Virus record (IMG/VR): IMGVR_UViG_3300047550_002778
Location: 1-64,000 of that record
Length of the DNA stretch: 64,000 nt
Reading direction: 5' to 3' (one strand)
Source of the DNA: a virus
The notes beneath the pieces were generated by a model. The model saw nothing but the letters and a program-made list of their open reading frames with translations, was not told the DNA's origin and made no database searches. This document shows positions 1-64,000 of the stretch, piece after piece (the stretch's first letter is position 1; every line of letters starts with the position of its first letter). Both the position numbers and the translations under genes were made by a program.

Positions 1-410
1 GGGAAAAATCCAGTAATAATACAGTCACGTTCACGAAACTTATAGACTACAGACTGATTACGATCTGGACCAAATCCTTGATTATCATCACCCGTAATAT
101 CTTCACGTTGAATCAACGCGGTCATGTTAATAGCCGGATAAAATGCTTTGCCAGTTTCCGATGTAGATTCGCCGTATATATTGACCCTTGTTTCACTAAC
201 TGCAACTTTAAACAACTGGACAACACACTCAATAATGTCGCCCAATAATTCAGCATTTACAGACCCAAGAAGGTTCATATCTCTTTGAGAGAAATATCTA
301 CCAGGCAAATAATTAGTTCCATAAATACCAATGTCCTTACGACCATTTGTCCAATATTGTGGAAATGCTGGATTTTGTTGAGGCCATTGCGGTGTAATTG
401 GTGCTGACAT
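1..410 (-). CDS. putative neck protein, gp14-like (3' end outside window)
   Basis: This gene is partial: about 136 residues are visible, from the start MSAPITPQWP, and the frame runs off the left edge. The segment NIYGESTSETGKAFYP followed by INMTALIQ resembles the region of T4-like gp14 neck proteins in which the chain introduces an early ...YGE... / phenylalanine-rich block. That is weak, family-level similarity judged by eye. The gene lies three bases downstream of the gp13-like gene, the same order as genes 13-14 in T4. In T4, gp13 and gp14 close the portal after packaging and form the neck that joins head to tail. Its translation is probably coupled to the upstream gene. It could instead be another connector or tail-completion protein. 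Confidence 0.45.
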   Translation of the reverse strand, partial: MSAPITPQWPQQNPAFPQYWTNGRKDIGIYGTNYLPGRYFSQRDMNLLGSVNAELLGDIIECVVQLFKVAVSETRVNIYGESTSETGKAFYPAINMTALIQREDITGDDNQGFGPDRNQSVVYKFRERDCIITGFF

Positions 411-413
411 ATT

Positions 414-1649
414 TTATCCTATGTAGATATGTAATGGAACCTTACCAAGCATTTTTATCATCGCATCAGATTCTTTGTCTTTATTTTCAAGTTGATTTAC
501 TCTCAAACTTTTATCAAGCATATCTCTTAATTTCTCTAAAAGAGTATCCTTCTCTTCTTTAGCTTCGGATCTTAATTCGGCACCGTCTAATGTTACTTCA
601 CCGCCTGGAATTGGAACTGTGCTATATTTTTGAAGAATACGGCCCAACGTTTCTTTACAAAGAGCTAAAAAATATTTTTTGATCCACTGTTTACCGGCTT
701 GGTTTATCTTACAATATTGACACAGTTGATATGGAGCATCACTTGGATCACTAATATACTCATATCGTGATCCACTAAAAAAGTTAGTAATATTCTTATC
801 GCTCTCAATATAATAGTCAATATAAATTCTAAAATCATGAGTTGGAATTGGGAATATTCTTAACATGTTATCGCCAGTAATTTGAAAACCATAAGCACTT
901 TTACGCACCATATCATTAAATTCAATAGCTTGAACACGTTCTAAATCTTCAAATATTGGCGTCATCAAAAATTGAGTTGCAGGACTATACGCACTAAATC
1001 CCATTTCTTGTAGAACGTTACTATAACTCATACCAGTCATACTGAACGGATCATATACACGGGAAATTGCAGGTGGTCTAAAATGAAATACTCGACGAAC
1101 TTCAATACGTGATCCAGTCAAGTGTTCAATATCACTGCCAATGATTTGATTCAAATCAAACACTTGATGACTGTCTTGAGGTCCACCAAAACTTGCAGAA
1201 CCTGTTGCCAAGAATGAGGCACGTTTAAGTTCTGTTTCGCCGCCAACCAACGCTTCACTTCCATATTGTTTACTTAATTGAACAACAAACGGTAGGCCAG
1301 TTCCTTTTACACTCAATCCCAATAAATTAGGATATTGATCTTGTGGTAAGCCTTGAACATTGATCAAATTATTAACAATATTGAACTCATTTACAACACG
1401 ATTATACTCCAAAACAGATTCTTCAAAACACGCATAAAAGTTGGCATCAATCATTTCAATATCAACGATTGGATATCCTAATCTTTTAGCGGCCCACATC
1501 GCACTGCTGCTACAATCATTTTCAAACGTGGTCTCATCAGAATCACAACTCGTCTCGTCCAGATAGTAACCAAATGGAACGGATGCAGAATTAACTGTTG
1601 ATCCACTGCCAGGCCACCTTACTCTATCTTGGTCTAAATTAGCACTCAT
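414..1649 (-). CDS. putative neck / head-tail connector protein, gp13-like
   Basis: The product has 411 residues and no signal peptide or membrane segment. Near the N terminus is an adaptor-like stretch (about residues 50-90: 'RLGYPIVDIEMIDANFYACFEE') of the type found in T4-like neck proteins. There a 'VDIE' strand is followed by a helix with paired acidic residues. A CxxC pair (SDPSDAPYQLCQYCK, about 310-325) and a charged, probably helical C terminus (about 350-400) follow. The gene sits after the capsid block and directly before a gp14-like gene, as 13 and 14 do in T4. I infer a role in the neck that stabilises the filled head. The assignment rests more on position and local motif than on full-length similarity. 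Confidence 0.5.
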   Translation of the reverse strand: MSANLDQDRVRWPGSGSTVNSASVPFGYYLDETSCDSDETTFENDCSSSAMWAAKRLGYPIVDIEMIDANFYACFEESVLEYNRVVNEFNIVNNLINVQGLPQDQYPNLLGLSVKGTGLPFVVQLSKQYGSEALVGGETELKRASFLATGSASFGGPQDSHQVFDLNQIIGSDIEHLTGSRIEVRRVFHFRPPAISRVYDPFSMTGMSYSNVLQEMGFSAYSPATQFLMTPIFEDLERVQAIEFNDMVRKSAYGFQITGDNMLRIFPIPTHDFRIYIDYYIESDKNITNFFSGSRYEYISDPSDAPYQLCQYCKINQAGKQWIKKYFLALCKETLGRILQKYSTVPIPGGEVTLDGAELRSEAKEEKDTLLEKLRDMLDKSLRVNQLENKDKESDAMIKMLGKVPLHIYIG

Positions 1650-1653
1650 TAAA

Positions 1654-1662
1654 TATAAATAT
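1654..1662 (-). promoter_or_regulatory. ATATTTATA start-proximal element
   Basis: The coding (minus) strand reads ATATTTATA five bases before the start codon of the gp13-like gene. The same nonamer recurs before many genes in this window. It is a candidate phage promoter or translation-initiation element; its function is not shown. Confidence 0.35.
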
Positions 1663-1694
1663 CGGAATATTCGATATTAGTGCTAAAATCTAAT

Positions 1695-2234
1695 TTATAC
1701 CAAATTATTACCTTCAAACTTTCGTGGACCACTCAAATCCACAATTTTATACTTAATTGGCATATCTTTTATAGTAGCATAAACAGCCTTTATGTTCTTG
1801 GGACTATCATCAATAAAGAAGATGTCATTATAACCTTCATTATTAATTTTATCTTTAATCCAATTAGCTTTAGCCATAGGATCACTGGTTCCAACCGTAA
1901 CAATGGGTATATTCACCTTAAAATACCTCTGTAAGACGTTTTGTATGTGAGGTTGACTCTCTGGACCCCTCGCAGTCAAAACGACGGCAAGACGACCTTC
2001 TACCCCCGCATTGACTATTTTATAAAATCTCTTAGCTACGTTGCGAATAACCACCGGATCTATGACAGAACTGAACTCAGAGAAATCAAACTTGTCACCC
2101 GGCTGTTGTGTATAAACCGCATACTGAGCAGGCGTTAATTTAACCACAGACCCATCTGATTTAGTCAATATTACTTTGCCACCCGTTTCAAAAAGTGTGT
2201 CGTCAAAATCAAATACTCTTAGTTTCTTGGTCAT
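1695..2234 (-). CDS. HAD-superfamily phosphatase
   Basis: The 179-residue product has the full set of haloacid-dehalogenase motifs. Motif I is VFDFDDTLFE at about residues 7-16, with the nucleophile Asp and the +2 Asp. Motif II is 'VVLTARG' at about 105. The motif III lysine lies in 'AKANWIKDKI', and motif IV is 'IFFIDDSPKN' at about 140-150, with two Mg-binding aspartates. Such proteins hydrolyse phosphomonoesters. In T4-like phages they resemble polynucleotide 3'-phosphatase or nucleotide phosphatase domains, but no kinase domain is present here. The substrate is unknown; end healing of DNA or RNA is one possibility. The start codon overlaps the stop of the small upstream gene by ATGA, so the two are probably co-translated. 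Confidence 0.75.
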   Translation of the reverse strand: MTKKLRVFDFDDTLFETGGKVILTKSDGSVVKLTPAQYAVYTQQPGDKFDFSEFSSVIDPVVIRNVAKRFYKIVNAGVEGRLAVVLTARGPESQPHIQNVLQRYFKVNIPIVTVGTSDPMAKANWIKDKINNEGYNDIFFIDDSPKNIKAVYATIKDMPIKYKIVDLSGPRKFEGNNLV

Positions 2235-2368
2235 AGGAATGATTGCGCAATCAACTTGTAGTCTGACACAACAGGCTTCTTGGGTTCTTGTTCTTTACGC
2301 AATTTTTCCTCTTTAAGCTGTTTGGCTTTAAGAACTTTTTGCAGAGTATTTTTAACCTTTTGATCCAT
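2231..2368 (-). CDS. small basic hypothetical protein (45 aa)
   Basis: This short frame reads MDQKVKNTLQKVLKAKQLKE and ends with ...DYKLIAQSFL and a TGA that overlaps the ATG of the HAD gene (ATGA). The product is lysine-rich and probably mostly helical. It begins inside the last 17 bases of the cupin-like gene. The tight overlaps at both ends, with no other explanation for the 120-base space, support a real gene. An ATATTTATA element lies about 70 bases upstream. No function can be assigned. Confidence 0.5.
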   Translation of the reverse strand: MDQKVKNTLQKVLKAKQLKEEKLRKEQEPKKPVVSDYKLIAQSFL

Positions 2369-2633
2369 ATAATTTGGTTATTTTGACCACAAGCTTACCA
2401 GATCCTTTGATGACCCTATGGTAAGTTTCTTTAGGTATAAATATTGATCCTTTCAACAAAACAGGCAGTTTATTGTCCAATTGGACCTCCCAGTTGCCAC
2501 TATTATCCACTGCCTCAACCAGCCTGTCTTCTTTGTCTAAATGCCACTCTAATTCGTGCGAATCAACATCTTTGTCAAACTCACGAATATACACATTGTT
2601 GCCTAACGAAGACTGTTTATATGGATGACTCAT
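2352..2633 (-). CDS. small cupin-like protein
   Basis: The 93-residue product fits a single small beta-barrel of the cupin type. It has a 'HELEWHLDKEDR' segment (about residues 26-37), a later glycine turn, and 'IFIPKETYHRVIKGSGKL' (about 65-82), placing His residues where cupins bind a metal. Short proteins of this form recur as conserved hypotheticals in marine T4-like phages. No substrate can be inferred. The start overlaps the stop of the upstream gene (ATGA), so it belongs to the same transcription unit as the putative head-packaged protein before it. Confidence 0.6.
   Translation of the reverse strand: MSHPYKQSSLGNNVYIREFDKDVDSHELEWHLDKEDRLVEAVDNSGNWEVQLDNKLPVLLKGSIFIPKETYHRVIKGSGKLVVKITKLYGSKG
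2436..2444 (-). promoter_or_regulatory. ATATTTATA element upstream of the small gene/HAD pair
   Basis: The minus strand reads ATATTTATA inside the cupin-like gene, about 68 bases before the 2368 start codon. Similar spacing is seen before gp6 and before the 46752 gene. Candidate internal promoter. Confidence 0.3.
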
Positions 2634-3904
2634 TGTAACTTTTTAGCCAATAATTTTTTCAAGATCTCCATTAACTTTGTCTCTTTTTTGATCAATTGGT
2701 CCAATGGAACGCCTCTAAACTTCTGTCTTATTTGTGCAATAGGCATACCATATTGTTTTTCAGCTTGAGCAATCAGATTGTATCTATCTTGTTTCTCTTT
2801 TTCTAAAGATGCCAATTTACGAGCAACTACAGTAGCAACAGTATTCTTAATGTTATCATTATAATACTTCTCACCCGATACCAAAAGATCATTCAATATT
2901 TTAATTTCTACTTCTAACCCATTTACTTCTTTTTCTAAATTATCCTTTTCAGCAGGCGTAAGTTTCGCTCCTGTTGTATGAAGTTTTCCTCTCTTTTCAA
3001 TAAACTCTTGAGTCTTATCATCAATTACTTTTTCCAAACTAGGTTGTTGTTGTATTTTCTCAACTCCCCAAGCAGGATAATCAAATTCACTACCAATCGG
3101 TGTAGTGGACAAATCACTATCAGTTACCTTTATTGTTACATTATTACCTTTAATAGCCGTAACATCAGCTCTTATACCAAGTCCTAGGATTTTTATTTTG
3201 TCACCTACTTTGAATTCAACATCTGCTTTATCCGTAACAGATGGTTTAGGTGGAGGAGTTTCTTTCTTAGGTTCTTCTTTGTCATACAGTTCATTGTATG
3301 ACCTTATTTTGCTACCAATTTCATACAAACACTCAGTTGGATTATATCCATTAAACTCTATGACTTTTTCATATTGATCTTTGTATGGCGTTACCTTGTC
3401 TTTATTATAATCCCAGAATGTTACAATGATAGCTTTACCACTCGGGATTGTGCTTTCAATTTGAAGATCCAAATTTTCTGGCGGTTTACCATCTGTATTG
3501 TCTACCTCAAAGATTCTACCTTTCATGATAGGATCTGAATATGCGCCCATTCTACCCAATCCCTTTAGAATATTTTCCAAATCCAAATGACCACCACCAT
3601 TATTACTAGCCTTTAATCGTTTGATACCTTTTTGGGCCCAATAATCCAATTGTTCTCTCTTATTAGAATCATACTTTATTTCCGGAGCGTCTTCTAATTC
3701 TTTGATTTCTTTTAATACATCACTATCATCTGAGTAAAATTCTTTCTTGTTGTCGCTATATCCAAATATTGACTTTTTACCACTCTTGTCGTCTTTATAA
3801 ACAAAAAAAGCACATCTGTTGGCCGGAGAAGTGTAGTTATACAACTTTCTCTTGTAACTAACAGTGTCAGGATTTTCCACCAAAATATCAATTAGTTTAA
3901 CCAT
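2630..3904 (-). CDS. hypothetical protein with capsid-targeting-like N terminus
   Basis: The 424-residue product begins MVKLIDILVEN, matching the T4 capsid-targeting pattern (MKTYQEFIAE): about ten residues ending in L/I-x-E, the prohead-protease cut site. The rest is lysine- and glutamate-rich. Residues about 215-285 contain a small KOW/SH3-like segment ('VGDKIKILGLGIRADV' followed by 'GNNVTIKV'). A long charged coiled coil fills roughly 290-424, including the ending 'LIKKETKLMEILKKLLAKKLQ' read in part. No enzyme motif was recognised. I infer a protein of the head interior, cleaved after Glu10 and perhaps injected. It lies between two small genes that share operon overlaps. Confidence 0.5.
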   Translation of the reverse strand: MVKLIDILVENPDTVSYKRKLYNYTSPANRCAFFVYKDDKSGKKSIFGYSDNKKEFYSDDSDVLKEIKELEDAPEIKYDSNKREQLDYWAQKGIKRLKASNNGGGHLDLENILKGLGRMGAYSDPIMKGRIFEVDNTDGKPPENLDLQIESTIPSGKAIIVTFWDYNKDKVTPYKDQYEKVIEFNGYNPTECLYEIGSKIRSYNELYDKEEPKKETPPPKPSVTDKADVEFKVGDKIKILGLGIRADVTAIKGNNVTIKVTDSDLSTTPIGSEFDYPAWGVEKIQQQPSLEKVIDDKTQEFIEKRGKLHTTGAKLTPAEKDNLEKEVNGLEVEIKILNDLLVSGEKYYNDNIKNTVATVVARKLASLEKEKQDRYNLIAQAEKQYGMPIAQIRQKFRGVPLDQLIKKETKLMEILKKLLAKKLQ

Positions 3905-3909
3905 AAATT

Positions 3910-4512
3910 TTACCAGTATTTTCCTTTACCCTTGTTTCCTAAACTACGAATACGATGACTACGGCAACTCCAGTAACCAGCTGTAGTTCTATCTTTCTTT
4001 TGACTACATCTGTGACGTGCGGCAAAACTTTTACGACGAGCCTTGTTACCAGCTCTACTTCTCATATTAGGATCACCAAAAGTTACCTTCTTTACATTGC
4101 CGTTTTTTGATTTGACATACACAGCATACTTCTTTGGACCGCCTGGAGTTCTGAATGGTCTATTGAGATGAACAGTGCGACCTCTATGTTTCAACTCCAT
4201 GATCAAATCCTCAACAACCTCAATAGGCGCATCAAGATACACTTCACGACCTTCAAACATCTCTTTTTTACCCAAATCACTCTCGACTAATTCGGCATCT
4301 GAATCACACAGTTCGATCTTGTTTTCAAAATATAATTTACGAACTTCTTCCAATAATTCAAAATATGATTCACTGTAGGTTCTGAAGATGGTCTCTGATA
4401 AAGGTAGTTGTTTAGTTAAATGATACTTAAGATTGTCACTAACAGACACATCTTCAGTCAATGACATCCCACACAATTCATCACTTTCAATAAGATCGTT
4501 TAATTTAATCAT
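3910..4512 (-). CDS. conserved phage protein with basic Cys-containing C-terminal domain (DUF5872-like)
   Basis: The 200-residue product begins MIKLNDLIES, another capsid-targeting-like leader with an L-x-E site. Its C-terminal 90 residues form a domain I recognise from many T4-like phages: 'PGGPKKYAVYVKSKNGNVK', 'TFGDPNMRSR', then 'ARHRCSQKKDRTTAGYWSCR'. The spacing of the two cysteines and the strongly basic tail suggest nucleic-acid binding. The DUF5872 label is from memory and should be checked. The middle (about 20-110) is acidic and helical. I infer a head-associated protein carried with the DNA. Confidence 0.55.
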   Translation of the reverse strand: MIKLNDLIESDELCGMSLTEDVSVSDNLKYHLTKQLPLSETIFRTYSESYFELLEEVRKLYFENKIELCDSDAELVESDLGKKEMFEGREVYLDAPIEVVEDLIMELKHRGRTVHLNRPFRTPGGPKKYAVYVKSKNGNVKKVTFGDPNMRSRAGNKARRKSFAARHRCSQKKDRTTAGYWSCRSHRIRSLGNKGKGKYW

Positions 4513-4515
4513 AGA

Positions 4516-4524
4516 TATAAATAT
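4516..4524 (-). promoter_or_regulatory. ATATTTATA start-proximal element
   Basis: ATATTTATA on the minus strand ends four bases before the ATG of the 3910-4512 gene and touches the stop codon of the preceding lipoprotein gene. Same element as elsewhere in the window. Confidence 0.35.
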
Positions 4525-5453
4525 TATTTACCATACTTGTTCGTAGCCCTTAATTCACTAATTAGAATTTTTTCTGGGTCATTCAAATTCTTCTCCAATT
4601 CAATAAATAATTCATCTAAAGTATACTTTTTATCGGTTCTTTGTTGAATCTGTCGTAAACGGTCAATTGTATCAACAACACTATCCAATGTATCTTTGTA
4701 TCGGTTGAATACAGGCAGTTCAATGTGTTTACTGAATTCCATTGACTTTGGAGCAATACCTTTAAGTATATTAATAAAGAATGCGATTACATGTTCTACT
4801 AACGAGAATATCGCACCAGCAATTGGGTTTGTAGCAGCTAAGAATCGTAACACCATGAAACATATCAAGAATATCAATATGCCAGTCACACCTATAGTCA
4901 CGAATCTTTTTAGTCCATACATTACACCACCAAGACCCATCCAACTATTCACTTCATCAACAGTAACTTGCAATCTATCAGCCTTTTTCGCCACTTGAGA
5001 AGCCTGTTCTTCCAAACCTTTAATCTGAGACTCATATACATCTTCTATTTCTTTTTGTCGAGTTTGAAGATCCAATATTTCAGTATCTTTTTCTTTTAAC
5101 AGTTTTACACCTTTATCTTTTTCTTTATCAATTTCACTGTTTAAAAGATCAGTTATTTGTTTTATTTTGTTCAATTCGTCAATATTTGGATTACCAGCAA
5201 TACTCAATATTCTAGAATTATAATCCAAAGCAGTCTTGACTTGAACTGGAGGATTGGTCACAGACTTCAATGAATACTCTGTGCCAGCAGCCAAAGTAGA
5301 AACCTCTTGTAACTTTTCTTCATCGTTTTTTGCCTTTTCTACGCGGGTTACTGCAAGTGCATCTTTGGTCTTTTGAACCTTATCTGCATTTGGTGTTTTG
5401 CAACCGCCGAACAACAACAAAGAAGCCAAAAATAGCATTAATGTTTTTTGCAT
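4524..5453 (-). CDS. lipoprotein with coiled coil and membrane segment; spanin-like candidate
   Basis: The 309-residue product starts with a lipoprotein signal peptide (MQKTLMLFLASLLLFGGC; lipobox Cys18). A charged periplasmic-type stretch and a coiled coil follow (about 90-170, many E/K/Q heptads). A strong membrane helix lies at about 183-207 and a second hydrophobic segment at about 208-232. A roughly 75-residue charged C terminus remains. An outer-membrane lipid anchor, a coiled coil and an inner-membrane helix in one chain is the plan of unimolecular spanins, which fuse the two membranes at lysis. However, classical u-spanins end at the membrane helix, and this protein is longer. No holin or endolysin is adjacent. 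Alternatives are a superinfection-exclusion or other envelope protein. Confidence 0.5.
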   Translation of the reverse strand: MQKTLMLFLASLLLFGGCKTPNADKVQKTKDALAVTRVEKAKNDEEKLQEVSTLAAGTEYSLKSVTNPPVQVKTALDYNSRILSIAGNPNIDELNKIKQITDLLNSEIDKEKDKGVKLLKEKDTEILDLQTRQKEIEDVYESQIKGLEEQASQVAKKADRLQVTVDEVNSWMGLGGVMYGLKRFVTIGVTGILIFLICFMVLRFLAATNPIAGAIFSLVEHVIAFFINILKGIAPKSMEFSKHIELPVFNRYKDTLDSVVDTIDRLRQIQQRTDKKYTLDELFIELEKNLNDPEKILISELRATNKYGK

Positions 5454-5458
5454 ATACC

Positions 5459-5467
5459 TATAAATAT
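5459..5467 (-). promoter_or_regulatory. ATATTTATA start-proximal element
   Basis: The nonamer lies five bases upstream of the lipoprotein gene start, in the short divergent gap shared with the plus-strand mom-like gene. Confidence 0.35.
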
Positions 5468-5520
5468 CTATCTTAGTATAAAAACTTGTTTATTTATCTG
5501 GGTTGGTATATACTGATAAT

Positions 5521-6294
5521 ATGTCTAATTATTGTGATACTTCATTAGTTTATCTGCAGCCGATCAACAAGTCGGTAGCACGTAATCTTATTGAAAAAAA
5601 TCACTATACACACAAGTGGACCAGTTGTTCAGTGGCATATGGTGTTTATTATAAAGACTATATAGAAAGTAGTTTTTTTGGTGGATTTGACAGTAAATTG
5701 ATAGGAGTATTGGTCTATGGTAATGCTGTAGGACGTAATTCAAGCACCAGTATTAGTCCACTATTAACCAATGATAATGTATTTGAATTGACACGTTTAT
5801 GGATACAAGATGGTTTTGGCAAGAACATAGAGAGTTTTTGTATAGCTGAAAGTTTTAGGTATTTAAACCGAGATTATCCAAAAATTAAGTGTATTTTGAG
5901 TTATGCTGACAGCGAAGTTGGCCATGCTGGAACCATCTATCAAGCCACTGGATTTTTATATCAGGGTGACAATTATGTTGATATTGCATTGATGCCCAAC
6001 TACAGTGTAAGTCTTGACGGTCCACCTAAATACAATTGGATTCACAGTAGAAATGTGTATAGTAGATGGAAAACACACAATGTAGACAAGTTAAAAGAAC
6101 GTATTGGTAAAACCTTCTGGCGTAAACGTGAAAGTGGCAAACATCGTTATATCAAGTTCATTAGTAACAAGATTGACAACAAAAAGTTGACCAAATCATT
6201 AATACATAAATTACTTCCATATCCAAAAACTACATCATTTACAGAAGAAATAATGGAAGTTACCGTCAAAAATACCAATCAATTTTTCCAATAA
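5521..6294 (+). CDS. mom: Mom-like DNA modification protein (GNAT fold)
   Basis: The 257-residue product carries the hallmarks of the phage Mu Mom family. These are an N-terminal 'NLIEKNHYTH' segment, 'LIGVLVYGNAVGR', 'VFELTRLWIQDG', and the signature 'LSYADSEVGHAGTIYQATGF' at about residues 137-156. In Mu, Mom converts adenine to N6-carbamoylmethyl-adenine in DNA and so blocks many restriction enzymes. The likely role here is protection of phage DNA. I chose the ATG at 5521; the longer reading would need a TTG six codons earlier. The gene is on the plus strand, opposite its neighbours. It has its own AT-rich leader and ends in a hairpin terminator, so it is probably transcribed separately. 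No com-like translational activator was seen nearby. Confidence 0.8.
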   Translation: MSNYCDTSLVYLQPINKSVARNLIEKNHYTHKWTSCSVAYGVYYKDYIESSFFGGFDSKLIGVLVYGNAVGRNSSTSISPLLTNDNVFELTRLWIQDGFGKNIESFCIAESFRYLNRDYPKIKCILSYADSEVGHAGTIYQATGFLYQGDNYVDIALMPNYSVSLDGPPKYNWIHSRNVYSRWKTHNVDKLKERIGKTFWRKRESGKHRYIKFISNKIDNKKLTKSLIHKLLPYPKTTSFTEEIMEVTVKNTNQFFQ

Positions 6295-6295
6295 A

Positions 6296-6325
6296 AAACC
6301 CACCAGCCTTTCGACTGATGGGTTT
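6296..6325. terminator. bidirectional hairpin terminator between mom-like and capsid genes
   Basis: An 11-base stem (6296-6306 with 6315-6325, one mismatch) closes an 8-base loop. On the minus strand it is followed by TTTTTT, ending the capsid transcript. On the plus strand it is followed by a looser T-rich run. It separates two convergent genes. Confidence 0.8.
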
Positions 6326-6351
6326 ATTGTTTTAATTTAGACTAATCCAAA

Positions 6352-8082
6352 TTATACGGTGTCTAGATCAGCGATCAAGACCTTACCATAGAACTCAGGA
6401 CGCACTACCTTCTTAGCGTAGCGAGTCATCACACCACGGCGTGGAGTGAAGTTCACTGGATCATAGACCAATGGAGTTTGGATGAGTGGGATGTATGGAG
6501 CATACACAGCACCAGTCTCCAAGAAGTTGCTACCACGGAAACCAACGAGGATAGCATTATCGGTCATGTATGGGTTCTTGTAAACTTGGAAGCGACTTGC
6601 GAAGCTACCAACACGGCTTACACCCATTGCGAACTTAGCTTGGTCACCGTCAGTGTTCACAACATATCCTGGGATTGATTCCAAGATGGTTGCTACGTCT
6701 GGGGAACATACCAAGAAGTTAGCACCACCACGTAGAGTCAATTGGTGAATCTTGTTAGAGACCTTTTGGATCTTGTTACCAAGAGTTTGGAACCAAGTGC
6801 TCTTTACGTAAGCAGTTCTGTTTGGAGAAGCATTTACGTTACGAGTGAATGATGCAACATCAGTAGTGTTGTTGATGGTCTTAGTGAATTCAGTTCCGAT
6901 TTGGGCGGACCAAGCTTCAGTGGTTTGACCAGTTACAGACTCGTTCAACATGTCTAGGATTTCGAGATCGATTTCCATAGAAACATATTCACTCAATAGA
7001 GCAGTAAGTTCTGCTTCTGCGTCAATAGAATGATATGCGTTCAAGTCTTGAGCCAATTCTGGGGTCCAGACAGCCTTCAACTTACGGGTCTTAGCAACGA
7101 TTGGTTCGCTCTTAAGTTCCAAGTTGACTTCTGGGATCTTGATGTCAGTGCCGATAGATTGGGTATAGACGTTGTTAGCAACACCAGAACCTTCACCAGC
7201 GGTCTTACCGTCTTCGAAGTCACCACGGAGGTTGTCCGAAGGTTGAACTGTGTAGTTCAAACGTGCAGTAGTAGATGGAGCAGCAGCACCAGCAGATTGA
7301 CTTACGAACAAGTTAATTTGATAGTATGGGTTTGCCAAGCTACCAGTGTTAACTGCGGTTGCGTAAGTGTTCAATACTGTGTAAGCTACACCAGAACTGT
7401 TTTGAACTTGGAATGAACGAACAGCGTTCAAATCAGCGTTCCAGATGTTACCAGAACCAGGATTTGCTTCGGTGTTGTCGTCAAGGTTGAATGTCACCTT
7501 GTAAACGCCTGGAACGTTACCAGAACCGTTTACAGAAGCACTGAATGTTGAATCGAATTGAAGATCGTTCCAACTTGCAGTAGCAACCAATACAGTAGCA
7601 TTAGAGCTAGAAACGGTGCGCTCAGAATAAGCGTAACGTCCTTGGCCATAAAGACCATTTACTGGTGCATCAGTTGATCCAAGCTTCTTTTGGTTACCAC
7701 CGAACAAGCTTTCGCCAGCACGATGACCCAATTGAGTGCCAGAACCATACTTGAAGTCTAAGTAGAAGATAAGACCGCTTGGGAGATTCATTGGTTGAAC
7801 CGATACGAATTCCTTAGCAGCGATCTCAGCAAATACACGACGAACCAATGGTAGAGCAACGCCTGCCCATTGTTCACTGTTTGCGCTGGTTCCAGTTGTT
7901 GAAGCTTCGTCCAACAATTGTTTTGCTTGATTTTCCAAGAGGATTGACATGTGTGCCTTTTCAACACCGGTGGTGTTTTCTAGAAGACCTGTCTTTTCCC
8001 ACTTGCTTTGAAGACCACGGGTTTCAGCCATTAGCTTTGCCTGTGGGTTCATATTATTTGTTAGTAGACTCTTTACGTCCAT
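6352..8082 (-). CDS. 23: major capsid protein, gp23-like
   Basis: The 576-residue product is the T4-type HK97-fold major capsid protein. The N-terminal about 60 residues are helical and charged, with several prohead-protease sites (LLE at about 33-35 and 48-50, LDE at 57-59). They are followed by 'WAGVALPLVRRVFAEIAAKEFVSVQPMNLPSG', read in parts, which is the conserved start of the mature protein. 'LNAYHSIDAEAELTALLSEY' and 'VCSPDVATILESIPGY' are further conserved blocks. In T4, gp23 is cut by gp21 at an I/L-x-E site during head maturation; LDE59 is the likely site here. A strong Shine-Dalgarno (AGGAAA) lies at about 8090-8096. The gene follows the scaffold gene and ends in a terminator, as expected of the most highly expressed late gene. 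No separate vertex gene 24 was seen in the window. Confidence 0.93.
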   Translation of the reverse strand: MDVKSLLTNNMNPQAKLMAETRGLQSKWEKTGLLENTTGVEKAHMSILLENQAKQLLDEASTTGTSANSEQWAGVALPLVRRVFAEIAAKEFVSVQPMNLPSGLIFYLDFKYGSGTQLGHRAGESLFGGNQKKLGSTDAPVNGLYGQGRYAYSERTVSSSNATVLVATASWNDLQFDSTFSASVNGSGNVPGVYKVTFNLDDNTEANPGSGNIWNADLNAVRSFQVQNSSGVAYTVLNTYATAVNTGSLANPYYQINLFVSQSAGAAAPSTTARLNYTVQPSDNLRGDFEDGKTAGEGSGVANNVYTQSIGTDIKIPEVNLELKSEPIVAKTRKLKAVWTPELAQDLNAYHSIDAEAELTALLSEYVSMEIDLEILDMLNESVTGQTTEAWSAQIGTEFTKTINNTTDVASFTRNVNASPNRTAYVKSTWFQTLGNKIQKVSNKIHQLTLRGGANFLVCSPDVATILESIPGYVVNTDGDQAKFAMGVSRVGSFASRFQVYKNPYMTDNAILVGFRGSNFLETGAVYAPYIPLIQTPLVYDPVNFTPRRGVMTRYAKKVVRPEFYGKVLIADLDTV

Positions 8083-8089
8083 AATATTA

Positions 8090-8096
8090 TTTCCTA
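8090..8096 (-). promoter_or_regulatory. ribosome-binding site of the capsid gene
   Basis: The minus strand reads TAGGAAA about eight bases before the ATG at 8082. It fixes the start and shows that the host uses Shine-Dalgarno initiation. Confidence 0.7.
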
Positions 8097-8127
8097 TCTT
8101 TTGGTTTGTTAATTACTCGCAAACAAA

Positions 8128-9204
8128 TTACTTCTTGATTCCTGCGAGTTTTTGGAATCTTGAAGCCATCACATCAGCTTGAGGTTCTACAATCGTAGAC
8201 TCAGGCTTTGTGCTGGATACTGGTTTGCTTGCCAAACCTTCGGTGATAGTTGTGACAGTCGCATTTGACTTTTTCTTGGCGACTGATCCACCGGCATTAA
8301 ATGATTCGGCCAAAACGGTGTATGCCAACTTGATTTCACGCAATGTCTTGGTGAGATCAAATGTATTGATGACCTTCAACTTTTGGTCTTCGGTCAAATT
8401 CTTACCCTTGAATAGCTTATTGGTATAAAGCAATTTAGCATTCAAAAGATTGGTTTCTTCAAGAACACCCTTCAAATACTTAACGGTGTTTTGATGTTCC
8501 TTCAATTGATTCTTCAATGCTTCATTTTCTTCATTAATAGCTACCAAAGCTTCTGCCATTTCTTCAGCAGTTACTTCTTCCTCTTCCATTGGAGAAGGAA
8601 CTTGTCCAGCAACTGGTGCTACTGGAGCTGGTGCTGCAGCTGGAGCAGCTGCGGCTGGTGCTGGTGCTGGTGCTGGTGCTGTTGGATCAACAGCAGCTGG
8701 AGCTGGAGCTGGAACTTGTCCTTCTTCTTCCAATTCAGCAAGAAGTTCATCAAGATCAACAGTTTCTGCTGAATCGTCGTCTGCAACTTCTTCTTCTTCA
8801 GCAACAACTTCTTTTTGTTCTTCTTTGTCGCCTTCTTGTTCCAACTCAGCAAGAATTTCATCCAACTCTTCGCTGGTCAACTCTTCACCTTCTTCAAGTT
8901 TTGCATCGAATTCTTGAGATCCAGGTGGAACAGTGTTTTTCTTGGCTGCGGTTGATGGTTGAACAACGTGTTGACTGCTTACAGTGTTACCGTCGTCTTT
9001 ACCAATACCTGAAGAAGAAAGTTTTTCTTCAATCTTACCTTCTTCAGTTTTTTCTGTGTCTGCTGCTTCTTCCTTGAGTTTTTCTGCGAACATTTCTTTC
9101 ATGCTCTTTGCGAAGTTTTCCTCAAGAAAAGTTTTTGCATTAGCAATTGCAGTTTCACGAACTGCTTTTGCGTCTGCGATGCTTTCTTTTAATAGATCGC
9201 TCAT
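8128..9204 (-). CDS. 22: prohead core scaffolding protein, gp22-like
   Basis: The 358-residue product is acidic and mostly helical. It begins MSDLLKES (an L-x-E site), has long Glu-rich stretches at about 50-75 and 100-160, and a low-complexity Ala-Pro linker at about 163-205. The C-terminal coiled-coil domain contains 'LLNAKLLYTNKLFKG', 'EDQKLKVINTFDLTKTLREIK' (read in part) and ends 'ASRFQKLAGIKK'. These C-terminal blocks are typical of T4-like gp22. The protein forms the core around which the capsid assembles and is then degraded by the prohead protease. It lies between the protease and capsid genes, as in T4. A Shine-Dalgarno AGGAAAGG at 9215-9222 supports the start. Confidence 0.88.
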   Translation of the reverse strand: MSDLLKESIADAKAVRETAIANAKTFLEENFAKSMKEMFAEKLKEEAADTEKTEEGKIEEKLSSSGIGKDDGNTVSSQHVVQPSTAAKKNTVPPGSQEFDAKLEEGEELTSEELDEILAELEQEGDKEEQKEVVAEEEEVADDDSAETVDLDELLAELEEEGQVPAPAPAAVDPTAPAPAPAPAAAAPAAAPAPVAPVAGQVPSPMEEEEVTAEEMAEALVAINEENEALKNQLKEHQNTVKYLKGVLEETNLLNAKLLYTNKLFKGKNLTEDQKLKVINTFDLTKTLREIKLAYTVLAESFNAGGSVAKKKSNATVTTITEGLASKPVSSTKPESTIVEPQADVMASRFQKLAGIKK

Positions 9205-9357
9205 ATTAATTTTACCTTTCCTGTTTGTTTTTTGGTGAAGTTATTGGAGAACTCCAAAGAAGATTGAATTTGTAGTGGCATCAAAGACATTGACGCATTT
9301 GATAATAAATATAATATAAAATATACAAATTCATTTTTTTTTAATATTTATTGATAT
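9205..9357. other. divergent intergenic region (153 bases)
   Basis: The largest gap in the window separates the minus-strand scaffold gene from the plus-strand DUF3008-like gene. It holds the scaffold Shine-Dalgarno (9215-9222) and very A/T-rich stretches around 9300-9345. An ATATTTATT element precedes the plus-strand gene. No RNA gene or hairpin was recognised. It probably carries promoters for both directions. Confidence 0.5.
9344..9352 (+). promoter_or_regulatory. ATATTTATT start-proximal element on the plus strand
   Basis: This is the same element as before the minus-strand genes, in coding orientation on the plus strand, five bases before ATG 9358. Its switch of strand with the gene argues that it belongs to gene expression and is not a strand composition effect. 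Confidence 0.4.
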
Positions 9358-9966
9358 ATGCCAGCACAAAGCGAAAAACAAGCAAAATATTTTAGATTGG
9401 TGAGAGCTGTTCAAAAAGGAGAAGTTCCTGCGAGTAAAGTATCAAAACAATTAAGAAAAACTGCAAAGTCAATTTCTCCTAAAGCTGCTAAAGATTTTAC
9501 AAAGGTAAAAGAAATTGTAAATAAATACATCAATGAAGCAGAATATACGTCTGCAAAAATGAAAGAAGTTCCAGATAAAACTTTGGATGATGTATTGAGA
9601 GAAAACTCAGGAGTAAAGTTTGATAATGATGAATTATTAACTTTTCAAAACAAACAGAGTGGATTTGGTGGATTTGGTAAAGTAAATTTTGTTCACAAGA
9701 AAAGCACAAACGAAATAAGTGCAACTGTAACAAGTAATGAATCTAACAAAATTTACGTATTTAAAAAATTAGTCAACAACCAAAATCCAGGCCTTTATAA
9801 CTATGGGTGTTTCATAGAAATTTCGCTTGCAAAAGACAGTGAAGACGAAAAAGAAAATAAACCAAAAGTAGTATACTTACTTAGTAGTATTTTTAATAAT
9901 AAAGGCGAAGAAAAGACAAAGATATTAGCAGATTTCATTGATAGGATTAATTCATATGGACTATAA
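9358..9966 (+). CDS. DUF3008-like protein with C-terminal extension
   Basis: The 202-residue product opens with MPAQSEKQAKYFRLVRAVQKGE and continues '...SKVSKQLRKTAKSISPKAAKDFT'. That is the pattern of the small DUF3008 family (MPAKSKxQQ...KG...AKSM...DAKDFA), found in bacteria and many phages and of unknown function. The remaining about 145 residues are a separate globular-looking region with no motif I recognise. The gene is on the plus strand in the middle of the head operon and overlaps the next plus-strand gene by 11 bases. These two therefore form a small independent unit. Confidence 0.6.
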   Translation: MPAQSEKQAKYFRLVRAVQKGEVPASKVSKQLRKTAKSISPKAAKDFTKVKEIVNKYINEAEYTSAKMKEVPDKTLDDVLRENSGVKFDNDELLTFQNKQSGFGGFGKVNFVHKKSTNEISATVTSNESNKIYVFKKLVNNQNPGLYNYGCFIEISLAKDSEDEKENKPKVVYLLSSIFNNKGEEKTKILADFIDRINSYGL

Positions 9967-10321
9967 AACACTATACAGTCAAGCAAAATTAAACAGTTTC
10001 TTAAATAAAGCAAAAGATCAAGAAATTGAGCCTGACAAATTTAAACTAATAGAAATTGATCATCCAAATGGTTGGAACTTCAATGAAATAGATACATTGG
10101 GTGATATGGGATTTAAAATTGACAACGATACCGATATGGTATGTGAAGTTGAAATTCCCACACTAGAAATGATGGAAGAAAAAGTTCCAGTTAGAGTATA
10201 TAAAAACGAAAACGGTTATGTCCTTGAGACTAACCGTCAATACGTTTTTGAGAGTTTTGAAAAGATGATTGAATTTATCGATTCAATACCATCTGATCCA
10301 AAAATGAGACATGTTAAATAA
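9956..10321 (+). CDS. hypothetical protein paired with the DUF3008-like gene
   Basis: The 121-residue product, MDYKTLYSQAKLNSFLNKAK..., is acidic and soluble, with no signal or membrane segment. I chose ATG 9956, which has an AGGA eight to twelve bases before it and overlaps the upstream gene by 11 bases. An in-frame codon at 9938 gives six more residues. Its stop lies two bases from the stop of the convergent 10324-10869 gene. Beyond partnership with the DUF3008-like protein no role can be inferred. Confidence 0.55.
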   Translation: MDYKTLYSQAKLNSFLNKAKDQEIEPDKFKLIEIDHPNGWNFNEIDTLGDMGFKIDNDTDMVCEVEIPTLEMMEEKVPVRVYKNENGYVLETNRQYVFESFEKMIEFIDSIPSDPKMRHVK

Positions 10322-10323
10322 TC

Positions 10324-10869
10324 TTACTTATTTGATTGATATGGTGGTTGTTGATGTGGTTGAGTAATAGGTTGAGCACCAGCCAATTCTTTATTTTCTA
10401 CTGCTGTTCCCCAAGCGGTTGGGTCTGGTGGACTTGCAACACTTACTGAACCTTGATGATCTTGAGTTTGAAATGCTTGAGGAGCTTCTGTTACTGGATC
10501 TGCAATTTCAAAATAACGTTCCAACTTCAAACCAATTTCTTCATAAAGCATTTCAAGTTGATGTTCAACACCTTTGATTTTGTTTGCTTCTTCATACAAT
10601 TGACGTGCCATTTTCTTGACTTCTTTCATGTCACGTTCAATCATTTTAGCTTCCATCCATTCATCGCATTCTTTCAAAGCATAACGTTCTGCCAAATTTA
10701 CTGCTTCCATAATCTTAGTAGCAGTAGCATAAATACACTCTGCCTTTAAATCTTTACGGTATTCGTTATATGCTTTGACGGTCTCACGAAGTTTGACTTT
10801 TTCTTCTTTAGTCAAAGGAGCATATGCTGTTTCAGTAGAATTTTCTACAAGATGTTTTAGCTTAATCAT
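10324..10869 (-). CDS. putative prohead core protein with capsid-targeting-like leader
   Basis: The 181-residue product begins MIKLKHLVENS (L7-V8-E9, a prohead-protease site). A highly charged helical body follows at about 20-125, with a Pro/Gln-rich tail at about 130-181. The gene lies between the protease and scaffold genes, where T4-like phages carry small core proteins. The start is the ATG at 10869; the reading from 10875 would use TTG. I infer an internal head or core protein processed by the gp21-like protease. No sequence identity to a named core protein was recognised. Confidence 0.55.
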   Translation of the reverse strand: MIKLKHLVENSTETAYAPLTKEEKVKLRETVKAYNEYRKDLKAECIYATATKIMEAVNLAERYALKECDEWMEAKMIERDMKEVKKMARQLYEEANKIKGVEHQLEMLYEEIGLKLERYFEIADPVTEAPQAFQTQDHQGSVSVASPPDPTAWGTAVENKELAGAQPITQPHQQPPYQSNK

Positions 10870-10873
10870 ATAC

Positions 10874-10882
10874 AATAAATAT
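10874..10882 (-). promoter_or_regulatory. ATATTTATT start-proximal element
   Basis: The element ends four bases before ATG 10869 on the coding strand and lies in the short gap after the protease gene. Confidence 0.3.
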
Positions 10883-10890
10883 ATTTAAAA

Positions 10891-11490
10891 TTACAATTCA
10901 GAGATAATGTTATGAATAATTCTCTCTATATTGTTATATGGGTTAATAATTTTATTTTCTACGCTTTCATTGATTTTACCTTGTGGATACATGAAAGCTC
11001 CTTGTGTAGAAGGATTACTTACAAAATCAAATGCGATCAAGTCAAAATCATCTTGAACAACATCCGCACCTTCTCTCATATCCTTTTTAACACTGCCCAA
11101 TCCACGACTACTGATGCCCAAAAGAATACCAGCTTTTAATAAATCTTTCAAAATATTACCACTTGGGGTTGGCAATATTTCTACGGTTCCTACCAAGTCG
11201 TCACCATCCCAACCCATATCTACAATGTTATGACTAACATTCTTTAAGTTAACGACGCTACTTTCTGGATGATCTAACTCACCCATTGCACGACGTTGTT
11301 TAACAAAATTATCCATATACTTTGTTGCTTCACGTTCCAAAATAGTCTTAGGATAAACACGACCGTTTTGGTTTTTTGCATCTGCACGTTGTAAAGTGCC
11401 GGTCACAAGTAGTTTACCATTGTTCAACGACTCATTGAGTGATGTTTTTTTAAATTCAAATGGTAATACGTCAATTAATACTGTTTTCAT
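10891..11490 (-). CDS. 21: prohead maturation protease, gp21-like
   Basis: The 199-residue product is the T4-type prohead serine protease. Conserved features are 'GTLQRADAKNQNGRVYPK' (about 31-48), the catalytic His in 'MGELDHPESS' (His74), and the catalytic Ser in 'GISSRGLGSV' (Ser127/128). 'FDLIAFDFVSNPS' lies at about 148-160. The family cleaves core and shell proteins after L/I-x-E. The enzyme has such sites in itself: LNE at 18-20, and INE in the C-terminal 'GKINES'. This is consistent with self-processing during maturation. It lies in the head operon between core genes. Its predicted specificity is what makes the L-x-E leaders elsewhere in this window meaningful. Confidence 0.9.
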   Translation of the reverse strand: MKTVLIDVLPFEFKKTSLNESLNNGKLLVTGTLQRADAKNQNGRVYPKTILEREATKYMDNFVKQRRAMGELDHPESSVVNLKNVSHNIVDMGWDGDDLVGTVEILPTPSGNILKDLLKAGILLGISSRGLGSVKKDMREGADVVQDDFDLIAFDFVSNPSTQGAFMYPQGKINESVENKIINPYNNIERIIHNIISEL

Positions 11491-11491
11491 A

Positions 11492-12622
11492 TTATGCTGA
11501 TGGTTGTTGTGGTGCTGGTTGGGCAGGTTCTTCTGGTTTAGCCGGTGCTGGTTGTTCCTTTGAAGTTACAACGTTTGATGCACCTGCGGATGTTTGTTTG
11601 GAAGGATCAACCAAAGCTTGTGATTTAGCAATTTGATATTTGTCTTTTTGCTTAATATCCGCTGGTCCTAAAATTTTTATCTTAAAACCTGGTTTTACAA
11701 AAAACTTTGCGGTCTTTTGTTTGTTTTCTTCACGACCAATTATGATAATAACATATCTATCATAATAATAATCAATTTGAACACCAGTTACATTGATTGT
11801 GTAATCTGTTTCTGGTTGTTTATATCCTTTACTAGCACGAACCACAATCTTTTTATTTAAAATTTGATCTTGAATCTTCTTTTGAAGTTCCAATTTTGAC
11901 TTCTCAGTAGTATTTTTTAACTTGGTATCAAAATTAGTAAAATCAGGTTGAATATCATATGATTGAACATTGATTGTTGGTGCTGAAGGTTTTTGTTGTG
12001 TTGGCTGCGCAGCTGGTTGTGGTTGTGAATTAGCAGGTGCTTCGTCCGCTTCTTTTGTCAAATATTTTGCTTTTTTATATCCTTCAATTATATTCAACGC
12101 TTTTTTAGAAATTTCTGTTGTAGGCATTATTGTTTGTTTATAACCAGCAAGACCAGGATCTAGTTCTGGGTCACCATGTTGAACCAATCCATTTTTATCT
12201 TTATAAGTTGCAACTGGTTCAATATTTTGTGCTGGAGTAATATATGCAGGTTCGCTATACATTTGATTTTCCAATTCAAGATCTTTATCTCTTTTAACTG
12301 GTTTTGCCAATTTAAATCCCAATTGAGTAGCAGCTCTTACATTGCCTGGTCCTCTTCTTGAAAAAGCAAATGGAGTCAAATATGCTCCAGCAGCACTACT
12401 TGTAGAAGCTCCTACATCTTCATTTTTCTTCTTAAGTTGAGCATCTACTTTTTTTTCAATCTCTTTACGAGCTGAAGAAGGCAGTTTTTCGGCGTGTGAT
12501 TGAAGCCACGCATGATATTGTTCTTTATCAATACGAGCAAGTTCGCTATCTCTATAAATTTGAGCGTATTTTTTTACAATATCTCTGAAGGGATCACCTG
12601 ATTCTTTAAGAGGCTTTTTCAT
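11492..12622 (-). CDS. putative prohead core / structural protein
   Basis: The 376-residue product starts MKKPLKESGD (an L-x-E site at 5-7); the reading from 12628 would need TTG. A basic helical N-terminal part (about 10-70) is followed by 'TSSAAGAYLTPFAFS', a Ser/Ala-rich linker motif with AYxTPxAF that recurs in T4-like structural proteins. A domain with 'VTGVQIDYYYDRYVIIIIG' lies at about 270-290, and the C terminus is Pro/Gln/Ala-rich. The gene sits between the portal-side protein and the protease, the place of genes 67/68 in T4. I infer a head-core component, probably trimmed by the protease. Function not proven. Confidence 0.5.
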   Translation of the reverse strand: MKKPLKESGDPFRDIVKKYAQIYRDSELARIDKEQYHAWLQSHAEKLPSSARKEIEKKVDAQLKKKNEDVGASTSSAAGAYLTPFAFSRRGPGNVRAATQLGFKLAKPVKRDKDLELENQMYSEPAYITPAQNIEPVATYKDKNGLVQHGDPELDPGLAGYKQTIMPTTEISKKALNIIEGYKKAKYLTKEADEAPANSQPQPAAQPTQQKPSAPTINVQSYDIQPDFTNFDTKLKNTTEKSKLELQKKIQDQILNKKIVVRASKGYKQPETDYTINVTGVQIDYYYDRYVIIIIGREENKQKTAKFFVKPGFKIKILGPADIKQKDKYQIAKSQALVDPSKQTSAGASNVVTSKEQPAPAKPEEPAQPAPQQPSA

Positions 12623-13478
12623 TGGCAAGTTTATTCAATTCTTCAATCAATTCATAAGCGCTTAAAAGACTGGTCAAATGATTTTCTTTTACTACACCTG
12701 TGATTGTTTTATTTGAAAGTTGAGAAACAGTTTCGTTGAGTTTGATCTTAATAATATCACTCTTTACCAATATTGCTCTTTCCTTAAGAACATCTGCAAC
12801 ACGTTTATACTCTTTATTAACAAATTCAGTGAACTTGTTAGTATTTGATACGTTTGTAATATATTCTTTTAACAACGCTTTTTGCGAAGGCAACAAAGAC
12901 GAATACTTTTTGTTGAAGTTTTCGATCAAGAACTTATATGCGAGTAACTTCACTTCGGCTGGTTGAGAACTATATACATCCAAAGCTTGTTCTTCGTTCT
13001 TTCTTTCCTTTGTTAAATTTTCTACTACAAATTCTCTTGCTTCTAAAATTTCTTCAACATCAAACTTTACGTCATCTGAACTTTGATTTTCAAACAACTT
13101 ATAAACAGAAGCATACAATTTATAATTTGGAATTTTATTTTTCAAAAATTCATCAATGTTAAATTTTTCTTTGATCTCTTTTACTAAATTATATTTTTGA
13201 TTATTTAAATCACGTTCATTAATTTTAGAACGTGTTTGTAATACCACATTCAAAATACGATCAGCAGACTCAGAATTTTTTGAAGATTGACTAATAATAA
13301 AATTATAAAGTTGAAACTCTTTTCCGAGCGCAGTTCCTTCGTTGAAGTATTTGAACATCAAGTTCTTGGTGAATGACTCATCACGACCTGCCAAAATATC
13401 TGCGGTAATTTGTCGAGTTAGTAATTCAAACAATACTCCGCTATTCTTAAACTTCGAATGTTTAGCTTTCTTGCGCAT
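12606..13478 (-). CDS. conserved head-operon protein downstream of portal
   Basis: The 290-residue product begins MRKKAKHSKFKNSGVLFELLTRQIT, read in part. The rest is almost entirely helical and charged, without a signal, membrane segment or enzyme motif. The 'KNSGVLFELLTRQITADIL' opening is one I associate with conserved proteins placed after the portal gene in marine T4-like phages. It overlaps the next gene by about 17-23 bases. The position suggests a core or head-assembly role (gp67/gp68 locus), but there is no direct motif for this. Confidence 0.5.
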   Translation of the reverse strand: MRKKAKHSKFKNSGVLFELLTRQITADILAGRDESFTKNLMFKYFNEGTALGKEFQLYNFIISQSSKNSESADRILNVVLQTRSKINERDLNNQKYNLVKEIKEKFNIDEFLKNKIPNYKLYASVYKLFENQSSDDVKFDVEEILEAREFVVENLTKERKNEEQALDVYSSQPAEVKLLAYKFLIENFNKKYSSLLPSQKALLKEYITNVSNTNKFTEFVNKEYKRVADVLKERAILVKSDIIKIKLNETVSQLSNKTITGVVKENHLTSLLSAYELIEELNKLANEKAS

Positions 13479-13494
13479 ATAGTTCTCTATTAAT

Positions 13495-13503
13495 TATAAA
13501 TAT
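13495..13503 (-). promoter_or_regulatory. ATATTTATA element
   Basis: The element lies 17 bases upstream of the 13478 start on the coding strand. A T4-orientation TATAAATA lies further upstream at 13527-13534, so both orientations occur in this one gap. Confidence 0.35.
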
Positions 13504-13526
13504 GTTAAAAAATTAAAAATCATCGG

Positions 13527-13534
13527 TATTTATA
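13527..13534 (-). promoter_or_regulatory. T4-type late promoter core (TATAAATA)
   Basis: The minus strand reads TATAAATACC here, about 49 bases before the 13478 start. TATAAATA is the T4 late promoter core recognised by the gp55 sigma with gp33/gp45. A gp55-like gene is present in the window. Confidence 0.45.
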
Positions 13535-15505
13535 TCATTCTTTGAGATTTGTTTCATCCATATAAGACCCCGAGACGCCTTCTCTCAAAATTTCCTTTGA
13601 TTTATCAATATTTTGTAAAATCGCACTCAACGAATCCATCGACTCTAAAGATAGTGGCGAACGTTTTTTATATTTATGACTTGGCGACAAATCTGGTTTA
13701 CTATCCAACTCTAATGTGCCCAATGGATCCTCTCCAAAAGCATATTTTCTAGCTTTTTTCCTACCAGTTTGATCACGATCTCGTTCTTCTTCTTTTTTAC
13801 GAGCAGCTTCTTCACGTTCATGCGCAGACATCTTTACCTTTTCAGTTAATTTCGGAGCTTCTCCACCACCTGTTGGAGCAGCAGCGCCGGCTTCAGTGCC
13901 ACCTCCTGTTTCTCCTCCACCTTCAGCACCTCCACCGGCGCCACTCTCTTCCCCACCTCCAGCGCCACCCTCTGAACCCCCACCTTCTCCACCTTCTTCA
14001 GCGCCTTTGGCTTTTAGGAAATTTAATGCGGGATCGTTGCCTTCTTCTTCAATTTGTTTGAAGCGATACATACCCTTAGCATCATCCACTAGTTGTTTTT
14101 GTAACACAATCATGTCTTGGTCACTCATACCAAACACTTTTTCATATATCCACTTTTTACTAAACAACTTTTGCTCTTGCATGTCCTTACTGACTTCCAC
14201 CTTACTCTTCCAAACATCAATCTTTTCTTTTTCAAATATTGTAGATGGATTAGTCAATTCAAGACTAAAGTCAACAAGTGAATCATCACGATAACCTTGA
14301 CTATACAAATGAACCACAGCAATCTTATTTAACTCACTAACAATAATACGTTGAACACGTTCAATTGTTCTTGAAAAGCGAATATCTTCAGCTGCTAGTG
14401 TTGCTTTACCACTTAGACTTTCATCATATCCCAAGAATGCTTTTGGAATCTTAAGTGCTGCCATCATCTTATTACGAAGATACTCAATGTCATCTGTGCC
14501 AGTCCATTCAAGACCAGGCAAATTATCAATACTTGTTCCACTATCTCCACCACGAACTGGCAAGAAAAAATCTTCAACCATGTTTTGCAGATTGAAACGA
14601 AGATTATAATCACCAGTTGCTTGATCCAAATATGGAGTTTTTTTCATTTGTTGAATAATACGTTCCATATGATTATCAACTTCATTTGGCGGAATATTAC
14701 CGATATCAACTTTGAAAATACGTTTTTCTGGAGCACGCATAATACGATGAATTAACATTGCGTCTTCCATCAAACTCAATTGTTTCCATACACGACGAGC
14801 ACCTTCCAACATACTCTTACCATATGGCAAGAAGTTACTATCACTCAACAAACGAAAATGTGCCATTTGATAATTTTCAAGATCTTCAATTTTGTTACCA
14901 TATGGAAGATTAACTTGAAATTTAACAAAGCTCTTATTTTGTAGATGAGCATTTTCTACACGGGTCACATAATATGAACTTAGAGGTTCTACCATGTATA
15001 CACCATATTCTGGACTGATGTGTAATCTCAAATAAAAATCACCATACTTAACCATACTACGAGTCCAAGACCAAAGATTGAATTCGATGTTAAGAATGTC
15101 ATAAAACAAATTATTTAATACACTCTTAATATCATCATTTGAGCTTTTAACAGTAATGATCTCACCCAATTCATTTCGGGTTGTGCATTCGTCTGCATAA
15201 ATGTCCAAAGCGGATGCCAAAATTGGATCCATATCCATTGTATCATAATCTCTAAACAACTCTACACGGCTACTTTGATAACTTAAATTAAAGTCTCTGG
15301 TATATTGATTATAAGCAGTGGTTCTAAGACGATTAAAACGATCTCTTAGACTATTACGATCTGTAGCATAAAAAATTTCATCCGTATCAATGACCTTGAG
15401 TTTTTTGCCACCTACGTTGCGAACAATTACGTCATTGCTGAAAAGTCTTTTCAGTCTTGCGTAAAGTGACCTATTTTTTAACTCTTGAAATGATTTGTCA
15501 TCCAT
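13535..15505 (-). CDS. 20: portal protein, gp20-like
   Basis: The 656-residue product matches T4-like portals. It has 'YDTMDMDPILASALDIYADECTTRN' read in part (about 88-112), 'WSWTRSMVKYGDFYLRL' (about 143-160), 'MVEPLSSYYVTRVEN', 'RIMRAPEKRIFKVDIGNIPP', and 'MMAALKIPKAFLGYDESLSG', the conserved crown-side block. The dodecameric portal is the DNA entry vertex and docks the terminase. The C-terminal about 170 residues are unusual: a Gly/Glu-rich low-complexity stretch (about 505-560) and a basic, charged tail. The gene lies 25 bases after the terminase gene, so packaging proteins are made together. Confidence 0.93.
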   Translation of the reverse strand: MDDKSFQELKNRSLYARLKRLFSNDVIVRNVGGKKLKVIDTDEIFYATDRNSLRDRFNRLRTTAYNQYTRDFNLSYQSSRVELFRDYDTMDMDPILASALDIYADECTTRNELGEIITVKSSNDDIKSVLNNLFYDILNIEFNLWSWTRSMVKYGDFYLRLHISPEYGVYMVEPLSSYYVTRVENAHLQNKSFVKFQVNLPYGNKIEDLENYQMAHFRLLSDSNFLPYGKSMLEGARRVWKQLSLMEDAMLIHRIMRAPEKRIFKVDIGNIPPNEVDNHMERIIQQMKKTPYLDQATGDYNLRFNLQNMVEDFFLPVRGGDSGTSIDNLPGLEWTGTDDIEYLRNKMMAALKIPKAFLGYDESLSGKATLAAEDIRFSRTIERVQRIIVSELNKIAVVHLYSQGYRDDSLVDFSLELTNPSTIFEKEKIDVWKSKVEVSKDMQEQKLFSKKWIYEKVFGMSDQDMIVLQKQLVDDAKGMYRFKQIEEEGNDPALNFLKAKGAEEGGEGGGSEGGAGGGEESGAGGGAEGGGETGGGTEAGAAAPTGGGEAPKLTEKVKMSAHEREEAARKKEEERDRDQTGRKKARKYAFGEDPLGTLELDSKPDLSPSHKYKKRSPLSLESMDSLSAILQNIDKSKEILREGVSGSYMDETNLKE

Positions 15506-15529
15506 ATAGTGCTATCTTATATATAAGTA

Positions 15530-17143
15530 TTACAACAACCAAGTTAGTGATTCTTTTTTACCTGTTCCAGTCTGCCCATGACTTCCAGCATCAAATTTCC
15601 ACGTTTCTTGAGGCGACTGTATGATTTTATATTGTGATGCTGGACCGGGTGTTGTATTAGTTACTTTTTTTATTCCCCCCAGCATAGTTTTTGTATAAGC
15701 CATTTGTTCCGTTCTTAACTTTAATGCGGTCCCACGCACCCATAAACCAATACTCAATGCCATTACTAAATCGTCATTATACCCTTTCATTGCTTCTGGC
15801 TTGGGTCCATTCCATATAAACACATTTAGCTCCTCGTAGAGTCTTATAGACTTGATTACGACCGATTTGTCTCTAAAGCAAGACTCCATGTTACTGACCA
15901 TCAAAGGTCTATTTTTGTTAGTTGTAGTAAATCCAGGCACCAATTTCTTGTCTTGAGTGTTCAGTTTATTGGTGTATGTATGTTCTACATCAACTACATT
16001 CAAATCTGGAGAACTGTAGAATGTATTTTTATAATCTCTATCAATGATTTGTTGAAGTGTTCCCCAACCAATATTATTATTTTCTACAATCAACAAAGCA
16101 TTGTTATACTCGGTGGCAATAGATACCAACAGATTACCATAATCTTTGGTAGTTAGTTGACCTTTATACTCCGCAACTTGTTCTAGTGTTTCTACATCAA
16201 ATATATGAAATGCACTATAGTCAGCGCCATCACCTCTAGCACAATCAGCAGTCACTATATAATTTTTGCTATAATCTGGTCGATCCCATATCCATAAATC
16301 TTGTGTTGCTCCTCTACGTTCGACCGGCTCTTTTATATGAGTTTGTTTATAAAATTCAAGGGTATCAACACTAACAACTTGATTACCAGATGTAGAAAAG
16401 TCACAATCACATTCTTGTGCAGCACCCTTTACACCAGACAATTCTGTTTGTCTATCACGCCAAGCTTGATCACGTTCTGGATGTAAATACCAAGGCAATT
16501 TAATGGTATTAAACCCATTTTCACCAGCCTCAGCAGCAACCCAAGTTTTGTGAAAGAAGTTACCAACACCATTTGGAGTAGACAATAGAATAGCTCTACC
16601 ACCAGTTGATAACGTATATTGAGCAGACAACCAGATTTCTTCAATGCCATCAATGAATGCCGCTTCGTCAATGATTAGAAGTGACAAAGCAGCAGAACGG
16701 CCTGCAGTTCCAGCACTACTTACCGCCTTAATTTGTGATCCATTCTTTAATCTTAAACTCAATCTGTTGTCTTCAATACACGGAACCTTTAACCATGTAG
16801 GAAGATTATCATTGGCAAATCTGACCTTGGTAACGATTTCTTTTGCCGTTTCTTGAGTAATACTGATGATCAAAATGTTTTTATCAGTATGAAATGTCAT
16901 CAACCATAAACTATATGCCGCTGTCAGTGTAGAAATGCCCATCTGACGACTTTTCAAAATGATGTTCAGATTTTTATCAACCAAATCTTGAAGAGCTTCT
17001 TCTTGAAAAGCATATAAATCAAAGTTACAAGTGCCTTTTACTGGATGTTGAATCTTTACATACTTCTTCATGAAGTATATTGGATTCTCAAGACACTTTT
17101 TATACTCCTGCTTTATTATTTCTCTTAGATTTTGCTGACTCAT
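15530..17143 (-). CDS. 17: terminase large subunit, gp17-like
   Basis: This is the packaging motor: an ATPase plus a headful nuclease. With the start at 17143 the product has 537 residues. The Walker A-like loop is 'KSRQMGIST' (about 64-72), Walker B is 'LLIIDEAAF' (about 155-163), and the coupling motif is 'LLSTPNG' (about 188). The nuclease aspartate lies in 'TADCARGDGADYS' (Asp about 300), the Glu in 'LIVENNNIG' (about 351), and the last Asp pair in 'GYNDDLVMA' (about 454). All catalytic positions are present. I chose ATG 17143 because a GGAAC lies just upstream and the conserved domain begins soon after; ATG 17194 would add 17 residues. The start region overlaps the upstream zinc-ribbon gene. 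Confidence 0.94.
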   Translation of the reverse strand: MSQQNLREIIKQEYKKCLENPIYFMKKYVKIQHPVKGTCNFDLYAFQEEALQDLVDKNLNIILKSRQMGISTLTAAYSLWLMTFHTDKNILIISITQETAKEIVTKVRFANDNLPTWLKVPCIEDNRLSLRLKNGSQIKAVSSAGTAGRSAALSLLIIDEAAFIDGIEEIWLSAQYTLSTGGRAILLSTPNGVGNFFHKTWVAAEAGENGFNTIKLPWYLHPERDQAWRDRQTELSGVKGAAQECDCDFSTSGNQVVSVDTLEFYKQTHIKEPVERRGATQDLWIWDRPDYSKNYIVTADCARGDGADYSAFHIFDVETLEQVAEYKGQLTTKDYGNLLVSIATEYNNALLIVENNNIGWGTLQQIIDRDYKNTFYSSPDLNVVDVEHTYTNKLNTQDKKLVPGFTTTNKNRPLMVSNMESCFRDKSVVIKSIRLYEELNVFIWNGPKPEAMKGYNDDLVMALSIGLWVRGTALKLRTEQMAYTKTMLGGIKKVTNTTPGPASQYKIIQSPQETWKFDAGSHGQTGTGKKESLTWLL

Positions 17144-17747
17144 ATTTTTGTTCCAGATCTGTGATAAACCCATCAATTTCAGCCAATCTGGCATTTACAA
17201 CATCTAAATCTTTTATAACGTCCTCTTTTATCTTCAATAGACCATCTGAGTTTTCCCATTTCTCTATAGAACCATCTTCATTAATAAACTCAAGTGGTTT
17301 GTTTTCATTGTTTTTACACCAATCAAGAGTTTCATCAAACTTCTTTTTATAATCAATCAACAATGATTTTTCATTTTTAAGATCTCTAATTTTATCAAAA
17401 TATTCCCAAGTTCCATCCATTTTCATTTGGGTTTCAATTTTTATAAAACAATCATAACACAACTGAGTTTTTGGCCACACTTGATCATCTAAATAATTAC
17501 CCCATCTAACATCCGCATTACATTCTTTACATATTTTGGTGTTAATGATTGTCGCCTTTCTTGGAACTCTACGTTTGGCGCCATTTTTCCATATCCATTT
17601 ACGACCTTGACCATCTTCCCACTCGTCGCCTTCTTTACGCTTAGCATTATCTAAATTTGAATCATAACCTACTTGAACGAATGGTCTATTACCGTCCAAG
17701 TAATCTTTAATAATTTCAAGATTACTCTTGCCTTGTGCTCTTTTCAT
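17100..17747 (-). CDS. zinc-ribbon and coiled-coil protein preceding terminase
   Basis: The 215-residue product has a basic N-terminal region with 'DEWEDGQGRKWIWKNG' (about 41-56). A four-cysteine zinc ribbon follows (Cys73, Cys76, Cys97, Cys100; 'KICKECNADV'...'LCYDCFIK'). A long coiled coil fills about 110-212. It immediately precedes and overlaps the large terminase gene. The position, the nucleic-acid-binding type ribbon and the oligomerising coiled coil would suit a small-terminase function, but T4 gp16 has no zinc ribbon and I see no sequence match. Other proteins with the W-E-D-G-x-G-R-x-W segment occur in T4-like phages without known role. Confidence 0.5.
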   Translation of the reverse strand: MKRAQGKSNLEIIKDYLDGNRPFVQVGYDSNLDNAKRKEGDEWEDGQGRKWIWKNGAKRRVPRKATIINTKICKECNADVRWGNYLDDQVWPKTQLCYDCFIKIETQMKMDGTWEYFDKIRDLKNEKSLLIDYKKKFDETLDWCKNNENKPLEFINEDGSIEKWENSDGLLKIKEDVIKDLDVVNARLAEIDGFITDLEQKYESAKSKRNNKAGV

Positions 17748-17765
17748 AACAAATATGTATTTATT

Positions 17766-18818
17766 TTATTTACCAAAACCACTTTGTAGTCCTTTAATAA
17801 TGAAACTACCAGTGATTTTATATGGTTTACTGTAAATACTTGGATCTCTCACAACTATACCTTCATGCTTTTCAAGATCCCCAATTTCACTTGTAGCATT
17901 CTTTAGTATTTCATCACCAAGTTTAACAGTAGCAATATATACGATTGTATCATTTATAACTTTATTTATATCTTGACCTTCAAAATCTTGTTCAATATTT
18001 TTACTATTTGATGCTTTGATAAATTGTTCGCGGGTAATCAAAGGAGTCTGAATCGTCACTGTGTTCAACCAATCTTTCAAACTTTTTGTTACTGGTGTTC
18101 CATTTGGATACAATGTTACTTTTTCGCCAAGTGGTTTTGACAAGTTTGGTTTTGTTTTGAATGTTGTATCTACACTACCCAATACTTTAAATCCGTGCTT
18201 CTTCGCAACTAAATTTAATTTATTGATATAACTTTGCATTGCTGCTTTGTCATATGATATTTCGGTAGCCGCACGTGACTTCACACTGCCGTCTTTACCA
18301 AATGTCTTGGGCTTGATTTCTTTTAATCCATGAATAGCAAGAAAGTTACCTATATCACCATAACCCACAACGTTTGTTTGTCCTTCAACATATTCAACGT
18401 TCAACAGAATATTGGGATTATCTAATAAACCTAACTTCTTCAATTCTGATTGTGTAGATGGTATTGCTTCATCAAAAATATTAATAACCTTAGAGCCAAT
18501 TTTTACAAATCCATGTTCTTGTCCAGTTGTAGGATCTGGTTGAAATCTGCCAGGCAAATCTTCTGGCCTCATACCTTTAACATCGAATGCTTTGGCACTA
18601 CCACGATCCATTACAAACTGACCATTCACCAAACGAATACTTGCGTTTACGCCGTCAATCTTTACACTACCAGATCCCTTTTCTAAAGATTTTATTGTCT
18701 TGTTAAACACATCAACAAGTTGTTTACCATTAGAAGCAAAATCAAATGGATGATCCATATGACCACCAGCACCACCTTCATTGATCACTTCAAACAAAAT
18801 TCTACTAAGTTTAATCAT
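17766..18818 (-). CDS. ligase-like nucleotidyltransferase with capsid-targeting leader
   Basis: The 350-residue product begins MIKLSRILFE (L8-F9-E10 as in T4 IAE at 8-10). It then shows motifs of the covalent nucleotidyltransferase (DNA/RNA ligase) fold: motif I KxDG as 'SVKIDGVNASIR' (Lys53), a motif III-like 'LNVEYVEGQ', motif IV as 'KHEGIVVRDP', and a lysine-rich motif V region 'YKITGSFIIKG' near the C terminus. In this fold Lys53 would accept AMP from ATP or NAD. The substrate (nicked DNA or RNA) is not decided by the sequence. The start at 18818 is preferred over 18848 because it places the leader at the N terminus and avoids overlap. Together with the next gene it looks like head-packaged cargo. 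Confidence 0.6.
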   Translation of the reverse strand: MIKLSRILFEVINEGGAGGHMDHPFDFASNGKQLVDVFNKTIKSLEKGSGSVKIDGVNASIRLVNGQFVMDRGSAKAFDVKGMRPEDLPGRFQPDPTTGQEHGFVKIGSKVINIFDEAIPSTQSELKKLGLLDNPNILLNVEYVEGQTNVVGYGDIGNFLAIHGLKEIKPKTFGKDGSVKSRAATEISYDKAAMQSYINKLNLVAKKHGFKVLGSVDTTFKTKPNLSKPLGEKVTLYPNGTPVTKSLKDWLNTVTIQTPLITREQFIKASNSKNIEQDFEGQDINKVINDTIVYIATVKLGDEILKNATSEIGDLEKHEGIVVRDPSIYSKPYKITGSFIIKGLQSGFGK

Positions 18819-18819
18819 A

Positions 18820-19584
18820 TTATTTAATAAATGTTTTTTCAAATACATTCACACCTTTTAGATATGAACTTTTAGTTTCATCAAGCGCATTATCTGTAAA
18901 CTGCCAATTCCAAAACAACGGATCTGGGGTCTTAAATCCGTAAAATTCCAATACACTTTTTTGAGTAGCAGTCACATCAGATCCATTCCAATTTTGACCG
19001 ACTGCAATAAATCCAGCATCAATATTTTTTACTAAATTACTTTCGCCTAATGTTGAATGACGATTTTCAATCCAAGTTAATCGTTCAATTAATTTTTGAT
19101 AGTAACTATTTGCTTGTCCCCATCTAATACTAGCAAAAAATAACACACAGTCACTTTCAAATAGTTCTTTACTGATTTTCCAAAGTTCATCACCTTTTTC
19201 ATTGATACTAGCCCAACAACGATGATGACCACTTGGATTTTGTTCTTTGTTTTTTAATAAAGCACCAATAGTCCCACAATGATTTCCACCAAATTCTTTG
19301 TTACTACTTACATTACCTTCACAAGGAACTATATGTAATTTGGTAGTATCAATAAGTGTTACCTTTTCTTTACCCAATAGATCTTGTATTTTAAGTGCTA
19401 ATTGACTACTTTTAGGCACATCATCTTTATGTTTGACCCATCTATTACTAGTAGTCAACAACAAAACTTTTTTCTTATCACGTAAATAATCAATTGTCTT
19501 TTTGTATTTACGTGCATACAAATCCATATCCTGTTCACTCACAGGCAATTTAGCTTCTAATAAAAGGTCTGAAAGACTAATCAT
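18820..19584 (-). CDS. flavodoxin-fold (NADPH-dependent FMN reductase-like) protein with capsid-targeting leader
   Basis: The 254-residue product begins MISLSDLLLEA (L8-L9-E10), then resembles the flavodoxin-like reductase fold. It has a phosphate-binding loop after the first strand ('VLLLTTSNRW', about 41-50) and a second FMN-loop region 'VLFFASIRWGQANSYYQKLIERL' read in parts (about 148-170). A later strand reads 'DAGFIAVGQNWNG'. This suggests FMN binding and NAD(P)H-dependent reduction, but the cofactor is not proven. Two Cys/His-rich spots ('GGNHCG', 'GHHRCWAS') are unusual for the family. The start is ATG 19584; the longer reading would use TTG. It ends one base before the ligase-like gene begins, so the two are co-transcribed. 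Confidence 0.5.
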   Translation of the reverse strand: MISLSDLLLEAKLPVSEQDMDLYARKYKKTIDYLRDKKKVLLLTTSNRWVKHKDDVPKSSQLALKIQDLLGKEKVTLIDTTKLHIVPCEGNVSSNKEFGGNHCGTIGALLKNKEQNPSGHHRCWASINEKGDELWKISKELFESDCVLFFASIRWGQANSYYQKLIERLTWIENRHSTLGESNLVKNIDAGFIAVGQNWNGSDVTATQKSVLEFYGFKTPDPLFWNWQFTDNALDETKSSYLKGVNVFEKTFIK

Positions 19585-19588
19585 CACA

Positions 19589-19597
19589 TATAAATAT
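19589..19597 (-). promoter_or_regulatory. ATATTTATA start-proximal element
   Basis: The nonamer lies four bases before ATG 19584, just after the sheath terminator. It is therefore well placed to restart transcription for the cargo-enzyme pair. Confidence 0.4.
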
Positions 19598-19610
19598 CTA
19601 TACAAATGAA

Positions 19611-19640
19611 AAAACCCCGCCTTTTTACGGGCGGGGTTTT
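19611..19640 (-). terminator. strong hairpin terminator after the tail sheath gene
   Basis: A perfect 11-base G/C-rich stem (19611-19621 with 19630-19640) closes an 8-base loop. It is followed on the minus strand by TTTTTT. It ends the sheath transcript. Confidence 0.88.
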
Positions 19641-19658
19641 GATTTATTCTATTTCAGA

Positions 19659-22600
19659 TTATTCACTGAAACTTGCACCAGTTGGTAGAATGTTGAAGTC
19701 AAGCAATATGAATTCAGCAGTTCTAGTTGGTTGAATGTAGATTTGACCATATAGGATATTTCTATCAATTAGGTCAGGTGTATTGTTTTCAGCATCCATC
19801 TTAACTTGGTAAGCATAGATACCATTACGTTGTTGAACACTCTCCAAGTATGGATTGACGATACTCAAGAAACGGTTACGAGTTGAAGCAACATTTTGTT
19901 CAAATACCAAGTAGTTGCTTGAACTTGCGATAAACTTCTTCAAGTTGATCAACAAACGACGAACATTGATACGATCCAAGGCACTTGGAGCAATTTGTAG
20001 AGTCTTTTGACCCCAAACTACGATACCTTGACCTGGGAATGCTGCGATTGGGTTCACACGATTCTCATATAGAGTGTCACGTTCAGCATGTGTCAATCTG
20101 TCTAGGACTTGAACAGCTTGTGGGATACCACCACGATTTAGACCGGCTGGAGCATACCATTCTGCAGCAGCATTGTCGTTAGCAGCATAAACTGCTGGCA
20201 ACACTACTGAAGGAGGAACACTGATAATCTTATTCAAGTTTGTATCCAAAATCTTGACCCATGGATAGTAAGTTCCAACATAGTTACTATCAATTGTAGC
20301 AACAGTATTAATTGCTGCATCAATCAATCCTACGCTTTGATTACTTGCTGGGAAGACCACGTTGTCCATGATGTAGAAACAATCACCACGAGCTTCACAC
20401 ATTGTGATTGTAATTTCTGTTACATAACTGTGTTGTTCACGGAAAATACCAGGCAACACAATCAAGTTGATATCAAACTCATCAGCATTGCCTAGAGCAG
20501 CAATACATTGTTTGTAAGCAATACTACCTGGACTCTTGATAGTAGCACAATCCAAACCTTGAGTATTACCAGCAGTGATGTCAGATCCAACATTAATTGG
20601 AATTGCTGGCCATTGTCCATCAAATCCACCTTGGAATCCTACAACAAATTTACGTAGTTTTACATAAATTGGTTCGTTGACTGGATCGTATACACTTGGA
20701 ATACTACCACTCAAACTTGGAGCCAAGATCGAACCAGTGCTTTCTGATACGCCTTGAGCATAGTATGAACTATTTGTAGTTCCATACACTTTTGCTTCAA
20801 GATCGAAATCGATATTATCACCGTTTGAATCAGCACTACCAAAATATGGAAGTGGTTTGAAGTATTGTTTAGTATTATTTTCAACACCAACTGCGAACGA
20901 AGATGTTGGATATAGATAAGCTAGTTCTTCACTTGCTTCTGGAACTTCACCAAACACCGTTCCAGATGGATACTTACCTGGGGCAAGACCATAAATACTT
21001 GCCTTACTATAACGAACTGCTGGCAACAAGTTGCTCAAAGTTCCGTCAACAGGGGCGGAGTATGCTTGGAATCCATATGGAATTACAACCTCAGGGTAAG
21101 CAACATCAGTCATTTCAATTCTGATATACTTACTCAAGTTGACATATGTTCCATATTCAACAATCTTACCGGCGAATGTAATGTAAGCATAACGATCACC
21201 AATACGACGTGCAACGAAGTTAGGACTATCTGGATCAAGATTCAAGTTTTGGAAAATTTCCAAATACTTTGGACGTTTATCGGTGTCACTGTAAGCACGA
21301 ACTGCGAGGGTGAATGAACCCCAAGCACTACCTGGAACAGTGCCAGCCAATTTAACGTTGTTAATTTCAATCTTATACTTCTTGTTGCTCAATGTGCCAT
21401 CACTTAAAGTGTGAACCTTGAACAATTGGAATTTAGTTGGAGTAGCAGCTTCATCAGCACTACCCTTGAATGGAGCAATTTGTTGACTATAGATCCATGG
21501 TGTTTTTGCATTTGTAATAGCAAATTGTGAATCACCAGTATTTGGATCTAGTGAATATTGATCCAAAAACTTCATTGATTCACCAACACTGAATGAAGCG
21601 GATGGAGCTGTAGTTACACGTAGTCTCCAACCACCACCCTCAGCATTTGGACGGGTCTTTTGAGCAACAACTTGTTTTATTGTATCTTCAAAGAGAACAT
21701 AATTGTATGCTGCTTCAATTTTTTGACCTTGAACTTGTTTTGCTGGATTACCAACAGTTGGGTCAATACCGAACACATCCTTGATGTAGTTATTATCATC
21801 TTCATTCAAACTGAAGTCATAATAACCATATGTTCCAGCAAATACATTACTATCAGCATCTGTGAAACTATAGTTCAAGATCAACTGATAGATGTTTTCG
21901 TTAGGATTGACATTACCTTCATATGGATATACTGAACTTGTCAATTGACTGACAGTTGAGGTATCAAATCCATATACTTCATAATCACTACTGAATTGAG
22001 TAGAAGCATTTTGAGTATTTGCCAAAACAGCCATTACCACTGGCTTACGACCAGATGGTGGAGGATTACATGGATCTGAACCACCTGCACCGTCAGCTTG
22101 GAAATTACCAGTGAATGCGCCATAAGATCCAGAGATTAGACCCAAGAATCTCAAAGCAGCACCACAAGTAGCAGCACTACGAACTGTGGCAAAACTTGCG
22201 CTTTGAACATACAATGTGCTGGTAGCATCAAATGTGGCTTGATCGTAAGCAAGACTAATGTTACTCAAAGTTGAACTAATGTTCAAAATACTTGAAGTCA
22301 ATTTGAAATCAGTCTCTGTGCTTTCTTGAATTGCTTGTGCAATTTGATCATTAGGAGTTGCATCAGAACCTTGAATACTAGAAGTCAACTTAAAGTAACC
22401 AACTGCACCTGATGGTAGAGATTCACCAGTAAAGTATCTGGCAAGATATCCAGATTCTACAGTTCCAAGAGAAACTTGTTTACCTGCATATAATTTACTA
22501 CCACTCAATTGACCGGTTCCGTCATAATCTGATGGATAACCACTAGTCAAAGCAGCACTACCAAATCTTGCATTGATACTACCACTGAATTTTAGACGTG

Positions 22601-23630
22601 AGTTATCATATGATACAACAGAATCAAATCCGTTTCCAGTAGATTCGTCTGGATCATATGCACTTACAGTGACGTTGGTTCCAGCTGGAATTGCTGATGT
22701 AAGAATAACAAATGGCCATTTGACTTGCGCTCCACTCTTGATGATAGAAGCAGTCAAATAAGATGCGGAAGCATTTGATGAGAATGTTTTTGAAGTTCCA
22801 TTCCAAGTTCCGTGAATATTTTTATCAATTGCTCTTGTTGTCAAACCTGCACTGCTTGTGACATACAAACTACCTGATGGAATCCATTGTGTTACATCAA
22901 ACCAAGCAAGAGTATAATCTATACTACTATTAGTTGGTTGAACTGGATAACCACCAGCAACAGCTGATGCACTGAATGCTGTGTAAGCATTTGTAGAAGT
23001 AATTGTTACAAGCTTTCTGGCACCCAATAGTGATGCCAAAGATGCTGACAAATCACTAATGTATGTTAAATTTTGATTGCTACTCAAGAAACTTGTAATT
23101 TCAGCTGCGGTAGTTAATGTTCCAGTTACTTGCAAACCACCATCTGGTGTTGCTTGATATGTAGAAGAACCACTAAGTAGATAACCAGAAGCGGTATGTT
23201 CGTATTGAATATTAGCAGTATAATCTCCGCTGTCCAAATACATGAATGATGCGGTGGTTAATGCTCCAATATCATCAGTTCTGGTCCATTGACCCGGCTC
23301 AGCATATACAATCAATGGATTCTTTTGCCAATAACCAGTCAATCCACCTACGCGGACGACTGTCACAATACCTTGCTGTATAAGATATTCTTTGGCTGTA
23401 TATGGTCCGTAGTAAACACCGTCGGCGAGACCGAAACGTTGTTCTAGTGTTGCTACGTCTGTGATAATATTTGGGAAAAACGCAGGTCCGTCAGCAAACG
23501 GAGCCACGATTGCACCACCTATGTTGGCTACGCCTTGGGCTAGCCCCGATAAGTCATTTTCTCTGGTGAATACACCAGGACTTACTATTTGTTGTGTTGG
23601 ACTCCATCGTCCACCTTCTTGAATTGGCAT
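19659..23630 (-). CDS. 18: tail sheath protein, gp18-like, with very large insertion
   Basis: The N-terminal about 115 residues ('VSPGVFTREND', 'GGAIVAPFADGPAF', 'VYYGPYTAKEYL', 'TVVRVGG') and the C-terminal about 230 ('GIVVWGQKTL', 'NVRRLLINLKKFI', 'YLVFEQN', 'IYIQPTRTAEFILLDF') are the conserved ends of contractile-tail sheath subunits. In T4 the sheath contracts to drive the tube through the envelope. This chain has 1,323 residues, about twice T4 gp18 (659). The extra length is in the middle (about 130-1050): Ser/Thr/Gly/Ala-rich, probably beta-structured domains facing outward. A Shine-Dalgarno AAAGGA (23640-23645) and a terminator at the other end frame a single, strongly expressed gene. 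No gp19-like tube gene follows it, unlike T4. Confidence 0.9.
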   Translation of the reverse strand: MPIQEGGRWSPTQQIVSPGVFTRENDLSGLAQGVANIGGAIVAPFADGPAFFPNIITDVATLEQRFGLADGVYYGPYTAKEYLIQQGIVTVVRVGGLTGYWQKNPLIVYAEPGQWTRTDDIGALTTASFMYLDSGDYTANIQYEHTASGYLLSGSSTYQATPDGGLQVTGTLTTAAEITSFLSSNQNLTYISDLSASLASLLGARKLVTITSTNAYTAFSASAVAGGYPVQPTNSSIDYTLAWFDVTQWIPSGSLYVTSSAGLTTRAIDKNIHGTWNGTSKTFSSNASASYLTASIIKSGAQVKWPFVILTSAIPAGTNVTVSAYDPDESTGNGFDSVVSYDNSRLKFSGSINARFGSAALTSGYPSDYDGTGQLSGSKLYAGKQVSLGTVESGYLARYFTGESLPSGAVGYFKLTSSIQGSDATPNDQIAQAIQESTETDFKLTSSILNISSTLSNISLAYDQATFDATSTLYVQSASFATVRSAATCGAALRFLGLISGSYGAFTGNFQADGAGGSDPCNPPPSGRKPVVMAVLANTQNASTQFSSDYEVYGFDTSTVSQLTSSVYPYEGNVNPNENIYQLILNYSFTDADSNVFAGTYGYYDFSLNEDDNNYIKDVFGIDPTVGNPAKQVQGQKIEAAYNYVLFEDTIKQVVAQKTRPNAEGGGWRLRVTTAPSASFSVGESMKFLDQYSLDPNTGDSQFAITNAKTPWIYSQQIAPFKGSADEAATPTKFQLFKVHTLSDGTLSNKKYKIEINNVKLAGTVPGSAWGSFTLAVRAYSDTDKRPKYLEIFQNLNLDPDSPNFVARRIGDRYAYITFAGKIVEYGTYVNLSKYIRIEMTDVAYPEVVIPYGFQAYSAPVDGTLSNLLPAVRYSKASIYGLAPGKYPSGTVFGEVPEASEELAYLYPTSSFAVGVENNTKQYFKPLPYFGSADSNGDNIDFDLEAKVYGTTNSSYYAQGVSESTGSILAPSLSGSIPSVYDPVNEPIYVKLRKFVVGFQGGFDGQWPAIPINVGSDITAGNTQGLDCATIKSPGSIAYKQCIAALGNADEFDINLIVLPGIFREQHSYVTEITITMCEARGDCFYIMDNVVFPASNQSVGLIDAAINTVATIDSNYVGTYYPWVKILDTNLNKIISVPPSVVLPAVYAANDNAAAEWYAPAGLNRGGIPQAVQVLDRLTHAERDTLYENRVNPIAAFPGQGIVVWGQKTLQIAPSALDRINVRRLLINLKKFIASSSNYLVFEQNVASTRNRFLSIVNPYLESVQQRNGIYAYQVKMDAENNTPDLIDRNILYGQIYIQPTRTAEFILLDFNILPTGASFSE

Positions 23631-23639
23631 AATTTATGT

Positions 23640-23645
23640 TCCTTT
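23640..23645 (-). promoter_or_regulatory. ribosome-binding site of the sheath gene
   Basis: AAAGGA on the minus strand, nine bases before ATG 23630, supports this start. Confidence 0.65.
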
Positions 23646-23685
23646 CAGAGTGTCAACTTAACTTTTCCAAAAGTTATGTTTACTT

Positions 23686-23694
23686 TATAAATAT
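23686..23694 (-). promoter_or_regulatory. ATATTTATA element upstream of the sheath gene
   Basis: It lies about 56 bases before the sheath start. A T4-orientation TATAAATAG lies at 23719-23726, about 89 bases before the start, in the same 115-base gap. One or both probably drive late sheath expression. Confidence 0.4.
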
Positions 23695-23718
23695 TGCCAA
23701 AAAAGTGGAACACCTAAC

Positions 23719-23726
23719 TATTTATA
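23719..23726 (-). promoter_or_regulatory. T4-type late promoter core (TATAAATA)
   Basis: The minus strand reads TATAAATAG, matching the T4 late core, in the gap between the SbcDC fusion and the sheath gene. Confidence 0.45.
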
Positions 23727-23745
23727 ATATCTTAATTTTTTTTTA

Positions 23746-26700
23746 TTAAAAATCGATTTTGCTATACCCATTTTCTTTTTTAATCTCCAGATGCATATCT
23801 ACCATGTCTCTCATTTGATCTAAATGACTAATAATCCATATAAATTCAAATTGGTGTTTCAAATAAGTAAATAAAGCGCCCATCTGTCCCAAATGATCAC
23901 TGTCAGCACAGCCGAACCCTTCATCAATACAAATAATATTGGGTCTTGGTAGATTACTAATATTGATCAATGCCACTCGTATAGCTAATCCACTAATAAA
24001 CTTTTCCATACCACTTGCCATTTCCAAAGGCCAACGTTTATCATCATAAATAATGTTAGTCATGATATTTTTACCGTCTGTATTGAGAGATATGGTAAAT
24101 TCTACAATTTGATGAAGAATATTATTAACTTCTTTCTCAATTTCAGGCAAAGTCTTGGTAATCACATCATAAGGAATACCATCACGACTAATAACCGTAG
24201 TATATAACTTATATGATTCGTAACTTTCTTCAAGTTCTTTAACTTTATTTAATTGATCGGTAGTATTCTTATACTGAAGTGCCAACTTACCTTTTTCAGT
24301 AGAAGCATTCATCAAGTTATAATTAATAGACTTGATTTCGGTTTCAACTAATTTTAGTTTAGTCTTGACTTCTTCAATTTGATCTAATAACTTTGAATTA
24401 TTTTCAATAATATCTTTATTTTTATAGAAAGACTCAATATCTTTAATAATTTGTTTGTATTCAGACTTTAGTGTGACCAAACACTTTTCATCTCTAAGCA
24501 TTGCGGTTGTAATAACTTCACGCTTCTTTTCCAAGACAACTTTTTGATTATTGGTAGTCTTACATTCTTGATATTCAGCTTCTATATCACCATATGAATC
24601 AACTTGTTGTTTGATATTATTATACTCACCAACAATCTTGGAAGCATTTAATTTCTCAACTTCCAAATCTTTCTTTGTAGCAATAGCATCTTTTACGAAC
24701 ACGTTGTTGACACAAAAATCACAGTTTGGATCATACTTGTGTTCTTCAAGTTTCTTTAACTTTTCGACCTTGTTCTTGATAACCAATTTAAGCTTATCAA
24801 TTTCAGACTCTTTGGAATCTTGAAGTTTCTTGGCCTTCTTATACTCTTCATACTTTGAATCAATATCCTCACATGCCTTCAAAGAAGAACTCAACTGTTG
24901 AAGAGAACTTTCAACATCGGTTAGTTTATTTTTATATTCAACAATACCATTTTCAAAAGTCTGGATCTTATTATCATATTCAATCTTCTTGGATTCCAAA
25001 GATTCAATATCATCCGATTTGATATCATCCAATCTAACAATATTCTTACTCAACTGAAGAAGATTATTGTTATGTTGTTCTTTGATCTGTTCTTGTTCAC
25101 TTAAATCTTGATTAAACTGCTCAATATTTTTAATGTTTAAATCAATACTACCAGATATAGTTTGGAGTTCATTTTCCAATGTATCCTTACTAACATTCTT
25201 TAATAGAGTGTTTGTCTCTTTGAAGTTTTCGTTGGCAATATTGAACAACTGATCAAAAACATTCAGACCCATAAACTGACACAACAAGTCCTTACGTTCA
25301 GTCTGACCCAAATCGATGAAAGATCCAGCCTTACTGTTTTGAACACTCAATACAGTCAAAATAAAATCATCATATGTTCCCACATAATCTCTGATAATGT
25401 CGTTGGTGCTTCTACGAGCTTCGCCATTTAGTGGCACTTCGTTGCCGTCCTTGTCAATCTTGTAGAATTTAACATCGACCTTGACGTTGCCTTTCTTATC
25501 AGCTTTACCTTCACGCTCAATATAATAATCAACGCCGCTCACCTCAAAATTGAACTTACATTTGAAGCTCATTTTTTGTGTATTGAGAACATGACTTGCC
25601 TTATATCCTTTACTAAATTTATCAAATACACAAAACGCCAAAGCATCCATGATACTAGACTTACCACTTGCATTTGGAGCAAACAAACCAATAGTTCCCT
25701 TTAGTTTGGTAAAATCGATGTAATTACCTTCACCGTAACTAAACATATTATCAAATTCAAAGATCTTTGGTTTCCATCGAATATTCTTTGGAGTTTTATC
25801 TCTCGGAATTTGTGTATTGATTGTTTTGTTAAGTTCTTTAACTTTCTCAATCAATGATGGTTGAACTTTCTTTGACTTGAGACTATCCTCAATCAATTTA
25901 TTTTGATAATCTACATTAAAAATGTTATGAATATCAAGAACGTGAGTAGACTTGTTTGTATTATAATCAAACTCATCAATTCTAATAAATGTAGACTCAA
26001 GAATCTCACATTTGTCTTTGATATCATTCATCACTTCTTTTACTTGAGAAGGAATAGACTCAAAACACTTGGTTCTGATACGTGCCTTCTTGGGCAAATC
26101 AGAAAGATCAGTAGTCAACTGACCCTTATTGATTTCAACAGTATAAAATCCATAATCATTTGGAAGTTCATAGTGTTTATACAACTTACGTTTCAAATCC
26201 CACAACAAAAATCCATGACCCTTGAGTTCCTCACCATGATTTTGTTGAATCATTGAACCAGCATACACAATAACAGGCTTGGAAGTATCTTCATCATACT
26301 CTTGAAGAATTTGATGTTTATGAATATCTCCCAACATAACCATATGATGACCGTCAAATAAGTCATTCATGATAGTTCTGTTACTGACCGTATAACCAAC
26401 GTCGGTTACAGCATCATTAACTGGACCGTGGAATAGTGCGATGTGATGATCAGTTTCCACCTTATACCTTGAAGGAATGGTGTAATAGTTGATATACTTA
26501 TCTGGTTCATCAAACACGCTGAAATGATTGAACAAAATATTTTCATATCTAAACGTATCACTTGGTTTTAAATAAAATAGATTGGTATGTTGAAGCGCAT
26601 CAACAATAGGAGTCAAACAATCCAATCGTGACTTATTTGCAAGTGTAGCATCATGGTTACCCGCAATCAGTATTGTGGGAACACGGTCTGCGCAATTCTT

Positions 26701-26934
26701 GAGAAAGTCACTACCAATCTTGACACACTCTGGACTCAAATCGGATTTGTTGTGAAATACGTCGCCAGTAATCACACAAATCAAATTGGTGTTTTTCTTC
26801 AACTTGTCCAATACAGTGTAAAATCTCTCAAACACTGAGAGATATTCGTCGTGACGTTTTGTGAGCCTAATATGAATATCAGACACTTGAACAACATTGT
26901 CAATTTTACCGCCTGTATTTTTTAATACTATCAT
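23746..26934 (-). CDS. 47-46: single-chain SbcD-SbcC (Mre11-Rad50, gp47-gp46) recombination nuclease
   Basis: The 1,062-residue chain carries both subunits of the complex. Residues 1-about 300 are the Mre11/SbcD/gp47 phosphodiesterase: SDIH (18-21), GDVFH (57-61), GNHD (92-95), LFHG (167-170) and GDIHKH (202-207), all metal ligands present. Residues about 390-1062 are the Rad50/SbcC/gp46 ATPase: Walker A PNASGKSS (420-427), a long coiled coil (about 570-920) with zinc hook CDFC (738-741), a signature region SGMEKF (974-979), Walker B ICIDEG (1001-1006) and the H-loop His1037. In T4, gp46/gp47 resects DNA ends for recombination-dependent replication. Here one polypeptide would fix a 1:1 ratio. 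No frameshift or internal start is needed. It overlaps the primase gene by ATGA. Confidence 0.93.
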   Translation of the reverse strand: MIVLKNTGGKIDNVVQVSDIHIRLTKRHDEYLSVFERFYTVLDKLKKNTNLICVITGDVFHNKSDLSPECVKIGSDFLKNCADRVPTILIAGNHDATLANKSRLDCLTPIVDALQHTNLFYLKPSDTFRYENILFNHFSVFDEPDKYINYYTIPSRYKVETDHHIALFHGPVNDAVTDVGYTVSNRTIMNDLFDGHHMVMLGDIHKHQILQEYDEDTSKPVIVYAGSMIQQNHGEELKGHGFLLWDLKRKLYKHYELPNDYGFYTVEINKGQLTTDLSDLPKKARIRTKCFESIPSQVKEVMNDIKDKCEILESTFIRIDEFDYNTNKSTHVLDIHNIFNVDYQNKLIEDSLKSKKVQPSLIEKVKELNKTINTQIPRDKTPKNIRWKPKIFEFDNMFSYGEGNYIDFTKLKGTIGLFAPNASGKSSIMDALAFCVFDKFSKGYKASHVLNTQKMSFKCKFNFEVSGVDYYIEREGKADKKGNVKVDVKFYKIDKDGNEVPLNGEARRSTNDIIRDYVGTYDDFILTVLSVQNSKAGSFIDLGQTERKDLLCQFMGLNVFDQLFNIANENFKETNTLLKNVSKDTLENELQTISGSIDLNIKNIEQFNQDLSEQEQIKEQHNNNLLQLSKNIVRLDDIKSDDIESLESKKIEYDNKIQTFENGIVEYKNKLTDVESSLQQLSSSLKACEDIDSKYEEYKKAKKLQDSKESEIDKLKLVIKNKVEKLKKLEEHKYDPNCDFCVNNVFVKDAIATKKDLEVEKLNASKIVGEYNNIKQQVDSYGDIEAEYQECKTTNNQKVVLEKKREVITTAMLRDEKCLVTLKSEYKQIIKDIESFYKNKDIIENNSKLLDQIEEVKTKLKLVETEIKSINYNLMNASTEKGKLALQYKNTTDQLNKVKELEESYESYKLYTTVISRDGIPYDVITKTLPEIEKEVNNILHQIVEFTISLNTDGKNIMTNIIYDDKRWPLEMASGMEKFISGLAIRVALINISNLPRPNIICIDEGFGCADSDHLGQMGALFTYLKHQFEFIWIISHLDQMRDMVDMHLEIKKENGYSKIDF

Positions 26935-27845
26935 ATTTTATTTTTAATTTTCAATTTGAATAAATCTCCGTCTGTTATCTTACCACTGGCATCTATGGCT
27001 TTCCAAGTATTTATATGTCCGAGTTCATTTGGATCTTTGCCATTCAACATAACAAGATGTGCATCAATACCATTATGAATGAGAAATTCACAGATATCCA
27101 AACTACTCTTCAAAGCATCATTATCCAACAAAACATTCACTCTAGGTGGTTTCTGGTGAATTAATTTTATCTTTAACTTGTCTGATAAAGTTTTTCCAAA
27201 CAGTGGAATAACATTATATTTTACAGAAAAAGCGTCAAATACACCCTCAACCAAAGTCACTGGTTTGCTGAAATCTGTAAACAATTCAAAACCAATAATA
27301 TCTTTAGTAGAGTCACACAATCTATATTTCATTTTACTATCATATACATCTCTACCACAGTAAAAGTTCAATTCTCCGGTAGCAGAATACGATGGAATCA
27401 CTACTCTATTTTTAAAAGTTCCATCAGTGCAATATCCAATATTATAACGAACAATATCATACACTGTTAGACCCCGTTTAAAACAATAACTTAATGCGTG
27501 TTTATGAAATACTTCTGTAGATGCTTTGTATAAAGGTTTAAATTCAGAAGGTAACAACAACTTCTTATTATCTGTTTTGTTCTTGGTTTTTGGAGCCTTG
27601 ATCTTACATAGAATTTGATAATATTCTGATGGTGCCTTTATTTTATTTAGAAGACTCTTGAATCCTTTACCACCAAAATTACAAACCCAACAATGATAAT
27701 ATCCAGTTGTGGTATTTACGTTTAGTTTTCTTTTATAATGATTACAGTTAGGACAGAAAAACATCAACTCCGTTCCACCTTTTTGAATGGACGGTTTGTG
27801 TTTGAATAATCTGGTAAGTGTATCAATTATAGAAATTTCTACCAT
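26931..27845 (-). CDS. DnaG-type DNA primase (gp61-like)
   Basis: The 304-residue product has a CHC2-type zinc finger at the N terminus (Cys31, Cys34, His51/Cys52, Cys55). A primase-core region follows ('RGLTVYDIVRYNIGYC', 'NRVVIPSYSATGELNFYCGRD', about 124-166), then a TOPRIM domain with the catalytic Glu in 'VTLVEGVFDAF' (Glu200) and metal aspartates in 'VLLDNDA' (Asp241, Asp243). It would synthesise RNA primers for lagging-strand replication with a hexameric helicase. No helicase domain is fused and none lies in this window. At 304 residues it is close to T4 gp61 (342). A TATAAATACTT late-type sequence near its 3' end (27008-27015) may serve the SbcDC gene downstream. Confidence 0.88.
   Translation of the reverse strand: MVEISIIDTLTRLFKHKPSIQKGGTELMFFCPNCNHYKRKLNVNTTTGYYHCWVCNFGGKGFKSLLNKIKAPSEYYQILCKIKAPKTKNKTDNKKLLLPSEFKPLYKASTEVFHKHALSYCFKRGLTVYDIVRYNIGYCTDGTFKNRVVIPSYSATGELNFYCGRDVYDSKMKYRLCDSTKDIIGFELFTDFSKPVTLVEGVFDAFSVKYNVIPLFGKTLSDKLKIKLIHQKPPRVNVLLDNDALKSSLDICEFLIHNGIDAHLVMLNGKDPNELGHINTWKAIDASGKITDGDLFKLKIKNKI
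27008..27015 (-). promoter_or_regulatory. T4-type late promoter core inside primase gene
   Basis: The minus strand reads TATAAATACTT, close to the T4 late consensus, about 75 bases before the SbcDC fusion start. It is inside coding sequence, so chance cannot be excluded. Confidence 0.3.
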
Positions 27846-27889
27846 AAGTCTTAGTTTATATTACACGACAATCTGGTAGAATCAACTTT

Positions 27890-28402
27890 TTATTTTTCCG
27901 TATACATCGCACACACGATTCCATCATACATGTCACTGTTTCGTTCGTCCCAATTACCTTTTTTATTTTTTATGGTGAACTTGGTAACGTTCGGCATCAT
28001 TTTTTCCAATTCGGCTTTTACAAAATCTTTTGGTTTAATGCCCTTAACTCTACATTTTCCAAATAAATGTTTACGCATTGTGGTGACACTTAATAAGTTA
28101 ACTTTCTTTTTGAAGTGTTCTTCCAAAATATAAGCAAATACAGCGTTATGTCTTGCTAATGTTATAATAACTTGTTGTGATGTAAATCCACCAGCAAATC
28201 CACTCAATGCAGCTTCAAGATTGATGTAATCAATTTTTTTGATGAGAGGAATTTTTTCTAATTCAGATATAACACGAAATGTCTTTTCTTTTGTAGTCTC
28301 TAATTTTTTAGTGTCAATGAAACCAGCATGTTCGATTTTTCCATCGACATTAAACGCCCATCCAGTAACTGATGTAGAAGAGTCTAAACCCAATATAACC
28401 AT
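27890..28402 (-). CDS. RuvC-like Holliday junction resolvase
   Basis: The 170-residue product has the RuvC RNase-H fold signature: 'VILGLDSSTSVTGWA' with Asp7, 'YINLEAALSGF' with Glu63, and the C-terminal acidic pair in 'RNSDMYDGIVCA' (Asp157, Asp160). The four carboxylates are all in place. It would cut branched DNA. T4 itself uses the unrelated endonuclease VII (gp49) to clear branches before packaging, and a RuvC-type enzyme may fill that role here. It lies 44 bases upstream of the primase gene and begins the replication/recombination block. Confidence 0.82.
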   Translation of the reverse strand: MVILGLDSSTSVTGWAFNVDGKIEHAGFIDTKKLETTKEKTFRVISELEKIPLIKKIDYINLEAALSGFAGGFTSQQVIITLARHNAVFAYILEEHFKKKVNLLSVTTMRKHLFGKCRVKGIKPKDFVKAELEKMMPNVTKFTIKNKKGNWDERNSDMYDGIVCAMYTEK

Positions 28403-28416
28403 TAATAATAGATATA

Positions 28417-28902
28417 TTAACGAGTAAAAGAACCATTAATATATTTGTTGGAATTAAATCCTTTTAAATATAAAGATAGTTGTCTTGATTGATTGCCAAT
28501 AGCATCTTTGAATTGGGTAGAACCAACTGTTGCTTTCAATCTAAAACCGGGATCCACCGTATATAATGCATCTTTTACAGACGATTGTCCATTCCAATTA
28601 GTAGAAATTTTATTCACACCATCGGTTTTAACGCCGCCGTTAATAGTGTCACTATAATTTAATGACTTCTGATTGAAATTTTCTGTGCCAGGAGTTACAC
28701 CCAAAACAAATCCCTTAGATACAGTATATGATGTATCATATGTGCTTCCACCTAACGACAACTCATTGGCTCCAGTAGTCTTGACGTTCTTTTGAACTGG
28801 TTGATATGCACCACCAGCAGGTTGACCAGCTTTATATCTATCGGCTAAACTGGTTTTACTTGATTCACGATCAATTATTTTTGCATCGGTTGAAGTTGCC
28901 AT
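28417..28902 (-). CDS. hypothetical structural-type protein
   Basis: The 161-residue product begins MATSTDAKIIDRESSKTSLA, read in part. It is rich in Gly, Ser, Thr, Asn and Tyr with few charged clusters ('GGSTYDTSYTVSKGFVLGVTPG'), the composition of phage structural proteins. There is no signal or membrane segment. It sits between the beta-propeller fibre and the RuvC gene. The length is near that of T4 tube protein gp19 (163 residues), but I see no gp19 motif and do not assign it. Confidence 0.45.
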   Translation of the reverse strand: MATSTDAKIIDRESSKTSLADRYKAGQPAGGAYQPVQKNVKTTGANELSLGGSTYDTSYTVSKGFVLGVTPGTENFNQKSLNYSDTINGGVKTDGVNKISTNWNGQSSVKDALYTVDPGFRLKATVGSTQFKDAIGNQSRQLSLYLKGFNSNKYINGSFTR

Positions 28903-28935
28903 ATATTTTTTGTGTTATCTTTATAATAAATAGGT

Positions 28936-31593
28936 TTAAGTATCCCATTTCACAACAATATTGATTGGAATTTGACCATTATTTTTTATAGGACTTGCTA
29001 ATTTGGCTATTGCTACCAAATCAGCACCTGAATATAAACCTACCTCAGTGATGTATGGAGCCAAGTAAGATCCGGTAGGATCCACAGACGCACTAAAATT
29101 GTAATTGAAAAACTCAGACTTAATTCTATTGAATCCACCCTTTAAAGTTTTTTCATCCAAAAATTCAATAATACTATCGTAATTTTTTCGTTTTGAATTG
29201 GTAGTAATATATTGTTTATAATTTTCTATTGTTAAATTAGCTATAAAATAGTTCCATATCATGTAGGCATCTGCGTAATTAACAACGCCGTCTTTGTTTA
29301 CATCAAAGTCTTTGGATCCAAGTATACATTTTAGTTCTGGAGTCAATCTATTATCAGTAAAGTTTGTGACCGACGATGTATAAAAATTAAACATACTCTC
29401 TTGAACATCGCCAGTAACCAATACATCCCACCAAGATTCAACGTGCGTAGATGTCAATTTATAGTTAATATATCGTAAAACAATATCCAAATTACTAAAA
29501 TCAAATACTTCTTTATTTACTACACAATATGAATTGACAATAGATGATCCGGTAAATGATGATGTTATTGCCGTAGGATTGGTTGAAATATTAAACTCGC
29601 CAGGTTCAACAGTGCAAATAAATTGTTTTTCATTCAACGTAATTTGACTTTGATAATCACCATATACATAATCATCTAATGGATTTAATGGATTTTTCAA
29701 AAGATCTGACAATATACTGCCTGTATTATTTATTACAATTTTGTTATAGTTGTAAAATACATTTCCCACAGTATAATTCTTTTGTAGATCAGCAAAATCA
29801 TATATAAATGATTTTCCATGAAGATAATCAATTGCGGGATTGTCATCATCCATTATATAAATTATAGATGAATTTGACGAAGTGACAGGGCCTACTGAAG
29901 CACTAATACTAGATGGTGATCCACTATTTAAATTATTTCCGTTACAATCACAAATGTCATCTTCCATCATGAAGAAAATACTGCTCGTCAAACTCGAAAA
30001 TGAACATGAAAACAACCCACTACCAGATGATTGTTCTAAGGCAAATGGAACTTTAAGATAAAAATCATCCATCAATGGTGTAGGAGATCCAACTGCCATA
30101 TTGATATCGGATAAAGCCACTGATGATCCAAATGCACTAAAAGGTTCTCCAATCTTTTTTCTATAACCGATAGGTGTTGTAGTTGCAAGTCTTAATTCAT
30201 CAGCATCACCACATAAATTTCTAACAATGTTATACAAAAGAACTTGACCGTTAAATGTGCTAGATCCAAAATCATTTGGTTCAAGGTTAGTATTGTATCT
30301 ATCAATTGAAGCTGACAGATATAAACTTGAAAATGGAAAATATGGTTTTGGCGAACCAACCACTGCATATTTGTCGGTAATATCTACACTATATCCCAAC
30401 ATATTATCTTTAAAAACATTTACATCACCATACGATTTGTTGGCCAATATAAATTCATTTGATGTCGATCCAGACAATATACTATAGTGATAAAAAGCTC
30501 CACGATATCTAATAGGTTGTGAATTTAATAACTGAAGCGAGCTACTGTATTCGTAGTATATTAAATCATTTGGTGCGCCAACAATCAGATTGTCTTTTGC
30601 TATTGCCAACGAATAACCATAACGAGTATTGTATGGCGAAGATCTGTTTGGATCTGCATACCAATCCAAATCACGATTACCTTGAACTTTATACCATTTA
30701 TCTGATAAATCTTGTATTAGAGTTTGATTCAATTTCCAAGATTCACCATCAGATCCAGATTGATAGAAATAGATAAAAACTTTACTATTTGCAGTTGGAG
30801 CACTTGAAATTGCTATTTTATTTTGATCATACTTATCAATATAAACGGCTGACCCAAAATATAAATCACCACTGTTTGATGATGTTAATTCTTGCATTAA
30901 AAAATACTCATCACAAGAACCAGAAATTTTATAAATGTAAACTGACCCACTTCCATCATTAGTATATGGTGCCCCAATTGCCAAATATTTATCAGATACT
31001 GCTATCGCGTTTCCAAATCCATTGGTTTGAGAACCAGTGAATATACAAACTGGTGCGTCAGGCAAAGTAAAAGTGGTTAATTCTTCACTTTTACATTCAT
31101 CAACAGAAGTTTCATAAAGTTTATAAACATGAACGGCGGTATTATTAATATCAATAGATGCTACACTTTCACTGAATGCTGTATCTGATATCACCAAATA
31201 TTTGTCACATATTGCTAACGCAGAGCCAAAAAAACTTTGTTTAACCGTTACAGTATCATCCTCCAATACAATAAAATCACATGATGTAGATGTATCGATG
31301 TTAGACCCACTATCTTGTGACAAAGAAGCAGTATATAAATTACTAGCACTTTGTTCAGTGTAATACGATAAAACTTCTTTACCCGCAGCTCCCGTTGGAT
31401 CTCTATAAACTTTAGCAAAAGAATAATTTGAAGTAAATTGATTTTTTTGATAAATTAAAACTTCACTTATTCTTGAAAAACCCTCTGCGCAAGTGTATGG
31501 TTTCGAATTAATATTAGAAACTGCGATAAAATTACCATTTGTAACTACCGTTTTACCATAGTTCTCATTATGTATGTTTATAAAATTCGACAT
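28936..31593 (-). CDS. tail-fibre-like protein with FG-GAP beta-propeller and dockerin-like loop
   Basis: The 885-residue product has about six FG-GAP/integrin-alpha-type repeats: blocks of 'FGxAxAxSDKYLxxGxP' spacing at about 122-137, 192-209, 246-264, 326-341, 399-414 and 488-503. Together they are consistent with a seven-bladed propeller that may include the N-terminal block at about 12-30. A Cys- and Ser-rich region follows. Then comes a calcium-binding loop of dockerin/EF-hand type ('FDVNKDGVVNYADAY', about 763-777) and a C-terminal module ('YLAPYITEVGLYSGADLVAIAKL') shared with the 39998-41107 protein. FG-GAP propellers bind glycans or proteins, so a receptor-binding or adhesion role is likely. 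It directly follows the glycosyltransferase cluster. Confidence 0.65.
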   Translation of the reverse strand: MSNFINIHNENYGKTVVTNGNFIAVSNINSKPYTCAEGFSRISEVLIYQKNQFTSNYSFAKVYRDPTGAAGKEVLSYYTEQSASNLYTASLSQDSGSNIDTSTSCDFIVLEDDTVTVKQSFFGSALAICDKYLVISDTAFSESVASIDINNTAVHVYKLYETSVDECKSEELTTFTLPDAPVCIFTGSQTNGFGNAIAVSDKYLAIGAPYTNDGSGSVYIYKISGSCDEYFLMQELTSSNSGDLYFGSAVYIDKYDQNKIAISSAPTANSKVFIYFYQSGSDGESWKLNQTLIQDLSDKWYKVQGNRDLDWYADPNRSSPYNTRYGYSLAIAKDNLIVGAPNDLIYYEYSSSLQLLNSQPIRYRGAFYHYSILSGSTSNEFILANKSYGDVNVFKDNMLGYSVDITDKYAVVGSPKPYFPFSSLYLSASIDRYNTNLEPNDFGSSTFNGQVLLYNIVRNLCGDADELRLATTTPIGYRKKIGEPFSAFGSSVALSDINMAVGSPTPLMDDFYLKVPFALEQSSGSGLFSCSFSSLTSSIFFMMEDDICDCNGNNLNSGSPSSISASVGPVTSSNSSIIYIMDDDNPAIDYLHGKSFIYDFADLQKNYTVGNVFYNYNKIVINNTGSILSDLLKNPLNPLDDYVYGDYQSQITLNEKQFICTVEPGEFNISTNPTAITSSFTGSSIVNSYCVVNKEVFDFSNLDIVLRYINYKLTSTHVESWWDVLVTGDVQESMFNFYTSSVTNFTDNRLTPELKCILGSKDFDVNKDGVVNYADAYMIWNYFIANLTIENYKQYITTNSKRKNYDSIIEFLDEKTLKGGFNRIKSEFFNYNFSASVDPTGSYLAPYITEVGLYSGADLVAIAKLASPIKNNGQIPINIVVKWDT

Positions 31594-31597
31594 TGCC

Positions 31598-31606
31598 TAT
31601 AAATAT
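31598..31606 (-). promoter_or_regulatory. ATATTTATA start-proximal element
   Basis: The element lies four bases before ATG 31593 and separates the propeller gene from the glycosyltransferase operon. It suggests independent expression. Confidence 0.38.
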
Positions 31607-31661
31607 TGAAATAAACAAAAAATCTATCTTTAGACTCCAAATATTATTATCAATATATATA

Positions 31662-32513
31662 TTATTTCTTAAATTCAAGAATTCCATCTTTCCAATACGT
31701 GGGTATTTTGATCCATCCGTTACAATAAATATCATTAGATTGTTCTCTGAAATCATGTTGTGGACCAAACCAAGTATCTGGAGCTATAACCACTTTATCA
31801 TCCGTTCTTGACAGCCACGCTCCCCACCAACTAAAAGTAGAATTGGATATAATAAAATGATCACATAAAGACAACAACCAAAGACCTTCATAATCACGAT
31901 AAACATTGTCTTCAACAAAAATACTATTTGGTAGTTTTATATTTTCTTTGCACCATTTTATATCATCACTCATAATAATCAAGTGATCGTGTTTGGGCAA
32001 ATGTTTATATGCTTCTTGTATATATCCCAAACTTACAACGGGATGTCTTGTTGGCTGGGTCAAATAATCGCCACGTCTTACATTAATAGCAGCTATAGTT
32101 GAACTTTCTAAAAATGGAAAGTCTTTTTTAGCTTTTTCAACAAATTCTTTAGTTGGTGAAAACAAATCTCTAATTGTCTCTGTAAATTTACCAAAATACT
32201 TTTCAGATTGAAACCAACCTACGTAAACAGTTGGTTTATCATTAGAAGGAGGTAAATTTGAGTAAGAAAATGTTCCCGCGATAAACTCCGCATCATTTAT
32301 ACCCTCCGACTTTTTAACATCAAAATCTAACTTTCTAAATAAATTTTTTTCAAATATGTTTGACGAACTATCTTGAGATGGAGCAACAAATTGTCTATTA
32401 TATTCTAACGCTTTAGCATATCCATGTGCTAGTTGAAACATCATGTTGCCTGTTCTTCCTTGCAATCTACTACAAATAAAATTTTTAGAAAATGTGGTTG
32501 ATTTTTTTCTCAT
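31662..32513 (-). CDS. GT11-family alpha-1,2-fucosyltransferase-like protein
   Basis: The 283-residue product has the GT11 motifs: 'LQGRTGNMMFQLAHGYA' (about 17-33; usual G-x-G-N-x-x-F-Q), the donor-binding 'INVRRGDYL' (about 143-151; family HxRRGDY) and 'ISNSTFSWWGAWLS' (about 222-235; family S-N-S-T-F-S-W-W). GT11 enzymes transfer fucose from GDP-fucose, usually alpha-1,2 to galactose. The donor would come from the host. It is the last of five glycosyltransferase genes linked by ATGA overlaps and would be a natural capping enzyme. Soluble; no membrane anchor. Confidence 0.85.
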   Translation of the reverse strand: MRKKSTTFSKNFICSRLQGRTGNMMFQLAHGYAKALEYNRQFVAPSQDSSSNIFEKNLFRKLDFDVKKSEGINDAEFIAGTFSYSNLPPSNDKPTVYVGWFQSEKYFGKFTETIRDLFSPTKEFVEKAKKDFPFLESSTIAAINVRRGDYLTQPTRHPVVSLGYIQEAYKHLPKHDHLIIMSDDIKWCKENIKLPNSIFVEDNVYRDYEGLWLLSLCDHFIISNSTFSWWGAWLSRTDDKVVIAPDTWFGPQHDFREQSNDIYCNGWIKIPTYWKDGILEFKK

Positions 32514-33184
32514 TGGTCTGCCTTTTCATTCAATTTAATTAAATTTCCTTGTATATAATGTTTTTTAAAATGTGACAAAGCAGGTGTGTTGCCCCACGCA
32601 TCTAAATCACTGGAAATTTCTCTTTGATAACAACTTAACGGATATATGATATATTTATTAATTTCATATCTTTGTCCCATCCATCCGTCAAGTGCCGAAT
32701 CTATAAATGGTCTAAAACTCAATAATTGTTTTATTGCATTTCTTGTAAATCCAATTCCGTGTGTAGTAAGAATTGTGTTAGCTTTTAATAAATTAGGCGC
32801 CACTTGATGAATTTCTTTATCAAACACATATCCACCAAAATAGATAATATCCCAATCTGGAAAGTTAGCCAACTGATCCAAACCTTTTTCAATATTATCA
32901 ATTCCCTGTGATTCTTCATTTAAAAATACAAAGTCGTCTTCGAATATAACAATTTTTTCATATCCTTTTTCATAAGCATCTTGAAATATTTTATAAAATG
33001 AATAACTACAAAAAAATTGTTTATAGGTTATGTCAGGTCGTAATAGACAATCTTCAGCTGATCTACGTTCTAAAAAATTAAGCAAACCATATGGCCTAAC
33101 TTCATCCTCAAACAAAGTTCGTCTGTCAGGTCGTCTGTCTAAATTTAAGTAATACCCTTTGTCAAAAAAATCTTGTATTTTCAT
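32510..33184 (-). CDS. GT25-like glycosyltransferase
   Basis: The 224-residue product matches the GT25 (LPS beta-glycosyltransferase / collagen galactosyltransferase) pattern. It has 'GYYLNLDRRPDRR' at 10-22, 'LERRSAEDC' at about 38-46, and the metal-binding acidic run in 'IVIFEDDFVFL' (Glu82-Asp83-Asp84). 'NTILTTHGIGFTRNAIKQLL' lies near 155-175. Members usually transfer galactose or a related hexose from a UDP-sugar. The gene overlaps both neighbours by four bases. Whether it acts on protein-linked glycan, LPS or DNA is not visible in the sequence. Confidence 0.8.
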   Translation of the reverse strand: MKIQDFFDKGYYLNLDRRPDRRTLFEDEVRPYGLLNFLERRSAEDCLLRPDITYKQFFCSYSFYKIFQDAYEKGYEKIVIFEDDFVFLNEESQGIDNIEKGLDQLANFPDWDIIYFGGYVFDKEIHQVAPNLLKANTILTTHGIGFTRNAIKQLLSFRPFIDSALDGWMGQRYEINKYIIYPLSCYQREISSDLDAWGNTPALSHFKKHYIQGNLIKLNEKADQ

Positions 33185-33894
33185 GTTAAAATATGTTTAA
33201 ATTCATCCACATTGTATTTTTCACCCAAAATACTTTTAGCACGTTTTAAGAAATGTTTTCGTTTATCTGGAATTCGTATTTGAAAATTATGAAATGTGTC
33301 ACTGTCATATTCTGTTCCGTTTCCATAAGCAAATGACGGATATCCAAAACCCCCAGTATACTTCCATGTAAGATCTTCAGCACAATGTGTTGGATAAGAC
33401 AACACTATTCTTCGTCCTTGTTTTTCTAATTCTCTAGTTAATGCTTCATAACCATCCGCTTCAGCCAAATTACCATCTGGATTTGGATACATTTGAGCAT
33501 CAATTGATTGAAATGGAGAGTTAGACCAAACTGTATATGACATGTTAAATACGCCGCCATTTACAAATGGTGGTGTCCTATATGGATTAATATCTGGAAA
33601 AACATTTGACGCTTGAGCATTTCCATACACTGTGTTTTGATCAGATATAAAACCCAATGTCTTTTTTACCCAATCTTTACTAGTCGGAAAACAATCTACA
33701 TCAAATAATGATATAAAATCATAATCGGAATGTGTATCTAAATAATCTTGAATTGCGCCGGTGTGTGTATTTGTTTCAAAATCCCAACTAATTTGTTCGA
33801 CATTCAAATCCAAATGATTGAATACTCGTTTTTGAAGAACAATAATTTCTTTGGGCAAATCTGTTTGATAAAATGAAACTATTCTGTGTATCAT
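33181..33894 (-). CDS. putative GT-A-fold glycosyltransferase
   Basis: The 237-residue product is probably a nucleotide-sugar-dependent transferase. The first half is a Rossmann-like alternation ending in a DxD motif, 'ISLFDVDCFPT' (Asp65, Asp67). 'FVNGGVFNMSY' resembles the acceptor-side G-G-x-F loop, and 'WKYTGGFGYPSFAYGNGTEY' lies near the end. I cannot place it in a CAZy family by eye. Four-base overlaps at both ends put it inside the five-gene glycosyltransferase operon. Confidence 0.65.
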   Translation of the reverse strand: MIHRIVSFYQTDLPKEIIVLQKRVFNHLDLNVEQISWDFETNTHTGAIQDYLDTHSDYDFISLFDVDCFPTSKDWVKKTLGFISDQNTVYGNAQASNVFPDINPYRTPPFVNGGVFNMSYTVWSNSPFQSIDAQMYPNPDGNLAEADGYEALTRELEKQGRRIVLSYPTHCAEDLTWKYTGGFGYPSFAYGNGTEYDSDTFHNFQIRIPDKRKHFLKRAKSILGEKYNVDEFKHILT

Positions 33895-35069
33895 ACCAAC
33901 GTATTGATAAAATCAACCCACATAGCACCAACCTTAGCAGAATTAAAATTGTCAAGAATATATTGTTTTCCTTTTGCTCTTAATTCTTCTTTTACTTGAG
34001 GATTGTTTTCTAGATATTTTATTTTCTCTACAATCTTGGGAATATTATATTTGAAAATTCCATCTTCGTCTTTAGATAAAGCTTCTGATTGCATTTTAAC
34101 TGGATCGACATTTTCTGGAAAATCAATCCAAACACAATGACCATCAAAAATTTCAGGTAATGCTCCTAATGGATAAGTTATTGGTATAACACCAAGTGCT
34201 ATTGCTTCAGCAACAACACATGAGAAAGTGTCCTTATGAACATCTTTGTAAGGAGTATACAATGGATACACAAAATATTCACTTTCTGCTAGATGAGTAA
34301 ATAATGTCTTTTTATCTACACCATTGTGTCTAGTAAAAAATGGATCTTTATGATCGTGTGTTGCTAACAAATAATCAAAAGCATGAAATTCAACATCTGG
34401 AAAATTTAAATGTCTAACTGCTTCTATAGCCACATTTCCACCTCTTGCCCAAGCTGCATGAAATATAAATTTGTGATTCTTTCGAGTCAAATTCATTTCA
34501 CACACTTCATTGACAATATCATCCATTATAGGATTTGGTATCAATGCTTGTTTAAGATCTGGTATTTGAGACTTAATATTATCAACTGTAGATTGATTCA
34601 TTCCCTTTTCCCAGTTAGATATATTAACTATTCCCAGTTGTAAATTATTCTCTTTGGTATAATTAATAATTTCACTGAGACCATACAACCACTGCATATG
34701 GTTCCAATAAATCAATGCTTTGGTAACCTTGATAGGTAACTCTTTATATTTGGCAAACCATAAACTATTAATCAAGATATCAAATTCTTTATTATCAATA
34801 CCATCAAAATTCAAGTTGGTATAAATAACACCTCTAACTTTCATGCCTGGAACATAAACTCGCCCAGCTTTTTTATATGCCTGTTCCAACTGTGGTTCCA
34901 AAGCCTCTGTCACAAATACAACTTCGTGTCCTTGCGAAGCCAAATATTCAGCCACAACTATAGAACTACTATCTGTTCCACTACCTCCACCGCCACCATA
35001 ACGAAGTGTGTCACCATTTAGATAGTTACTACGTCTGCTATTACCTATTACTGTAAATACAATTCTCAT
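33891..35069 (-). CDS. GT4-like (group 1) glycosyltransferase
   Basis: The 392-residue product looks like a GT-B retaining transferase of group 1. The N-terminal domain has a glycine-rich loop 'GGGGGSGTDSSSIVVAEYLASQGHEV', read in parts (about 25-50). The C-terminal domain has 'KFIFHAAWARGGNVAIEAV' (about 200-218) and the conserved donor-binding 'SCVVAEAIALGVIPITYPLGALPEI' in parts (about 287-311; family E-x7-E). It starts with MRIVFTVIGNS. It is the second gene of the operon after the GT60-like gene. Donor and acceptor are unknown. Confidence 0.78.
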   Translation of the reverse strand: MRIVFTVIGNSRRSNYLNGDTLRYGGGGGSGTDSSSIVVAEYLASQGHEVVFVTEALEPQLEQAYKKAGRVYVPGMKVRGVIYTNLNFDGIDNKEFDILINSLWFAKYKELPIKVTKALIYWNHMQWLYGLSEIINYTKENNLQLGIVNISNWEKGMNQSTVDNIKSQIPDLKQALIPNPIMDDIVNEVCEMNLTRKNHKFIFHAAWARGGNVAIEAVRHLNFPDVEFHAFDYLLATHDHKDPFFTRHNGVDKKTLFTHLAESEYFVYPLYTPYKDVHKDTFSCVVAEAIALGVIPITYPLGALPEIFDGHCVWIDFPENVDPVKMQSEALSKDEDGIFKYNIPKIVEKIKYLENNPQVKEELRAKGKQYILDNFNSAKVGAMWVDFINTLV

Positions 35070-36316
35070 ATATTCTTTTCATATCGTGGTGTCCAACCAG
35101 ATACCTTGTTATAACCATACATAACTAATTTACTTGGTTTATTATCGCTGCTATATCTACATACATGACTATCGTAAGTATAGTTAAATACAGATGGGTT
35201 GGTTTCTGGTTTAAAATCTACACGATATAAATTGTTTGAGAATTTATCTACTACACCTAATGTGATAAATTCATAACCCTCTTTGAGATTATCTTTAAAG
35301 AACTGAGTATCCCAAGTAACTCTAGTTTCATAGTTCTCGGTTTTAAATTCTTCATCCCATACACCTGGATTTGGTGGTTCATTTACTTTGAGTGTATAAC
35401 CTTGTATTCTACATTTTTTAAAATCAAATCCAAAACTGACTTCATAATCATGTAACGTTCGTTCACTACCAAGTCCATAAATACCAAATGGAATTTTATG
35501 ATCTTCTTGACCAAACAACTGTCTTACCAAATTTCTTGATAAAATGTCTCGTTCGCCACTAGTAACTTTGATCTTTTCATTTTTGTGGCCATGATCATCC
35601 CAGTGTTTTACACGATAATTTCTGGTGTATTCATGCCACATAACCATTCTATATGGAGAGTAAAAATCATAACCATGTGTATATGCTCTTACAGACATAG
35701 AAGTCTCTTCTGTATAACCACCAAAATAAACCCGGGGATCATATTGAACTTCTTCACAGAACTTACCTTGTGTAAAAATAAAATGTCCAGATAATGTCCT
35801 AGCTCTAATCACTTTGGTTCTAGTCTTATAATCTTGTATAAACCATGGCATGCTCATCAACAACTTATCACTTGAAAATTCATATTGACTCATTAAACAT
35901 GGAATTGGATTCCAAGTAGAAGGATCATCTTGTGGATTAAACGGTGTGCAATATGTTGTAATAATTGGTTTTTTACAAAACTGCCGGGCCTGATTATAAT
36001 CTTCAATGCAAATAGCATCCCAATCTTGAACAAATCTATGATGTGAGTCAATTTGTAAAGTATAATCTTCACCTTTCCATAACTTTTGAGTCAAATTTCT
36101 AGCCCACCCAAGACCTTCGCTTTCGTGATATTTTACGTCAACAACACTGAATCTAGGATCATTAGTATATTCTTCTAATGACTCAGTATCATCACGCTGC
36201 CAACATATACCAAACGTAAGATTTTCTGGATATTTGGCTTTTGCAATTAAATCTCGGATTGTAGGAACCAACTCTGGATCTCTATAACTAGCAATTTGAA
36301 CGAATATTTTAGACAT
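35066..36316 (-). CDS. GT60-like polypeptide GlcNAc-transferase (PF11397-type)
   Basis: The 416-residue product begins 'KIFVQIASYRDPELVPTI', the opening of the GlcNAc (PF11397/GT60) family. It continues with 'LTFGICWQRDD', 'GLGWARNLTQKLW', and the DxH-type metal motif 'LQIDSHHRFVQDWD' (Asp90, His92). 'FGGYTEETSMSVRAYTHGYDF' and 'MWHEYTR' are also typical. Known members are the Dictyostelium Skp1 hydroxyproline GlcNAc-transferase and Trypanosoma mucin-type enzymes acting on Thr; they attach the first sugar to protein. This gene is the first of the glycosyltransferase cluster and lies 57 bases downstream of two Pro-Thr-rich fibre genes. That makes those proteins the obvious candidate acceptors. 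The C-terminal about 130 residues look like an added beta domain. Confidence 0.82.
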   Translation of the reverse strand: MSKIFVQIASYRDPELVPTIRDLIAKAKYPENLTFGICWQRDDTESLEEYTNDPRFSVVDVKYHESEGLGWARNLTQKLWKGEDYTLQIDSHHRFVQDWDAICIEDYNQARQFCKKPIITTYCTPFNPQDDPSTWNPIPCLMSQYEFSSDKLLMSMPWFIQDYKTRTKVIRARTLSGHFIFTQGKFCEEVQYDPRVYFGGYTEETSMSVRAYTHGYDFYSPYRMVMWHEYTRNYRVKHWDDHGHKNEKIKVTSGERDILSRNLVRQLFGQEDHKIPFGIYGLGSERTLHDYEVSFGFDFKKCRIQGYTLKVNEPPNPGVWDEEFKTENYETRVTWDTQFFKDNLKEGYEFITLGVVDKFSNNLYRVDFKPETNPSVFNYTYDSHVCRYSSDNKPSKLVMYGYNKVSGWTPRYEKNI

Positions 36317-36373
36317 AACTATTGTTTATATAGATATCGTAACACTTAAAACTTTTATTATAAATTGATGACA

Positions 36374-38182
36374 TTAAACTACAGTATCCCACCTTACAGT
36401 TCCAGAATATGTTTTCATACCATCACTCCATCCACGGCCGTTGACCTGAACATTAGTAGACCTACTCGTAATGTATATGTATAGTATTTTATATGGGGTA
36501 GCATTTATTATTGAATAGTTGAACCAATTGACATTACCATTTCCAGTATATGTTACAACTGGAGTAGACCATGTATTTGGATATATATAGGCAATAAATC
36601 CGTCTCCACCAAATCCGCTTGTATAAGGGCCCCATCCAGCACCACCACCATTACCAGCACCCCAGTTTTCACCAGCAGATGTAGGCATACCGCCATCTAT
36701 TCCACGACCATCAGATCCGTAAGCATCAGCGGCGCCACGGCCGTATCCGGGCGCGGTCGAACGAATCGAACTAACAGCGCCAGTTTTTTCTACAGCATTG
36801 CCGCCACCGCTTCCCGCAATAGCATCGGCTATAAGCGTGCTAACATAGATATCAAACCAAGTTGGAACTTCTCCAGCAGTCATAACAGCTGTTCCATTAC
36901 CACCTTGTGCTGAAGGACCTGATACAAGTTGTCCACTAGCTCCATTAGAATTATATCCACCACCAGATCCACCAACTCTATAATCAACAGCTTCAACGCC
37001 AACACCACCAGATCCACCAGATCCGTCGCCGTTACCTGCTGCTATAAGAGTTCCATCGGGTGCGACACCGCCGCCGCCACCGCCACCGCCATATACACCA
37101 TCACCAGCAGCAAGAGCTACGCCGTTGATATAACTTGCGCCACCTCCACCGCCGCCGGCATAATAGGTATCAGCAAACATAGTGGTTTGACCATTTCTAT
37201 TGGCCATTACTGAACCGGTAAAGTCGCCACCACTACCAACAACAAAGTTATATGATACACCAGCAACAGGTATAAAGGTATTTGTTAATACATAAGCACC
37301 CGATCCACCGCCACCCATTGCTGGTTCACTAGCAACGACGCTGTTTATTTTGTCACCACCCGCACCACCGCCACCTACCATAAATAGTTGAATGCCAGGA
37401 TCAGGTGTAGGTGTTGGAGTTGGGGTCGCAGTAGGAGATGGTGTAGGTGTATTTGTTATTGTTGGGGTAGGAGTAGGTGTAGCTGTAGGAGCAGGCGTGT
37501 TTGTTGGAGTTGGCGTAGGTGTAGGGCCAACAGTTGGGGTAGGTGTAGGTGTGTCTGTTGGAGCTGGAGTGTTTGTAGGTGTAGGTGTTGGAGTAGGTTC
37601 TACTGGGCCAGGCGTTGGAGTTGGTGTTGGAGTATCTGTTGGACCCGGAGTAGGTGTAGGCGTAGGAGTATCTGTTGGGCCAGGTGTTGGGGTTGGCGTT
37701 GGAGTATCTGTTGGGCCAGGTGTTGGGGTTGGCGTTGGAGTATCTGTTGGGCCAGGTGTTGGGGTTGGCGTAGGAGTATCTGTTGGACCCGGAGTAGGTG
37801 TAGGAGTAGGTGTGGAAGTTGATGTAGGTGTTGGTGTTGGTGTAGGAGAAGGTGTAGGAGTTGGCAAATCTTCTGAATTACATGCACAGACGGTTACATT
37901 TTTTATTACGCCGACAAAAGTAAAACTATTCTTACTAGGATTATACTGATACAATACAAAACTTAAAGTTTGACCATTACCTACACTTTGTAATGACACT
38001 TTAAATTTATATTTTTTAAACAACAAATCATAAGCAGGCGTGGTCGATAAAATATTATTATTTAAGTCTGATATCAATTTTAGCGCTGTGGTTGAAAGAA
38101 ACTTGTCACTCTCAGATATACTATATAGCCAATGTATTAAATTAGATTTGTATAAAATATAAGAATATAAGTCTGTTATCAT
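36374..38182 (-). CDS. Pro-Thr-repeat fibre with glycine-rich (polyglycine sandwich-like) tip
   Basis: The 602-residue product has three parts. The N-terminal about 105 residues are a small globular domain with 'CAC' at its end. Residues about 107-262 are almost only Pro and Thr, with Gly, Asp, Asn and Ala spacers in 12-residue periods ('[12 protein letters not shown]'). A Gly-rich domain follows (about 265-520: '[13 protein letters not shown]', 'YNFVVGSGG', '[11 protein letters not shown]', '[10 protein letters not shown]'), then a beta-type C terminus ending 'GTVRWDTVV'. Gly-rich domains of this form build polyglycine-II sandwiches in phage adhesins such as S16 gp38. I infer a receptor-binding protein on a stiff, possibly O-glycosylated stalk. 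The glycosyltransferase operon begins directly downstream. Confidence 0.68.
37633..37812. repeat. 36-base tandem repeat encoding the Pro-Thr stalk
   Basis: About five copies of a 36-base unit (starts at 37633, 37669, 37705, 37741, 37777) encode the 12-residue period [12 protein letters not shown] on the minus strand. Copies differ mostly by synonymous changes. The repeat is a likely site of copy-number change by slippage or recombination. Confidence 0.85.
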
Positions 38183-38203
38183 AATATTTGTTTATTCACT
38201 ATT

Positions 38204-39976
38204 TTAACTTAATACTACCAACCATGGATCAGATTGAGTTCCCGATCCACTTACTACACCAGATACAAATGGACTGACCTCCGCATATCTACTTAACGCG
38301 GTGGTTAAAGATGTATAATCAAATGGTGATGAAAATTGCATTAAATTACCACAACACAAATCTACACCCAGTCTATTATATGTGCCGGTAAATGATATAG
38401 CGATATCACTACCAGATTCATAGTCTGGGAACGATGATGGAGTTCCACCACCCCAAGATATGGTGCATAAATATTGACGGTTTGTAAAACCTGTAGGACC
38501 ACCATGTGGATCATTCACGGCACATTCAAATGTAGTTCCGAGACCTTCTTCATTAAATGTATTGCCATTTGCATCGGCAGGAATTTCATTAACAACTACA
38601 TCTGGGCTTGCGATTCCACTTCCGCCACAGTAATCACAATTGCCAGCTTCTTGTTGAGCTTGAGTGCAACAGTCTGGACAACTCTCACAACCCGGATCTG
38701 TTATTGGATCACAACAAGGTGGTTCAAACGAACAAGAACTTGGTGGAACAAAGTAAATCTTAGCATAAAATAAATTTTCTGGAGTTGTTGGTGTAGGGGT
38801 AATTGTAGGTGTTGGCGTTGGGGTATCTGTAGCTGTAGGAGTAGGTGTTGGAGTGTCCGTTGGAGTCGGGCTTGGAGTTGGTGTTGGAGTGTCCGTTGGA
38901 GTCGGGCTTGGAGTTGGTGTTGGCGTTGGGGTTGCCGTTGCAGTTGGCGTAGGCGTTGGAGTAGGCTCATCCGGTGCAGTTGTAGGTGTAGGTGTTGGAG
39001 TGTCGGTTGGCGTAGGAGTTGGTGTTACCGTTGGGGTAGGAGTAGGCGTAGGTGTGATTGTAGGAGTAGGAGTTGGGGTTACTGTAGGCGTTGGCGTTGG
39101 AGTAGGCGTTGGACCAATTGGTGTGTTGGTTGGAGTTGGGCTTGGTGTAGGTGTAGGAGTTACCGTAGGAGTAGGCGTCGGTGTTAATGTTGGAGTAGGT
39201 GTTGGAGTTGGAGTAGATGTAGGTGTTGGAGTAGGCGGAATGGGAGTAGGAGTAGGTGTAGGTTCGATATCACAACATTTTCCATCTTCATTAGGATTTA
39301 TAAAATATGAACCAAGACCACAAATATCAATTGGAATAGTCAAATCTGTGGTTGAAGCTTCAAAAGAATATTTGTTTATAAAATATGTTCCTGACAATAT
39401 TAAATTATAATTTCCATCATCAATTAGATCCGCAACAATGTCTCCACTTTGATTGGTAAACACGACACTATTTGGTCTAATTTGATCACCTGCTTGTGGT
39501 ATGGTAAAATTTAATACAGATATATCATTAGTCAAACTACTGGTCATCATCGATGCATCATAACCATTTATACCAAACATGTTATATGCATTGTTGTAGT
39601 TATTATAATACATGTTTTTAATTGTATTATAAACTTGACGTTGATATGTTCCATCTAGATTTAATGGATTTGTAACTGGATTATAATCACTACTTCCAGA
39701 AGGATAAAACACTACACTTGATGTAACAAAAACACCAAGTTGAAAATTTATAGGAGAATCAAATTCACTAGTAGACAGATATCCATCTACAGTTTGAACT
39801 GGCAAACAACTACCTGACAAATTATCACTACATTGGTTAGTTGGAAGTAATAATGGATATTCTTCTTCACCAATATTTGCTATAATCAAATCTGGAAAAA
39901 TACTATTTGCTACTTGAGGTTTAGCAATAGTAAATGGAGTTACGATTATATCTTGATTTCTAAAAAATTTAATCAT
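38204..39976 (-). CDS. Pro-Thr-repeat fibre with Cys-rich C-terminal domain
   Basis: The 590-residue product has an N-terminal domain of about 235 residues (including '[18 protein letters not shown]'). A Pro-Thr tract lies at about 238-400 (TPTPTPT with Ile, Val, Asn, Asp, Ala and Ser spacers). A distinct C-terminal domain opens with a cluster of cysteines ('[12 protein letters not shown]', 'CESCPDCC', 'CDYCGGSG', about 418-455). The domain ends '[15 protein letters not shown]'. The cysteine cluster suggests metal or disulfide stabilisation, unusual for a protein assembled in the cytoplasm. It shares the Pro-Thr stalk architecture with its neighbour but not the tip. That fits paired or alternative adhesins. 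It precedes the other Pro-Thr gene and the glycosyltransferase cluster. Confidence 0.62.
38853..38924. repeat. two copies of a 36-base repeat in the second Pro-Thr gene
   Basis: Copies at 38853-38888 and 38889-38924 are identical except for the last base. The period is the same 36 bases as in the neighbouring gene, within a longer degenerate Pro-Thr tract at about 38782-39262. This suggests recent duplication. Confidence 0.85.
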
Positions 39977-39981
39977 CCCTA

Positions 39982-39989
39982 TATAAATA
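39982..39989 (-). promoter_or_regulatory. TATTTATA start-proximal element
   Basis: The element lies five bases before ATG 39976, in the gap ahead of the Pro-Thr fibre pair and the glycosyltransferase genes. It could start their common transcript. Confidence 0.35.
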
Positions 39990-39997
39990 GGATTATT

Positions 39998-41107
39998 TTA
40001 GAAATCGATACGGACTTTTATTAATAGTTCACTATCAAAACTCTTTTGAACCGGTCTACTAATTTTACCAATTGCCAACAGTTCATTGTTACCATTATAT
40101 AGACCAACACTAGTAATATAAGTTCTTGGATTATTGATCAAGTCTTGATAAATAATAGTGCCTTTTGTTTTACCATCGGTTCCATTTGATACAAAAGTAG
40201 GATTGTTACTATAATTGAACTCTTTGTTCTTTACACGGACGAAGTAATTTGTTGATGGAACAAATTCACTCTTTCTAGCAGCCATTGGAACTCTTCTTAC
40301 GTTTTTGATTGCGTTAAAAAAGTCACGTTGCCACAGACGATATGCGTTTTGAACTGAATTAGCTGCTTCATAATTGGATGAATTGGATAATCTTTGATCA
40401 ATATATGTTCCGTGAGTAAAGCCAACTTGATTATTTGTCTTATCAGCATTAAATATTACAATACCATTAGATGGATAAAACAATCCAATACCAGCATATA
40501 CTGGACTATTATTTTTTAGATAAGGCGTAGGAACACCGTTAATTACTGATCCAGATATCAAATTATAAACGTTTTGTTGTTTGTTGATAACTTGTGAATC
40601 ATCAATATAAGAATATGATCCAGAAGATCCAGATAAGTTGATTTGAATTTGACCCGGATCCAATTGATCTTTGAATTTATCTGGAGAAAAATTCATTACA
40701 AAGATTTGTTCTCCATCAATTGGCGTAGATACGCTTCCAGAAGCAAAAGTAAACAATGTATCACCCGGTTGTAATAGTGTATTCTTATATTGAGAATAAA
40801 TTACTTTGGATTCATTTGTTAAAACTGGAGTTGTTGAACCAGTGTAGTCATATTTTGAACTACCACTATTTTCATAATCACCATAAGCAATAGCAAAATA
40901 AGTTTCTCCTCCCAATAAAACATTTAAATAATATTGTCCATTTTTAACATCAAATGGTGAAGATCCAGTTAAACTATTGGCTTGTGTAGATGATGTTGTA
41001 AAATTTGACTGCGTTACATATAAACTGCCGGTGCCGAATAATCCAGAAGATACTTGGTTTATTCTTCCTGATACAATATCATCGTTTGTAAATTGACTAA
41101 ATATCAT
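39998..41107 (-). CDS. baseplate / fibre-attachment protein
   Basis: The 369-residue product begins MIFSQFTNDDIVSGRINQVS, read in part, and has Ser/Thr/Gly-rich beta-structured regions. Near the C terminus it carries 'NYFVRVKNKEFNYSNNPTF' and then 'TYITSVGLYNGNNELLAIGKISRPV'. The last block is a module I associate with baseplate and fibre-adaptor proteins of marine T4-like phages. It also ends the propeller protein at 28936-31593. The gene lies in the run of baseplate genes after the giant wedge protein. I infer a peripheral baseplate component that connects fibres. Confidence 0.55.
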   Translation of the reverse strand: MIFSQFTNDDIVSGRINQVSSGLFGTGSLYVTQSNFTTSSTQANSLTGSSPFDVKNGQYYLNVLLGGETYFAIAYGDYENSGSSKYDYTGSTTPVLTNESKVIYSQYKNTLLQPGDTLFTFASGSVSTPIDGEQIFVMNFSPDKFKDQLDPGQIQINLSGSSGSYSYIDDSQVINKQQNVYNLISGSVINGVPTPYLKNNSPVYAGIGLFYPSNGIVIFNADKTNNQVGFTHGTYIDQRLSNSSNYEAANSVQNAYRLWQRDFFNAIKNVRRVPMAARKSEFVPSTNYFVRVKNKEFNYSNNPTFVSNGTDGKTKGTIIYQDLINNPRTYITSVGLYNGNNELLAIGKISRPVQKSFDSELLIKVRIDF

Positions 41108-41116
41108 ATTTCAATA

Positions 41117-41761
41117 TTATGTTGTTGTTGTTGGGACTCTTACCGTTACTGTTATAGATGTATTACCGCCACTTTCATTACCAATAATTGTGATGTTGGT
41201 GGTTGTTGTTTTTGCCAACGAAGCATTTGGAACAAATCTAAACTTATTACCAACCACTGCTTGAGAAGTTTGTGAAGTTAAATCTCCAGCAAAAGATGGA
41301 ACTGTTGCCGTAGTAGAATTCAAACTGTTTGTTTCTGTAACAATCAAAGTTCCAACATTTTTATTTGCTAATATTGCTGTATAACCCAAAGTTACGTTGT
41401 AAGTTGGATTGGTGCTTGGACTAATACTAATATCTCCGGTATAATCACGATCTACAGCAATTACAGATTGTGCAACACTGATTGTTGGAACCGCAGTAAC
41501 ACCTTGATTTAGAGTTACCAATTTATATTTCATCAATTGTGATTCGTCAGTAATTGGTTCCATGATGGGAGTGTTACGAATAGCAATGTCGTAATAAGCA
41601 CTTCCCATTGGATGTGTTGGATTAAACTGTGTATAGTCAATTTCATCATCTGCTAGAGCAAACGCGGTAATGTTCAATCCGCCGGTTTTAGCAAGAATTT
41701 CACGGCCTTTTTGGGTCAAAACCGCGTTGATCGTAATCACGTTGTTGTCTAAGTATGCCAT
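41117..41761 (-). CDS. structural protein with 'LTxKGRE' N-terminal motif
   Basis: The 214-residue product begins MAYLDNNVITINAVLTQKGREI, read in part, continuing 'AFALADDEIDYTQFNPTHPMG'. This opening is common to tail-associated structural proteins of marine T4-like phages. Residues about 95-214 look like one or two Ig-like beta domains rich in Thr, Ser, Asn and Val ('NITIIGNESGGNTSITVTVRV'). It lies between the giant wedge protein and the baseplate adaptor gene, so a baseplate-periphery role is likely. No named family is certain. Confidence 0.55.
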   Translation of the reverse strand: MAYLDNNVITINAVLTQKGREILAKTGGLNITAFALADDEIDYTQFNPTHPMGSAYYDIAIRNTPIMEPITDESQLMKYKLVTLNQGVTAVPTISVAQSVIAVDRDYTGDISISPSTNPTYNVTLGYTAILANKNVGTLIVTETNSLNSTTATVPSFAGDLTSQTSQAVVGNKFRFVPNASLAKTTTTNITIIGNESGGNTSITVTVRVPTTTT

Positions 41762-41807
41762 ATATTAATAATTATCAGTCATTTTAAGTTTTATATCAAA
41801 ATAGATA

Positions 41808-44800
41808 TTATAAATTTAGGATATATTCGTTCAGACTTGCACTGGTTTCCATAGAAGCAGTCAATGGAACTTGAACAAATAGAAGATCTGAATTGCCAGA
41901 TGATCCTGTAAGAGTGCCATAAACTGGAAAATTACTACTACTAATATCCAAACTCAAATAGCCAGGTATTGTTGTAACTGGACTTGATCCATTTGGTATA
42001 CCCTTTCTGTTAACTGTGGTAGTTGAATCATTTTTACCCTTGATATATTCGTAATATTTTATTTTTGCAGGTGCAAATACCTTTACGCCATTATTTATAA
42101 CATAATTTGATCCAGTAATTGCAATGTATTTTTCTCTTGAACATGGTAAATTTAACTTACTCAAATGTCTTGAAGAATAACCTGAGTTTGATTCACCTTT
42201 ATATAGATTAGTAAGCGCTGAAGAACCAGTAACTGATCCAGAACCTACTATTTGAACCAAATTATAACTTGAAGTAAATGTTACTATCTCACCGTTATTA
42301 TTTCTCATTTCATAATAATCGTTGGACGGAATATTATATGTATTTTTTATACTAAACCCAGTTGAGTCTACATTAATATATTTTCCGTATTTAGCAAATA
42401 TAAAATCTCTATCGTCAATTGATGCTGGTATCTCAAATCTTGAAAAATTGTATTGATCGTGATCAGTCTGATAAGTGTTTAGTTTATCATCTGATACATT
42501 CATATCACTGCCCGTAGTAAACGTAGGTAGTAATGTTGCGGAATTATCAAAATATATGCTTGATGTATATAGTCCACTTACATTATAGGTAATATCTTTA
42601 TAATTAAACTTCTTTCTTTCTAGAATTGACGGTTCAATTAATAATCCGGTTTTTACAACAGCTCTATTTGGAGCTAAATTTTTTACATAATTAAAGACTG
42701 AAAAGTCAATGTAAAGTTTGTAAGTGGTGTAAAATTCTTGTGGATAGATATATTTGGTGTCAGTAGATGCAAAATCTCTTAGTCTAGCATCTAACTCTGG
42801 ATAATTTTGGGATGTTAAATATTTTGGATCACCAATTACATCTGTGATACCTTCCTTACCAATGAAGTTTTCAATTTTGTTTTCAAGGTATGTGTAAGGA
42901 CTTATATAGAATCCAACTACGTTACTATCACTTCCAACAATATCATTTGTTTTTGTTGAGTAATCATATGGAACCAAATTGGATGTGGCTATTTCATCAA
43001 TTTTGTTAATTTTTACGTTGTTTTTATAATTTGGTCCAAAATTATTTGAATTGATTGCTTGTGGTAAAACAACTTTTTCAAATTGATATGGAAACTCCGA
43101 TACCCACGCCGGCGCACACGATGGATATGGTTGATCAACATAATCACCCGTAAAATTAACTGCTAAGAACGATGAAGTATAATAAATATTTTGGTTTGGT
43201 ATTACAGATGAAGTTATAGATGATGTAAGAGACGCACTTAATGGCCACAATTGAACTGGCGTATCAAAACTCCATAAATATATTAGATTTCTATATACAT
43301 CTTCTTTGATTGGAATAGAGATAGAATCAATATTGTAACTGTGTTCATCAAAGTCCGACAAATCCAGAGGATCAGTCATAACTTTTATTTTATCAATGTT
43401 ACCGTCAAATTTAATATTAGTGTTGTAATTTCCGATATAATAACTACCACTTGAAAAATATTGATTTTTATCAAATTGTATTAATTTGGTGGTAACACTT
43501 CTAAAGTTTCTTAGTGAACCCTCATACTGATTTACTGCTAATGTATAAGTGTTTGGAACATATTTTTCAGCATTTGATGATGTTATTGATGAAGTTAACA
43601 CCGTAACAATTATTGATGCTGATAGATATTGATTCGTTGTTAGGTTTGTGGTCGGAGTCAAACTATCATACTGATATGTATCAGAAATATCTCTGGATAC
43701 CATGAATGTATAAACATCTCCATTAAAATATGGAAGTTCAATACTTTCAATACTAGATGTATATGATTGTTCTGGTGGATGAATATCAAACACTAAAACT
43801 CCAGACTCAATTTGTGTTGATTTTCTAAGATATACTTGCCAATCAATTTTTCCATTTCTTACTTTTTTAACAAGTGGAACTCTATCTTTAAAATTATAGT
43901 TTGTTGACTTTAGTCTGAATGAAGTTTCAAATGTATCATATCCAGTAAACAATTCTGAAGTTGAACGTGATGCTGACCACGATGTATTTGATGGTTTTGT
44001 AACAATTACTGATTGATCTGTAAAAGAATATTCATCTTTGTAATAGTCAAATTTGATATACCTGTCATCTTTGATTCTGGTTAAATAAATAATATCTTCA
44101 AAATCGTAATAGTTTTGACGATTTACAGTAACATCTGTGCTACCATATTCTCTTAATTGAATAAGTTCTGCTGGAATACCAAATATTGATCTGATCAAAT
44201 CTAATGATGTTGATGTTCCTTTTGTTTTGTAAATGTATGGAAGATTATTAGCAAATCTATTTAATATTCTTTTACCATAATCGAAATAAGAACTTGAAAG
44301 AGAACTTGATACTTCACTATTATTAAACAAAAACTGTGAAATACCACTGTTCTGTAATTTAAAATTGTCAGTGTTCCAACTAAATGAATTTAATAATTCG
44401 TCCAAAAAGTTCTTTGGATAATCACTGGTTTCTGATACACCAAGAGGATATGTTTTTGGAAATTTTTTGATATACACTAAAATATTATCAAAAAAATGAC
44501 CTACCATTGATGTGAATTTAAGATAGTCTGCTGATTCATTATCGTCCCTCAAATACTCAGGTAATTGATTGATTAAACTATCAACATTATTTCGATCATA
44601 ATCAATACCATCTAATATTTTCTCATCAATACTTGAAGTGTTAAAGAACAAATATGATTCGTATTCATCAAAAGAATTTAAAATAGCAATTTGTTCTTGT
44701 ATGTATCGTGATTTTTCTACAGAGTATGATGCACTAATAGCTGATGTAACAGATGATACACGACTATCAATTGTATTTTTTGAATCCTCAATTTTATTGT

Positions 44801-46274
44801 AATCAGATATTTTGTTTTTAGCAATTTTAGTTCTCAATTCAGCCGAAGAATAAACTATAAAATTATCAAAACTTGTATAATCGATCAACAGATCATTTAT
44901 TTTTTCTTTCAAACGAGATTGGGCAAAAAACAATGTGTCTGAATTATGGTCTGAAAATTTTTGATTTGTTGGGTCCGATGAATTAACAACCACATCAAAA
45001 TTTACACCACTCAATAAAACATTTCTTTTAACAATCTCTGTAAACAAATTGACTTTGAAATACAGGGGTGAGATAGAAATATTAGATACCCAACATGTTG
45101 TTTTTACATCGTATTCAAGTGGAAGAGGTTCATCCAATTTAACTTGAACATTTACACGACCATCAATTGGATTAAAATAATTTGTATGACTTAAAATTTT
45201 AACAAGAACGCCGTTATCAAAATTCAAAGCATTTTTAAACAAACCAAAATATCTGTTGGCGTATTCTTCCAACAACAATTGCATCTGAGGTTCCAACCAA
45301 TCGGTATAAATAATTTTAATAAATACATCCAAAGCACTTTGTAATTGTATTTGGTTGACTGAGGTTTTTTGAAGAATTCTATCTTGAGAAACTTTGGTTA
45401 CAATAGTTCTAAATGCTAGTAGTATTTCATCCTCACTAAACTCTGTTCTATTATAAGTGTATGTGAAATTTTTGAGTTGATCATCAATACCAATAAATTT
45501 AGAAGTTTGTTGAATTGATTGATCATCTATATTTGATAGTGTGATAATTTTATCAAAACCTATATAAGTTTGAATTATAAATTCTTGTAATTCAGCGGTG
45601 CTTTTTAGCCCAAGTATTTCAGCAACACGATAATAATTAAAAGATGTTGAGTTATTAACAAAATTTTGAGAAATTGGATTATTATCAATAATCTGATTTA
45701 CCAAATCTGAAATTTGTAAAAACAAATATTTTTTATCGGCAAATGCTGAAGTTTTGATAGCATCTAGTTGATTTACCGGAGTCAACGATGTATTAAAAGC
45801 AAACGATAATCTTAACTCAGTTCTACTAGGAGATATCTCTTTTATGACCAATTTATTTGTTGGATTACCAGCAACATTTCTAATTGGGTTGAATAAAACG
45901 TAATATTGACCCGGCGATACTTGTGTTCTTAAAAGTATCTCGGATGTATTTAACAAAATATCATTATTGAATTTAGCATAATTCGTAAATGGTTTTGCAA
46001 AATCATAAGTTACTAGTTGATTATTAATATCACGGTATGAACCTTGAGTTACAGAGTAAGATACAGTAGGAACAACACGATTAAATGCTATATCTTCTTG
46101 AGAAGAATTATATAAAGTATATTCAATAATATCACTTTCGGATGTTCCAAAATAACGTTCACGATTTACAAGTTTTTGTTCATACAACTCTTGCAAATTT
46201 TCAGTAAAATATGACCCACTAGCCACACCAGTGTTTAATGTTGTCTCATCAAATGTTAAATAACTGTAAGGCAT
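41808..46274 (-). CDS. giant baseplate wedge protein (gp7-like by position)
   Basis: At 1,488 residues this is the largest protein in the window. The body is rich in Tyr, Asn, Ser, Asp and Ile. The middle has 'GVSETSDYPKNFLDELLNSF', 'KTKGTSTSLDLIRSIFGIPAELIQLREYG' (read in parts, about 680-730), a pattern shared with large baseplate proteins. It is followed by a concanavalin/LamG-like region ('YDTFETSFRLKS', 'GKIDWQVYLRK'). The gene follows gp6 and two smaller genes, in the place held by genes 7-8 in T4 (gp7 is 1,032 residues). I infer the wedge arm that connects the inner baseplate to the periphery. The family name rests on synteny and size, not on a recognised gp7 motif. Confidence 0.55.
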   Translation of the reverse strand: MPYSYLTFDETTLNTGVASGSYFTENLQELYEQKLVNRERYFGTSESDIIEYTLYNSSQEDIAFNRVVPTVSYSVTQGSYRDINNQLVTYDFAKPFTNYAKFNNDILLNTSEILLRTQVSPGQYYVLFNPIRNVAGNPTNKLVIKEISPSRTELRLSFAFNTSLTPVNQLDAIKTSAFADKKYLFLQISDLVNQIIDNNPISQNFVNNSTSFNYYRVAEILGLKSTAELQEFIIQTYIGFDKIITLSNIDDQSIQQTSKFIGIDDQLKNFTYTYNRTEFSEDEILLAFRTIVTKVSQDRILQKTSVNQIQLQSALDVFIKIIYTDWLEPQMQLLLEEYANRYFGLFKNALNFDNGVLVKILSHTNYFNPIDGRVNVQVKLDEPLPLEYDVKTTCWVSNISISPLYFKVNLFTEIVKRNVLLSGVNFDVVVNSSDPTNQKFSDHNSDTLFFAQSRLKEKINDLLIDYTSFDNFIVYSSAELRTKIAKNKISDYNKIEDSKNTIDSRVSSVTSAISASYSVEKSRYIQEQIAILNSFDEYESYLFFNTSSIDEKILDGIDYDRNNVDSLINQLPEYLRDDNESADYLKFTSMVGHFFDNILVYIKKFPKTYPLGVSETSDYPKNFLDELLNSFSWNTDNFKLQNSGISQFLFNNSEVSSSLSSSYFDYGKRILNRFANNLPYIYKTKGTSTSLDLIRSIFGIPAELIQLREYGSTDVTVNRQNYYDFEDIIYLTRIKDDRYIKFDYYKDEYSFTDQSVIVTKPSNTSWSASRSTSELFTGYDTFETSFRLKSTNYNFKDRVPLVKKVRNGKIDWQVYLRKSTQIESGVLVFDIHPPEQSYTSSIESIELPYFNGDVYTFMVSRDISDTYQYDSLTPTTNLTTNQYLSASIIVTVLTSSITSSNAEKYVPNTYTLAVNQYEGSLRNFRSVTTKLIQFDKNQYFSSGSYYIGNYNTNIKFDGNIDKIKVMTDPLDLSDFDEHSYNIDSISIPIKEDVYRNLIYLWSFDTPVQLWPLSASLTSSITSSVIPNQNIYYTSSFLAVNFTGDYVDQPYPSCAPAWVSEFPYQFEKVVLPQAINSNNFGPNYKNNVKINKIDEIATSNLVPYDYSTKTNDIVGSDSNVVGFYISPYTYLENKIENFIGKEGITDVIGDPKYLTSQNYPELDARLRDFASTDTKYIYPQEFYTTYKLYIDFSVFNYVKNLAPNRAVVKTGLLIEPSILERKKFNYKDITYNVSGLYTSSIYFDNSATLLPTFTTGSDMNVSDDKLNTYQTDHDQYNFSRFEIPASIDDRDFIFAKYGKYINVDSTGFSIKNTYNIPSNDYYEMRNNNGEIVTFTSSYNLVQIVGSGSVTGSSALTNLYKGESNSGYSSRHLSKLNLPCSREKYIAITGSNYVINNGVKVFAPAKIKYYEYIKGKNDSTTTVNRKGIPNGSSPVTTIPGYLSLDISSSNFPVYGTLTGSSGNSDLLFVQVPLTASMETSASLNEYILNL

Positions 46275-46275
46275 A

Positions 46276-46752
46276 TTATGATATTAATGGTAAAAATGGA
46301 AAGTCATCACTAAAATCTGACGGAACACTACCTTGACCTAGGCGTATTCTTAGATTGATAATTTCTGTCTTCATTGCTGAAATTACTTGTTTATCATCAT
46401 TATTTTCATATTTTTCAACCAAAGAATTTACAGTCTCATTCAAAATTCTATTTTCAGCAATTGACTCATTATACTGCTGAAGTAATGTAGCCATATCTTG
46501 AGCATTTTCTTGTTCCACCGTCTGTAATTCATTGAAACTAGTAGAGTTTGTGTCTAAAATTTTATCTGGGTTGTATTCAATAGTTTTCAAAGTAAGATCG
46601 GTATAGTAATACTTACCATCGTCAACTTTACTTTGATTATAAATGAGTTGAAAGTTTCCGAACGAATCTATGTTGTTCGAAAATTGTCCCAAATCCTTAA
46701 ACTGTTGTAACTGTTTAAGACCTACAGTATACTCAACTACAATATCAGCCAT
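46276..46752 (-). CDS. small coiled-coil baseplate-region protein
   Basis: The 158-residue product begins MADIVVEYTVGLKQLQQFKD, has an early beta segment, then a coiled coil at about 75-140 ('VEQENAQDMATLLQQYNES', 'ILNETVNSLVEKYENN'). It ends 'SDDFPFLPLIS'. One-base spacing on each side ties it to the DNRLRE-type and giant wedge genes. It is probably an oligomerising connector in the wedge. An ATATTTATA element about 71 bases upstream, inside the previous gene, may give extra expression. Confidence 0.5.
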   Translation of the reverse strand: MADIVVEYTVGLKQLQQFKDLGQFSNNIDSFGNFQLIYNQSKVDDGKYYYTDLTLKTIEYNPDKILDTNSTSFNELQTVEQENAQDMATLLQQYNESIAENRILNETVNSLVEKYENNDDKQVISAMKTEIINLRIRLGQGSVPSDFSDDFPFLPLIS

Positions 46753-46753
46753 A

Positions 46754-48616
46754 TTATCTTACAATTTGAAATACCTTGGCGGTGTCCACAATGTCCACCG
46801 TTCCGTCTGGATACTCAACTCTTATAAATATCGTGAAATATCTTTCTTGAGGCAATCCAGTGGTATCAAATTTAAAATAATTTCCTTGGTTAGGATCACA
46901 ACTTAACTTAGAATATTGATCAAAATCTATAAAAACTTGACCAGACTCTGCATCTTTGATCATATAATAAGATGAAGTAGGTAGATATTTTGGTGTCACC
47001 ATTACTGGTTGTTGATATGCTTTTTGGAAATTCTTGAGAGGATATCTATCTCTAGCAAATACAAAAACCTTTGGCATACTACCAGCTTTATAAGTTTCTT
47101 TTAGTTGTTGTAGAGTTATTAAATTTTCAATTGATCCAGTCACAGGTGCTAAACTACCCGTATTGAAATTAGAATCATCCCAAGATATATCGATATATGG
47201 ACTATAAATTGTGTTAGTTTCTTTACTGAAGAACTGTAATAATCCATTTGTTTGACCTATTGGAGGAACTGTGGTTTCTAAAGAGGTCATCAATATAATA
47301 CCATTATTTGGAATACAACCACAAATCCAAGAACGAACAATTTTACTGATATCCATTGTTATATCACCTTGTTGTCCTAGAGTATAAGATTGACTACAAA
47401 TTAAATCGGATCCACTCAATGATGGAAATGCAGATGATGAACAAATCCAAGAAGTCGAATCTGTGTAAGTTGAAGGAACATTATAATACCACGTCGCCCC
47501 ACCATTTTCAAAACTTGCAGTTTGATTTGAAGCGGTCAAGAAATAATCAACTTGTTTATAACTACCAGTAAATGGAACATACCATGGATTACTTCCAGAA
47601 TATGATCTATAATTCCAACTAGCCCCCATCTTGGAGCCACCATCTGCCCATCTACCGTCACCATTATCCCAACTTTGACTTACTGGAAACGCGTAAATTG
47701 TGTAATTGAGTGGAAGATTTCTTTGACCACATGCGGTTAAATTGAGAGTAAATTTTATATCAGAACTCGACAATTCATTATTTGCAATAGATGAACTAAT
47801 ATATGATAAATCAAACTGAATTAAAGTTCTTGTGATATCTGGTTTGATCAAATAATAAGAATATTTTGGAGGAGTTATTGATCCACTATATTCACCTGTA
47901 AATGAACCCTGAAAATCAATAACATCTAAATAGTTAGAAATACTAGCGGAGACCTGTGTAGATATTATACCTTTAAAACTCGATCCACTAATACTACCAC
48001 TAAATGTTCCATCCAACATACAAAGTGGACCATATCCCGTGCATGAAGTTCCATATATACTGCCTGTAAATCCACCCAAACTACCACTTCCAATCAAAGA
48101 TTGTGTAAGTGGAGAAGATGTATATGTTGTTCCATTTACATCTAAATTAGAAAAACTTGATCCACTATAAATGGTGCCTGTAAAACTAGCCGTAGAAATT
48201 ATACCATCAATAGTTATAGGTTTAGAAAAATTATAACTTCCACTAAAAGATCCAGATGCAGATGTAGAAGATCCAGAAACATACAAAGCTGTTGAACCTA
48301 CAATATTTTCAAATCTACCTGTAAATCCTGCTATAGCTATTACATTATCAATTACGGCACTGGCAAGTGGATATGCTCGCCACAAACTTCCAGAGTATAC
48401 ATAAAAACTAGACGTAGTATAAGCTAACCAACCCTCATTGCCATACGATGAACTGTTCTCTGGAACTGCTCTCCAAATTGGATCGTAGTATACTAATTTA
48501 CTACCATTGTTGCTGGCGTATATCTCTAAGATTTCATCAATACCAAAGTTTTGATTTTTATCAACTTTGGCATTGTTGATGTATGTGTCTTGAGATGGAT
48601 AAATAAATGTATGCAT
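46754..48616 (-). CDS. DNRLRE-type baseplate/fibre protein with GS-rich insert
   Basis: The 620-residue product begins 'TFIYPSQDTYINNAKVDKNQNFGIDEILEI', read in parts. With 'KPDITRTLIQFDLSYIS' and 'YTIYAFPVSQSWDNGDG' further on, this is the pattern of DNRLRE/carbohydrate-binding beta-sandwich domains. Between them (about 95-230) lies a Gly-Ser-Phe-rich insert with repeated 'GSxSGSxFxG' units resembling those in the 60882-62225 fibre. A C-terminal Ig-like part reads 'TIFIRVEYPDGTVDIVDTAKV'. It directly follows gp6. I infer a surface-exposed baseplate component, possibly glycan-binding. The insert looks like a module exchanged between tail genes. Confidence 0.55.
   Translation of the reverse strand: MHTFIYPSQDTYINNAKVDKNQNFGIDEILEIYASNNGSKLVYYDPIWRAVPENSSSYGNEGWLAYTTSSFYVYSGSLWRAYPLASAVIDNVIAIAGFTGRFENIVGSTALYVSGSSTSASGSFSGSYNFSKPITIDGIISTASFTGTIYSGSSFSNLDVNGTTYTSSPLTQSLIGSGSLGGFTGSIYGTSCTGYGPLCMLDGTFSGSISGSSFKGIISTQVSASISNYLDVIDFQGSFTGEYSGSITPPKYSYYLIKPDITRTLIQFDLSYISSSIANNELSSSDIKFTLNLTACGQRNLPLNYTIYAFPVSQSWDNGDGRWADGGSKMGASWNYRSYSGSNPWYVPFTGSYKQVDYFLTASNQTASFENGGATWYYNVPSTYTDSTSWICSSSAFPSLSGSDLICSQSYTLGQQGDITMDISKIVRSWICGCIPNNGIILMTSLETTVPPIGQTNGLLQFFSKETNTIYSPYIDISWDDSNFNTGSLAPVTGSIENLITLQQLKETYKAGSMPKVFVFARDRYPLKNFQKAYQQPVMVTPKYLPTSSYYMIKDAESGQVFIDFDQYSKLSCDPNQGNYFKFDTTGLPQERYFTIFIRVEYPDGTVDIVDTAKVFQIVR
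46823..46831 (-). promoter_or_regulatory. ATATTTATA element, internal
   Basis: It lies inside the 3' end of the DNRLRE-type gene, about 71 bases before ATG 46752. Spacing is nearly the same as for the gp6 and 2368 starts. Confidence 0.3.
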
Positions 48617-48617
48617 A

Positions 48618-50615
48618 TTATACCACTAATCCCTTAATATCTTTTTCTGGAAATTTAATTTCAAATATTGATGGATCCTTCGACGGATATACAATATTAT
48701 TTTGTGTAGCAATATCAATATTATATGCTATTTGAGAATAATCAGGTCCGTCTATATCATATGTCAGATTTTTAACTTTTACCTCAATCACTGACTGGAC
48801 ACCTTCATTCTTCATTATTTCAAAGGTAAGTTGACTCAAATTGATTGGTTGATTAAAACTCCAGTTTTCAATATTAAAGAATGCTTGAACTGAAGCAATA
48901 CAATTATTTAGAACATCACGTTTATTAAATCCAGCAAATACACTGATTTTAAAATCTACACCTATATTGACAATATATCCATCAATAATATTAAATTTAT
49001 CAGTCAAAATTTTATACTGACTCAAGTAATTTTTCAGATTCAATAACGTTGCTTCATTACATTGTGTAAGTTTATTATCTTTATTATACCCAAGGATATA
49101 TAGATTATTAGTAAATGGGTTATTTGATTCCAAGAATTTTCTACGATCCAAAGGATTCAATGGACTCAAGTTTAAAAATTCATTCTCAGCAGCAGAACCA
49201 GTAATAACTCCGCTAATCAAACCTGTATATGAAACTTGACGAGTCGCATTAGATTGAACAAATGCTTTTGCTATACTTCCAAATTGTGAGTTCATAGAAT
49301 AAACTCTCAACAATATGTCTTCTTCAGTTACAATTCGATTTTGTGAAGAAAAATTAGCAATAGCATTTTGTCTAATTTCTTCATCTGTATCAGGACCATT
49401 TCCACCAGTAGCAGAATTTGGGTTTGTAACACGAAGCGAATTTTTAATACTATTAAACAGAGTCACTTGACTATCTGTCAATCCAGAAGTATCATTTAAA
49501 TATCCGACAGCCTGAATTGTGTTTATTTCGCCTGAATTTACATTTGATGTAATTCCGCCACCAACAATATATGTAATCGTAAGAGTAGTATTTGATGGAG
49601 ATACACCATAAGAGTTACTCTTGAGAACATTTGTTCCGTCTAAACTTATATTTAGATTGCCTAAATTTGAAAGTGATACGCCCACATTTGAAGGATTTGG
49701 AATGATTACAGTGTTGTCAAAATTTTCAGTATTAGCACCAAATACTAAATAAGTTGAATTATTCTCATCAATTGTTGTTATAAATCTTTTTTCAGTTCTT
49801 AAATATTTTAACAACTTTGGAGTTTCGCCTCTGTATTTTGATAATGTTTGGTTTGTCAAAGGAACATTATCCACTGCAATTGGTATTGTTTCTTGTGCTA
49901 AATATTGAACTTCGTAATAATTGTTGTTGTTACTATCAACTATACTTACCACTTTGATAATATCAGTTGCGTCCAATTTAATTTGCAAAAATGGCTCAGG
50001 TGCACCAACACTCACTTGATTAATTACAAGATTTCCAGAAAATGCTTTTGCTGTTTTTTTAATCAAATAAAATTGAGGTGCGCCAGTTTCATCACGACTA
50101 TATACAGAAATCTCTCTTGGTGAGAAAACAGTATCTTGACTGAAATCAACACTTTCTTCTACTAAGAAGTTAACACCTGAAACACTTGATAATACGGTGA
50201 ATGGTTGTAATATCAAACAATATGTTTCATCTGGAACATATTCACCATCAATTTCACCAGTTCTTTTGGCTGGTAATAGTTGAAATAATTCGACATCGGT
50301 TGACGAAGCAGTAGTTACTTTGGGTTTATATCCAAGATATCTAGCTTGATTTATAAGATTACGTCTATCTGTTGCAAATTGGACAAAACTTTCTTTGAAT
50401 TGTTGATCGGTATAATACGAAAGAATGTCACCAACATACGCAGCTTGTTCTATAAAAATTTGTCCAGGTGAACTTTCACTAAAATCTCTATAACTTTGTG
50501 GGTAATATTGTTTAGTAAAGTCAATCAACTGTTGTTTCAAAGACGTAAAATCTCTATTAACGTAATTTACGTCTTTAGTATCTGTTCTAAAAGTTTTGTT
50601 AACTATTTGTGCCAT
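48618..50615 (-). CDS. 6: baseplate wedge protein gp6-like (J-like)
   Basis: The 665-residue product is the T4 gp6/baseplate J family. It has 'DVNYVNRDFTSLKQQLIDF' (about 14-32), 'YRDFSESSPGQIFIEQAAYVGDILSYYTDQQ' read in parts (about 42-72), and 'DRRNLINQARYLGYKPKVTTAS' (about 82-103). 'DEEIRQNAIANFSSQNRIVTEEDI' lies in the middle. The protein forms the iris ring that holds the wedge together and triggers sheath contraction. The stop and start of gp25 and gp6 share a base, so the two are co-translated, as their products assemble together in T4. Confidence 0.9.
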   Translation of the reverse strand: MAQIVNKTFRTDTKDVNYVNRDFTSLKQQLIDFTKQYYPQSYRDFSESSPGQIFIEQAAYVGDILSYYTDQQFKESFVQFATDRRNLINQARYLGYKPKVTTASSTDVELFQLLPAKRTGEIDGEYVPDETYCLILQPFTVLSSVSGVNFLVEESVDFSQDTVFSPREISVYSRDETGAPQFYLIKKTAKAFSGNLVINQVSVGAPEPFLQIKLDATDIIKVVSIVDSNNNNYYEVQYLAQETIPIAVDNVPLTNQTLSKYRGETPKLLKYLRTEKRFITTIDENNSTYLVFGANTENFDNTVIIPNPSNVGVSLSNLGNLNISLDGTNVLKSNSYGVSPSNTTLTITYIVGGGITSNVNSGEINTIQAVGYLNDTSGLTDSQVTLFNSIKNSLRVTNPNSATGGNGPDTDEEIRQNAIANFSSQNRIVTEEDILLRVYSMNSQFGSIAKAFVQSNATRQVSYTGLISGVITGSAAENEFLNLSPLNPLDRRKFLESNNPFTNNLYILGYNKDNKLTQCNEATLLNLKNYLSQYKILTDKFNIIDGYIVNIGVDFKISVFAGFNKRDVLNNCIASVQAFFNIENWSFNQPINLSQLTFEIMKNEGVQSVIEVKVKNLTYDIDGPDYSQIAYNIDIATQNNIVYPSKDPSIFEIKFPEKDIKGLVV

Positions 50616-51016
50616 TAGATTGTATTGGTAGAGATTTCAACGTCGGTATTCGATGTAATTTTATTATATGTGAATGTTACACTTATAAATATCTTATTTG
50701 GATCACTATTCTCTGGTTGAGTTTTAGACAATCCAACTTTTACATCATTTACAATTACGCCGTTTAAAAATTTATTGATGTCTCTTTGAACTACATCAAC
50801 TATAATGCCTGGATTTACCTCCAATTCATTTTGTTGAAATAATAGTTCATATAGACTAGATCCAAACTCGTTATTAAATCTACGTTCACCTGGTTTGGTC
50901 ATCAATAAATTTCTGATGTTTGCTGATACTTGTCCAATAGTGGTAGTATTGGTATCAAAATATCCATCTTGACCAAGTTTAATAGGTAGTTTTAATCCTA
51001 GAGCTTGTCTTGCCAT
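50615..51016 (-). CDS. 25: baseplate wedge protein gp25-like
   Basis: The 133-residue product matches the gp25/GPW family: 'ANIRNLLMTKPGERRFNNEFGSSLYELLFQQN', read in parts (about 32-63), with the E-R-R-F-x-x-x-F-G-S motif. 'QRDINKFLNGVIVNDV' follows. Length is the same as T4 gp25 (132). gp25 joins wedge and sheath at the inner baseplate and starts sheath polymerisation. It is placed directly before gp6, as in T4-like phages generally. Confidence 0.92.
   Translation of the reverse strand: MARQALGLKLPIKLGQDGYFDTNTTTIGQVSANIRNLLMTKPGERRFNNEFGSSLYELLFQQNELEVNPGIIVDVVQRDINKFLNGVIVNDVKVGLSKTQPENSDPNKIFISVTFTYNKITSNTDVEISTNTI
50684..50692 (-). promoter_or_regulatory. ATATTTATA element inside gp25 gene
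   Basis: It lies about 69 bases before the gp6 start. Possible internal promoter for the gp6 unit. Confidence 0.3.
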
Positions 51017-51023
51017 ATATTAA

Positions 51024-51461
51024 TTATTTCTTATTAGAAACCTTTTTATCGACCGCTTTTAATAGTGCTCTGTAGTCTCTAGTAATTGCCTGAGATACCA
51101 CCTTAACTGGTTCTGGCGCATTTGATACAACAGACTCAGTAAGATGATCTTGTATAGATGGTTGTGACGCACCCATCATACTAGCCAATCCACCTTCTTG
51201 GGGAACACCACCTGTAGTTTCATTTAAAATTTGATTCAATACTGGATTATTTGTGTATTTAACAAACTTTTTGGTTGATTGTGATTGGACAGGCTCTTCT
51301 TCAACAGTCTCCATTACTGCTGATTTATACGAAGAATGTGAATCTGTCACCATTTTTTGGTTTGGATTAGAAAATGCTTCAAATAGACAATTTCTTACTT
51401 CCTCTTTGACAATCGACCTAACTTCTTGTCTGATGAGTTCTTTTAACGCTTCTATTTTCAT
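51024..51461 (-). CDS. hypothetical protein upstream of gp25
   Basis: The 145-residue product begins MKIEALKELIRQEVRSIVKE, an amphipathic helix. An acidic, Ser/Gln-rich flexible middle follows ('VEEEPVQSQSTKKFVKYT'), then 'PVLNQILNETTGGVPQ' and a basic C-terminal helix. The short motif 'NNPVLNQIL' plus low-complexity linkers resembles small phage assembly or linker proteins. Eight bases separate it from gp25. No family recognised. Confidence 0.45.
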   Translation of the reverse strand: MKIEALKELIRQEVRSIVKEEVRNCLFEAFSNPNQKMVTDSHSSYKSAVMETVEEEPVQSQSTKKFVKYTNNPVLNQILNETTGGVPQEGGLASMMGASQPSIQDHLTESVVSNAPEPVKVVSQAITRDYRALLKAVDKKVSNKK

Positions 51462-51506
51462 ATTATATATAATTATTAACTTGTTTGGTATTTTACGAAA
51501 TTTATA

Positions 51507-53534
51507 TTATGCCATTCCACCTAAAGAGTTCAATTGATCCACATTAACATTAGCAGTTATTTGAGAACTAAGTTGTGTTTTTGACGCTTCTAACTTAGAT
51601 TTTTGTAAATTTAATAAATCTTCAGCACCTTTTGTCGTCTTTGTTGGAAGCATTTTCTTTGGTGCTTTTATTTTGACTTTTTTGACTCTGGGTGCTGATG
51701 GTGGTTTTGGTATTTTTGGCTTTGGCATACCATTTTTTACCAAAGCTAATTTAGCAGCCGCAGCACCCAATGTTCCTCCCGCAGCTGCACCAATTAAAGC
51801 ACCTTGGCCACCCCCAGCAATTGCACCAATACCTCCACCTAATCCAGCTCCAGCTAAAAGTCCACCTCCAATACCACCAACGGCTAATCCACCTCCTACA
51901 GCGGCTCCAGATAACCCTCCAATTAAAGCACCTTGTCCTCCTCCCGCAATAGCACCAATTCCAGCACCCAATCCTCCTCCCAATAAACCACCAGTAGCAG
52001 CTTGGACCAATGCACTTGGAGGTTTTACGACTGACGCTGGATTTATTGAATCAATATTGCCACCAGATAGTTTTGTTAATGCTGCGTCAGCATTTGTTAT
52101 ATTTTCTGGTATAGGATTTTTTGGTAGGTCAGGTAGATTTGGTTTAGGAATCTCGGGCAATGAACTTTTTAACTTATCTACTGCTGCTATTTTTTCAGTT
52201 GATCCAATGTTACCCGTGACTGGATCAACAAATTTGGTATTACCAGCAATTGTTTCTGGTTTAAATTTATCTGGACTCCATTTGTCTCCAAGACCATCTT
52301 TGACAAATTTAGGTGTTTCAACTTTTGGAGTTTCAATTTTAGGAACAGTTTTAATGTCCGTAGAAGCTTGTAACTTGGATACAACTTCAGTTCCAGAAGC
52401 ATTTGATACAGAACTAACCGATGAATTCAACGATTCAACCGTAGTCGTTGTTTCATTTTTACCAGGAACTTTAAATTCGGTTTGACCAGCACCGTTTGGA
52501 AGAGCAGCCAACTCAGCTTGAGTCATTTTTGATCTTGGATCATCTGAAGCAAAACTTGTTCTTACTGTATAACCACCACCACTTACAGTTTCAGATTTTT
52601 GAACCGTTTCTGATACTGTAGTTGTCGAAGTTACTGTCGCACCTTCTGATGGGGTAGTAGATGAAGTAGAAGATTCTGCAAAGATGTCTTTAGATTCGGA
52701 CATTTGTTTATCAAAATCTTTGGAAGAATCTGACATTTGTTTGTCAAAATCAGCGCTGCTTTTTTCTAATTGTTTTTCTAAATCATCGTCTTTTTTATCT
52801 ATTTCCGTCAAACCTTTTTCTGGGTCCAATTGTTTTGGTGTTTGAGATGGAAGCTTAATGTTCGGATTATCTACTGTGGCAGGCTTGTTTAATGTTCCAT
52901 ATATTGTTTGTGATGGAGGACCAGCCAACGCCGGATCTGGGTCTGGAAGAAAACAAGATGGAATTTTATTCTTGTCCCACTTACCTGATTTAACATTTTC
53001 CATCGCATCATCAATTACAGCTTGAAGATGTGCCTTCTGTCTTTCTTTGCTTTTATCTACGGATGAAACATCTCCGCTTAACAACGCAGTCTCATAACGT
53101 TGTATATAATCATGAACTGTTAATAAAAATGTGTCTAGTTTTGATGTTTCCAAATCTTTCAAACATGGCCATTTTGAATAATATATTTCTCTAAAAATTG
53201 GACGTTGATTTATATTAACAATAATATTTTGATGTGGTGTTCTGGGCCCAGCATATCCAACAATTACGGGTGGTAAGTTGTTTTTGTCTGGAACATCTGG
53301 CAAAACTCCTCTTTCGTCTAAATATTTGTATAGTTCCGAGTAAGTATAACCTTTGTCTGAGGTGCCAAAATCATTATCACCAACAAAATATCCAAATCCA
53401 CTGCCTATGATTGGAACAATATCTTCAAATGCATAAATAATTTTAGCATTACCATTGAGGTATAGACCTTTACTGTAATTGTTTCCACTATCAGGTTGTA
53501 AGAATCCAAGAATGTCTACTAATTTTTGTTCCAT
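51507..53534 (-). CDS. hypothetical tail protein with glycine-zipper segment
   Basis: The 675-residue product has an N-terminal globular domain (about 1-200: 'IIYAFEDIVPIIGSGFGYFVGDN', 'YAGPRTPHQNIIVNIN'). A long disordered Ser/Thr/Lys/Asp-rich middle follows (about 225-500), including two 'DFDKQMS' repeats. A hydrophobic glycine zipper lies at about 515-605 (repeated 'GGIGAIAGGGQGALIG' units), and the C terminus is Lys/Pro-rich and basic ('APRVKKVKIKAPKK'). Glycine zippers insert into membranes or pack as tight helices. The gene sits between the spike and gp25 genes. A role at the tail tip, such as membrane contact during injection, is possible but is inference only. Confidence 0.45.
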   Translation of the reverse strand: MEQKLVDILGFLQPDSGNNYSKGLYLNGNAKIIYAFEDIVPIIGSGFGYFVGDNDFGTSDKGYTYSELYKYLDERGVLPDVPDKNNLPPVIVGYAGPRTPHQNIIVNINQRPIFREIYYSKWPCLKDLETSKLDTFLLTVHDYIQRYETALLSGDVSSVDKSKERQKAHLQAVIDDAMENVKSGKWDKNKIPSCFLPDPDPALAGPPSQTIYGTLNKPATVDNPNIKLPSQTPKQLDPEKGLTEIDKKDDDLEKQLEKSSADFDKQMSDSSKDFDKQMSESKDIFAESSTSSTTPSEGATVTSTTTVSETVQKSETVSGGGYTVRTSFASDDPRSKMTQAELAALPNGAGQTEFKVPGKNETTTTVESLNSSVSSVSNASGTEVVSKLQASTDIKTVPKIETPKVETPKFVKDGLGDKWSPDKFKPETIAGNTKFVDPVTGNIGSTEKIAAVDKLKSSLPEIPKPNLPDLPKNPIPENITNADAALTKLSGGNIDSINPASVVKPPSALVQAATGGLLGGGLGAGIGAIAGGGQGALIGGLSGAAVGGGLAVGGIGGGLLAGAGLGGGIGAIAGGGQGALIGAAAGGTLGAAAAKLALVKNGMPKPKIPKPPSAPRVKKVKIKAPKKMLPTKTTKGAEDLLNLQKSKLEASKTQLSSQITANVNVDQLNSLGGMA
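51790..51960. repeat. two copies of a glycine-zipper coding repeat
   Basis: Similar about 42-base units start at 51790 and 51919, 129 bases (43 codons) apart. Both encode GAIAGGGQGALIG-type segments. This shows internal duplication within the 51507-53534 gene. Confidence 0.7.
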
Positions 53535-53540
53535 AATAAA

Positions 53541-55247
53541 TTAACTTTCAAATTCAAACTCAATCTGAACTGGACCTTCTCTACGATTTCTACCTTTAAA
53601 GTCACCAACAACACCAGCACCAGTAACTGTGTTTATAATTACAGGTGCCGCACATTCAGCACCACTACCGGCTGGTTTAACACCATTTGAACCCGGTGCA
53701 TATCCTCCACCTGTTACAAATACACGACGACTTAGTGTTTTATGTAAATTATCACGTAACAATTTTAGTTTGATTTGTTGAACTGGTATTTGTGTTTGAT
53801 CTGGAACAGCGTCGTTTGTATTTTCTTGAGTGATTTGACCAGCATCATCGTGACCGTGAGGGTGAGGATGAACGTGGTGATACCAATGAACATGATCAAG
53901 TATCCAGTTACAAAGATCATAGAGCCAATCAACAGTTGTTTGTCCAAGAAGAGCGGGTTCGTTTGTTTCTCCATATTGTCCTAAAAATATCTGTGGTGCA
54001 TTAATACAAGCCAATCTATTTGTGGTCAATACAACTTGATCATTTGCATCCACAGTGTATTCATTATCTGTAGCAATACCATATCGTTTTTTACTAAAAT
54101 GAAATGTTTCGGCAAATCTACTACTCAACACTATTCTATCTGTATTAACAATCAATTGATCTCCATTTAATACCGGAAACTCAAAATTAGTAGAACCTGC
54201 TGGATTAAACTTGACTTGTTCTTCTGTTGGTTTTCTATCATTCTTAGTAACCCCAAACATGCTTTTATAAACTGTAGTTTTCCAATTGCTCGTTGGCGGT
54301 CCACTGTTTATTTCAATTGTGGTTCCATCATTATTAATATCTTCTTCTATTTGTCCACCATAGTTTTTTTCTCTAGGTTTGATTGGCAAAATAGGAGGAA
54401 GTTTTGGATGTAATTGTTGTGGTTTATCCAGTGCAATGTTTCTCTGTCTATTTCTAATTATGAGACGAGGATTACCGTAACCACCGGCAACAGAGTCTCT
54501 AAATAGACCAGAATTAATTGCATATGATGGATAAATCGACTTATCAGAGGATCTATTAAAGTCATAGGCAGTGAATCTTATTGATTGACCAAAACGACTT
54601 TCAATTACAGTGTCACCTTCAAATTTTCTAACACTGCGAATGAAAGGATTTAAAATAAAATAATCGCCCAAATATCCAACTTTGGTAACTGCTTTGAACA
54701 GTGGGTGAGAAATATATGTTTTTCTAAACGGATCAGGGTTCGCGGGAGTAGCACTACTATTATCATTACTAAAGCCAATCTCCGTAACAAAGTCTGCATT
54801 GGTTCCTACAAAGTTAAATCTATTAAACGGTTTTGTATAATAAAAATTACCACCAACTTTTATTACCAATACTTGTTCATTCAAAAGAGGATACTGTGTA
54901 ATAGTATTATCCAATGGTATAGCCCACGGCAATTTTTCTAGAGGAGTTTTCTTCTCTATATCTAATATTCTAACTTTAGCACGCCCAATAAAACTGTAGT
55001 CAACATCTGAACTTGATGGAACATCATTCTTATAGTTAACTGGTATTTGTTGCGGGTTTACAGTGATTGGTATTTGTGTATTTTCCGCATCTAAATCTTT
55101 TCCAAAAAATGGATGTTCGTCATTTAAAATAATATCAACTACAACTGCCAACTGAAAATTTGGATTATCTCCAACCAAATTTTTAGAGTTAACACCAGTT
55201 GGAGTTTGTTTTATGTATCTAGAAATATCTGTAGATGAATCAGCCAT
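53541..55247 (-). CDS. baseplate spike protein, gp5-like, with His-rich metal site
   Basis: The 568-residue product has an N-terminal OB-fold-like domain ('GRAKVRILDIEKKTPLEKLPWAIPLDN' in parts, about 88-114; 'LLNEQVLVIKVGGNFYYT'). This is typical of gp5/VgrG-type spikes. A later beta-helix-like stretch ('NGDQLIVNTDRIVLSSR', 'FHFSKKRYGIATDNEYTVDANDQVVLTTN' in parts) follows. A striking histidine cluster 'HVHWYHHVHPHPHGHDD' lies at about 452-468. Spike tips of contractile tails bind iron through HxH motifs, and this cluster is a longer version. No lysozyme domain is apparent. It heads the baseplate gene run. Confidence 0.68.
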   Translation of the reverse strand: MADSSTDISRYIKQTPTGVNSKNLVGDNPNFQLAVVVDIILNDEHPFFGKDLDAENTQIPITVNPQQIPVNYKNDVPSSSDVDYSFIGRAKVRILDIEKKTPLEKLPWAIPLDNTITQYPLLNEQVLVIKVGGNFYYTKPFNRFNFVGTNADFVTEIGFSNDNSSATPANPDPFRKTYISHPLFKAVTKVGYLGDYFILNPFIRSVRKFEGDTVIESRFGQSIRFTAYDFNRSSDKSIYPSYAINSGLFRDSVAGGYGNPRLIIRNRQRNIALDKPQQLHPKLPPILPIKPREKNYGGQIEEDINNDGTTIEINSGPPTSNWKTTVYKSMFGVTKNDRKPTEEQVKFNPAGSTNFEFPVLNGDQLIVNTDRIVLSSRFAETFHFSKKRYGIATDNEYTVDANDQVVLTTNRLACINAPQIFLGQYGETNEPALLGQTTVDWLYDLCNWILDHVHWYHHVHPHPHGHDDAGQITQENTNDAVPDQTQIPVQQIKLKLLRDNLHKTLSRRVFVTGGGYAPGSNGVKPAGSGAECAAPVIINTVTGAGVVGDFKGRNRREGPVQIEFEFES

Positions 55248-55249
55248 AA

Positions 55250-55594
55250 TTATTTAGATACTTTAGCGATAGATACCACGTCATCCATCAATTGTTTGCG
55301 TTCTTCGTCAGACAAAATCATGTTATTTCCTTCACCACTTGCTTCACCTTTAGCAACCAACTTTTGAACTATAGATGCTAATTTAACCAACTGTTCATCG
55401 TTTTTAATACCAACATCATAGTAGTCTTTTATGAGAGGAACTATAATAACAGCATCATTTACAGTTTTAATAAGAGTTCTAAGTTCAGAAATAAGAATAT
55501 CTATTTGATCTTTCTTACTTTCTGAATTTTTTACAATATCTTTGCACAAGCTGGCAAAATTCTTACCCTTGTATATTTCAAAGTCTGTGTCCAT
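55250..55594 (-). CDS. hypothetical small acidic protein
   Basis: The 114-residue product, MDTDFEIYKGKNFASLCKDI..., is helical, with a C-terminal 'ILSDEERKQLMDDVVSIAKVSK', read in part. A second ATG two codons upstream (55600) is possible. It precedes the spike gene by two bases and follows the sigma-factor terminator, so it begins the baseplate transcription unit. No family recognised. Confidence 0.45.
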   Translation of the reverse strand: MDTDFEIYKGKNFASLCKDIVKNSESKKDQIDILISELRTLIKTVNDAVIIVPLIKDYYDVGIKNDEQLVKLASIVQKLVAKGEASGEGNNMILSDEERKQLMDDVVSIAKVSK

Positions 55595-55609
55595 ATTCAA
55601 TAAATAGAA

Positions 55610-55637
55610 AAAACCAACCGTTTTGTCGATTGGTTTT
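55610..55637 (-). terminator. hairpin terminator after the late sigma gene
   Basis: An 11-base stem (55610-55620 with 55627-55637, one mismatch) closes a 6-base loop. It is followed on the minus strand by TTTTTT. It separates the regulatory genes from the baseplate operon. Confidence 0.82.
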
Positions 55638-55668
55638 GTTTTTATACACAGAAATATAGTTTGTTTAA

Positions 55669-56679
55669 TTATACTGTTCCACGGTTTATATAGCTTTTCA
55701 TAACTGTGGATTGATAACTTTTCATTTTATTAAGCACTTTTGTTATTTGTTGTGTTTTACAATTGCTTATTTCACGGATGTATAAATACAATGTCTTTTT
55801 ATTAAAACTTTCAATTCTATCACAATTTCTAAACAATTCAATTACTGCATATGCGATGTTAAGATCTTTTGCTTTTGAGAAAATTTTAGTAATATTTTTT
55901 TCCCAATAGTCAATCAACAATTTCATTAATTCTTGAGTTTGAACATCACGGTGATGAGCATCTTCGGTTTGTAAACATACTGAATCTTCACTAGGTGTGT
56001 CACTAATATCTACATGTTGATTAAATCTTTTATAATTGTTATTATTATGAAATATTAAATAGTTCTTAGCAACAATACTAAAATAACTGAACGCTTTTCC
56101 CTTACCCGATTGAAACTTGTGTATGTTAGCTACAAGATGTGCGACAGTTTCACGTTGAATTTCCAACGGACCAGTATCAAAGTAAGTAAATTTAAAAGTA
56201 TTGTATATGTTTTCGACCAACTTTTCAAAACTAAACTTTATACGTTCATTATAGATCGTGTTGCGTATATCATTATTTTCTTGAGCATTATATTCGACAA
56301 TAGCATCTTCTGTAGCCTTACTAAAATATATTTTTTCTTTTTTGTTTCTACCACGGCGTCTTACACGTTTTGGTTCATCATCAAATGTTATATCTTCTAC
56401 GTTGTTAGTATTGTCATTTGTAGAAGGTTGTGCCAAATTTACATCACTGTCACGTTTAATTACAATTTCGGGTATAAATTTTTTTTGTGGTTCAACAACT
56501 TTTTTAGTTTTTTGTTTCGCTTTAATCTTTACATCATATACAACCTTGACTTTTTGTTTCGATGGTTGTTTTGAAACACGCAAGGTTGTCTTCTTTTTTG
56601 AAGATTTCTTACTTTTTGTTTTGTTCTTCATTAGAGGTATTGTTGTCATCATTATCATTAATCCTTTTGTTGCATTCAT
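55669..56679 (-). CDS. 55: late-gene RNA polymerase sigma factor, gp55-like
   Basis: The 336-residue product has a long basic, probably disordered N terminus (about 17-120; many Lys, Arg, Ser). A sigma-2-like core follows: 'EDAIVEYNAQENNDIRNTIYNERI' in parts (about 130-155), 'TVAHLVANIHKFQSGKGKAFSYFSIVAKNYLI' in parts (about 185-217) and 'DISDTPSED'. The 'GKAFSYFSIVAKN' helix is the hallmark of T4 gp55-type sigmas, which direct host RNA polymerase to TATAAATA late promoters. T4 gp55 has 185 residues, so this one is extended at both ends. The start is uncertain; in-frame ATGs at 56658 and 56631 are equally possible. The frame overlaps the upstream gene. Confidence 0.78.
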   Translation of the reverse strand: MNATKGLMIMMTTIPLMKNKTKSKKSSKKKTTLRVSKQPSKQKVKVVYDVKIKAKQKTKKVVEPQKKFIPEIVIKRDSDVNLAQPSTNDNTNNVEDITFDDEPKRVRRRGRNKKEKIYFSKATEDAIVEYNAQENNDIRNTIYNERIKFSFEKLVENIYNTFKFTYFDTGPLEIQRETVAHLVANIHKFQSGKGKAFSYFSIVAKNYLIFHNNNNYKRFNQHVDISDTPSEDSVCLQTEDAHHRDVQTQELMKLLIDYWEKNITKIFSKAKDLNIAYAVIELFRNCDRIESFNKKTLYLYIREISNCKTQQITKVLNKMKSYQSTVMKSYINRGTV

Positions 56680-56956
56680 TGATAATGCTCAAAATGTCAG
56701 TAAAAACAAATCCAACATCATCATCTTTTTCAAATATACCACGTTCATCAACTTGTTTCAACTTTTTGTATACATTAGTTACAAGTTTTCTAAAATCATT
56801 GACCCACTGAACTAGGTCATTATTCATTGATTCAATGGTATTGAGTTGAGATTCCAACAAATCTATACGAGACAGTGCCTTGTTAAGCAAAATATAAATG
56901 AAAATGCCAATCGAAATGGAAATAATCAAAGATATAACTAATATTGTAACAATCAT
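56609..56956 (-). CDS. small membrane-anchored coiled-coil protein
   Basis: The 115-residue product has an N-terminal membrane helix (MIVTILVISLIISISIGIFI and following, about 1-24), a coiled coil (about 28-70) and an acidic Asn/Asp-rich tail. It is a type of small membrane protein common in T4-like genomes but without known function. It is joined to the upstream small gene by ATGA and overlaps the sigma gene at its end. Confidence 0.55.
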   Translation of the reverse strand: MIVTILVISLIISISIGIFIYILLNKALSRIDLLESQLNTIESMNNDLVQWVNDFRKLVTNVYKKLKQVDERGIFEKDDDVGFVFTDILSIINECNKRINDNDDNNTSNEEQNKK

Positions 56957-57090
56957 ATTTCGTCGGATTCTTCATCAAGTTCAACATATTCACCAATATA
57001 ATCTATAGCTTCTTCTACTAAAGACCAATCATTATTTTCACTGGCATCCAGTAGAATACGACGCAATTCTATAAGTTCTTCGTTATTCAT
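56953..57090 (-). CDS. small acidic hypothetical protein (45 aa)
   Basis: The short frame reads MNNEELIELRRILLDASENN and continues '...VEEAIDYIGEYVELDEESDEI', with a TGA overlapping the next gene's ATG. The product is strongly acidic and helical. Short acidic proteins of this form, with a central W and an 'EAIDYI' helix, recur before membrane-protein or late-regulator genes in marine T4-like phages. The overlap and the coding bias support it as a gene. Function unknown. Confidence 0.6.
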   Translation of the reverse strand: MNNEELIELRRILLDASENNDWSLVEEAIDYIGEYVELDEESDEI

Positions 57091-57138
57091 AGTTTAACAG
57101 TAATATATAGTTAAACTTCTATAAAACAATTTTTTATT

Positions 57139-58275
57139 TTAGAAGCTGAATAATCCTCTGATACCTTGTCCTCTACTTTTCTTAATTTTAGTTATAATTT
57201 TTTCAATTGGTTTTTCCACAATTTTCTCAACTTCTACTTGTTTTTCTACTTCTTTGATTACTTCAACAGGCTTTTCAATTATTTTTTCTACTTCTTTGAT
57301 TACTTCAACAGGCTTTTCCACCTCAACAATTTTTTCAATGATAGTGGGAGATGATGGAATACCAGGTCCATGAGCACCTTTGATTGGCGAAACTAAATCT
57401 GATTTATTTTCTGTTCCAGATTCTGATTCATTATTTTCAAATAGATCTTCTTTTTTATTTTTTTGTTTATAAAGTTCGTAGTCACGATCTTCGGTATCAA
57501 GTCTATAATTTGATGACATGTTATAGGCCAATAACAATACTACTGCCAATGGATCAAATACAGTAATCAAAACAATAATAAACCATTTAACTACCGTATC
57601 AATGTTTTGATCAAATTCTTTTGCTACAAATTTAAATGTAGTAATGTCTTTCTTTTGACTATTTTCAATCTTTAATTTGAAAATTTCTTCATCAATTTTT
57701 ATAGCCTTTTCTGAACCATCTTTCAACTTGGTATTTTCTGTTTCTAGTTGAGAATTTATACCGGTAATTTGTTCATTAATTTGATTTTGAATGTTTTGAA
57801 ACTGAATTGGATTTCTGGCAATCAATGCATTAGTAAGTGTTTCACTCAAACGAGACTCTTGATTAGCTCTTAGTGCCAATAATTTATCAATATTAGATTT
57901 AACAGCGTCCAGCTTTTTTGATTCATCTGTTTTTTGAGTTTCCAACGTTGTTATCTTTGTATTGGCAAGTTCAGTTTCTAATGAAGATTTTTGATAAGCA
58001 GCTGTAAGATATCCGAAAATACCCAAAGAAGTAATACACATTAATACCAAAACGGCTGTTACCATGTATGTTTTCATCAATACATTAGCAATATTCCAAT
58101 ATCTAAATAACCAAGATGTAGTTACCAATTTACCCAATTCCAAAGCACTGGCCATTATCATCGCAGCCAAAATAGCACCAGAAAATAATAATCCAATACC
58201 ATACACACTAAAGAATGCAGCACAACCTGCAATCAACATGGATGTGAAAATTACGAGATGTTTAAATTTGATCAT
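57139..58275 (-). CDS. polytopic membrane protein with coiled coil and EK-repeat tail
   Basis: With the start at 58275 (MIKFKHLVIFTSML) the product has 378 residues. Three membrane helices lie in the first about 100 residues. A long soluble coiled coil follows (about 100-220), then a fourth helix ('WFIIVLITVFDPLAVVLLLAY', about 230-250). A cytoplasmic tail carries a repeated 'EKPVEVIKEVEK' pattern (about 320-365). The longer reading would start at GTG. Membrane proteins of this plan are frequent in marine T4-like phages. They might affect superinfection, lysis timing or replication-site anchoring, but the function is not known. Confidence 0.6.
   Translation of the reverse strand: MIKFKHLVIFTSMLIAGCAAFFSVYGIGLLFSGAILAAMIMASALELGKLVTTSWLFRYWNIANVLMKTYMVTAVLVLMCITSLGIFGYLTAAYQKSSLETELANTKITTLETQKTDESKKLDAVKSNIDKLLALRANQESRLSETLTNALIARNPIQFQNIQNQINEQITGINSQLETENTKLKDGSEKAIKIDEEIFKLKIENSQKKDITTFKFVAKEFDQNIDTVVKWFIIVLITVFDPLAVVLLLAYNMSSNYRLDTEDRDYELYKQKNKKEDLFENNESESGTENKSDLVSPIKGAHGPGIPSSPTIIEKIVEVEKPVEVIKEVEKIIEKPVEVIKEVEKQVEVEKIVEKPIEKIITKIKKSRGQGIRGLFSF
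57241..57318. repeat. 36-base direct repeat in membrane-protein tail
   Basis: Two identical 36-base copies (57241-57276 and 57283-57318), 42 bases apart, encode the EKPVEVIKEVEK repeat. Confidence 0.85.
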
Positions 58276-58278
58276 ATA

Positions 58279-58287
58279 TATAAATAT
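58279..58287 (-). promoter_or_regulatory. ATATTTATA start-proximal element
   Basis: It lies four bases before ATG 58275 and directly after the hsp20 terminator. Confidence 0.38.
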
Positions 58288-58300
58288 CTTTAAAAATAAA

Positions 58301-58324
58301 AAACCCTCCACTTAAGGAGGGTTT
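58301..58324 (-). terminator. hairpin terminator after hsp20
   Basis: A perfect 9-base stem (58301-58309 with 58316-58324) closes a 6-base loop and is followed on the minus strand by TTTTTT. It ends the hsp20 transcript. Confidence 0.85.
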
Positions 58325-58347
58325 GAACATAACAATTTTTAAAGATA

Positions 58348-58824
58348 TTAATTAATTTTAACCTTTTTTGTTGTAGGAGGTGTTGGTTTGATCTTGTTAA
58401 CCGTCACTGTAAGCAAACCATTTTCAAACCTTGCTTCAGGATCATCCTTATCAAATAGATCACTCAAAACAAAAGCACGTTTAAAACTACTGTGTTTTAG
58501 TTCTCTACGAATATAGGTTTTATTGCTGTTCTCCTTGACATCCTTAGTCTTTTGTCCACTAATAATCAAGAGATTTTCCTCAATTTCAACTGAAACTTCC
58601 TCCTTGGCAAGGCCTGGAATTTCGGCAACAATCTCAATGTGATCGTCATAATCCACGACATCTACACGGGGATAACTTTGTTTCTCAAAAAACCCAACAC
58701 CAAAATCCTTGGTCAATTCTGGGAATGTATTTGTGAAAACCTCATCGAAAATTTTATCGAATGGGGTAATAAAATCGTCACGATTGATGTGACGCAATGC
58801 TGGCACTTTATATCTAACTGACAT
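58348..58824 (-). CDS. hsp20: small heat-shock protein Hsp20
   Basis: The 158-residue product is a complete alpha-crystallin-domain chaperone. It has an N-terminal arm ('ITPFDKIFDEVFTNTFPEL'), 'PRVDVVDYDDHIEIVAEIPGL' in parts (about 52-72), 'ENLLIISGQK', 'RRELKHSSFKRAFVLSD' (the F-x-R-x-F-x-L-P-type block with a Ser for Pro), and 'ARFENGLLTVTVNKI' (A-x-x-x-N-G-V-L family signature). A C-terminal anchoring tail follows. Hsp20 genes are common in marine T4-like phages and probably protect folding of virion proteins. It is a single-gene unit: a sigma70-like promoter and Shine-Dalgarno upstream, a terminator downstream. So it can be expressed by the host polymerase alone. Confidence 0.92.
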   Translation of the reverse strand: MSVRYKVPALRHINRDDFITPFDKIFDEVFTNTFPELTKDFGVGFFEKQSYPRVDVVDYDDHIEIVAEIPGLAKEEVSVEIEENLLIISGQKTKDVKENSNKTYIRRELKHSSFKRAFVLSDLFDKDDPEARFENGLLTVTVNKIKPTPPTTKKVKIN

Positions 58825-58827
58825 ATA

Positions 58828-58836
58828 TTTCCTTTC
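58828..58836 (-). promoter_or_regulatory. ribosome-binding site of hsp20
   Basis: GAAAGGAAA on the minus strand just before ATG 58824 fixes the start. Confidence 0.7.
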
Positions 58837-58900
58837 TTTTTATAATAATTCTATTGAACTTATTATCATAGCAACCTCACTCGAGCGTTGCCGTGGTGAT

Positions 58901-58930
58901 AATTTACCACCAAGAATATATATCTGTCAA
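58901..58930 (-). promoter_or_regulatory. sigma70-like promoter of hsp20
   Basis: A perfect TTGACA (58925-58930) is followed after 18 bases by TAAATT (58901-58906) on the minus strand. It is the only clear host-type promoter seen in the window and lies at the right distance from hsp20. Downstream, TTATCA/TGATAA and GCAAC/GTTGC arms (58863-58902) form an imperfect inverted repeat that overlaps the start region, as an operator would. Confidence 0.55.
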
Positions 58931-58940
58931 GATCAAAAAA

Positions 58941-60878
58941 TTACCATTTTACTATAGGAATTTGAACTCCTTGACCACCACCTGGGAAATTATGACCTAT
59001 AACATTCGTTCCCATCACAAATCTTTGATTCTCACAATTTAAGTGCATGTATTCTTCTTCTTTATGTAACAAATAACAATCATTTACAGTCAATTGTTCA
59101 CCATTTGTGCCAGTCAATAAATCACCAGCCTTAATATCAGTTACAACTCTCCAAACACCATTTCCAACATACCATTGATGAGATGAATCAACATCAAATG
59201 GATTATTTTCTATAATGGTTCTATAAATTGGAGCTTTTGCTATATAGGCAACTGTTACAACATTCCATTTATCATCCTCAATATCACGTAGATGCATACC
59301 CACTTCAATTTCTCTAGCTGGTATAAATCCTCTTTCAAAAGTTTCCATGAGTTGCCATGCCGCTGGACATCCACCACCGATTTCATCGTCGCCACCTATA
59401 GAAGGAGGTGCAGCAGCAATAAAACATACAGATTTATCTAAAGTGGCAGTAATTTGTCCTTTTTTAAGTGTAACGGTAGGAGTTGTCGCAAATGATGCGG
59501 TAAATGAAGCTTTTGCTGAGAAACTTGAACTTTGATATGATTGATTATAATAAGCCAACCCAAATCCATAATTCACAATCTGAGACTTACCTGGTGCCAA
59601 TGCAAATGTTGATGGAGTAAATGTAGGCAACAGCTGTGCGATACCAGCTGGAGCAGCATATAAAGACAGTCCATTAGCAAGATTTGTCCAATCAGGATTT
59701 AATGTAAACGAAGCAGTTAAAGTATTTGAAGATGGATTTGTGAATATCGCACTACCTGTAAATTTTACTTGATTTGATAATGTTGGAGTATTAGTCAATT
59801 GCGCAGTAACTCCACAACGTTGAGTCACAGCTGTATTTGAAATAGTTATAGAAGGAGCTGTTCCACAACCACTAACAGAACTTGGATCTGAAATTGTTGA
59901 AACAGAAAAAGTTGCACTTCCTTCAGTTGTTTGGGAATCAGGCACTGAATATGTTAAATTAGGCCAACCAGCACAGCCTGTAGCAGAAATATACCCTGAA
60001 AAATATCTACCACTGGGATACGTGTTAGCTATAAATCCTTCGACTGCAAACGTTCTTGTTCCAGCACCCGTGATAGTTACTGGTATAGAACGTGTATAAC
60101 CAGATAATGTATAAGTTTCTGGGGTATTTATTAATGTAGAGACAAAACTACAAATACTATTCAAATCGTTTTTTTGAAATGTTGTGATAGCACTACTAGC
60201 ATTAATAGAAGTTCTAGTGGTATCAATTGCTGTTTGAAAATTTGTAGTATTTGAAGATTGAAACAATGAGGTTGCAGCGGTTGTTGATGTTGATGAACAT
60301 GATCCTGTAAATAAACTTGAAGTAAAAGCATTAGAAACACCGTCTTTTAAAACAAACTTGTAAATATTATTACTTGTGAGATTCGTAATATATTCATCTG
60401 AATCATTTGGTCTTACATACGAATATTGTAATCTGAATGCTGCGCTACCCGGCGGGTTGGGTTTGGAATATAAAGAATATCTATATACTCGGCTGGATGT
60501 TTCTCTTGTTAAAAAATTAGAATTTGGAACTACACTATCTGGATAAAACTGTCCAAACCACACGCCTTGATTAACTCCAGATTCTCGTATAGAAGCACTA
60601 ATATAATTACCACCATAAAATTCACTCATTCTAGCATCTGTTGATGTATTGAGTGTTACTAATCCTATGCCAATACCTAGTGAATCTTTTGTATCTGTCA
60701 CTGGATTTCCCAAGTTTTTAATTAACAATCCAAGTGAAGCTGATAATGAAACATTCTGTGTTGCCGGAGTTCCTACAACGTTATCAATAAGATTATTAAT
60801 GGCACCATAGGCTGTTCCCGTTGTAATTTGAGAAAATGCAATGGGGCCTGTTCTATTTAACCTTGGTATGGCAGACAT
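58941..60878 (-). CDS. tail-fibre-like protein ending in a Hint (intein/hedgehog-type) domain
   Basis: The 645-residue product has a Ser/Thr/Ala-rich beta-structured body (about 1-500; repeated 'TxSFTxNP' and Ig-like stretches). A C-terminal Hint domain of about 130 residues follows. Its features are 'GGCPAAWQLMETFERGFIPA' with the presumed nucleophile Cys504, 'REIEVGMHLRD', the block-B-like 'DVDSSHQWYV' (His567), 'DIKAGDLL', and the terminal 'NVIGHNFPG' (His629-Asn630). After Asn630 comes Phe, not Cys, Ser or Thr, so splicing is not expected. Thioester formation and N-terminal cleavage or crosslinking remain possible. 'CPAxW' Hint domains are known at the ends of some phage tail proteins. 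Confidence 0.72.
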   Translation of the reverse strand: MSAIPRLNRTGPIAFSQITTGTAYGAINNLIDNVVGTPATQNVSLSASLGLLIKNLGNPVTDTKDSLGIGIGLVTLNTSTDARMSEFYGGNYISASIRESGVNQGVWFGQFYPDSVVPNSNFLTRETSSRVYRYSLYSKPNPPGSAAFRLQYSYVRPNDSDEYITNLTSNNIYKFVLKDGVSNAFTSSLFTGSCSSTSTTAATSLFQSSNTTNFQTAIDTTRTSINASSAITTFQKNDLNSICSFVSTLINTPETYTLSGYTRSIPVTITGAGTRTFAVEGFIANTYPSGRYFSGYISATGCAGWPNLTYSVPDSQTTEGSATFSVSTISDPSSVSGCGTAPSITISNTAVTQRCGVTAQLTNTPTLSNQVKFTGSAIFTNPSSNTLTASFTLNPDWTNLANGLSLYAAPAGIAQLLPTFTPSTFALAPGKSQIVNYGFGLAYYNQSYQSSSFSAKASFTASFATTPTVTLKKGQITATLDKSVCFIAAAPPSIGGDDEIGGGCPAAWQLMETFERGFIPAREIEVGMHLRDIEDDKWNVVTVAYIAKAPIYRTIIENNPFDVDSSHQWYVGNGVWRVVTDIKAGDLLTGTNGEQLTVNDCYLLHKEEEYMHLNCENQRFVMGTNVIGHNFPGGGQGVQIPIVKW

Positions 60879-60881
60879 AAA

Positions 60882-62225
60882 TTATTTATCTTCCAATGTT
60901 GCAACACGTTCTTGTAAATTTTCTATGAGTAATTGTTGTTCTTGAACAGTTTTAATCAATAACGACACAAAAGAATTGTATTTAACTACTTTATATCCAT
61001 TCATGTCTTCTTTAACAAATTCTGGAAAGACTTCTTCTACTTCTTGGGCTATTAACCCAAAGTCGGCTTGTTCGGTATTATTCCAAACAAATGACACAGG
61101 GTTTAATGTTTTTGTCATGTCAATAGCATCTTCAATTGGTCTAATGTCATCCTTTAATCGAGCATCAGATGAAGCAAATGTAGAGTAAGCTACGATATCA
61201 CCACGAACATCTAATTGACCACTACCACTTACTCTCATCAATTTGGTATATGAACTTCCAGATGTTACCAAGAATACATTTTGGTTTGGATTGTATGTGC
61301 TATAATTAGGTGAATATGAGAACCCTGGCCACCCATAAGATCCAGTCAAATGAACATGTAATTGTGCATTAACATTACTTGATACTGGAAAATGTCCAAC
61401 ACCAACCAAACGTTGTCTTACACCAAAACTTACGAAACCAGTTTTGCCGCTCTTTGCCGAAGTATCAGGTCTCCAAATAGCATCAATTCCAGCACCAGAC
61501 CAAGCACCAGCATCAAAAGATCCAGAATAGAAAATAGCAAAGTTAGCACCAGTTCTTATGTAGTTGTTTGAGTTTTGTAGACCCAAGTCATACATGAAAA
61601 CAGATCCGCCAACAGTCGCTGATGATGAAAACTGTATCAAATGTTGCCCAACTAATCCACTACCAAGAGAACCTTGTGTTCCAACATTCAGTGGTCTCAT
61701 TAGAACAGTTCTACCACTTGTAGAATCCCAACCACCACCAGGACTACTCATGGTGGTTGATCTGCGTATATAACTATTGGCACCGACGGTATCTGTATCT
61801 ACCCAATATGTAGAATAATCTGTAGTTCCTGATCCATTTGGATAACCAGAAACGTATGATGCAGTTTTTGCAGTAACAGCTTTATTGGCCCAGCTAGCTG
61901 TTCCATAAAGACTTCCAGTATGTATGCCTGTAAATTTTCCTTTAAAACTACCTGTATAACTGCCTGAAAAACTACCAGAAAAATCACCAATATAACTACC
62001 GGTTGTAGAACTTAAAAAAGTGAGAAAATCATCAGCGGTAACTTTTCTTGAATACAAGTTGCCCGGCGATGATGTGGATCCACTTTGAATCAATAGAAAA
62101 ATATCATCTGGGTAAATTACATTACCTTTTGGAAAAGCACCTGTTCCACTACTTCTCCCAGTTATACCATAAAGTGAACTTACCTTGATTGTCTGAACGT
62201 TTAAGCTGTTACATGGACTTGACAT
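60882..62225 (-). CDS. tail fibre with S74 self-cleaving chaperone domain
   Basis: The 447-residue product ends in an intramolecular chaperone/peptidase S74 domain: 'SSDARLKDDI' (Ser353 and Lys358 form the catalytic pair; cut before Asp354), 'NPVSFVWNN', 'DFGLIAQEVEEVFPEFV' and a C-terminal coiled coil. In endosialidases this domain folds the fibre trimer and is then released by autoproteolysis. The front part has Gly-Ser-Phe repeats ('GSFSGSYTGSFKGKFTG', about 78-94) and 'GSLYGTASWANKAVTAKTASY', a common fibre-shaft motif. The four bases between this gene and the Hint-domain gene suggest that the fibres are made together. Confidence 0.85.
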   Translation of the reverse strand: MSSPCNSLNVQTIKVSSLYGITGRSSGTGAFPKGNVIYPDDIFLLIQSGSTSSPGNLYSRKVTADDFLTFLSSTTGSYIGDFSGSFSGSYTGSFKGKFTGIHTGSLYGTASWANKAVTAKTASYVSGYPNGSGTTDYSTYWVDTDTVGANSYIRRSTTMSSPGGGWDSTSGRTVLMRPLNVGTQGSLGSGLVGQHLIQFSSSATVGGSVFMYDLGLQNSNNYIRTGANFAIFYSGSFDAGAWSGAGIDAIWRPDTSAKSGKTGFVSFGVRQRLVGVGHFPVSSNVNAQLHVHLTGSYGWPGFSYSPNYSTYNPNQNVFLVTSGSSYTKLMRVSGSGQLDVRGDIVAYSTFASSDARLKDDIRPIEDAIDMTKTLNPVSFVWNNTEQADFGLIAQEVEEVFPEFVKEDMNGYKVVKYNSFVSLLIKTVQEQQLLIENLQERVATLEDK

Positions 62226-62230
62226 ATGTT

Positions 62231-62239
62231 AATAAATAT
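62231..62239 (-). promoter_or_regulatory. ATATTTATT start-proximal element
   Basis: It lies five bases before ATG 62225 on the coding strand. Confidence 0.33.
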
Positions 62240-62265
62240 CGTATTGTTTCTTTTATACTTTAAAT

Positions 62266-64000
62266 TTAGCTACCGTAGTATGGCGATTTACCAACAATAC
62301 CAGTCAATAAACTGTTGTTGACACGGTTCCATGTCCAGAACTTTTCTTGACCCGTGGTTGTGTCATACTCCAAACCATATGATTCCCAGTTAGAATCAGT
62401 CCAGTAATTAGAACCCTGTTGTGGAATTACAATAGTCTTTACATATTGCAATTGTGGATCTCTAGTTGCTGCAGCCTGGGCCCACCATGCTCCAATATCA
62501 TTAGAACTATACGCACTGATATTGAATATATCACACATACCACTGTTGTTATTAATACAATACCATCTACGTTTAACTGGATTATATATGTTGGTTATTG
62601 TATTGTAGTTAATGGTGCCATTTATACTCACCAAATTTGAATTACCCAATACAAGAGAATTATTCAATATATCCAATGCTGTTCCTACTGTAGCATAGGT
62701 ATATGCAGATCCATTCCAGTAAACCTTATACATCGTTATAGCATTAGCCCCATTACCTCCAGCTTGATACGAGTCGGGTAACAAGTAGAAAGTAGGGCGT
62801 GTTGGTGTTCCTGCACCGGTTCCAGGTAAACCAGAAGACGCATCTACATACGCACATTTAAATTGATAAAAATTACCTCCGCCAGTTGAAAATTCTGTGA
62901 TTGTTGGAGTTCCAGAAGTCAAAGCTCCGATTGCATATATGTATGAACTATCGGTGACCACTATATAATCTCCAGTGACACCATTGTTGTCAAATTTATG
63001 AAGTGCCATGTGACCAGCATAAAACTGTCTTGCTGGAGAAAAAGTATTATTTCCGTCAAAAATTTTAGTTACTTCATTTGTAACTTGATTTAGTCTAAAA
63101 AAGTATCCTGTGTTTGTGAAATTGGCTTGACAATAGAAGATGTAATCTCCGTAAGTTATCGCACCAAGTGGATATCTTACTGCAAATGCATTTGCAGTTT
63201 TAGTTCCATAACCAAGTGTAGCATTTAATGTTCCTGCCACGGTCATGTCACCACCAACATAAACGTCACCAGCATTTGAACCAGAAGCACCCACACTGAA
63301 AATTGGAGCGTAACTACTAGAACCATAGTCTACATAAATTGCATACTCAGGCAACTTCACAGTTCCAGTCAAAGCTTGTCCAGTGACTTTACCAACGTGT
63401 GCTTTGCTTGAACTAAAACATCTAACACTAAACTTACCAGGCAACGTTGAATCAGTATCAGCCGATGTTGGTGGTTGAAAACCAATACCAATAGATCCTT
63501 CTCTTGATGGAGTATTTGCTGATAGATATGGCCAGAAATAATATCCAGATCTTCTGCTTACAAGACCATAAGTTTGTTGAGCAGACCCCACTGCGACTCT
63601 GGTAGATGAAGAAAACTCAGCACTACCAATAGGCGCAACAAAGATCAAACTTCCACTAGTAAATGATCCAATTGAATATCCAGAAATATTTGGATAACTT
63701 TTTGAATTATTCAAATTATAGAACGCAATTAAAGATTGATTTTGCCCACCAGATCCTCTAGATGATATTTGTATTCCGTTCAAATATCTTGATGATGATA
63801 TTTCTAATAACTGATAATTGCCCGCACCATTTCCATTTGTAATTCTTCTTAATCCAACGTTTGAAACTACTCTCGATTGTGAGAAAAATGCAATATTGAA
63901 ACTACCACTGCCATTTCCAAGACCAGTTCCGTCAACTTCATCAGTAGTAGAAGATTTTAAAGCATAACTTGCACTAGATACTAAAGTAGGTAGATTCAAA
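62266..64000 (-). CDS. tail-fibre-like protein (5' end outside window)
   Basis: About 577 residues are visible; the frame is open to the right edge, so the N terminus is missing. The visible N-terminal side has 'SSASYALKSSTTDEV', the shaft motif also present in the S74 fibre. The middle reads 'GNAGDVYVGGDMTVAGTLNAT'-like fibre text ('AGDVYVGGDMTVAGTLN', about 245-265). The C-terminal half is rich in Tyr, Asn, Gly and Trp, with regularly spaced 'GDYIVVTDSSYIYAIGAL'-type strands suggestive of a propeller. It ends 'GIVGKSPYYGS'. I infer a fibre or tip protein; there is no chaperone domain of its own. It lies 40 bases upstream of the S74 fibre gene. Confidence 0.6.
   Translation of the reverse strand, partial: LNLPTLVSSASYALKSSTTDEVDGTGLGNGSGSFNIAFFSQSRVVSNVGLRRITNGNGAGNYQLLEISSSRYLNGIQISSRGSGGQNQSLIAFYNLNNSKSYPNISGYSIGSFTSGSLIFVAPIGSAEFSSSTRVAVGSAQQTYGLVSRRSGYYFWPYLSANTPSREGSIGIGFQPPTSADTDSTLPGKFSVRCFSSSKAHVGKVTGQALTGTVKLPEYAIYVDYGSSSYAPIFSVGASGSNAGDVYVGGDMTVAGTLNATLGYGTKTANAFAVRYPLGAITYGDYIFYCQANFTNTGYFFRLNQVTNEVTKIFDGNNTFSPARQFYAGHMALHKFDNNGVTGDYIVVTDSSYIYAIGALTSGTPTITEFSTGGGNFYQFKCAYVDASSGLPGTGAGTPTRPTFYLLPDSYQAGGNGANAITMYKVYWNGSAYTYATVGTALDILNNSLVLGNSNLVSINGTINYNTITNIYNPVKRRWYCINNNSGMCDIFNISAYSSNDIGAWWAQAAATRDPQLQYVKTIVIPQQGSNYWTDSNWESYGLEYDTTTGQEKFWTWNRVNNSLLTGIVGKSPYYGS

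Follow-up and report, generated by a model that had tools for sequence, protein, structure and literature searches.

In bacteriophage T4, capsid targeting of the internal protein IPIII depends on its residues 4 and 7, and its processing by the prohead protease gp21 on residues 8 and 10 (PMC9026906). The T4 protease also removes the first ten residues of gp24 (PMC9958956). Capsid targeting has been suggested, in a review, to let T4-like phages pack various proteins (PMC9026906), and the head ejection proteins of phiKZ/SPN3US have propeptides that are removed after Glu by a gp21-related protease, the proteins being ejected (PMC9026906). ADP-ribosyltransferase and peptidase domains of the PolyVal type have been proposed from other evidence to undergo packaging and injection (PMC5512222, PMC9503650). 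Phage proteins injected with the DNA are normally learned phage by phage, through proteomics.

The window analyzed here covers 64 kb of a virus record of 77.6 kb. By gp21, its closest isolates are Microcystis phage Mel-JY01 (62%) and Flavobacterium phage immuto (54%); a search at the DNA level returned no close isolate, and we found no paper reporting virion proteomics or cleavage data for this clade, the two isolates included. All window features given below with coordinates lie on the minus strand, and the tagged proteins are designated by the lower coordinate of their gene. A preliminary description had noted five proteins beginning with nearly the same leader. All five leaders are present, on late genes of this T4-like virus, each starting from an ATG codon (the slash marks the end of the leader): MVKLIDILVE/N (positions 3875 to 3904, ATG at 3904) in the 2630 protein (2630 to 3904), MIKLNDLIE/S (4486 to 4512, ATG at 4512) in 3910 (3910 to 4512), MIKLKHLVE/N (10843 to 10869, ATG at 10869) in 10324 (10324 to 10869), MIKLSRILFE/V (18789 to 18818, ATG at 18818) in 17766 (17766 to 18818), and MISLSDLLLE/A (19555 to 19584, ATG at 19584) in 18820 (18820 to 19584). 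The pattern put forward in that description, M[IV]x[LF]xx[LI](1,2)xE, was found at 5 of the 51 gene starts of the window and at none of its 224 internal Met residues, compared with a mean of 0.009 matches, and never more than 1, over about 4,000 rounds with shuffled N-termini. In relatives, the loci of which were collected via gp21 and via the 17766 protein, the pattern occurred at 119 of 875 distinct protein starts versus 0 of 4,216 internal Met residues. We consider it quite probable that the five proteins carry a clade-specific, heavily used capsid-targeting propeptide working like that of T4 IPII and IPIII.

The same description had proposed a T4-style targeting and processing leader accompanied by a gp21-like protease, and the sequence supports this: the leaders are specific to protein starts, and the product of 10891 to 11490 is a gp21-type prohead protease (PF03420, S77, E = 1.3e-30; PHROG 207, E = 7e-54). 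The gp21 proteins of relatives have conserved LNE around residue 20 and [IL]xE close to the C terminus. In the gp23 major capsid protein (6352 to 8082; PHROG 138, E = 9e-70), the site LL[DT]E/A is invariant in relatives. Conservation of the motif at the protease's own sites and at the gp23 site indicates that L/I-x-E is the likely specificity of the window protease. All five leaders close with a gp21-type L/I-x-E site, although, unlike in T4 IPII, IPIII, and gp24, the P1' residue is not limited to Ala or Ser. The protein at the gp22 position (8128 to 9204, between gp21 and gp23) contains 17 L/I-x-E sites (4.9 per 100 residues), like T4 gp22, and is the presumed docking partner of the leader.

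From these sequences, we infer a pathway of scaffold binding, cleavage, packaging, and ejection. The propeptide, of the form M-I-[KRS]-L-x-x-[LI]-L-x-E or one residue shorter, would act as a short amphipathic leader binding the scaffold core via hydrophobic residues 4 and 7, and the prohead would close around the bound protein. Cleavage after L/I-x-E by the gp21-type protease would then release the mature protein inside the head. The survivors (17766, 18820, 2630, and the basic half of 3910) would remain with the DNA, probably passing into the host when it is infected, with 10324 probably serving as core material.

The impression that two of the tagged proteins look like enzymes held up. The 17766 protein (350 residues) resembles RNA/DNA ligase-type nucleotidyltransferases in its motifs and structural neighbors. 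It carries superfamily motif I, KxDG (K53xDG56), and motif IV, EG (E319-G320), and alignment of 24 homologues showed that K53-I-D-G56, R72-G-S, E142-Y-V-E-G, H318-E-G, V322, and R324 are invariant, HEG[IM]V being a conserved motif form in the family. The predicted structure (pLDDT 75.5) had RNA ligases as its best VIA neighbors, with modest Z scores of up to 6.6; its Foldseek matches were nonsignificant (E above 0.1). We therefore describe the protein as ligase/nucleotidyltransferase-like. Its leader is followed by a second L/I-x-E site, VINE, at residue 14, so that the cut could fall at residue 10 or 14; the protein is otherwise poor in such sites. The 18820 protein (254 residues) is predicted to adopt a flavodoxin-like fold of the NAD(P)H:FMN/quinone reductase type and is designated flavin-reductase-like. 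The model, with a pLDDT of only 58, gave a Foldseek E value of 9.6e-5 and a VIA Z score of 12.0 over 146 residues. The protein itself had no Pfam match, and a homologue in a relative (L184) matched PF03358 with an E value of 0.031, which falls short of the cut-off of that family. The fold begins at about residue 36, indicating that the leader sits in an N-terminal extension. Searches by tblastn revealed no homologues of 17766 or 18820 in isolates, and comparing the two enzyme families with the sequences of solved structures gave nothing informative.

The preliminary description had taken all five proteins for internal head proteins that are processed at the leader and perhaps ejected. In this reading, the sequence supports the leader, the protease, and the two enzyme-like cargoes, and ejection is putative. 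It may not extend to 10324, an acidic protein (181 residues, pI 5.2), helical by appearance and encoded between gp21 and gp22. Its density of L/I-x-E sites, 3.6 per 100 residues versus 3.0 to 3.1 in T4 gp67/gp68, together with these features, makes a prohead core protein more likely than an ejected one. The 3910 protein (200 residues) consists of an acidic half (residues 10 to 105, pI 4.2), which contains every further L/I-x-E site, and a basic domain (pI 11.7) matching PHROG 7595 on residues 108 to 184. The acidic half looks like a pro-region, and the mature product is likely to be the basic C-terminal half. The 2630 protein (424 residues, mature pI 8.1) had no match in Pfam or PHROG. Internal L/I-x-E sites showed no overall depletion in the cargo, and depletion was dropped as an additional line of proof; some of these sites could also be cut.

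Three types of cargo also occur elsewhere as leaderless proteins. The basic domain of 3910 stands alone, leaderless, in Roseobacter phage CRP-235, and a family of 173 residues, tagged in the relatives studied here, is leaderless in Pelagibacter phage HTVC033P. The window itself encodes a leaderless HAD phosphatase-like protein (1695 to 2234) that begins MTKKLRVFDFDD; its homologue in a relative (L219), with 41% identity over 154 residues, is tagged and begins MIKLKDLLLE/KKLRVFDFDD. The occurrence of the same cargo with and without the tag is a prediction of a removable address label.

Protein families in the relatives were defined by clustering the parts of the proteins after residue 12. The leader was present in 40 of 45 members of the 17766 family, in all 35 of the 10324 family, in 6 of 10 of the 3910 family, in all 3 of the 2630 family, and in 32 of 40 of the 18820 family, the remainder of the last being mostly truncated open reading frames. 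It was also found on a 96-residue family (11/13), on the 173-residue family (4/7), and on a J-domain family (3/3; PF00226, E = 2e-9), and further tagged proteins included a CCA-adding enzyme with HD domain and GP88 and a nucleotidyltransferase-like protein, among others. Among these clustered families, the leader was absent from gp17, gp20, gp21, gp22, gp23, and the sheath protein. Mature proteins of the tagged families are on the basic side, with a median pI of 8.7 versus 6.9 in the other families (P = 0.009). Both cultured relatives have tagged genes, immuto (host Flavobacterium sp. LMO8) at 24569 to 24994 and 103366 to 103806 and Mel-JY01 at 60276 to 62718. A putative sixth leader, MKSYSLLYE/R, was seen on the same contig outside the window, at about 67.2 to 67.6 kb (L161, 3681 to 4094). 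This protein and the product of L169 2020 to 2490 were suspected by eye to be ADP-ribosyltransferases, an identity that we do not claim, since no profile match was significant.

The abundance of L/I-x-E sites in 10324 and in the acidic half of 3910, like that in T4 gp67/gp68, would also suit a scheme in which the proteins bearing the leader are prohead core components that gp21 degrades, not delivered cargo, the tag merely fixing them in the scaffold. We regard this scheme as improbable for the tagged set, because 17766 has few further sites, because conserved enzymes such as the CCA-adding enzyme, the J-domain protein, kinases, and an ADP-ribosyltransferase would be odd as scaffold, and because the tagged genes differ between relatives as accessory cargo does. 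Delivery of cargo by a cleaved propeptide is the reading that we retain.

Residue conservation bears on a second alternative, in which the leader is an uncleaved N-terminal helix docking onto a different complex of the virion or its assembly (neck, portal, or sheath chaperone) and the L/I-x-E motif is incidental. Tagged genes form two islands, one between sheath and terminase and the other between gp23 and the neck gene, in runs of as many as five. Many of them adjoin neck, sheath, or terminase genes, as a docking helix might lead one to expect. However, the most conserved residues are the P1 Glu and the P3 Leu/Ile, which fit gp21 specificity, whereas P2 is free, and we consider docking without cleavage very unlikely. 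With 24 homologues aligned for each protein, E10 and E14 were invariant and L8 nearly so in the 17766 leader, and L4, D6, L8, and E10 were invariant in the 18820 leader; across the alignments, E10 was invariant, L4 and L8 were fully or nearly so, and residues 5 and 9 were variable. The residues at the T4 targeting positions, L/F4 and I/L7, are conserved in the leaders. Homologues of 2630 retain L8 and E10 (MIRFKDLLLE in L021 and MISLNRLLIE in L166), and one homologue in L065 and the immuto copy of 3910 had no clean L/I-x-E at the usual position.

A search of 75,460 gapped three-position patterns in 131 families, with starts called blind to the leader, ranked I2, hydrophobic 4, L/I7, L8, and E10 at the top. 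The set searched included five loci fetched for carrying the pattern; positions 2, 4, 7, and 8 still led when loci were chosen by gp21 only. The five window genes differ in their Leu/Ile codons and in the 40 bases upstream, and the remainders of the proteins are likewise different, the leader being the only common part; it is therefore not a copied DNA element. Thus, even though tagged genes do recombine, as in the fusion at L058 1528 to 2127, chance or a shared 5' DNA element (a duplicated start region or translation signal) is hardly credible in view of the strong statistics and the unlike codons and upstream sequences, and we rejected the shared element.

Viral contigs were scanned with a single consensus, MIKLxDLLxE, which gave at least 129 matches in at least 120 stretches. 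At least 113 of the matches were the first ATG of an open reading frame of at least 60 residues, and the corresponding proteins form at least 55 unrelated cargo families. Among the matches listed, 49 of 120 stretches contained recognizable T4-like head or sheath genes, and Pfam analysis of 74 tagged proteins assigned Zeta-toxin/AAA-type kinase matches to 11, ART-PolyVal to one (2.1e-10), and MPTase-PolyVal to one, among others. A control scan with a permuted pattern gave 78 matches, 60 of them at first ATGs. Since the permuted pattern also admits MIKLLDLLLE, this control is contaminated, and only family diversity and nearby head genes were compared: 16 families versus at least 55, and head genes in 9 of 70 stretches versus 49 of the 120 listed. 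When whole records were scanned, the pattern matched 36 and 14 times and its reversed control 3 and 7 times. In the 40-kb structural region of S-RIM2, we detected no clear leader set.

Since related viruses put the tag on more than 50 otherwise unrelated proteins, with many enzymes among them, it may serve as a general address that directs proteins into the head and from there, with the DNA, into the host. We incline, by a little, to the broader proposition that in a large group of uncultivated T4-like phages one interchangeable ten-residue propeptide loads tens of effector and repair enzymes into the head for delivery with the DNA. The enzyme types concerned would be ligase-like proteins, CCA-adding enzymes, J-domain proteins, Zeta-type kinases, ADP-ribosyltransferases, and a flavin reductase. 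With a tag that is readable from sequence and present on dozens of unrelated families, the identification of injected proteins would become a question of genome mining, and, if the proposition is true, these proteins could be listed directly from sequence. The tag would give many uncharacterized late genes likely roles in the first minutes of infection, in counter-defence, or in RNA repair, and would add to the leaders available for packing proteins into phage heads. It also backs, on independent sequence grounds, the proposed commonness of enzyme packaging in contractile-tailed phages.

The principle of capsid targeting is already known. The novelty lies in the distinct consensus and in how very widely uncultivated T4-like phages place it on unrelated proteins, including many enzymes; in the open-licence literature, we found no paper describing such a leader consensus and its wide use. 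Our comparison with the T4 internal proteins covered leaders and N-termini, and the claim concerns the leader, not homology to these proteins. The leader of T4 IPII and IPIII (MKTYQEFIAE) likewise comprises ten N-terminal residues with hydrophobic or aromatic residues at positions 4 and 7, I/L at position 8, and E at position 10; in both systems, a gp21-type protease is encoded and the cargo is unrelated and basic, the T4 internal proteins being basic as the mature tagged families are. The differences are that the consensus here is MIKLxDLLxE, that some leaders are one residue shorter, and that far more cargo families, including many enzymes, are tagged, packaging and cleavage being predicted here from sequence. 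The T4 leader closest to those of the window is that of gp24 (MAKINELLRE), which has the same hydrophobic spacing and is cut after residue 10, although gp24 is a shell protein. T4 Alt (leader MELITELFDE) is a packaged and injected enzyme, as is proposed here for tagged enzymes, but it is cut elsewhere, with removal of 6 or 7 residues, and is not homologous to the window cargo. The phiKZ/SPN3US proteins share the removal of a propeptide after Glu by a gp21-related protease and belong to another phage lineage. Finally, the polyvalent and head-packaged effectors (PMC5512222, PMC9503650) include overlapping domains, ART-PolyVal and MPTase-PolyVal, and are also predicted to be injected; they were deduced from domain fusions and gene context, whereas the proteins described here are single proteins with a common short leader.

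Leaders of differing styles with L/I-x-E at their end were found in the Flavobacterium phage immuto (L159, positions 1-14260) and in the Methylophilales phage Melnitz (L365, positions 3793-8456), the examples being MADNFNLRSFLTE and MENFDLKKFLVE; MQGFKTFLSE and MKKFSEIIE. Each phage lineage may have its own leader consensus. In the fetched stretch L058 (positions 1528-2127), a front derived from the leader-tagged 96-aa gene is joined to a back derived from the tagged 173-aa gene, a fusion that, as read from the sequence, looks as if tagged genes had recombined.

Elsewhere in the window, a gene of the Mom DNA modification family (5503-6294, plus strand; PF25680, E = 8e-44) runs convergent to the late genes, and a single 1062-aa open reading frame (23746-26934) appears, from its sequence, to combine SbcD-like (gp47) and SbcC-like (gp46) parts. 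Two tail-region proteins (36374-39976) contain long Pro-Thr repeats. Inspection by eye suggested an intein/Hint-like C-terminal part, with an end near a VIGHN motif, in a 645-aa protein (58941-60878). In several relatives (L065, L113, and L014), the terminase gene (gp17) is in two pieces and the portal gene (gp20) is far longer (about 1000-1360 aa), the inserts in these genes also appearing intein-like by eye.

In the stretch L161, further along the window's own contig, a DUF1559-like prepilin-type N-methylation protein (12682-13353 of L161; PF07963, E = 1.1e-7), uncommon in phage, is encoded close to the contig end and is possibly a sign that this end is chimeric. The same stretch encodes a 137-aa protein (3681-4094, corresponding to about 67,180-67,593 of the contig) whose N terminus, MKSYSLLYE followed by R, is a possible sixth leader. 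A likeness of this product to ADP-ribosyltransferases, seen by eye, was not backed by any profile. In style, MKSYSLLYE resembles the leader of the T4 internal head proteins (MKTYQEF).
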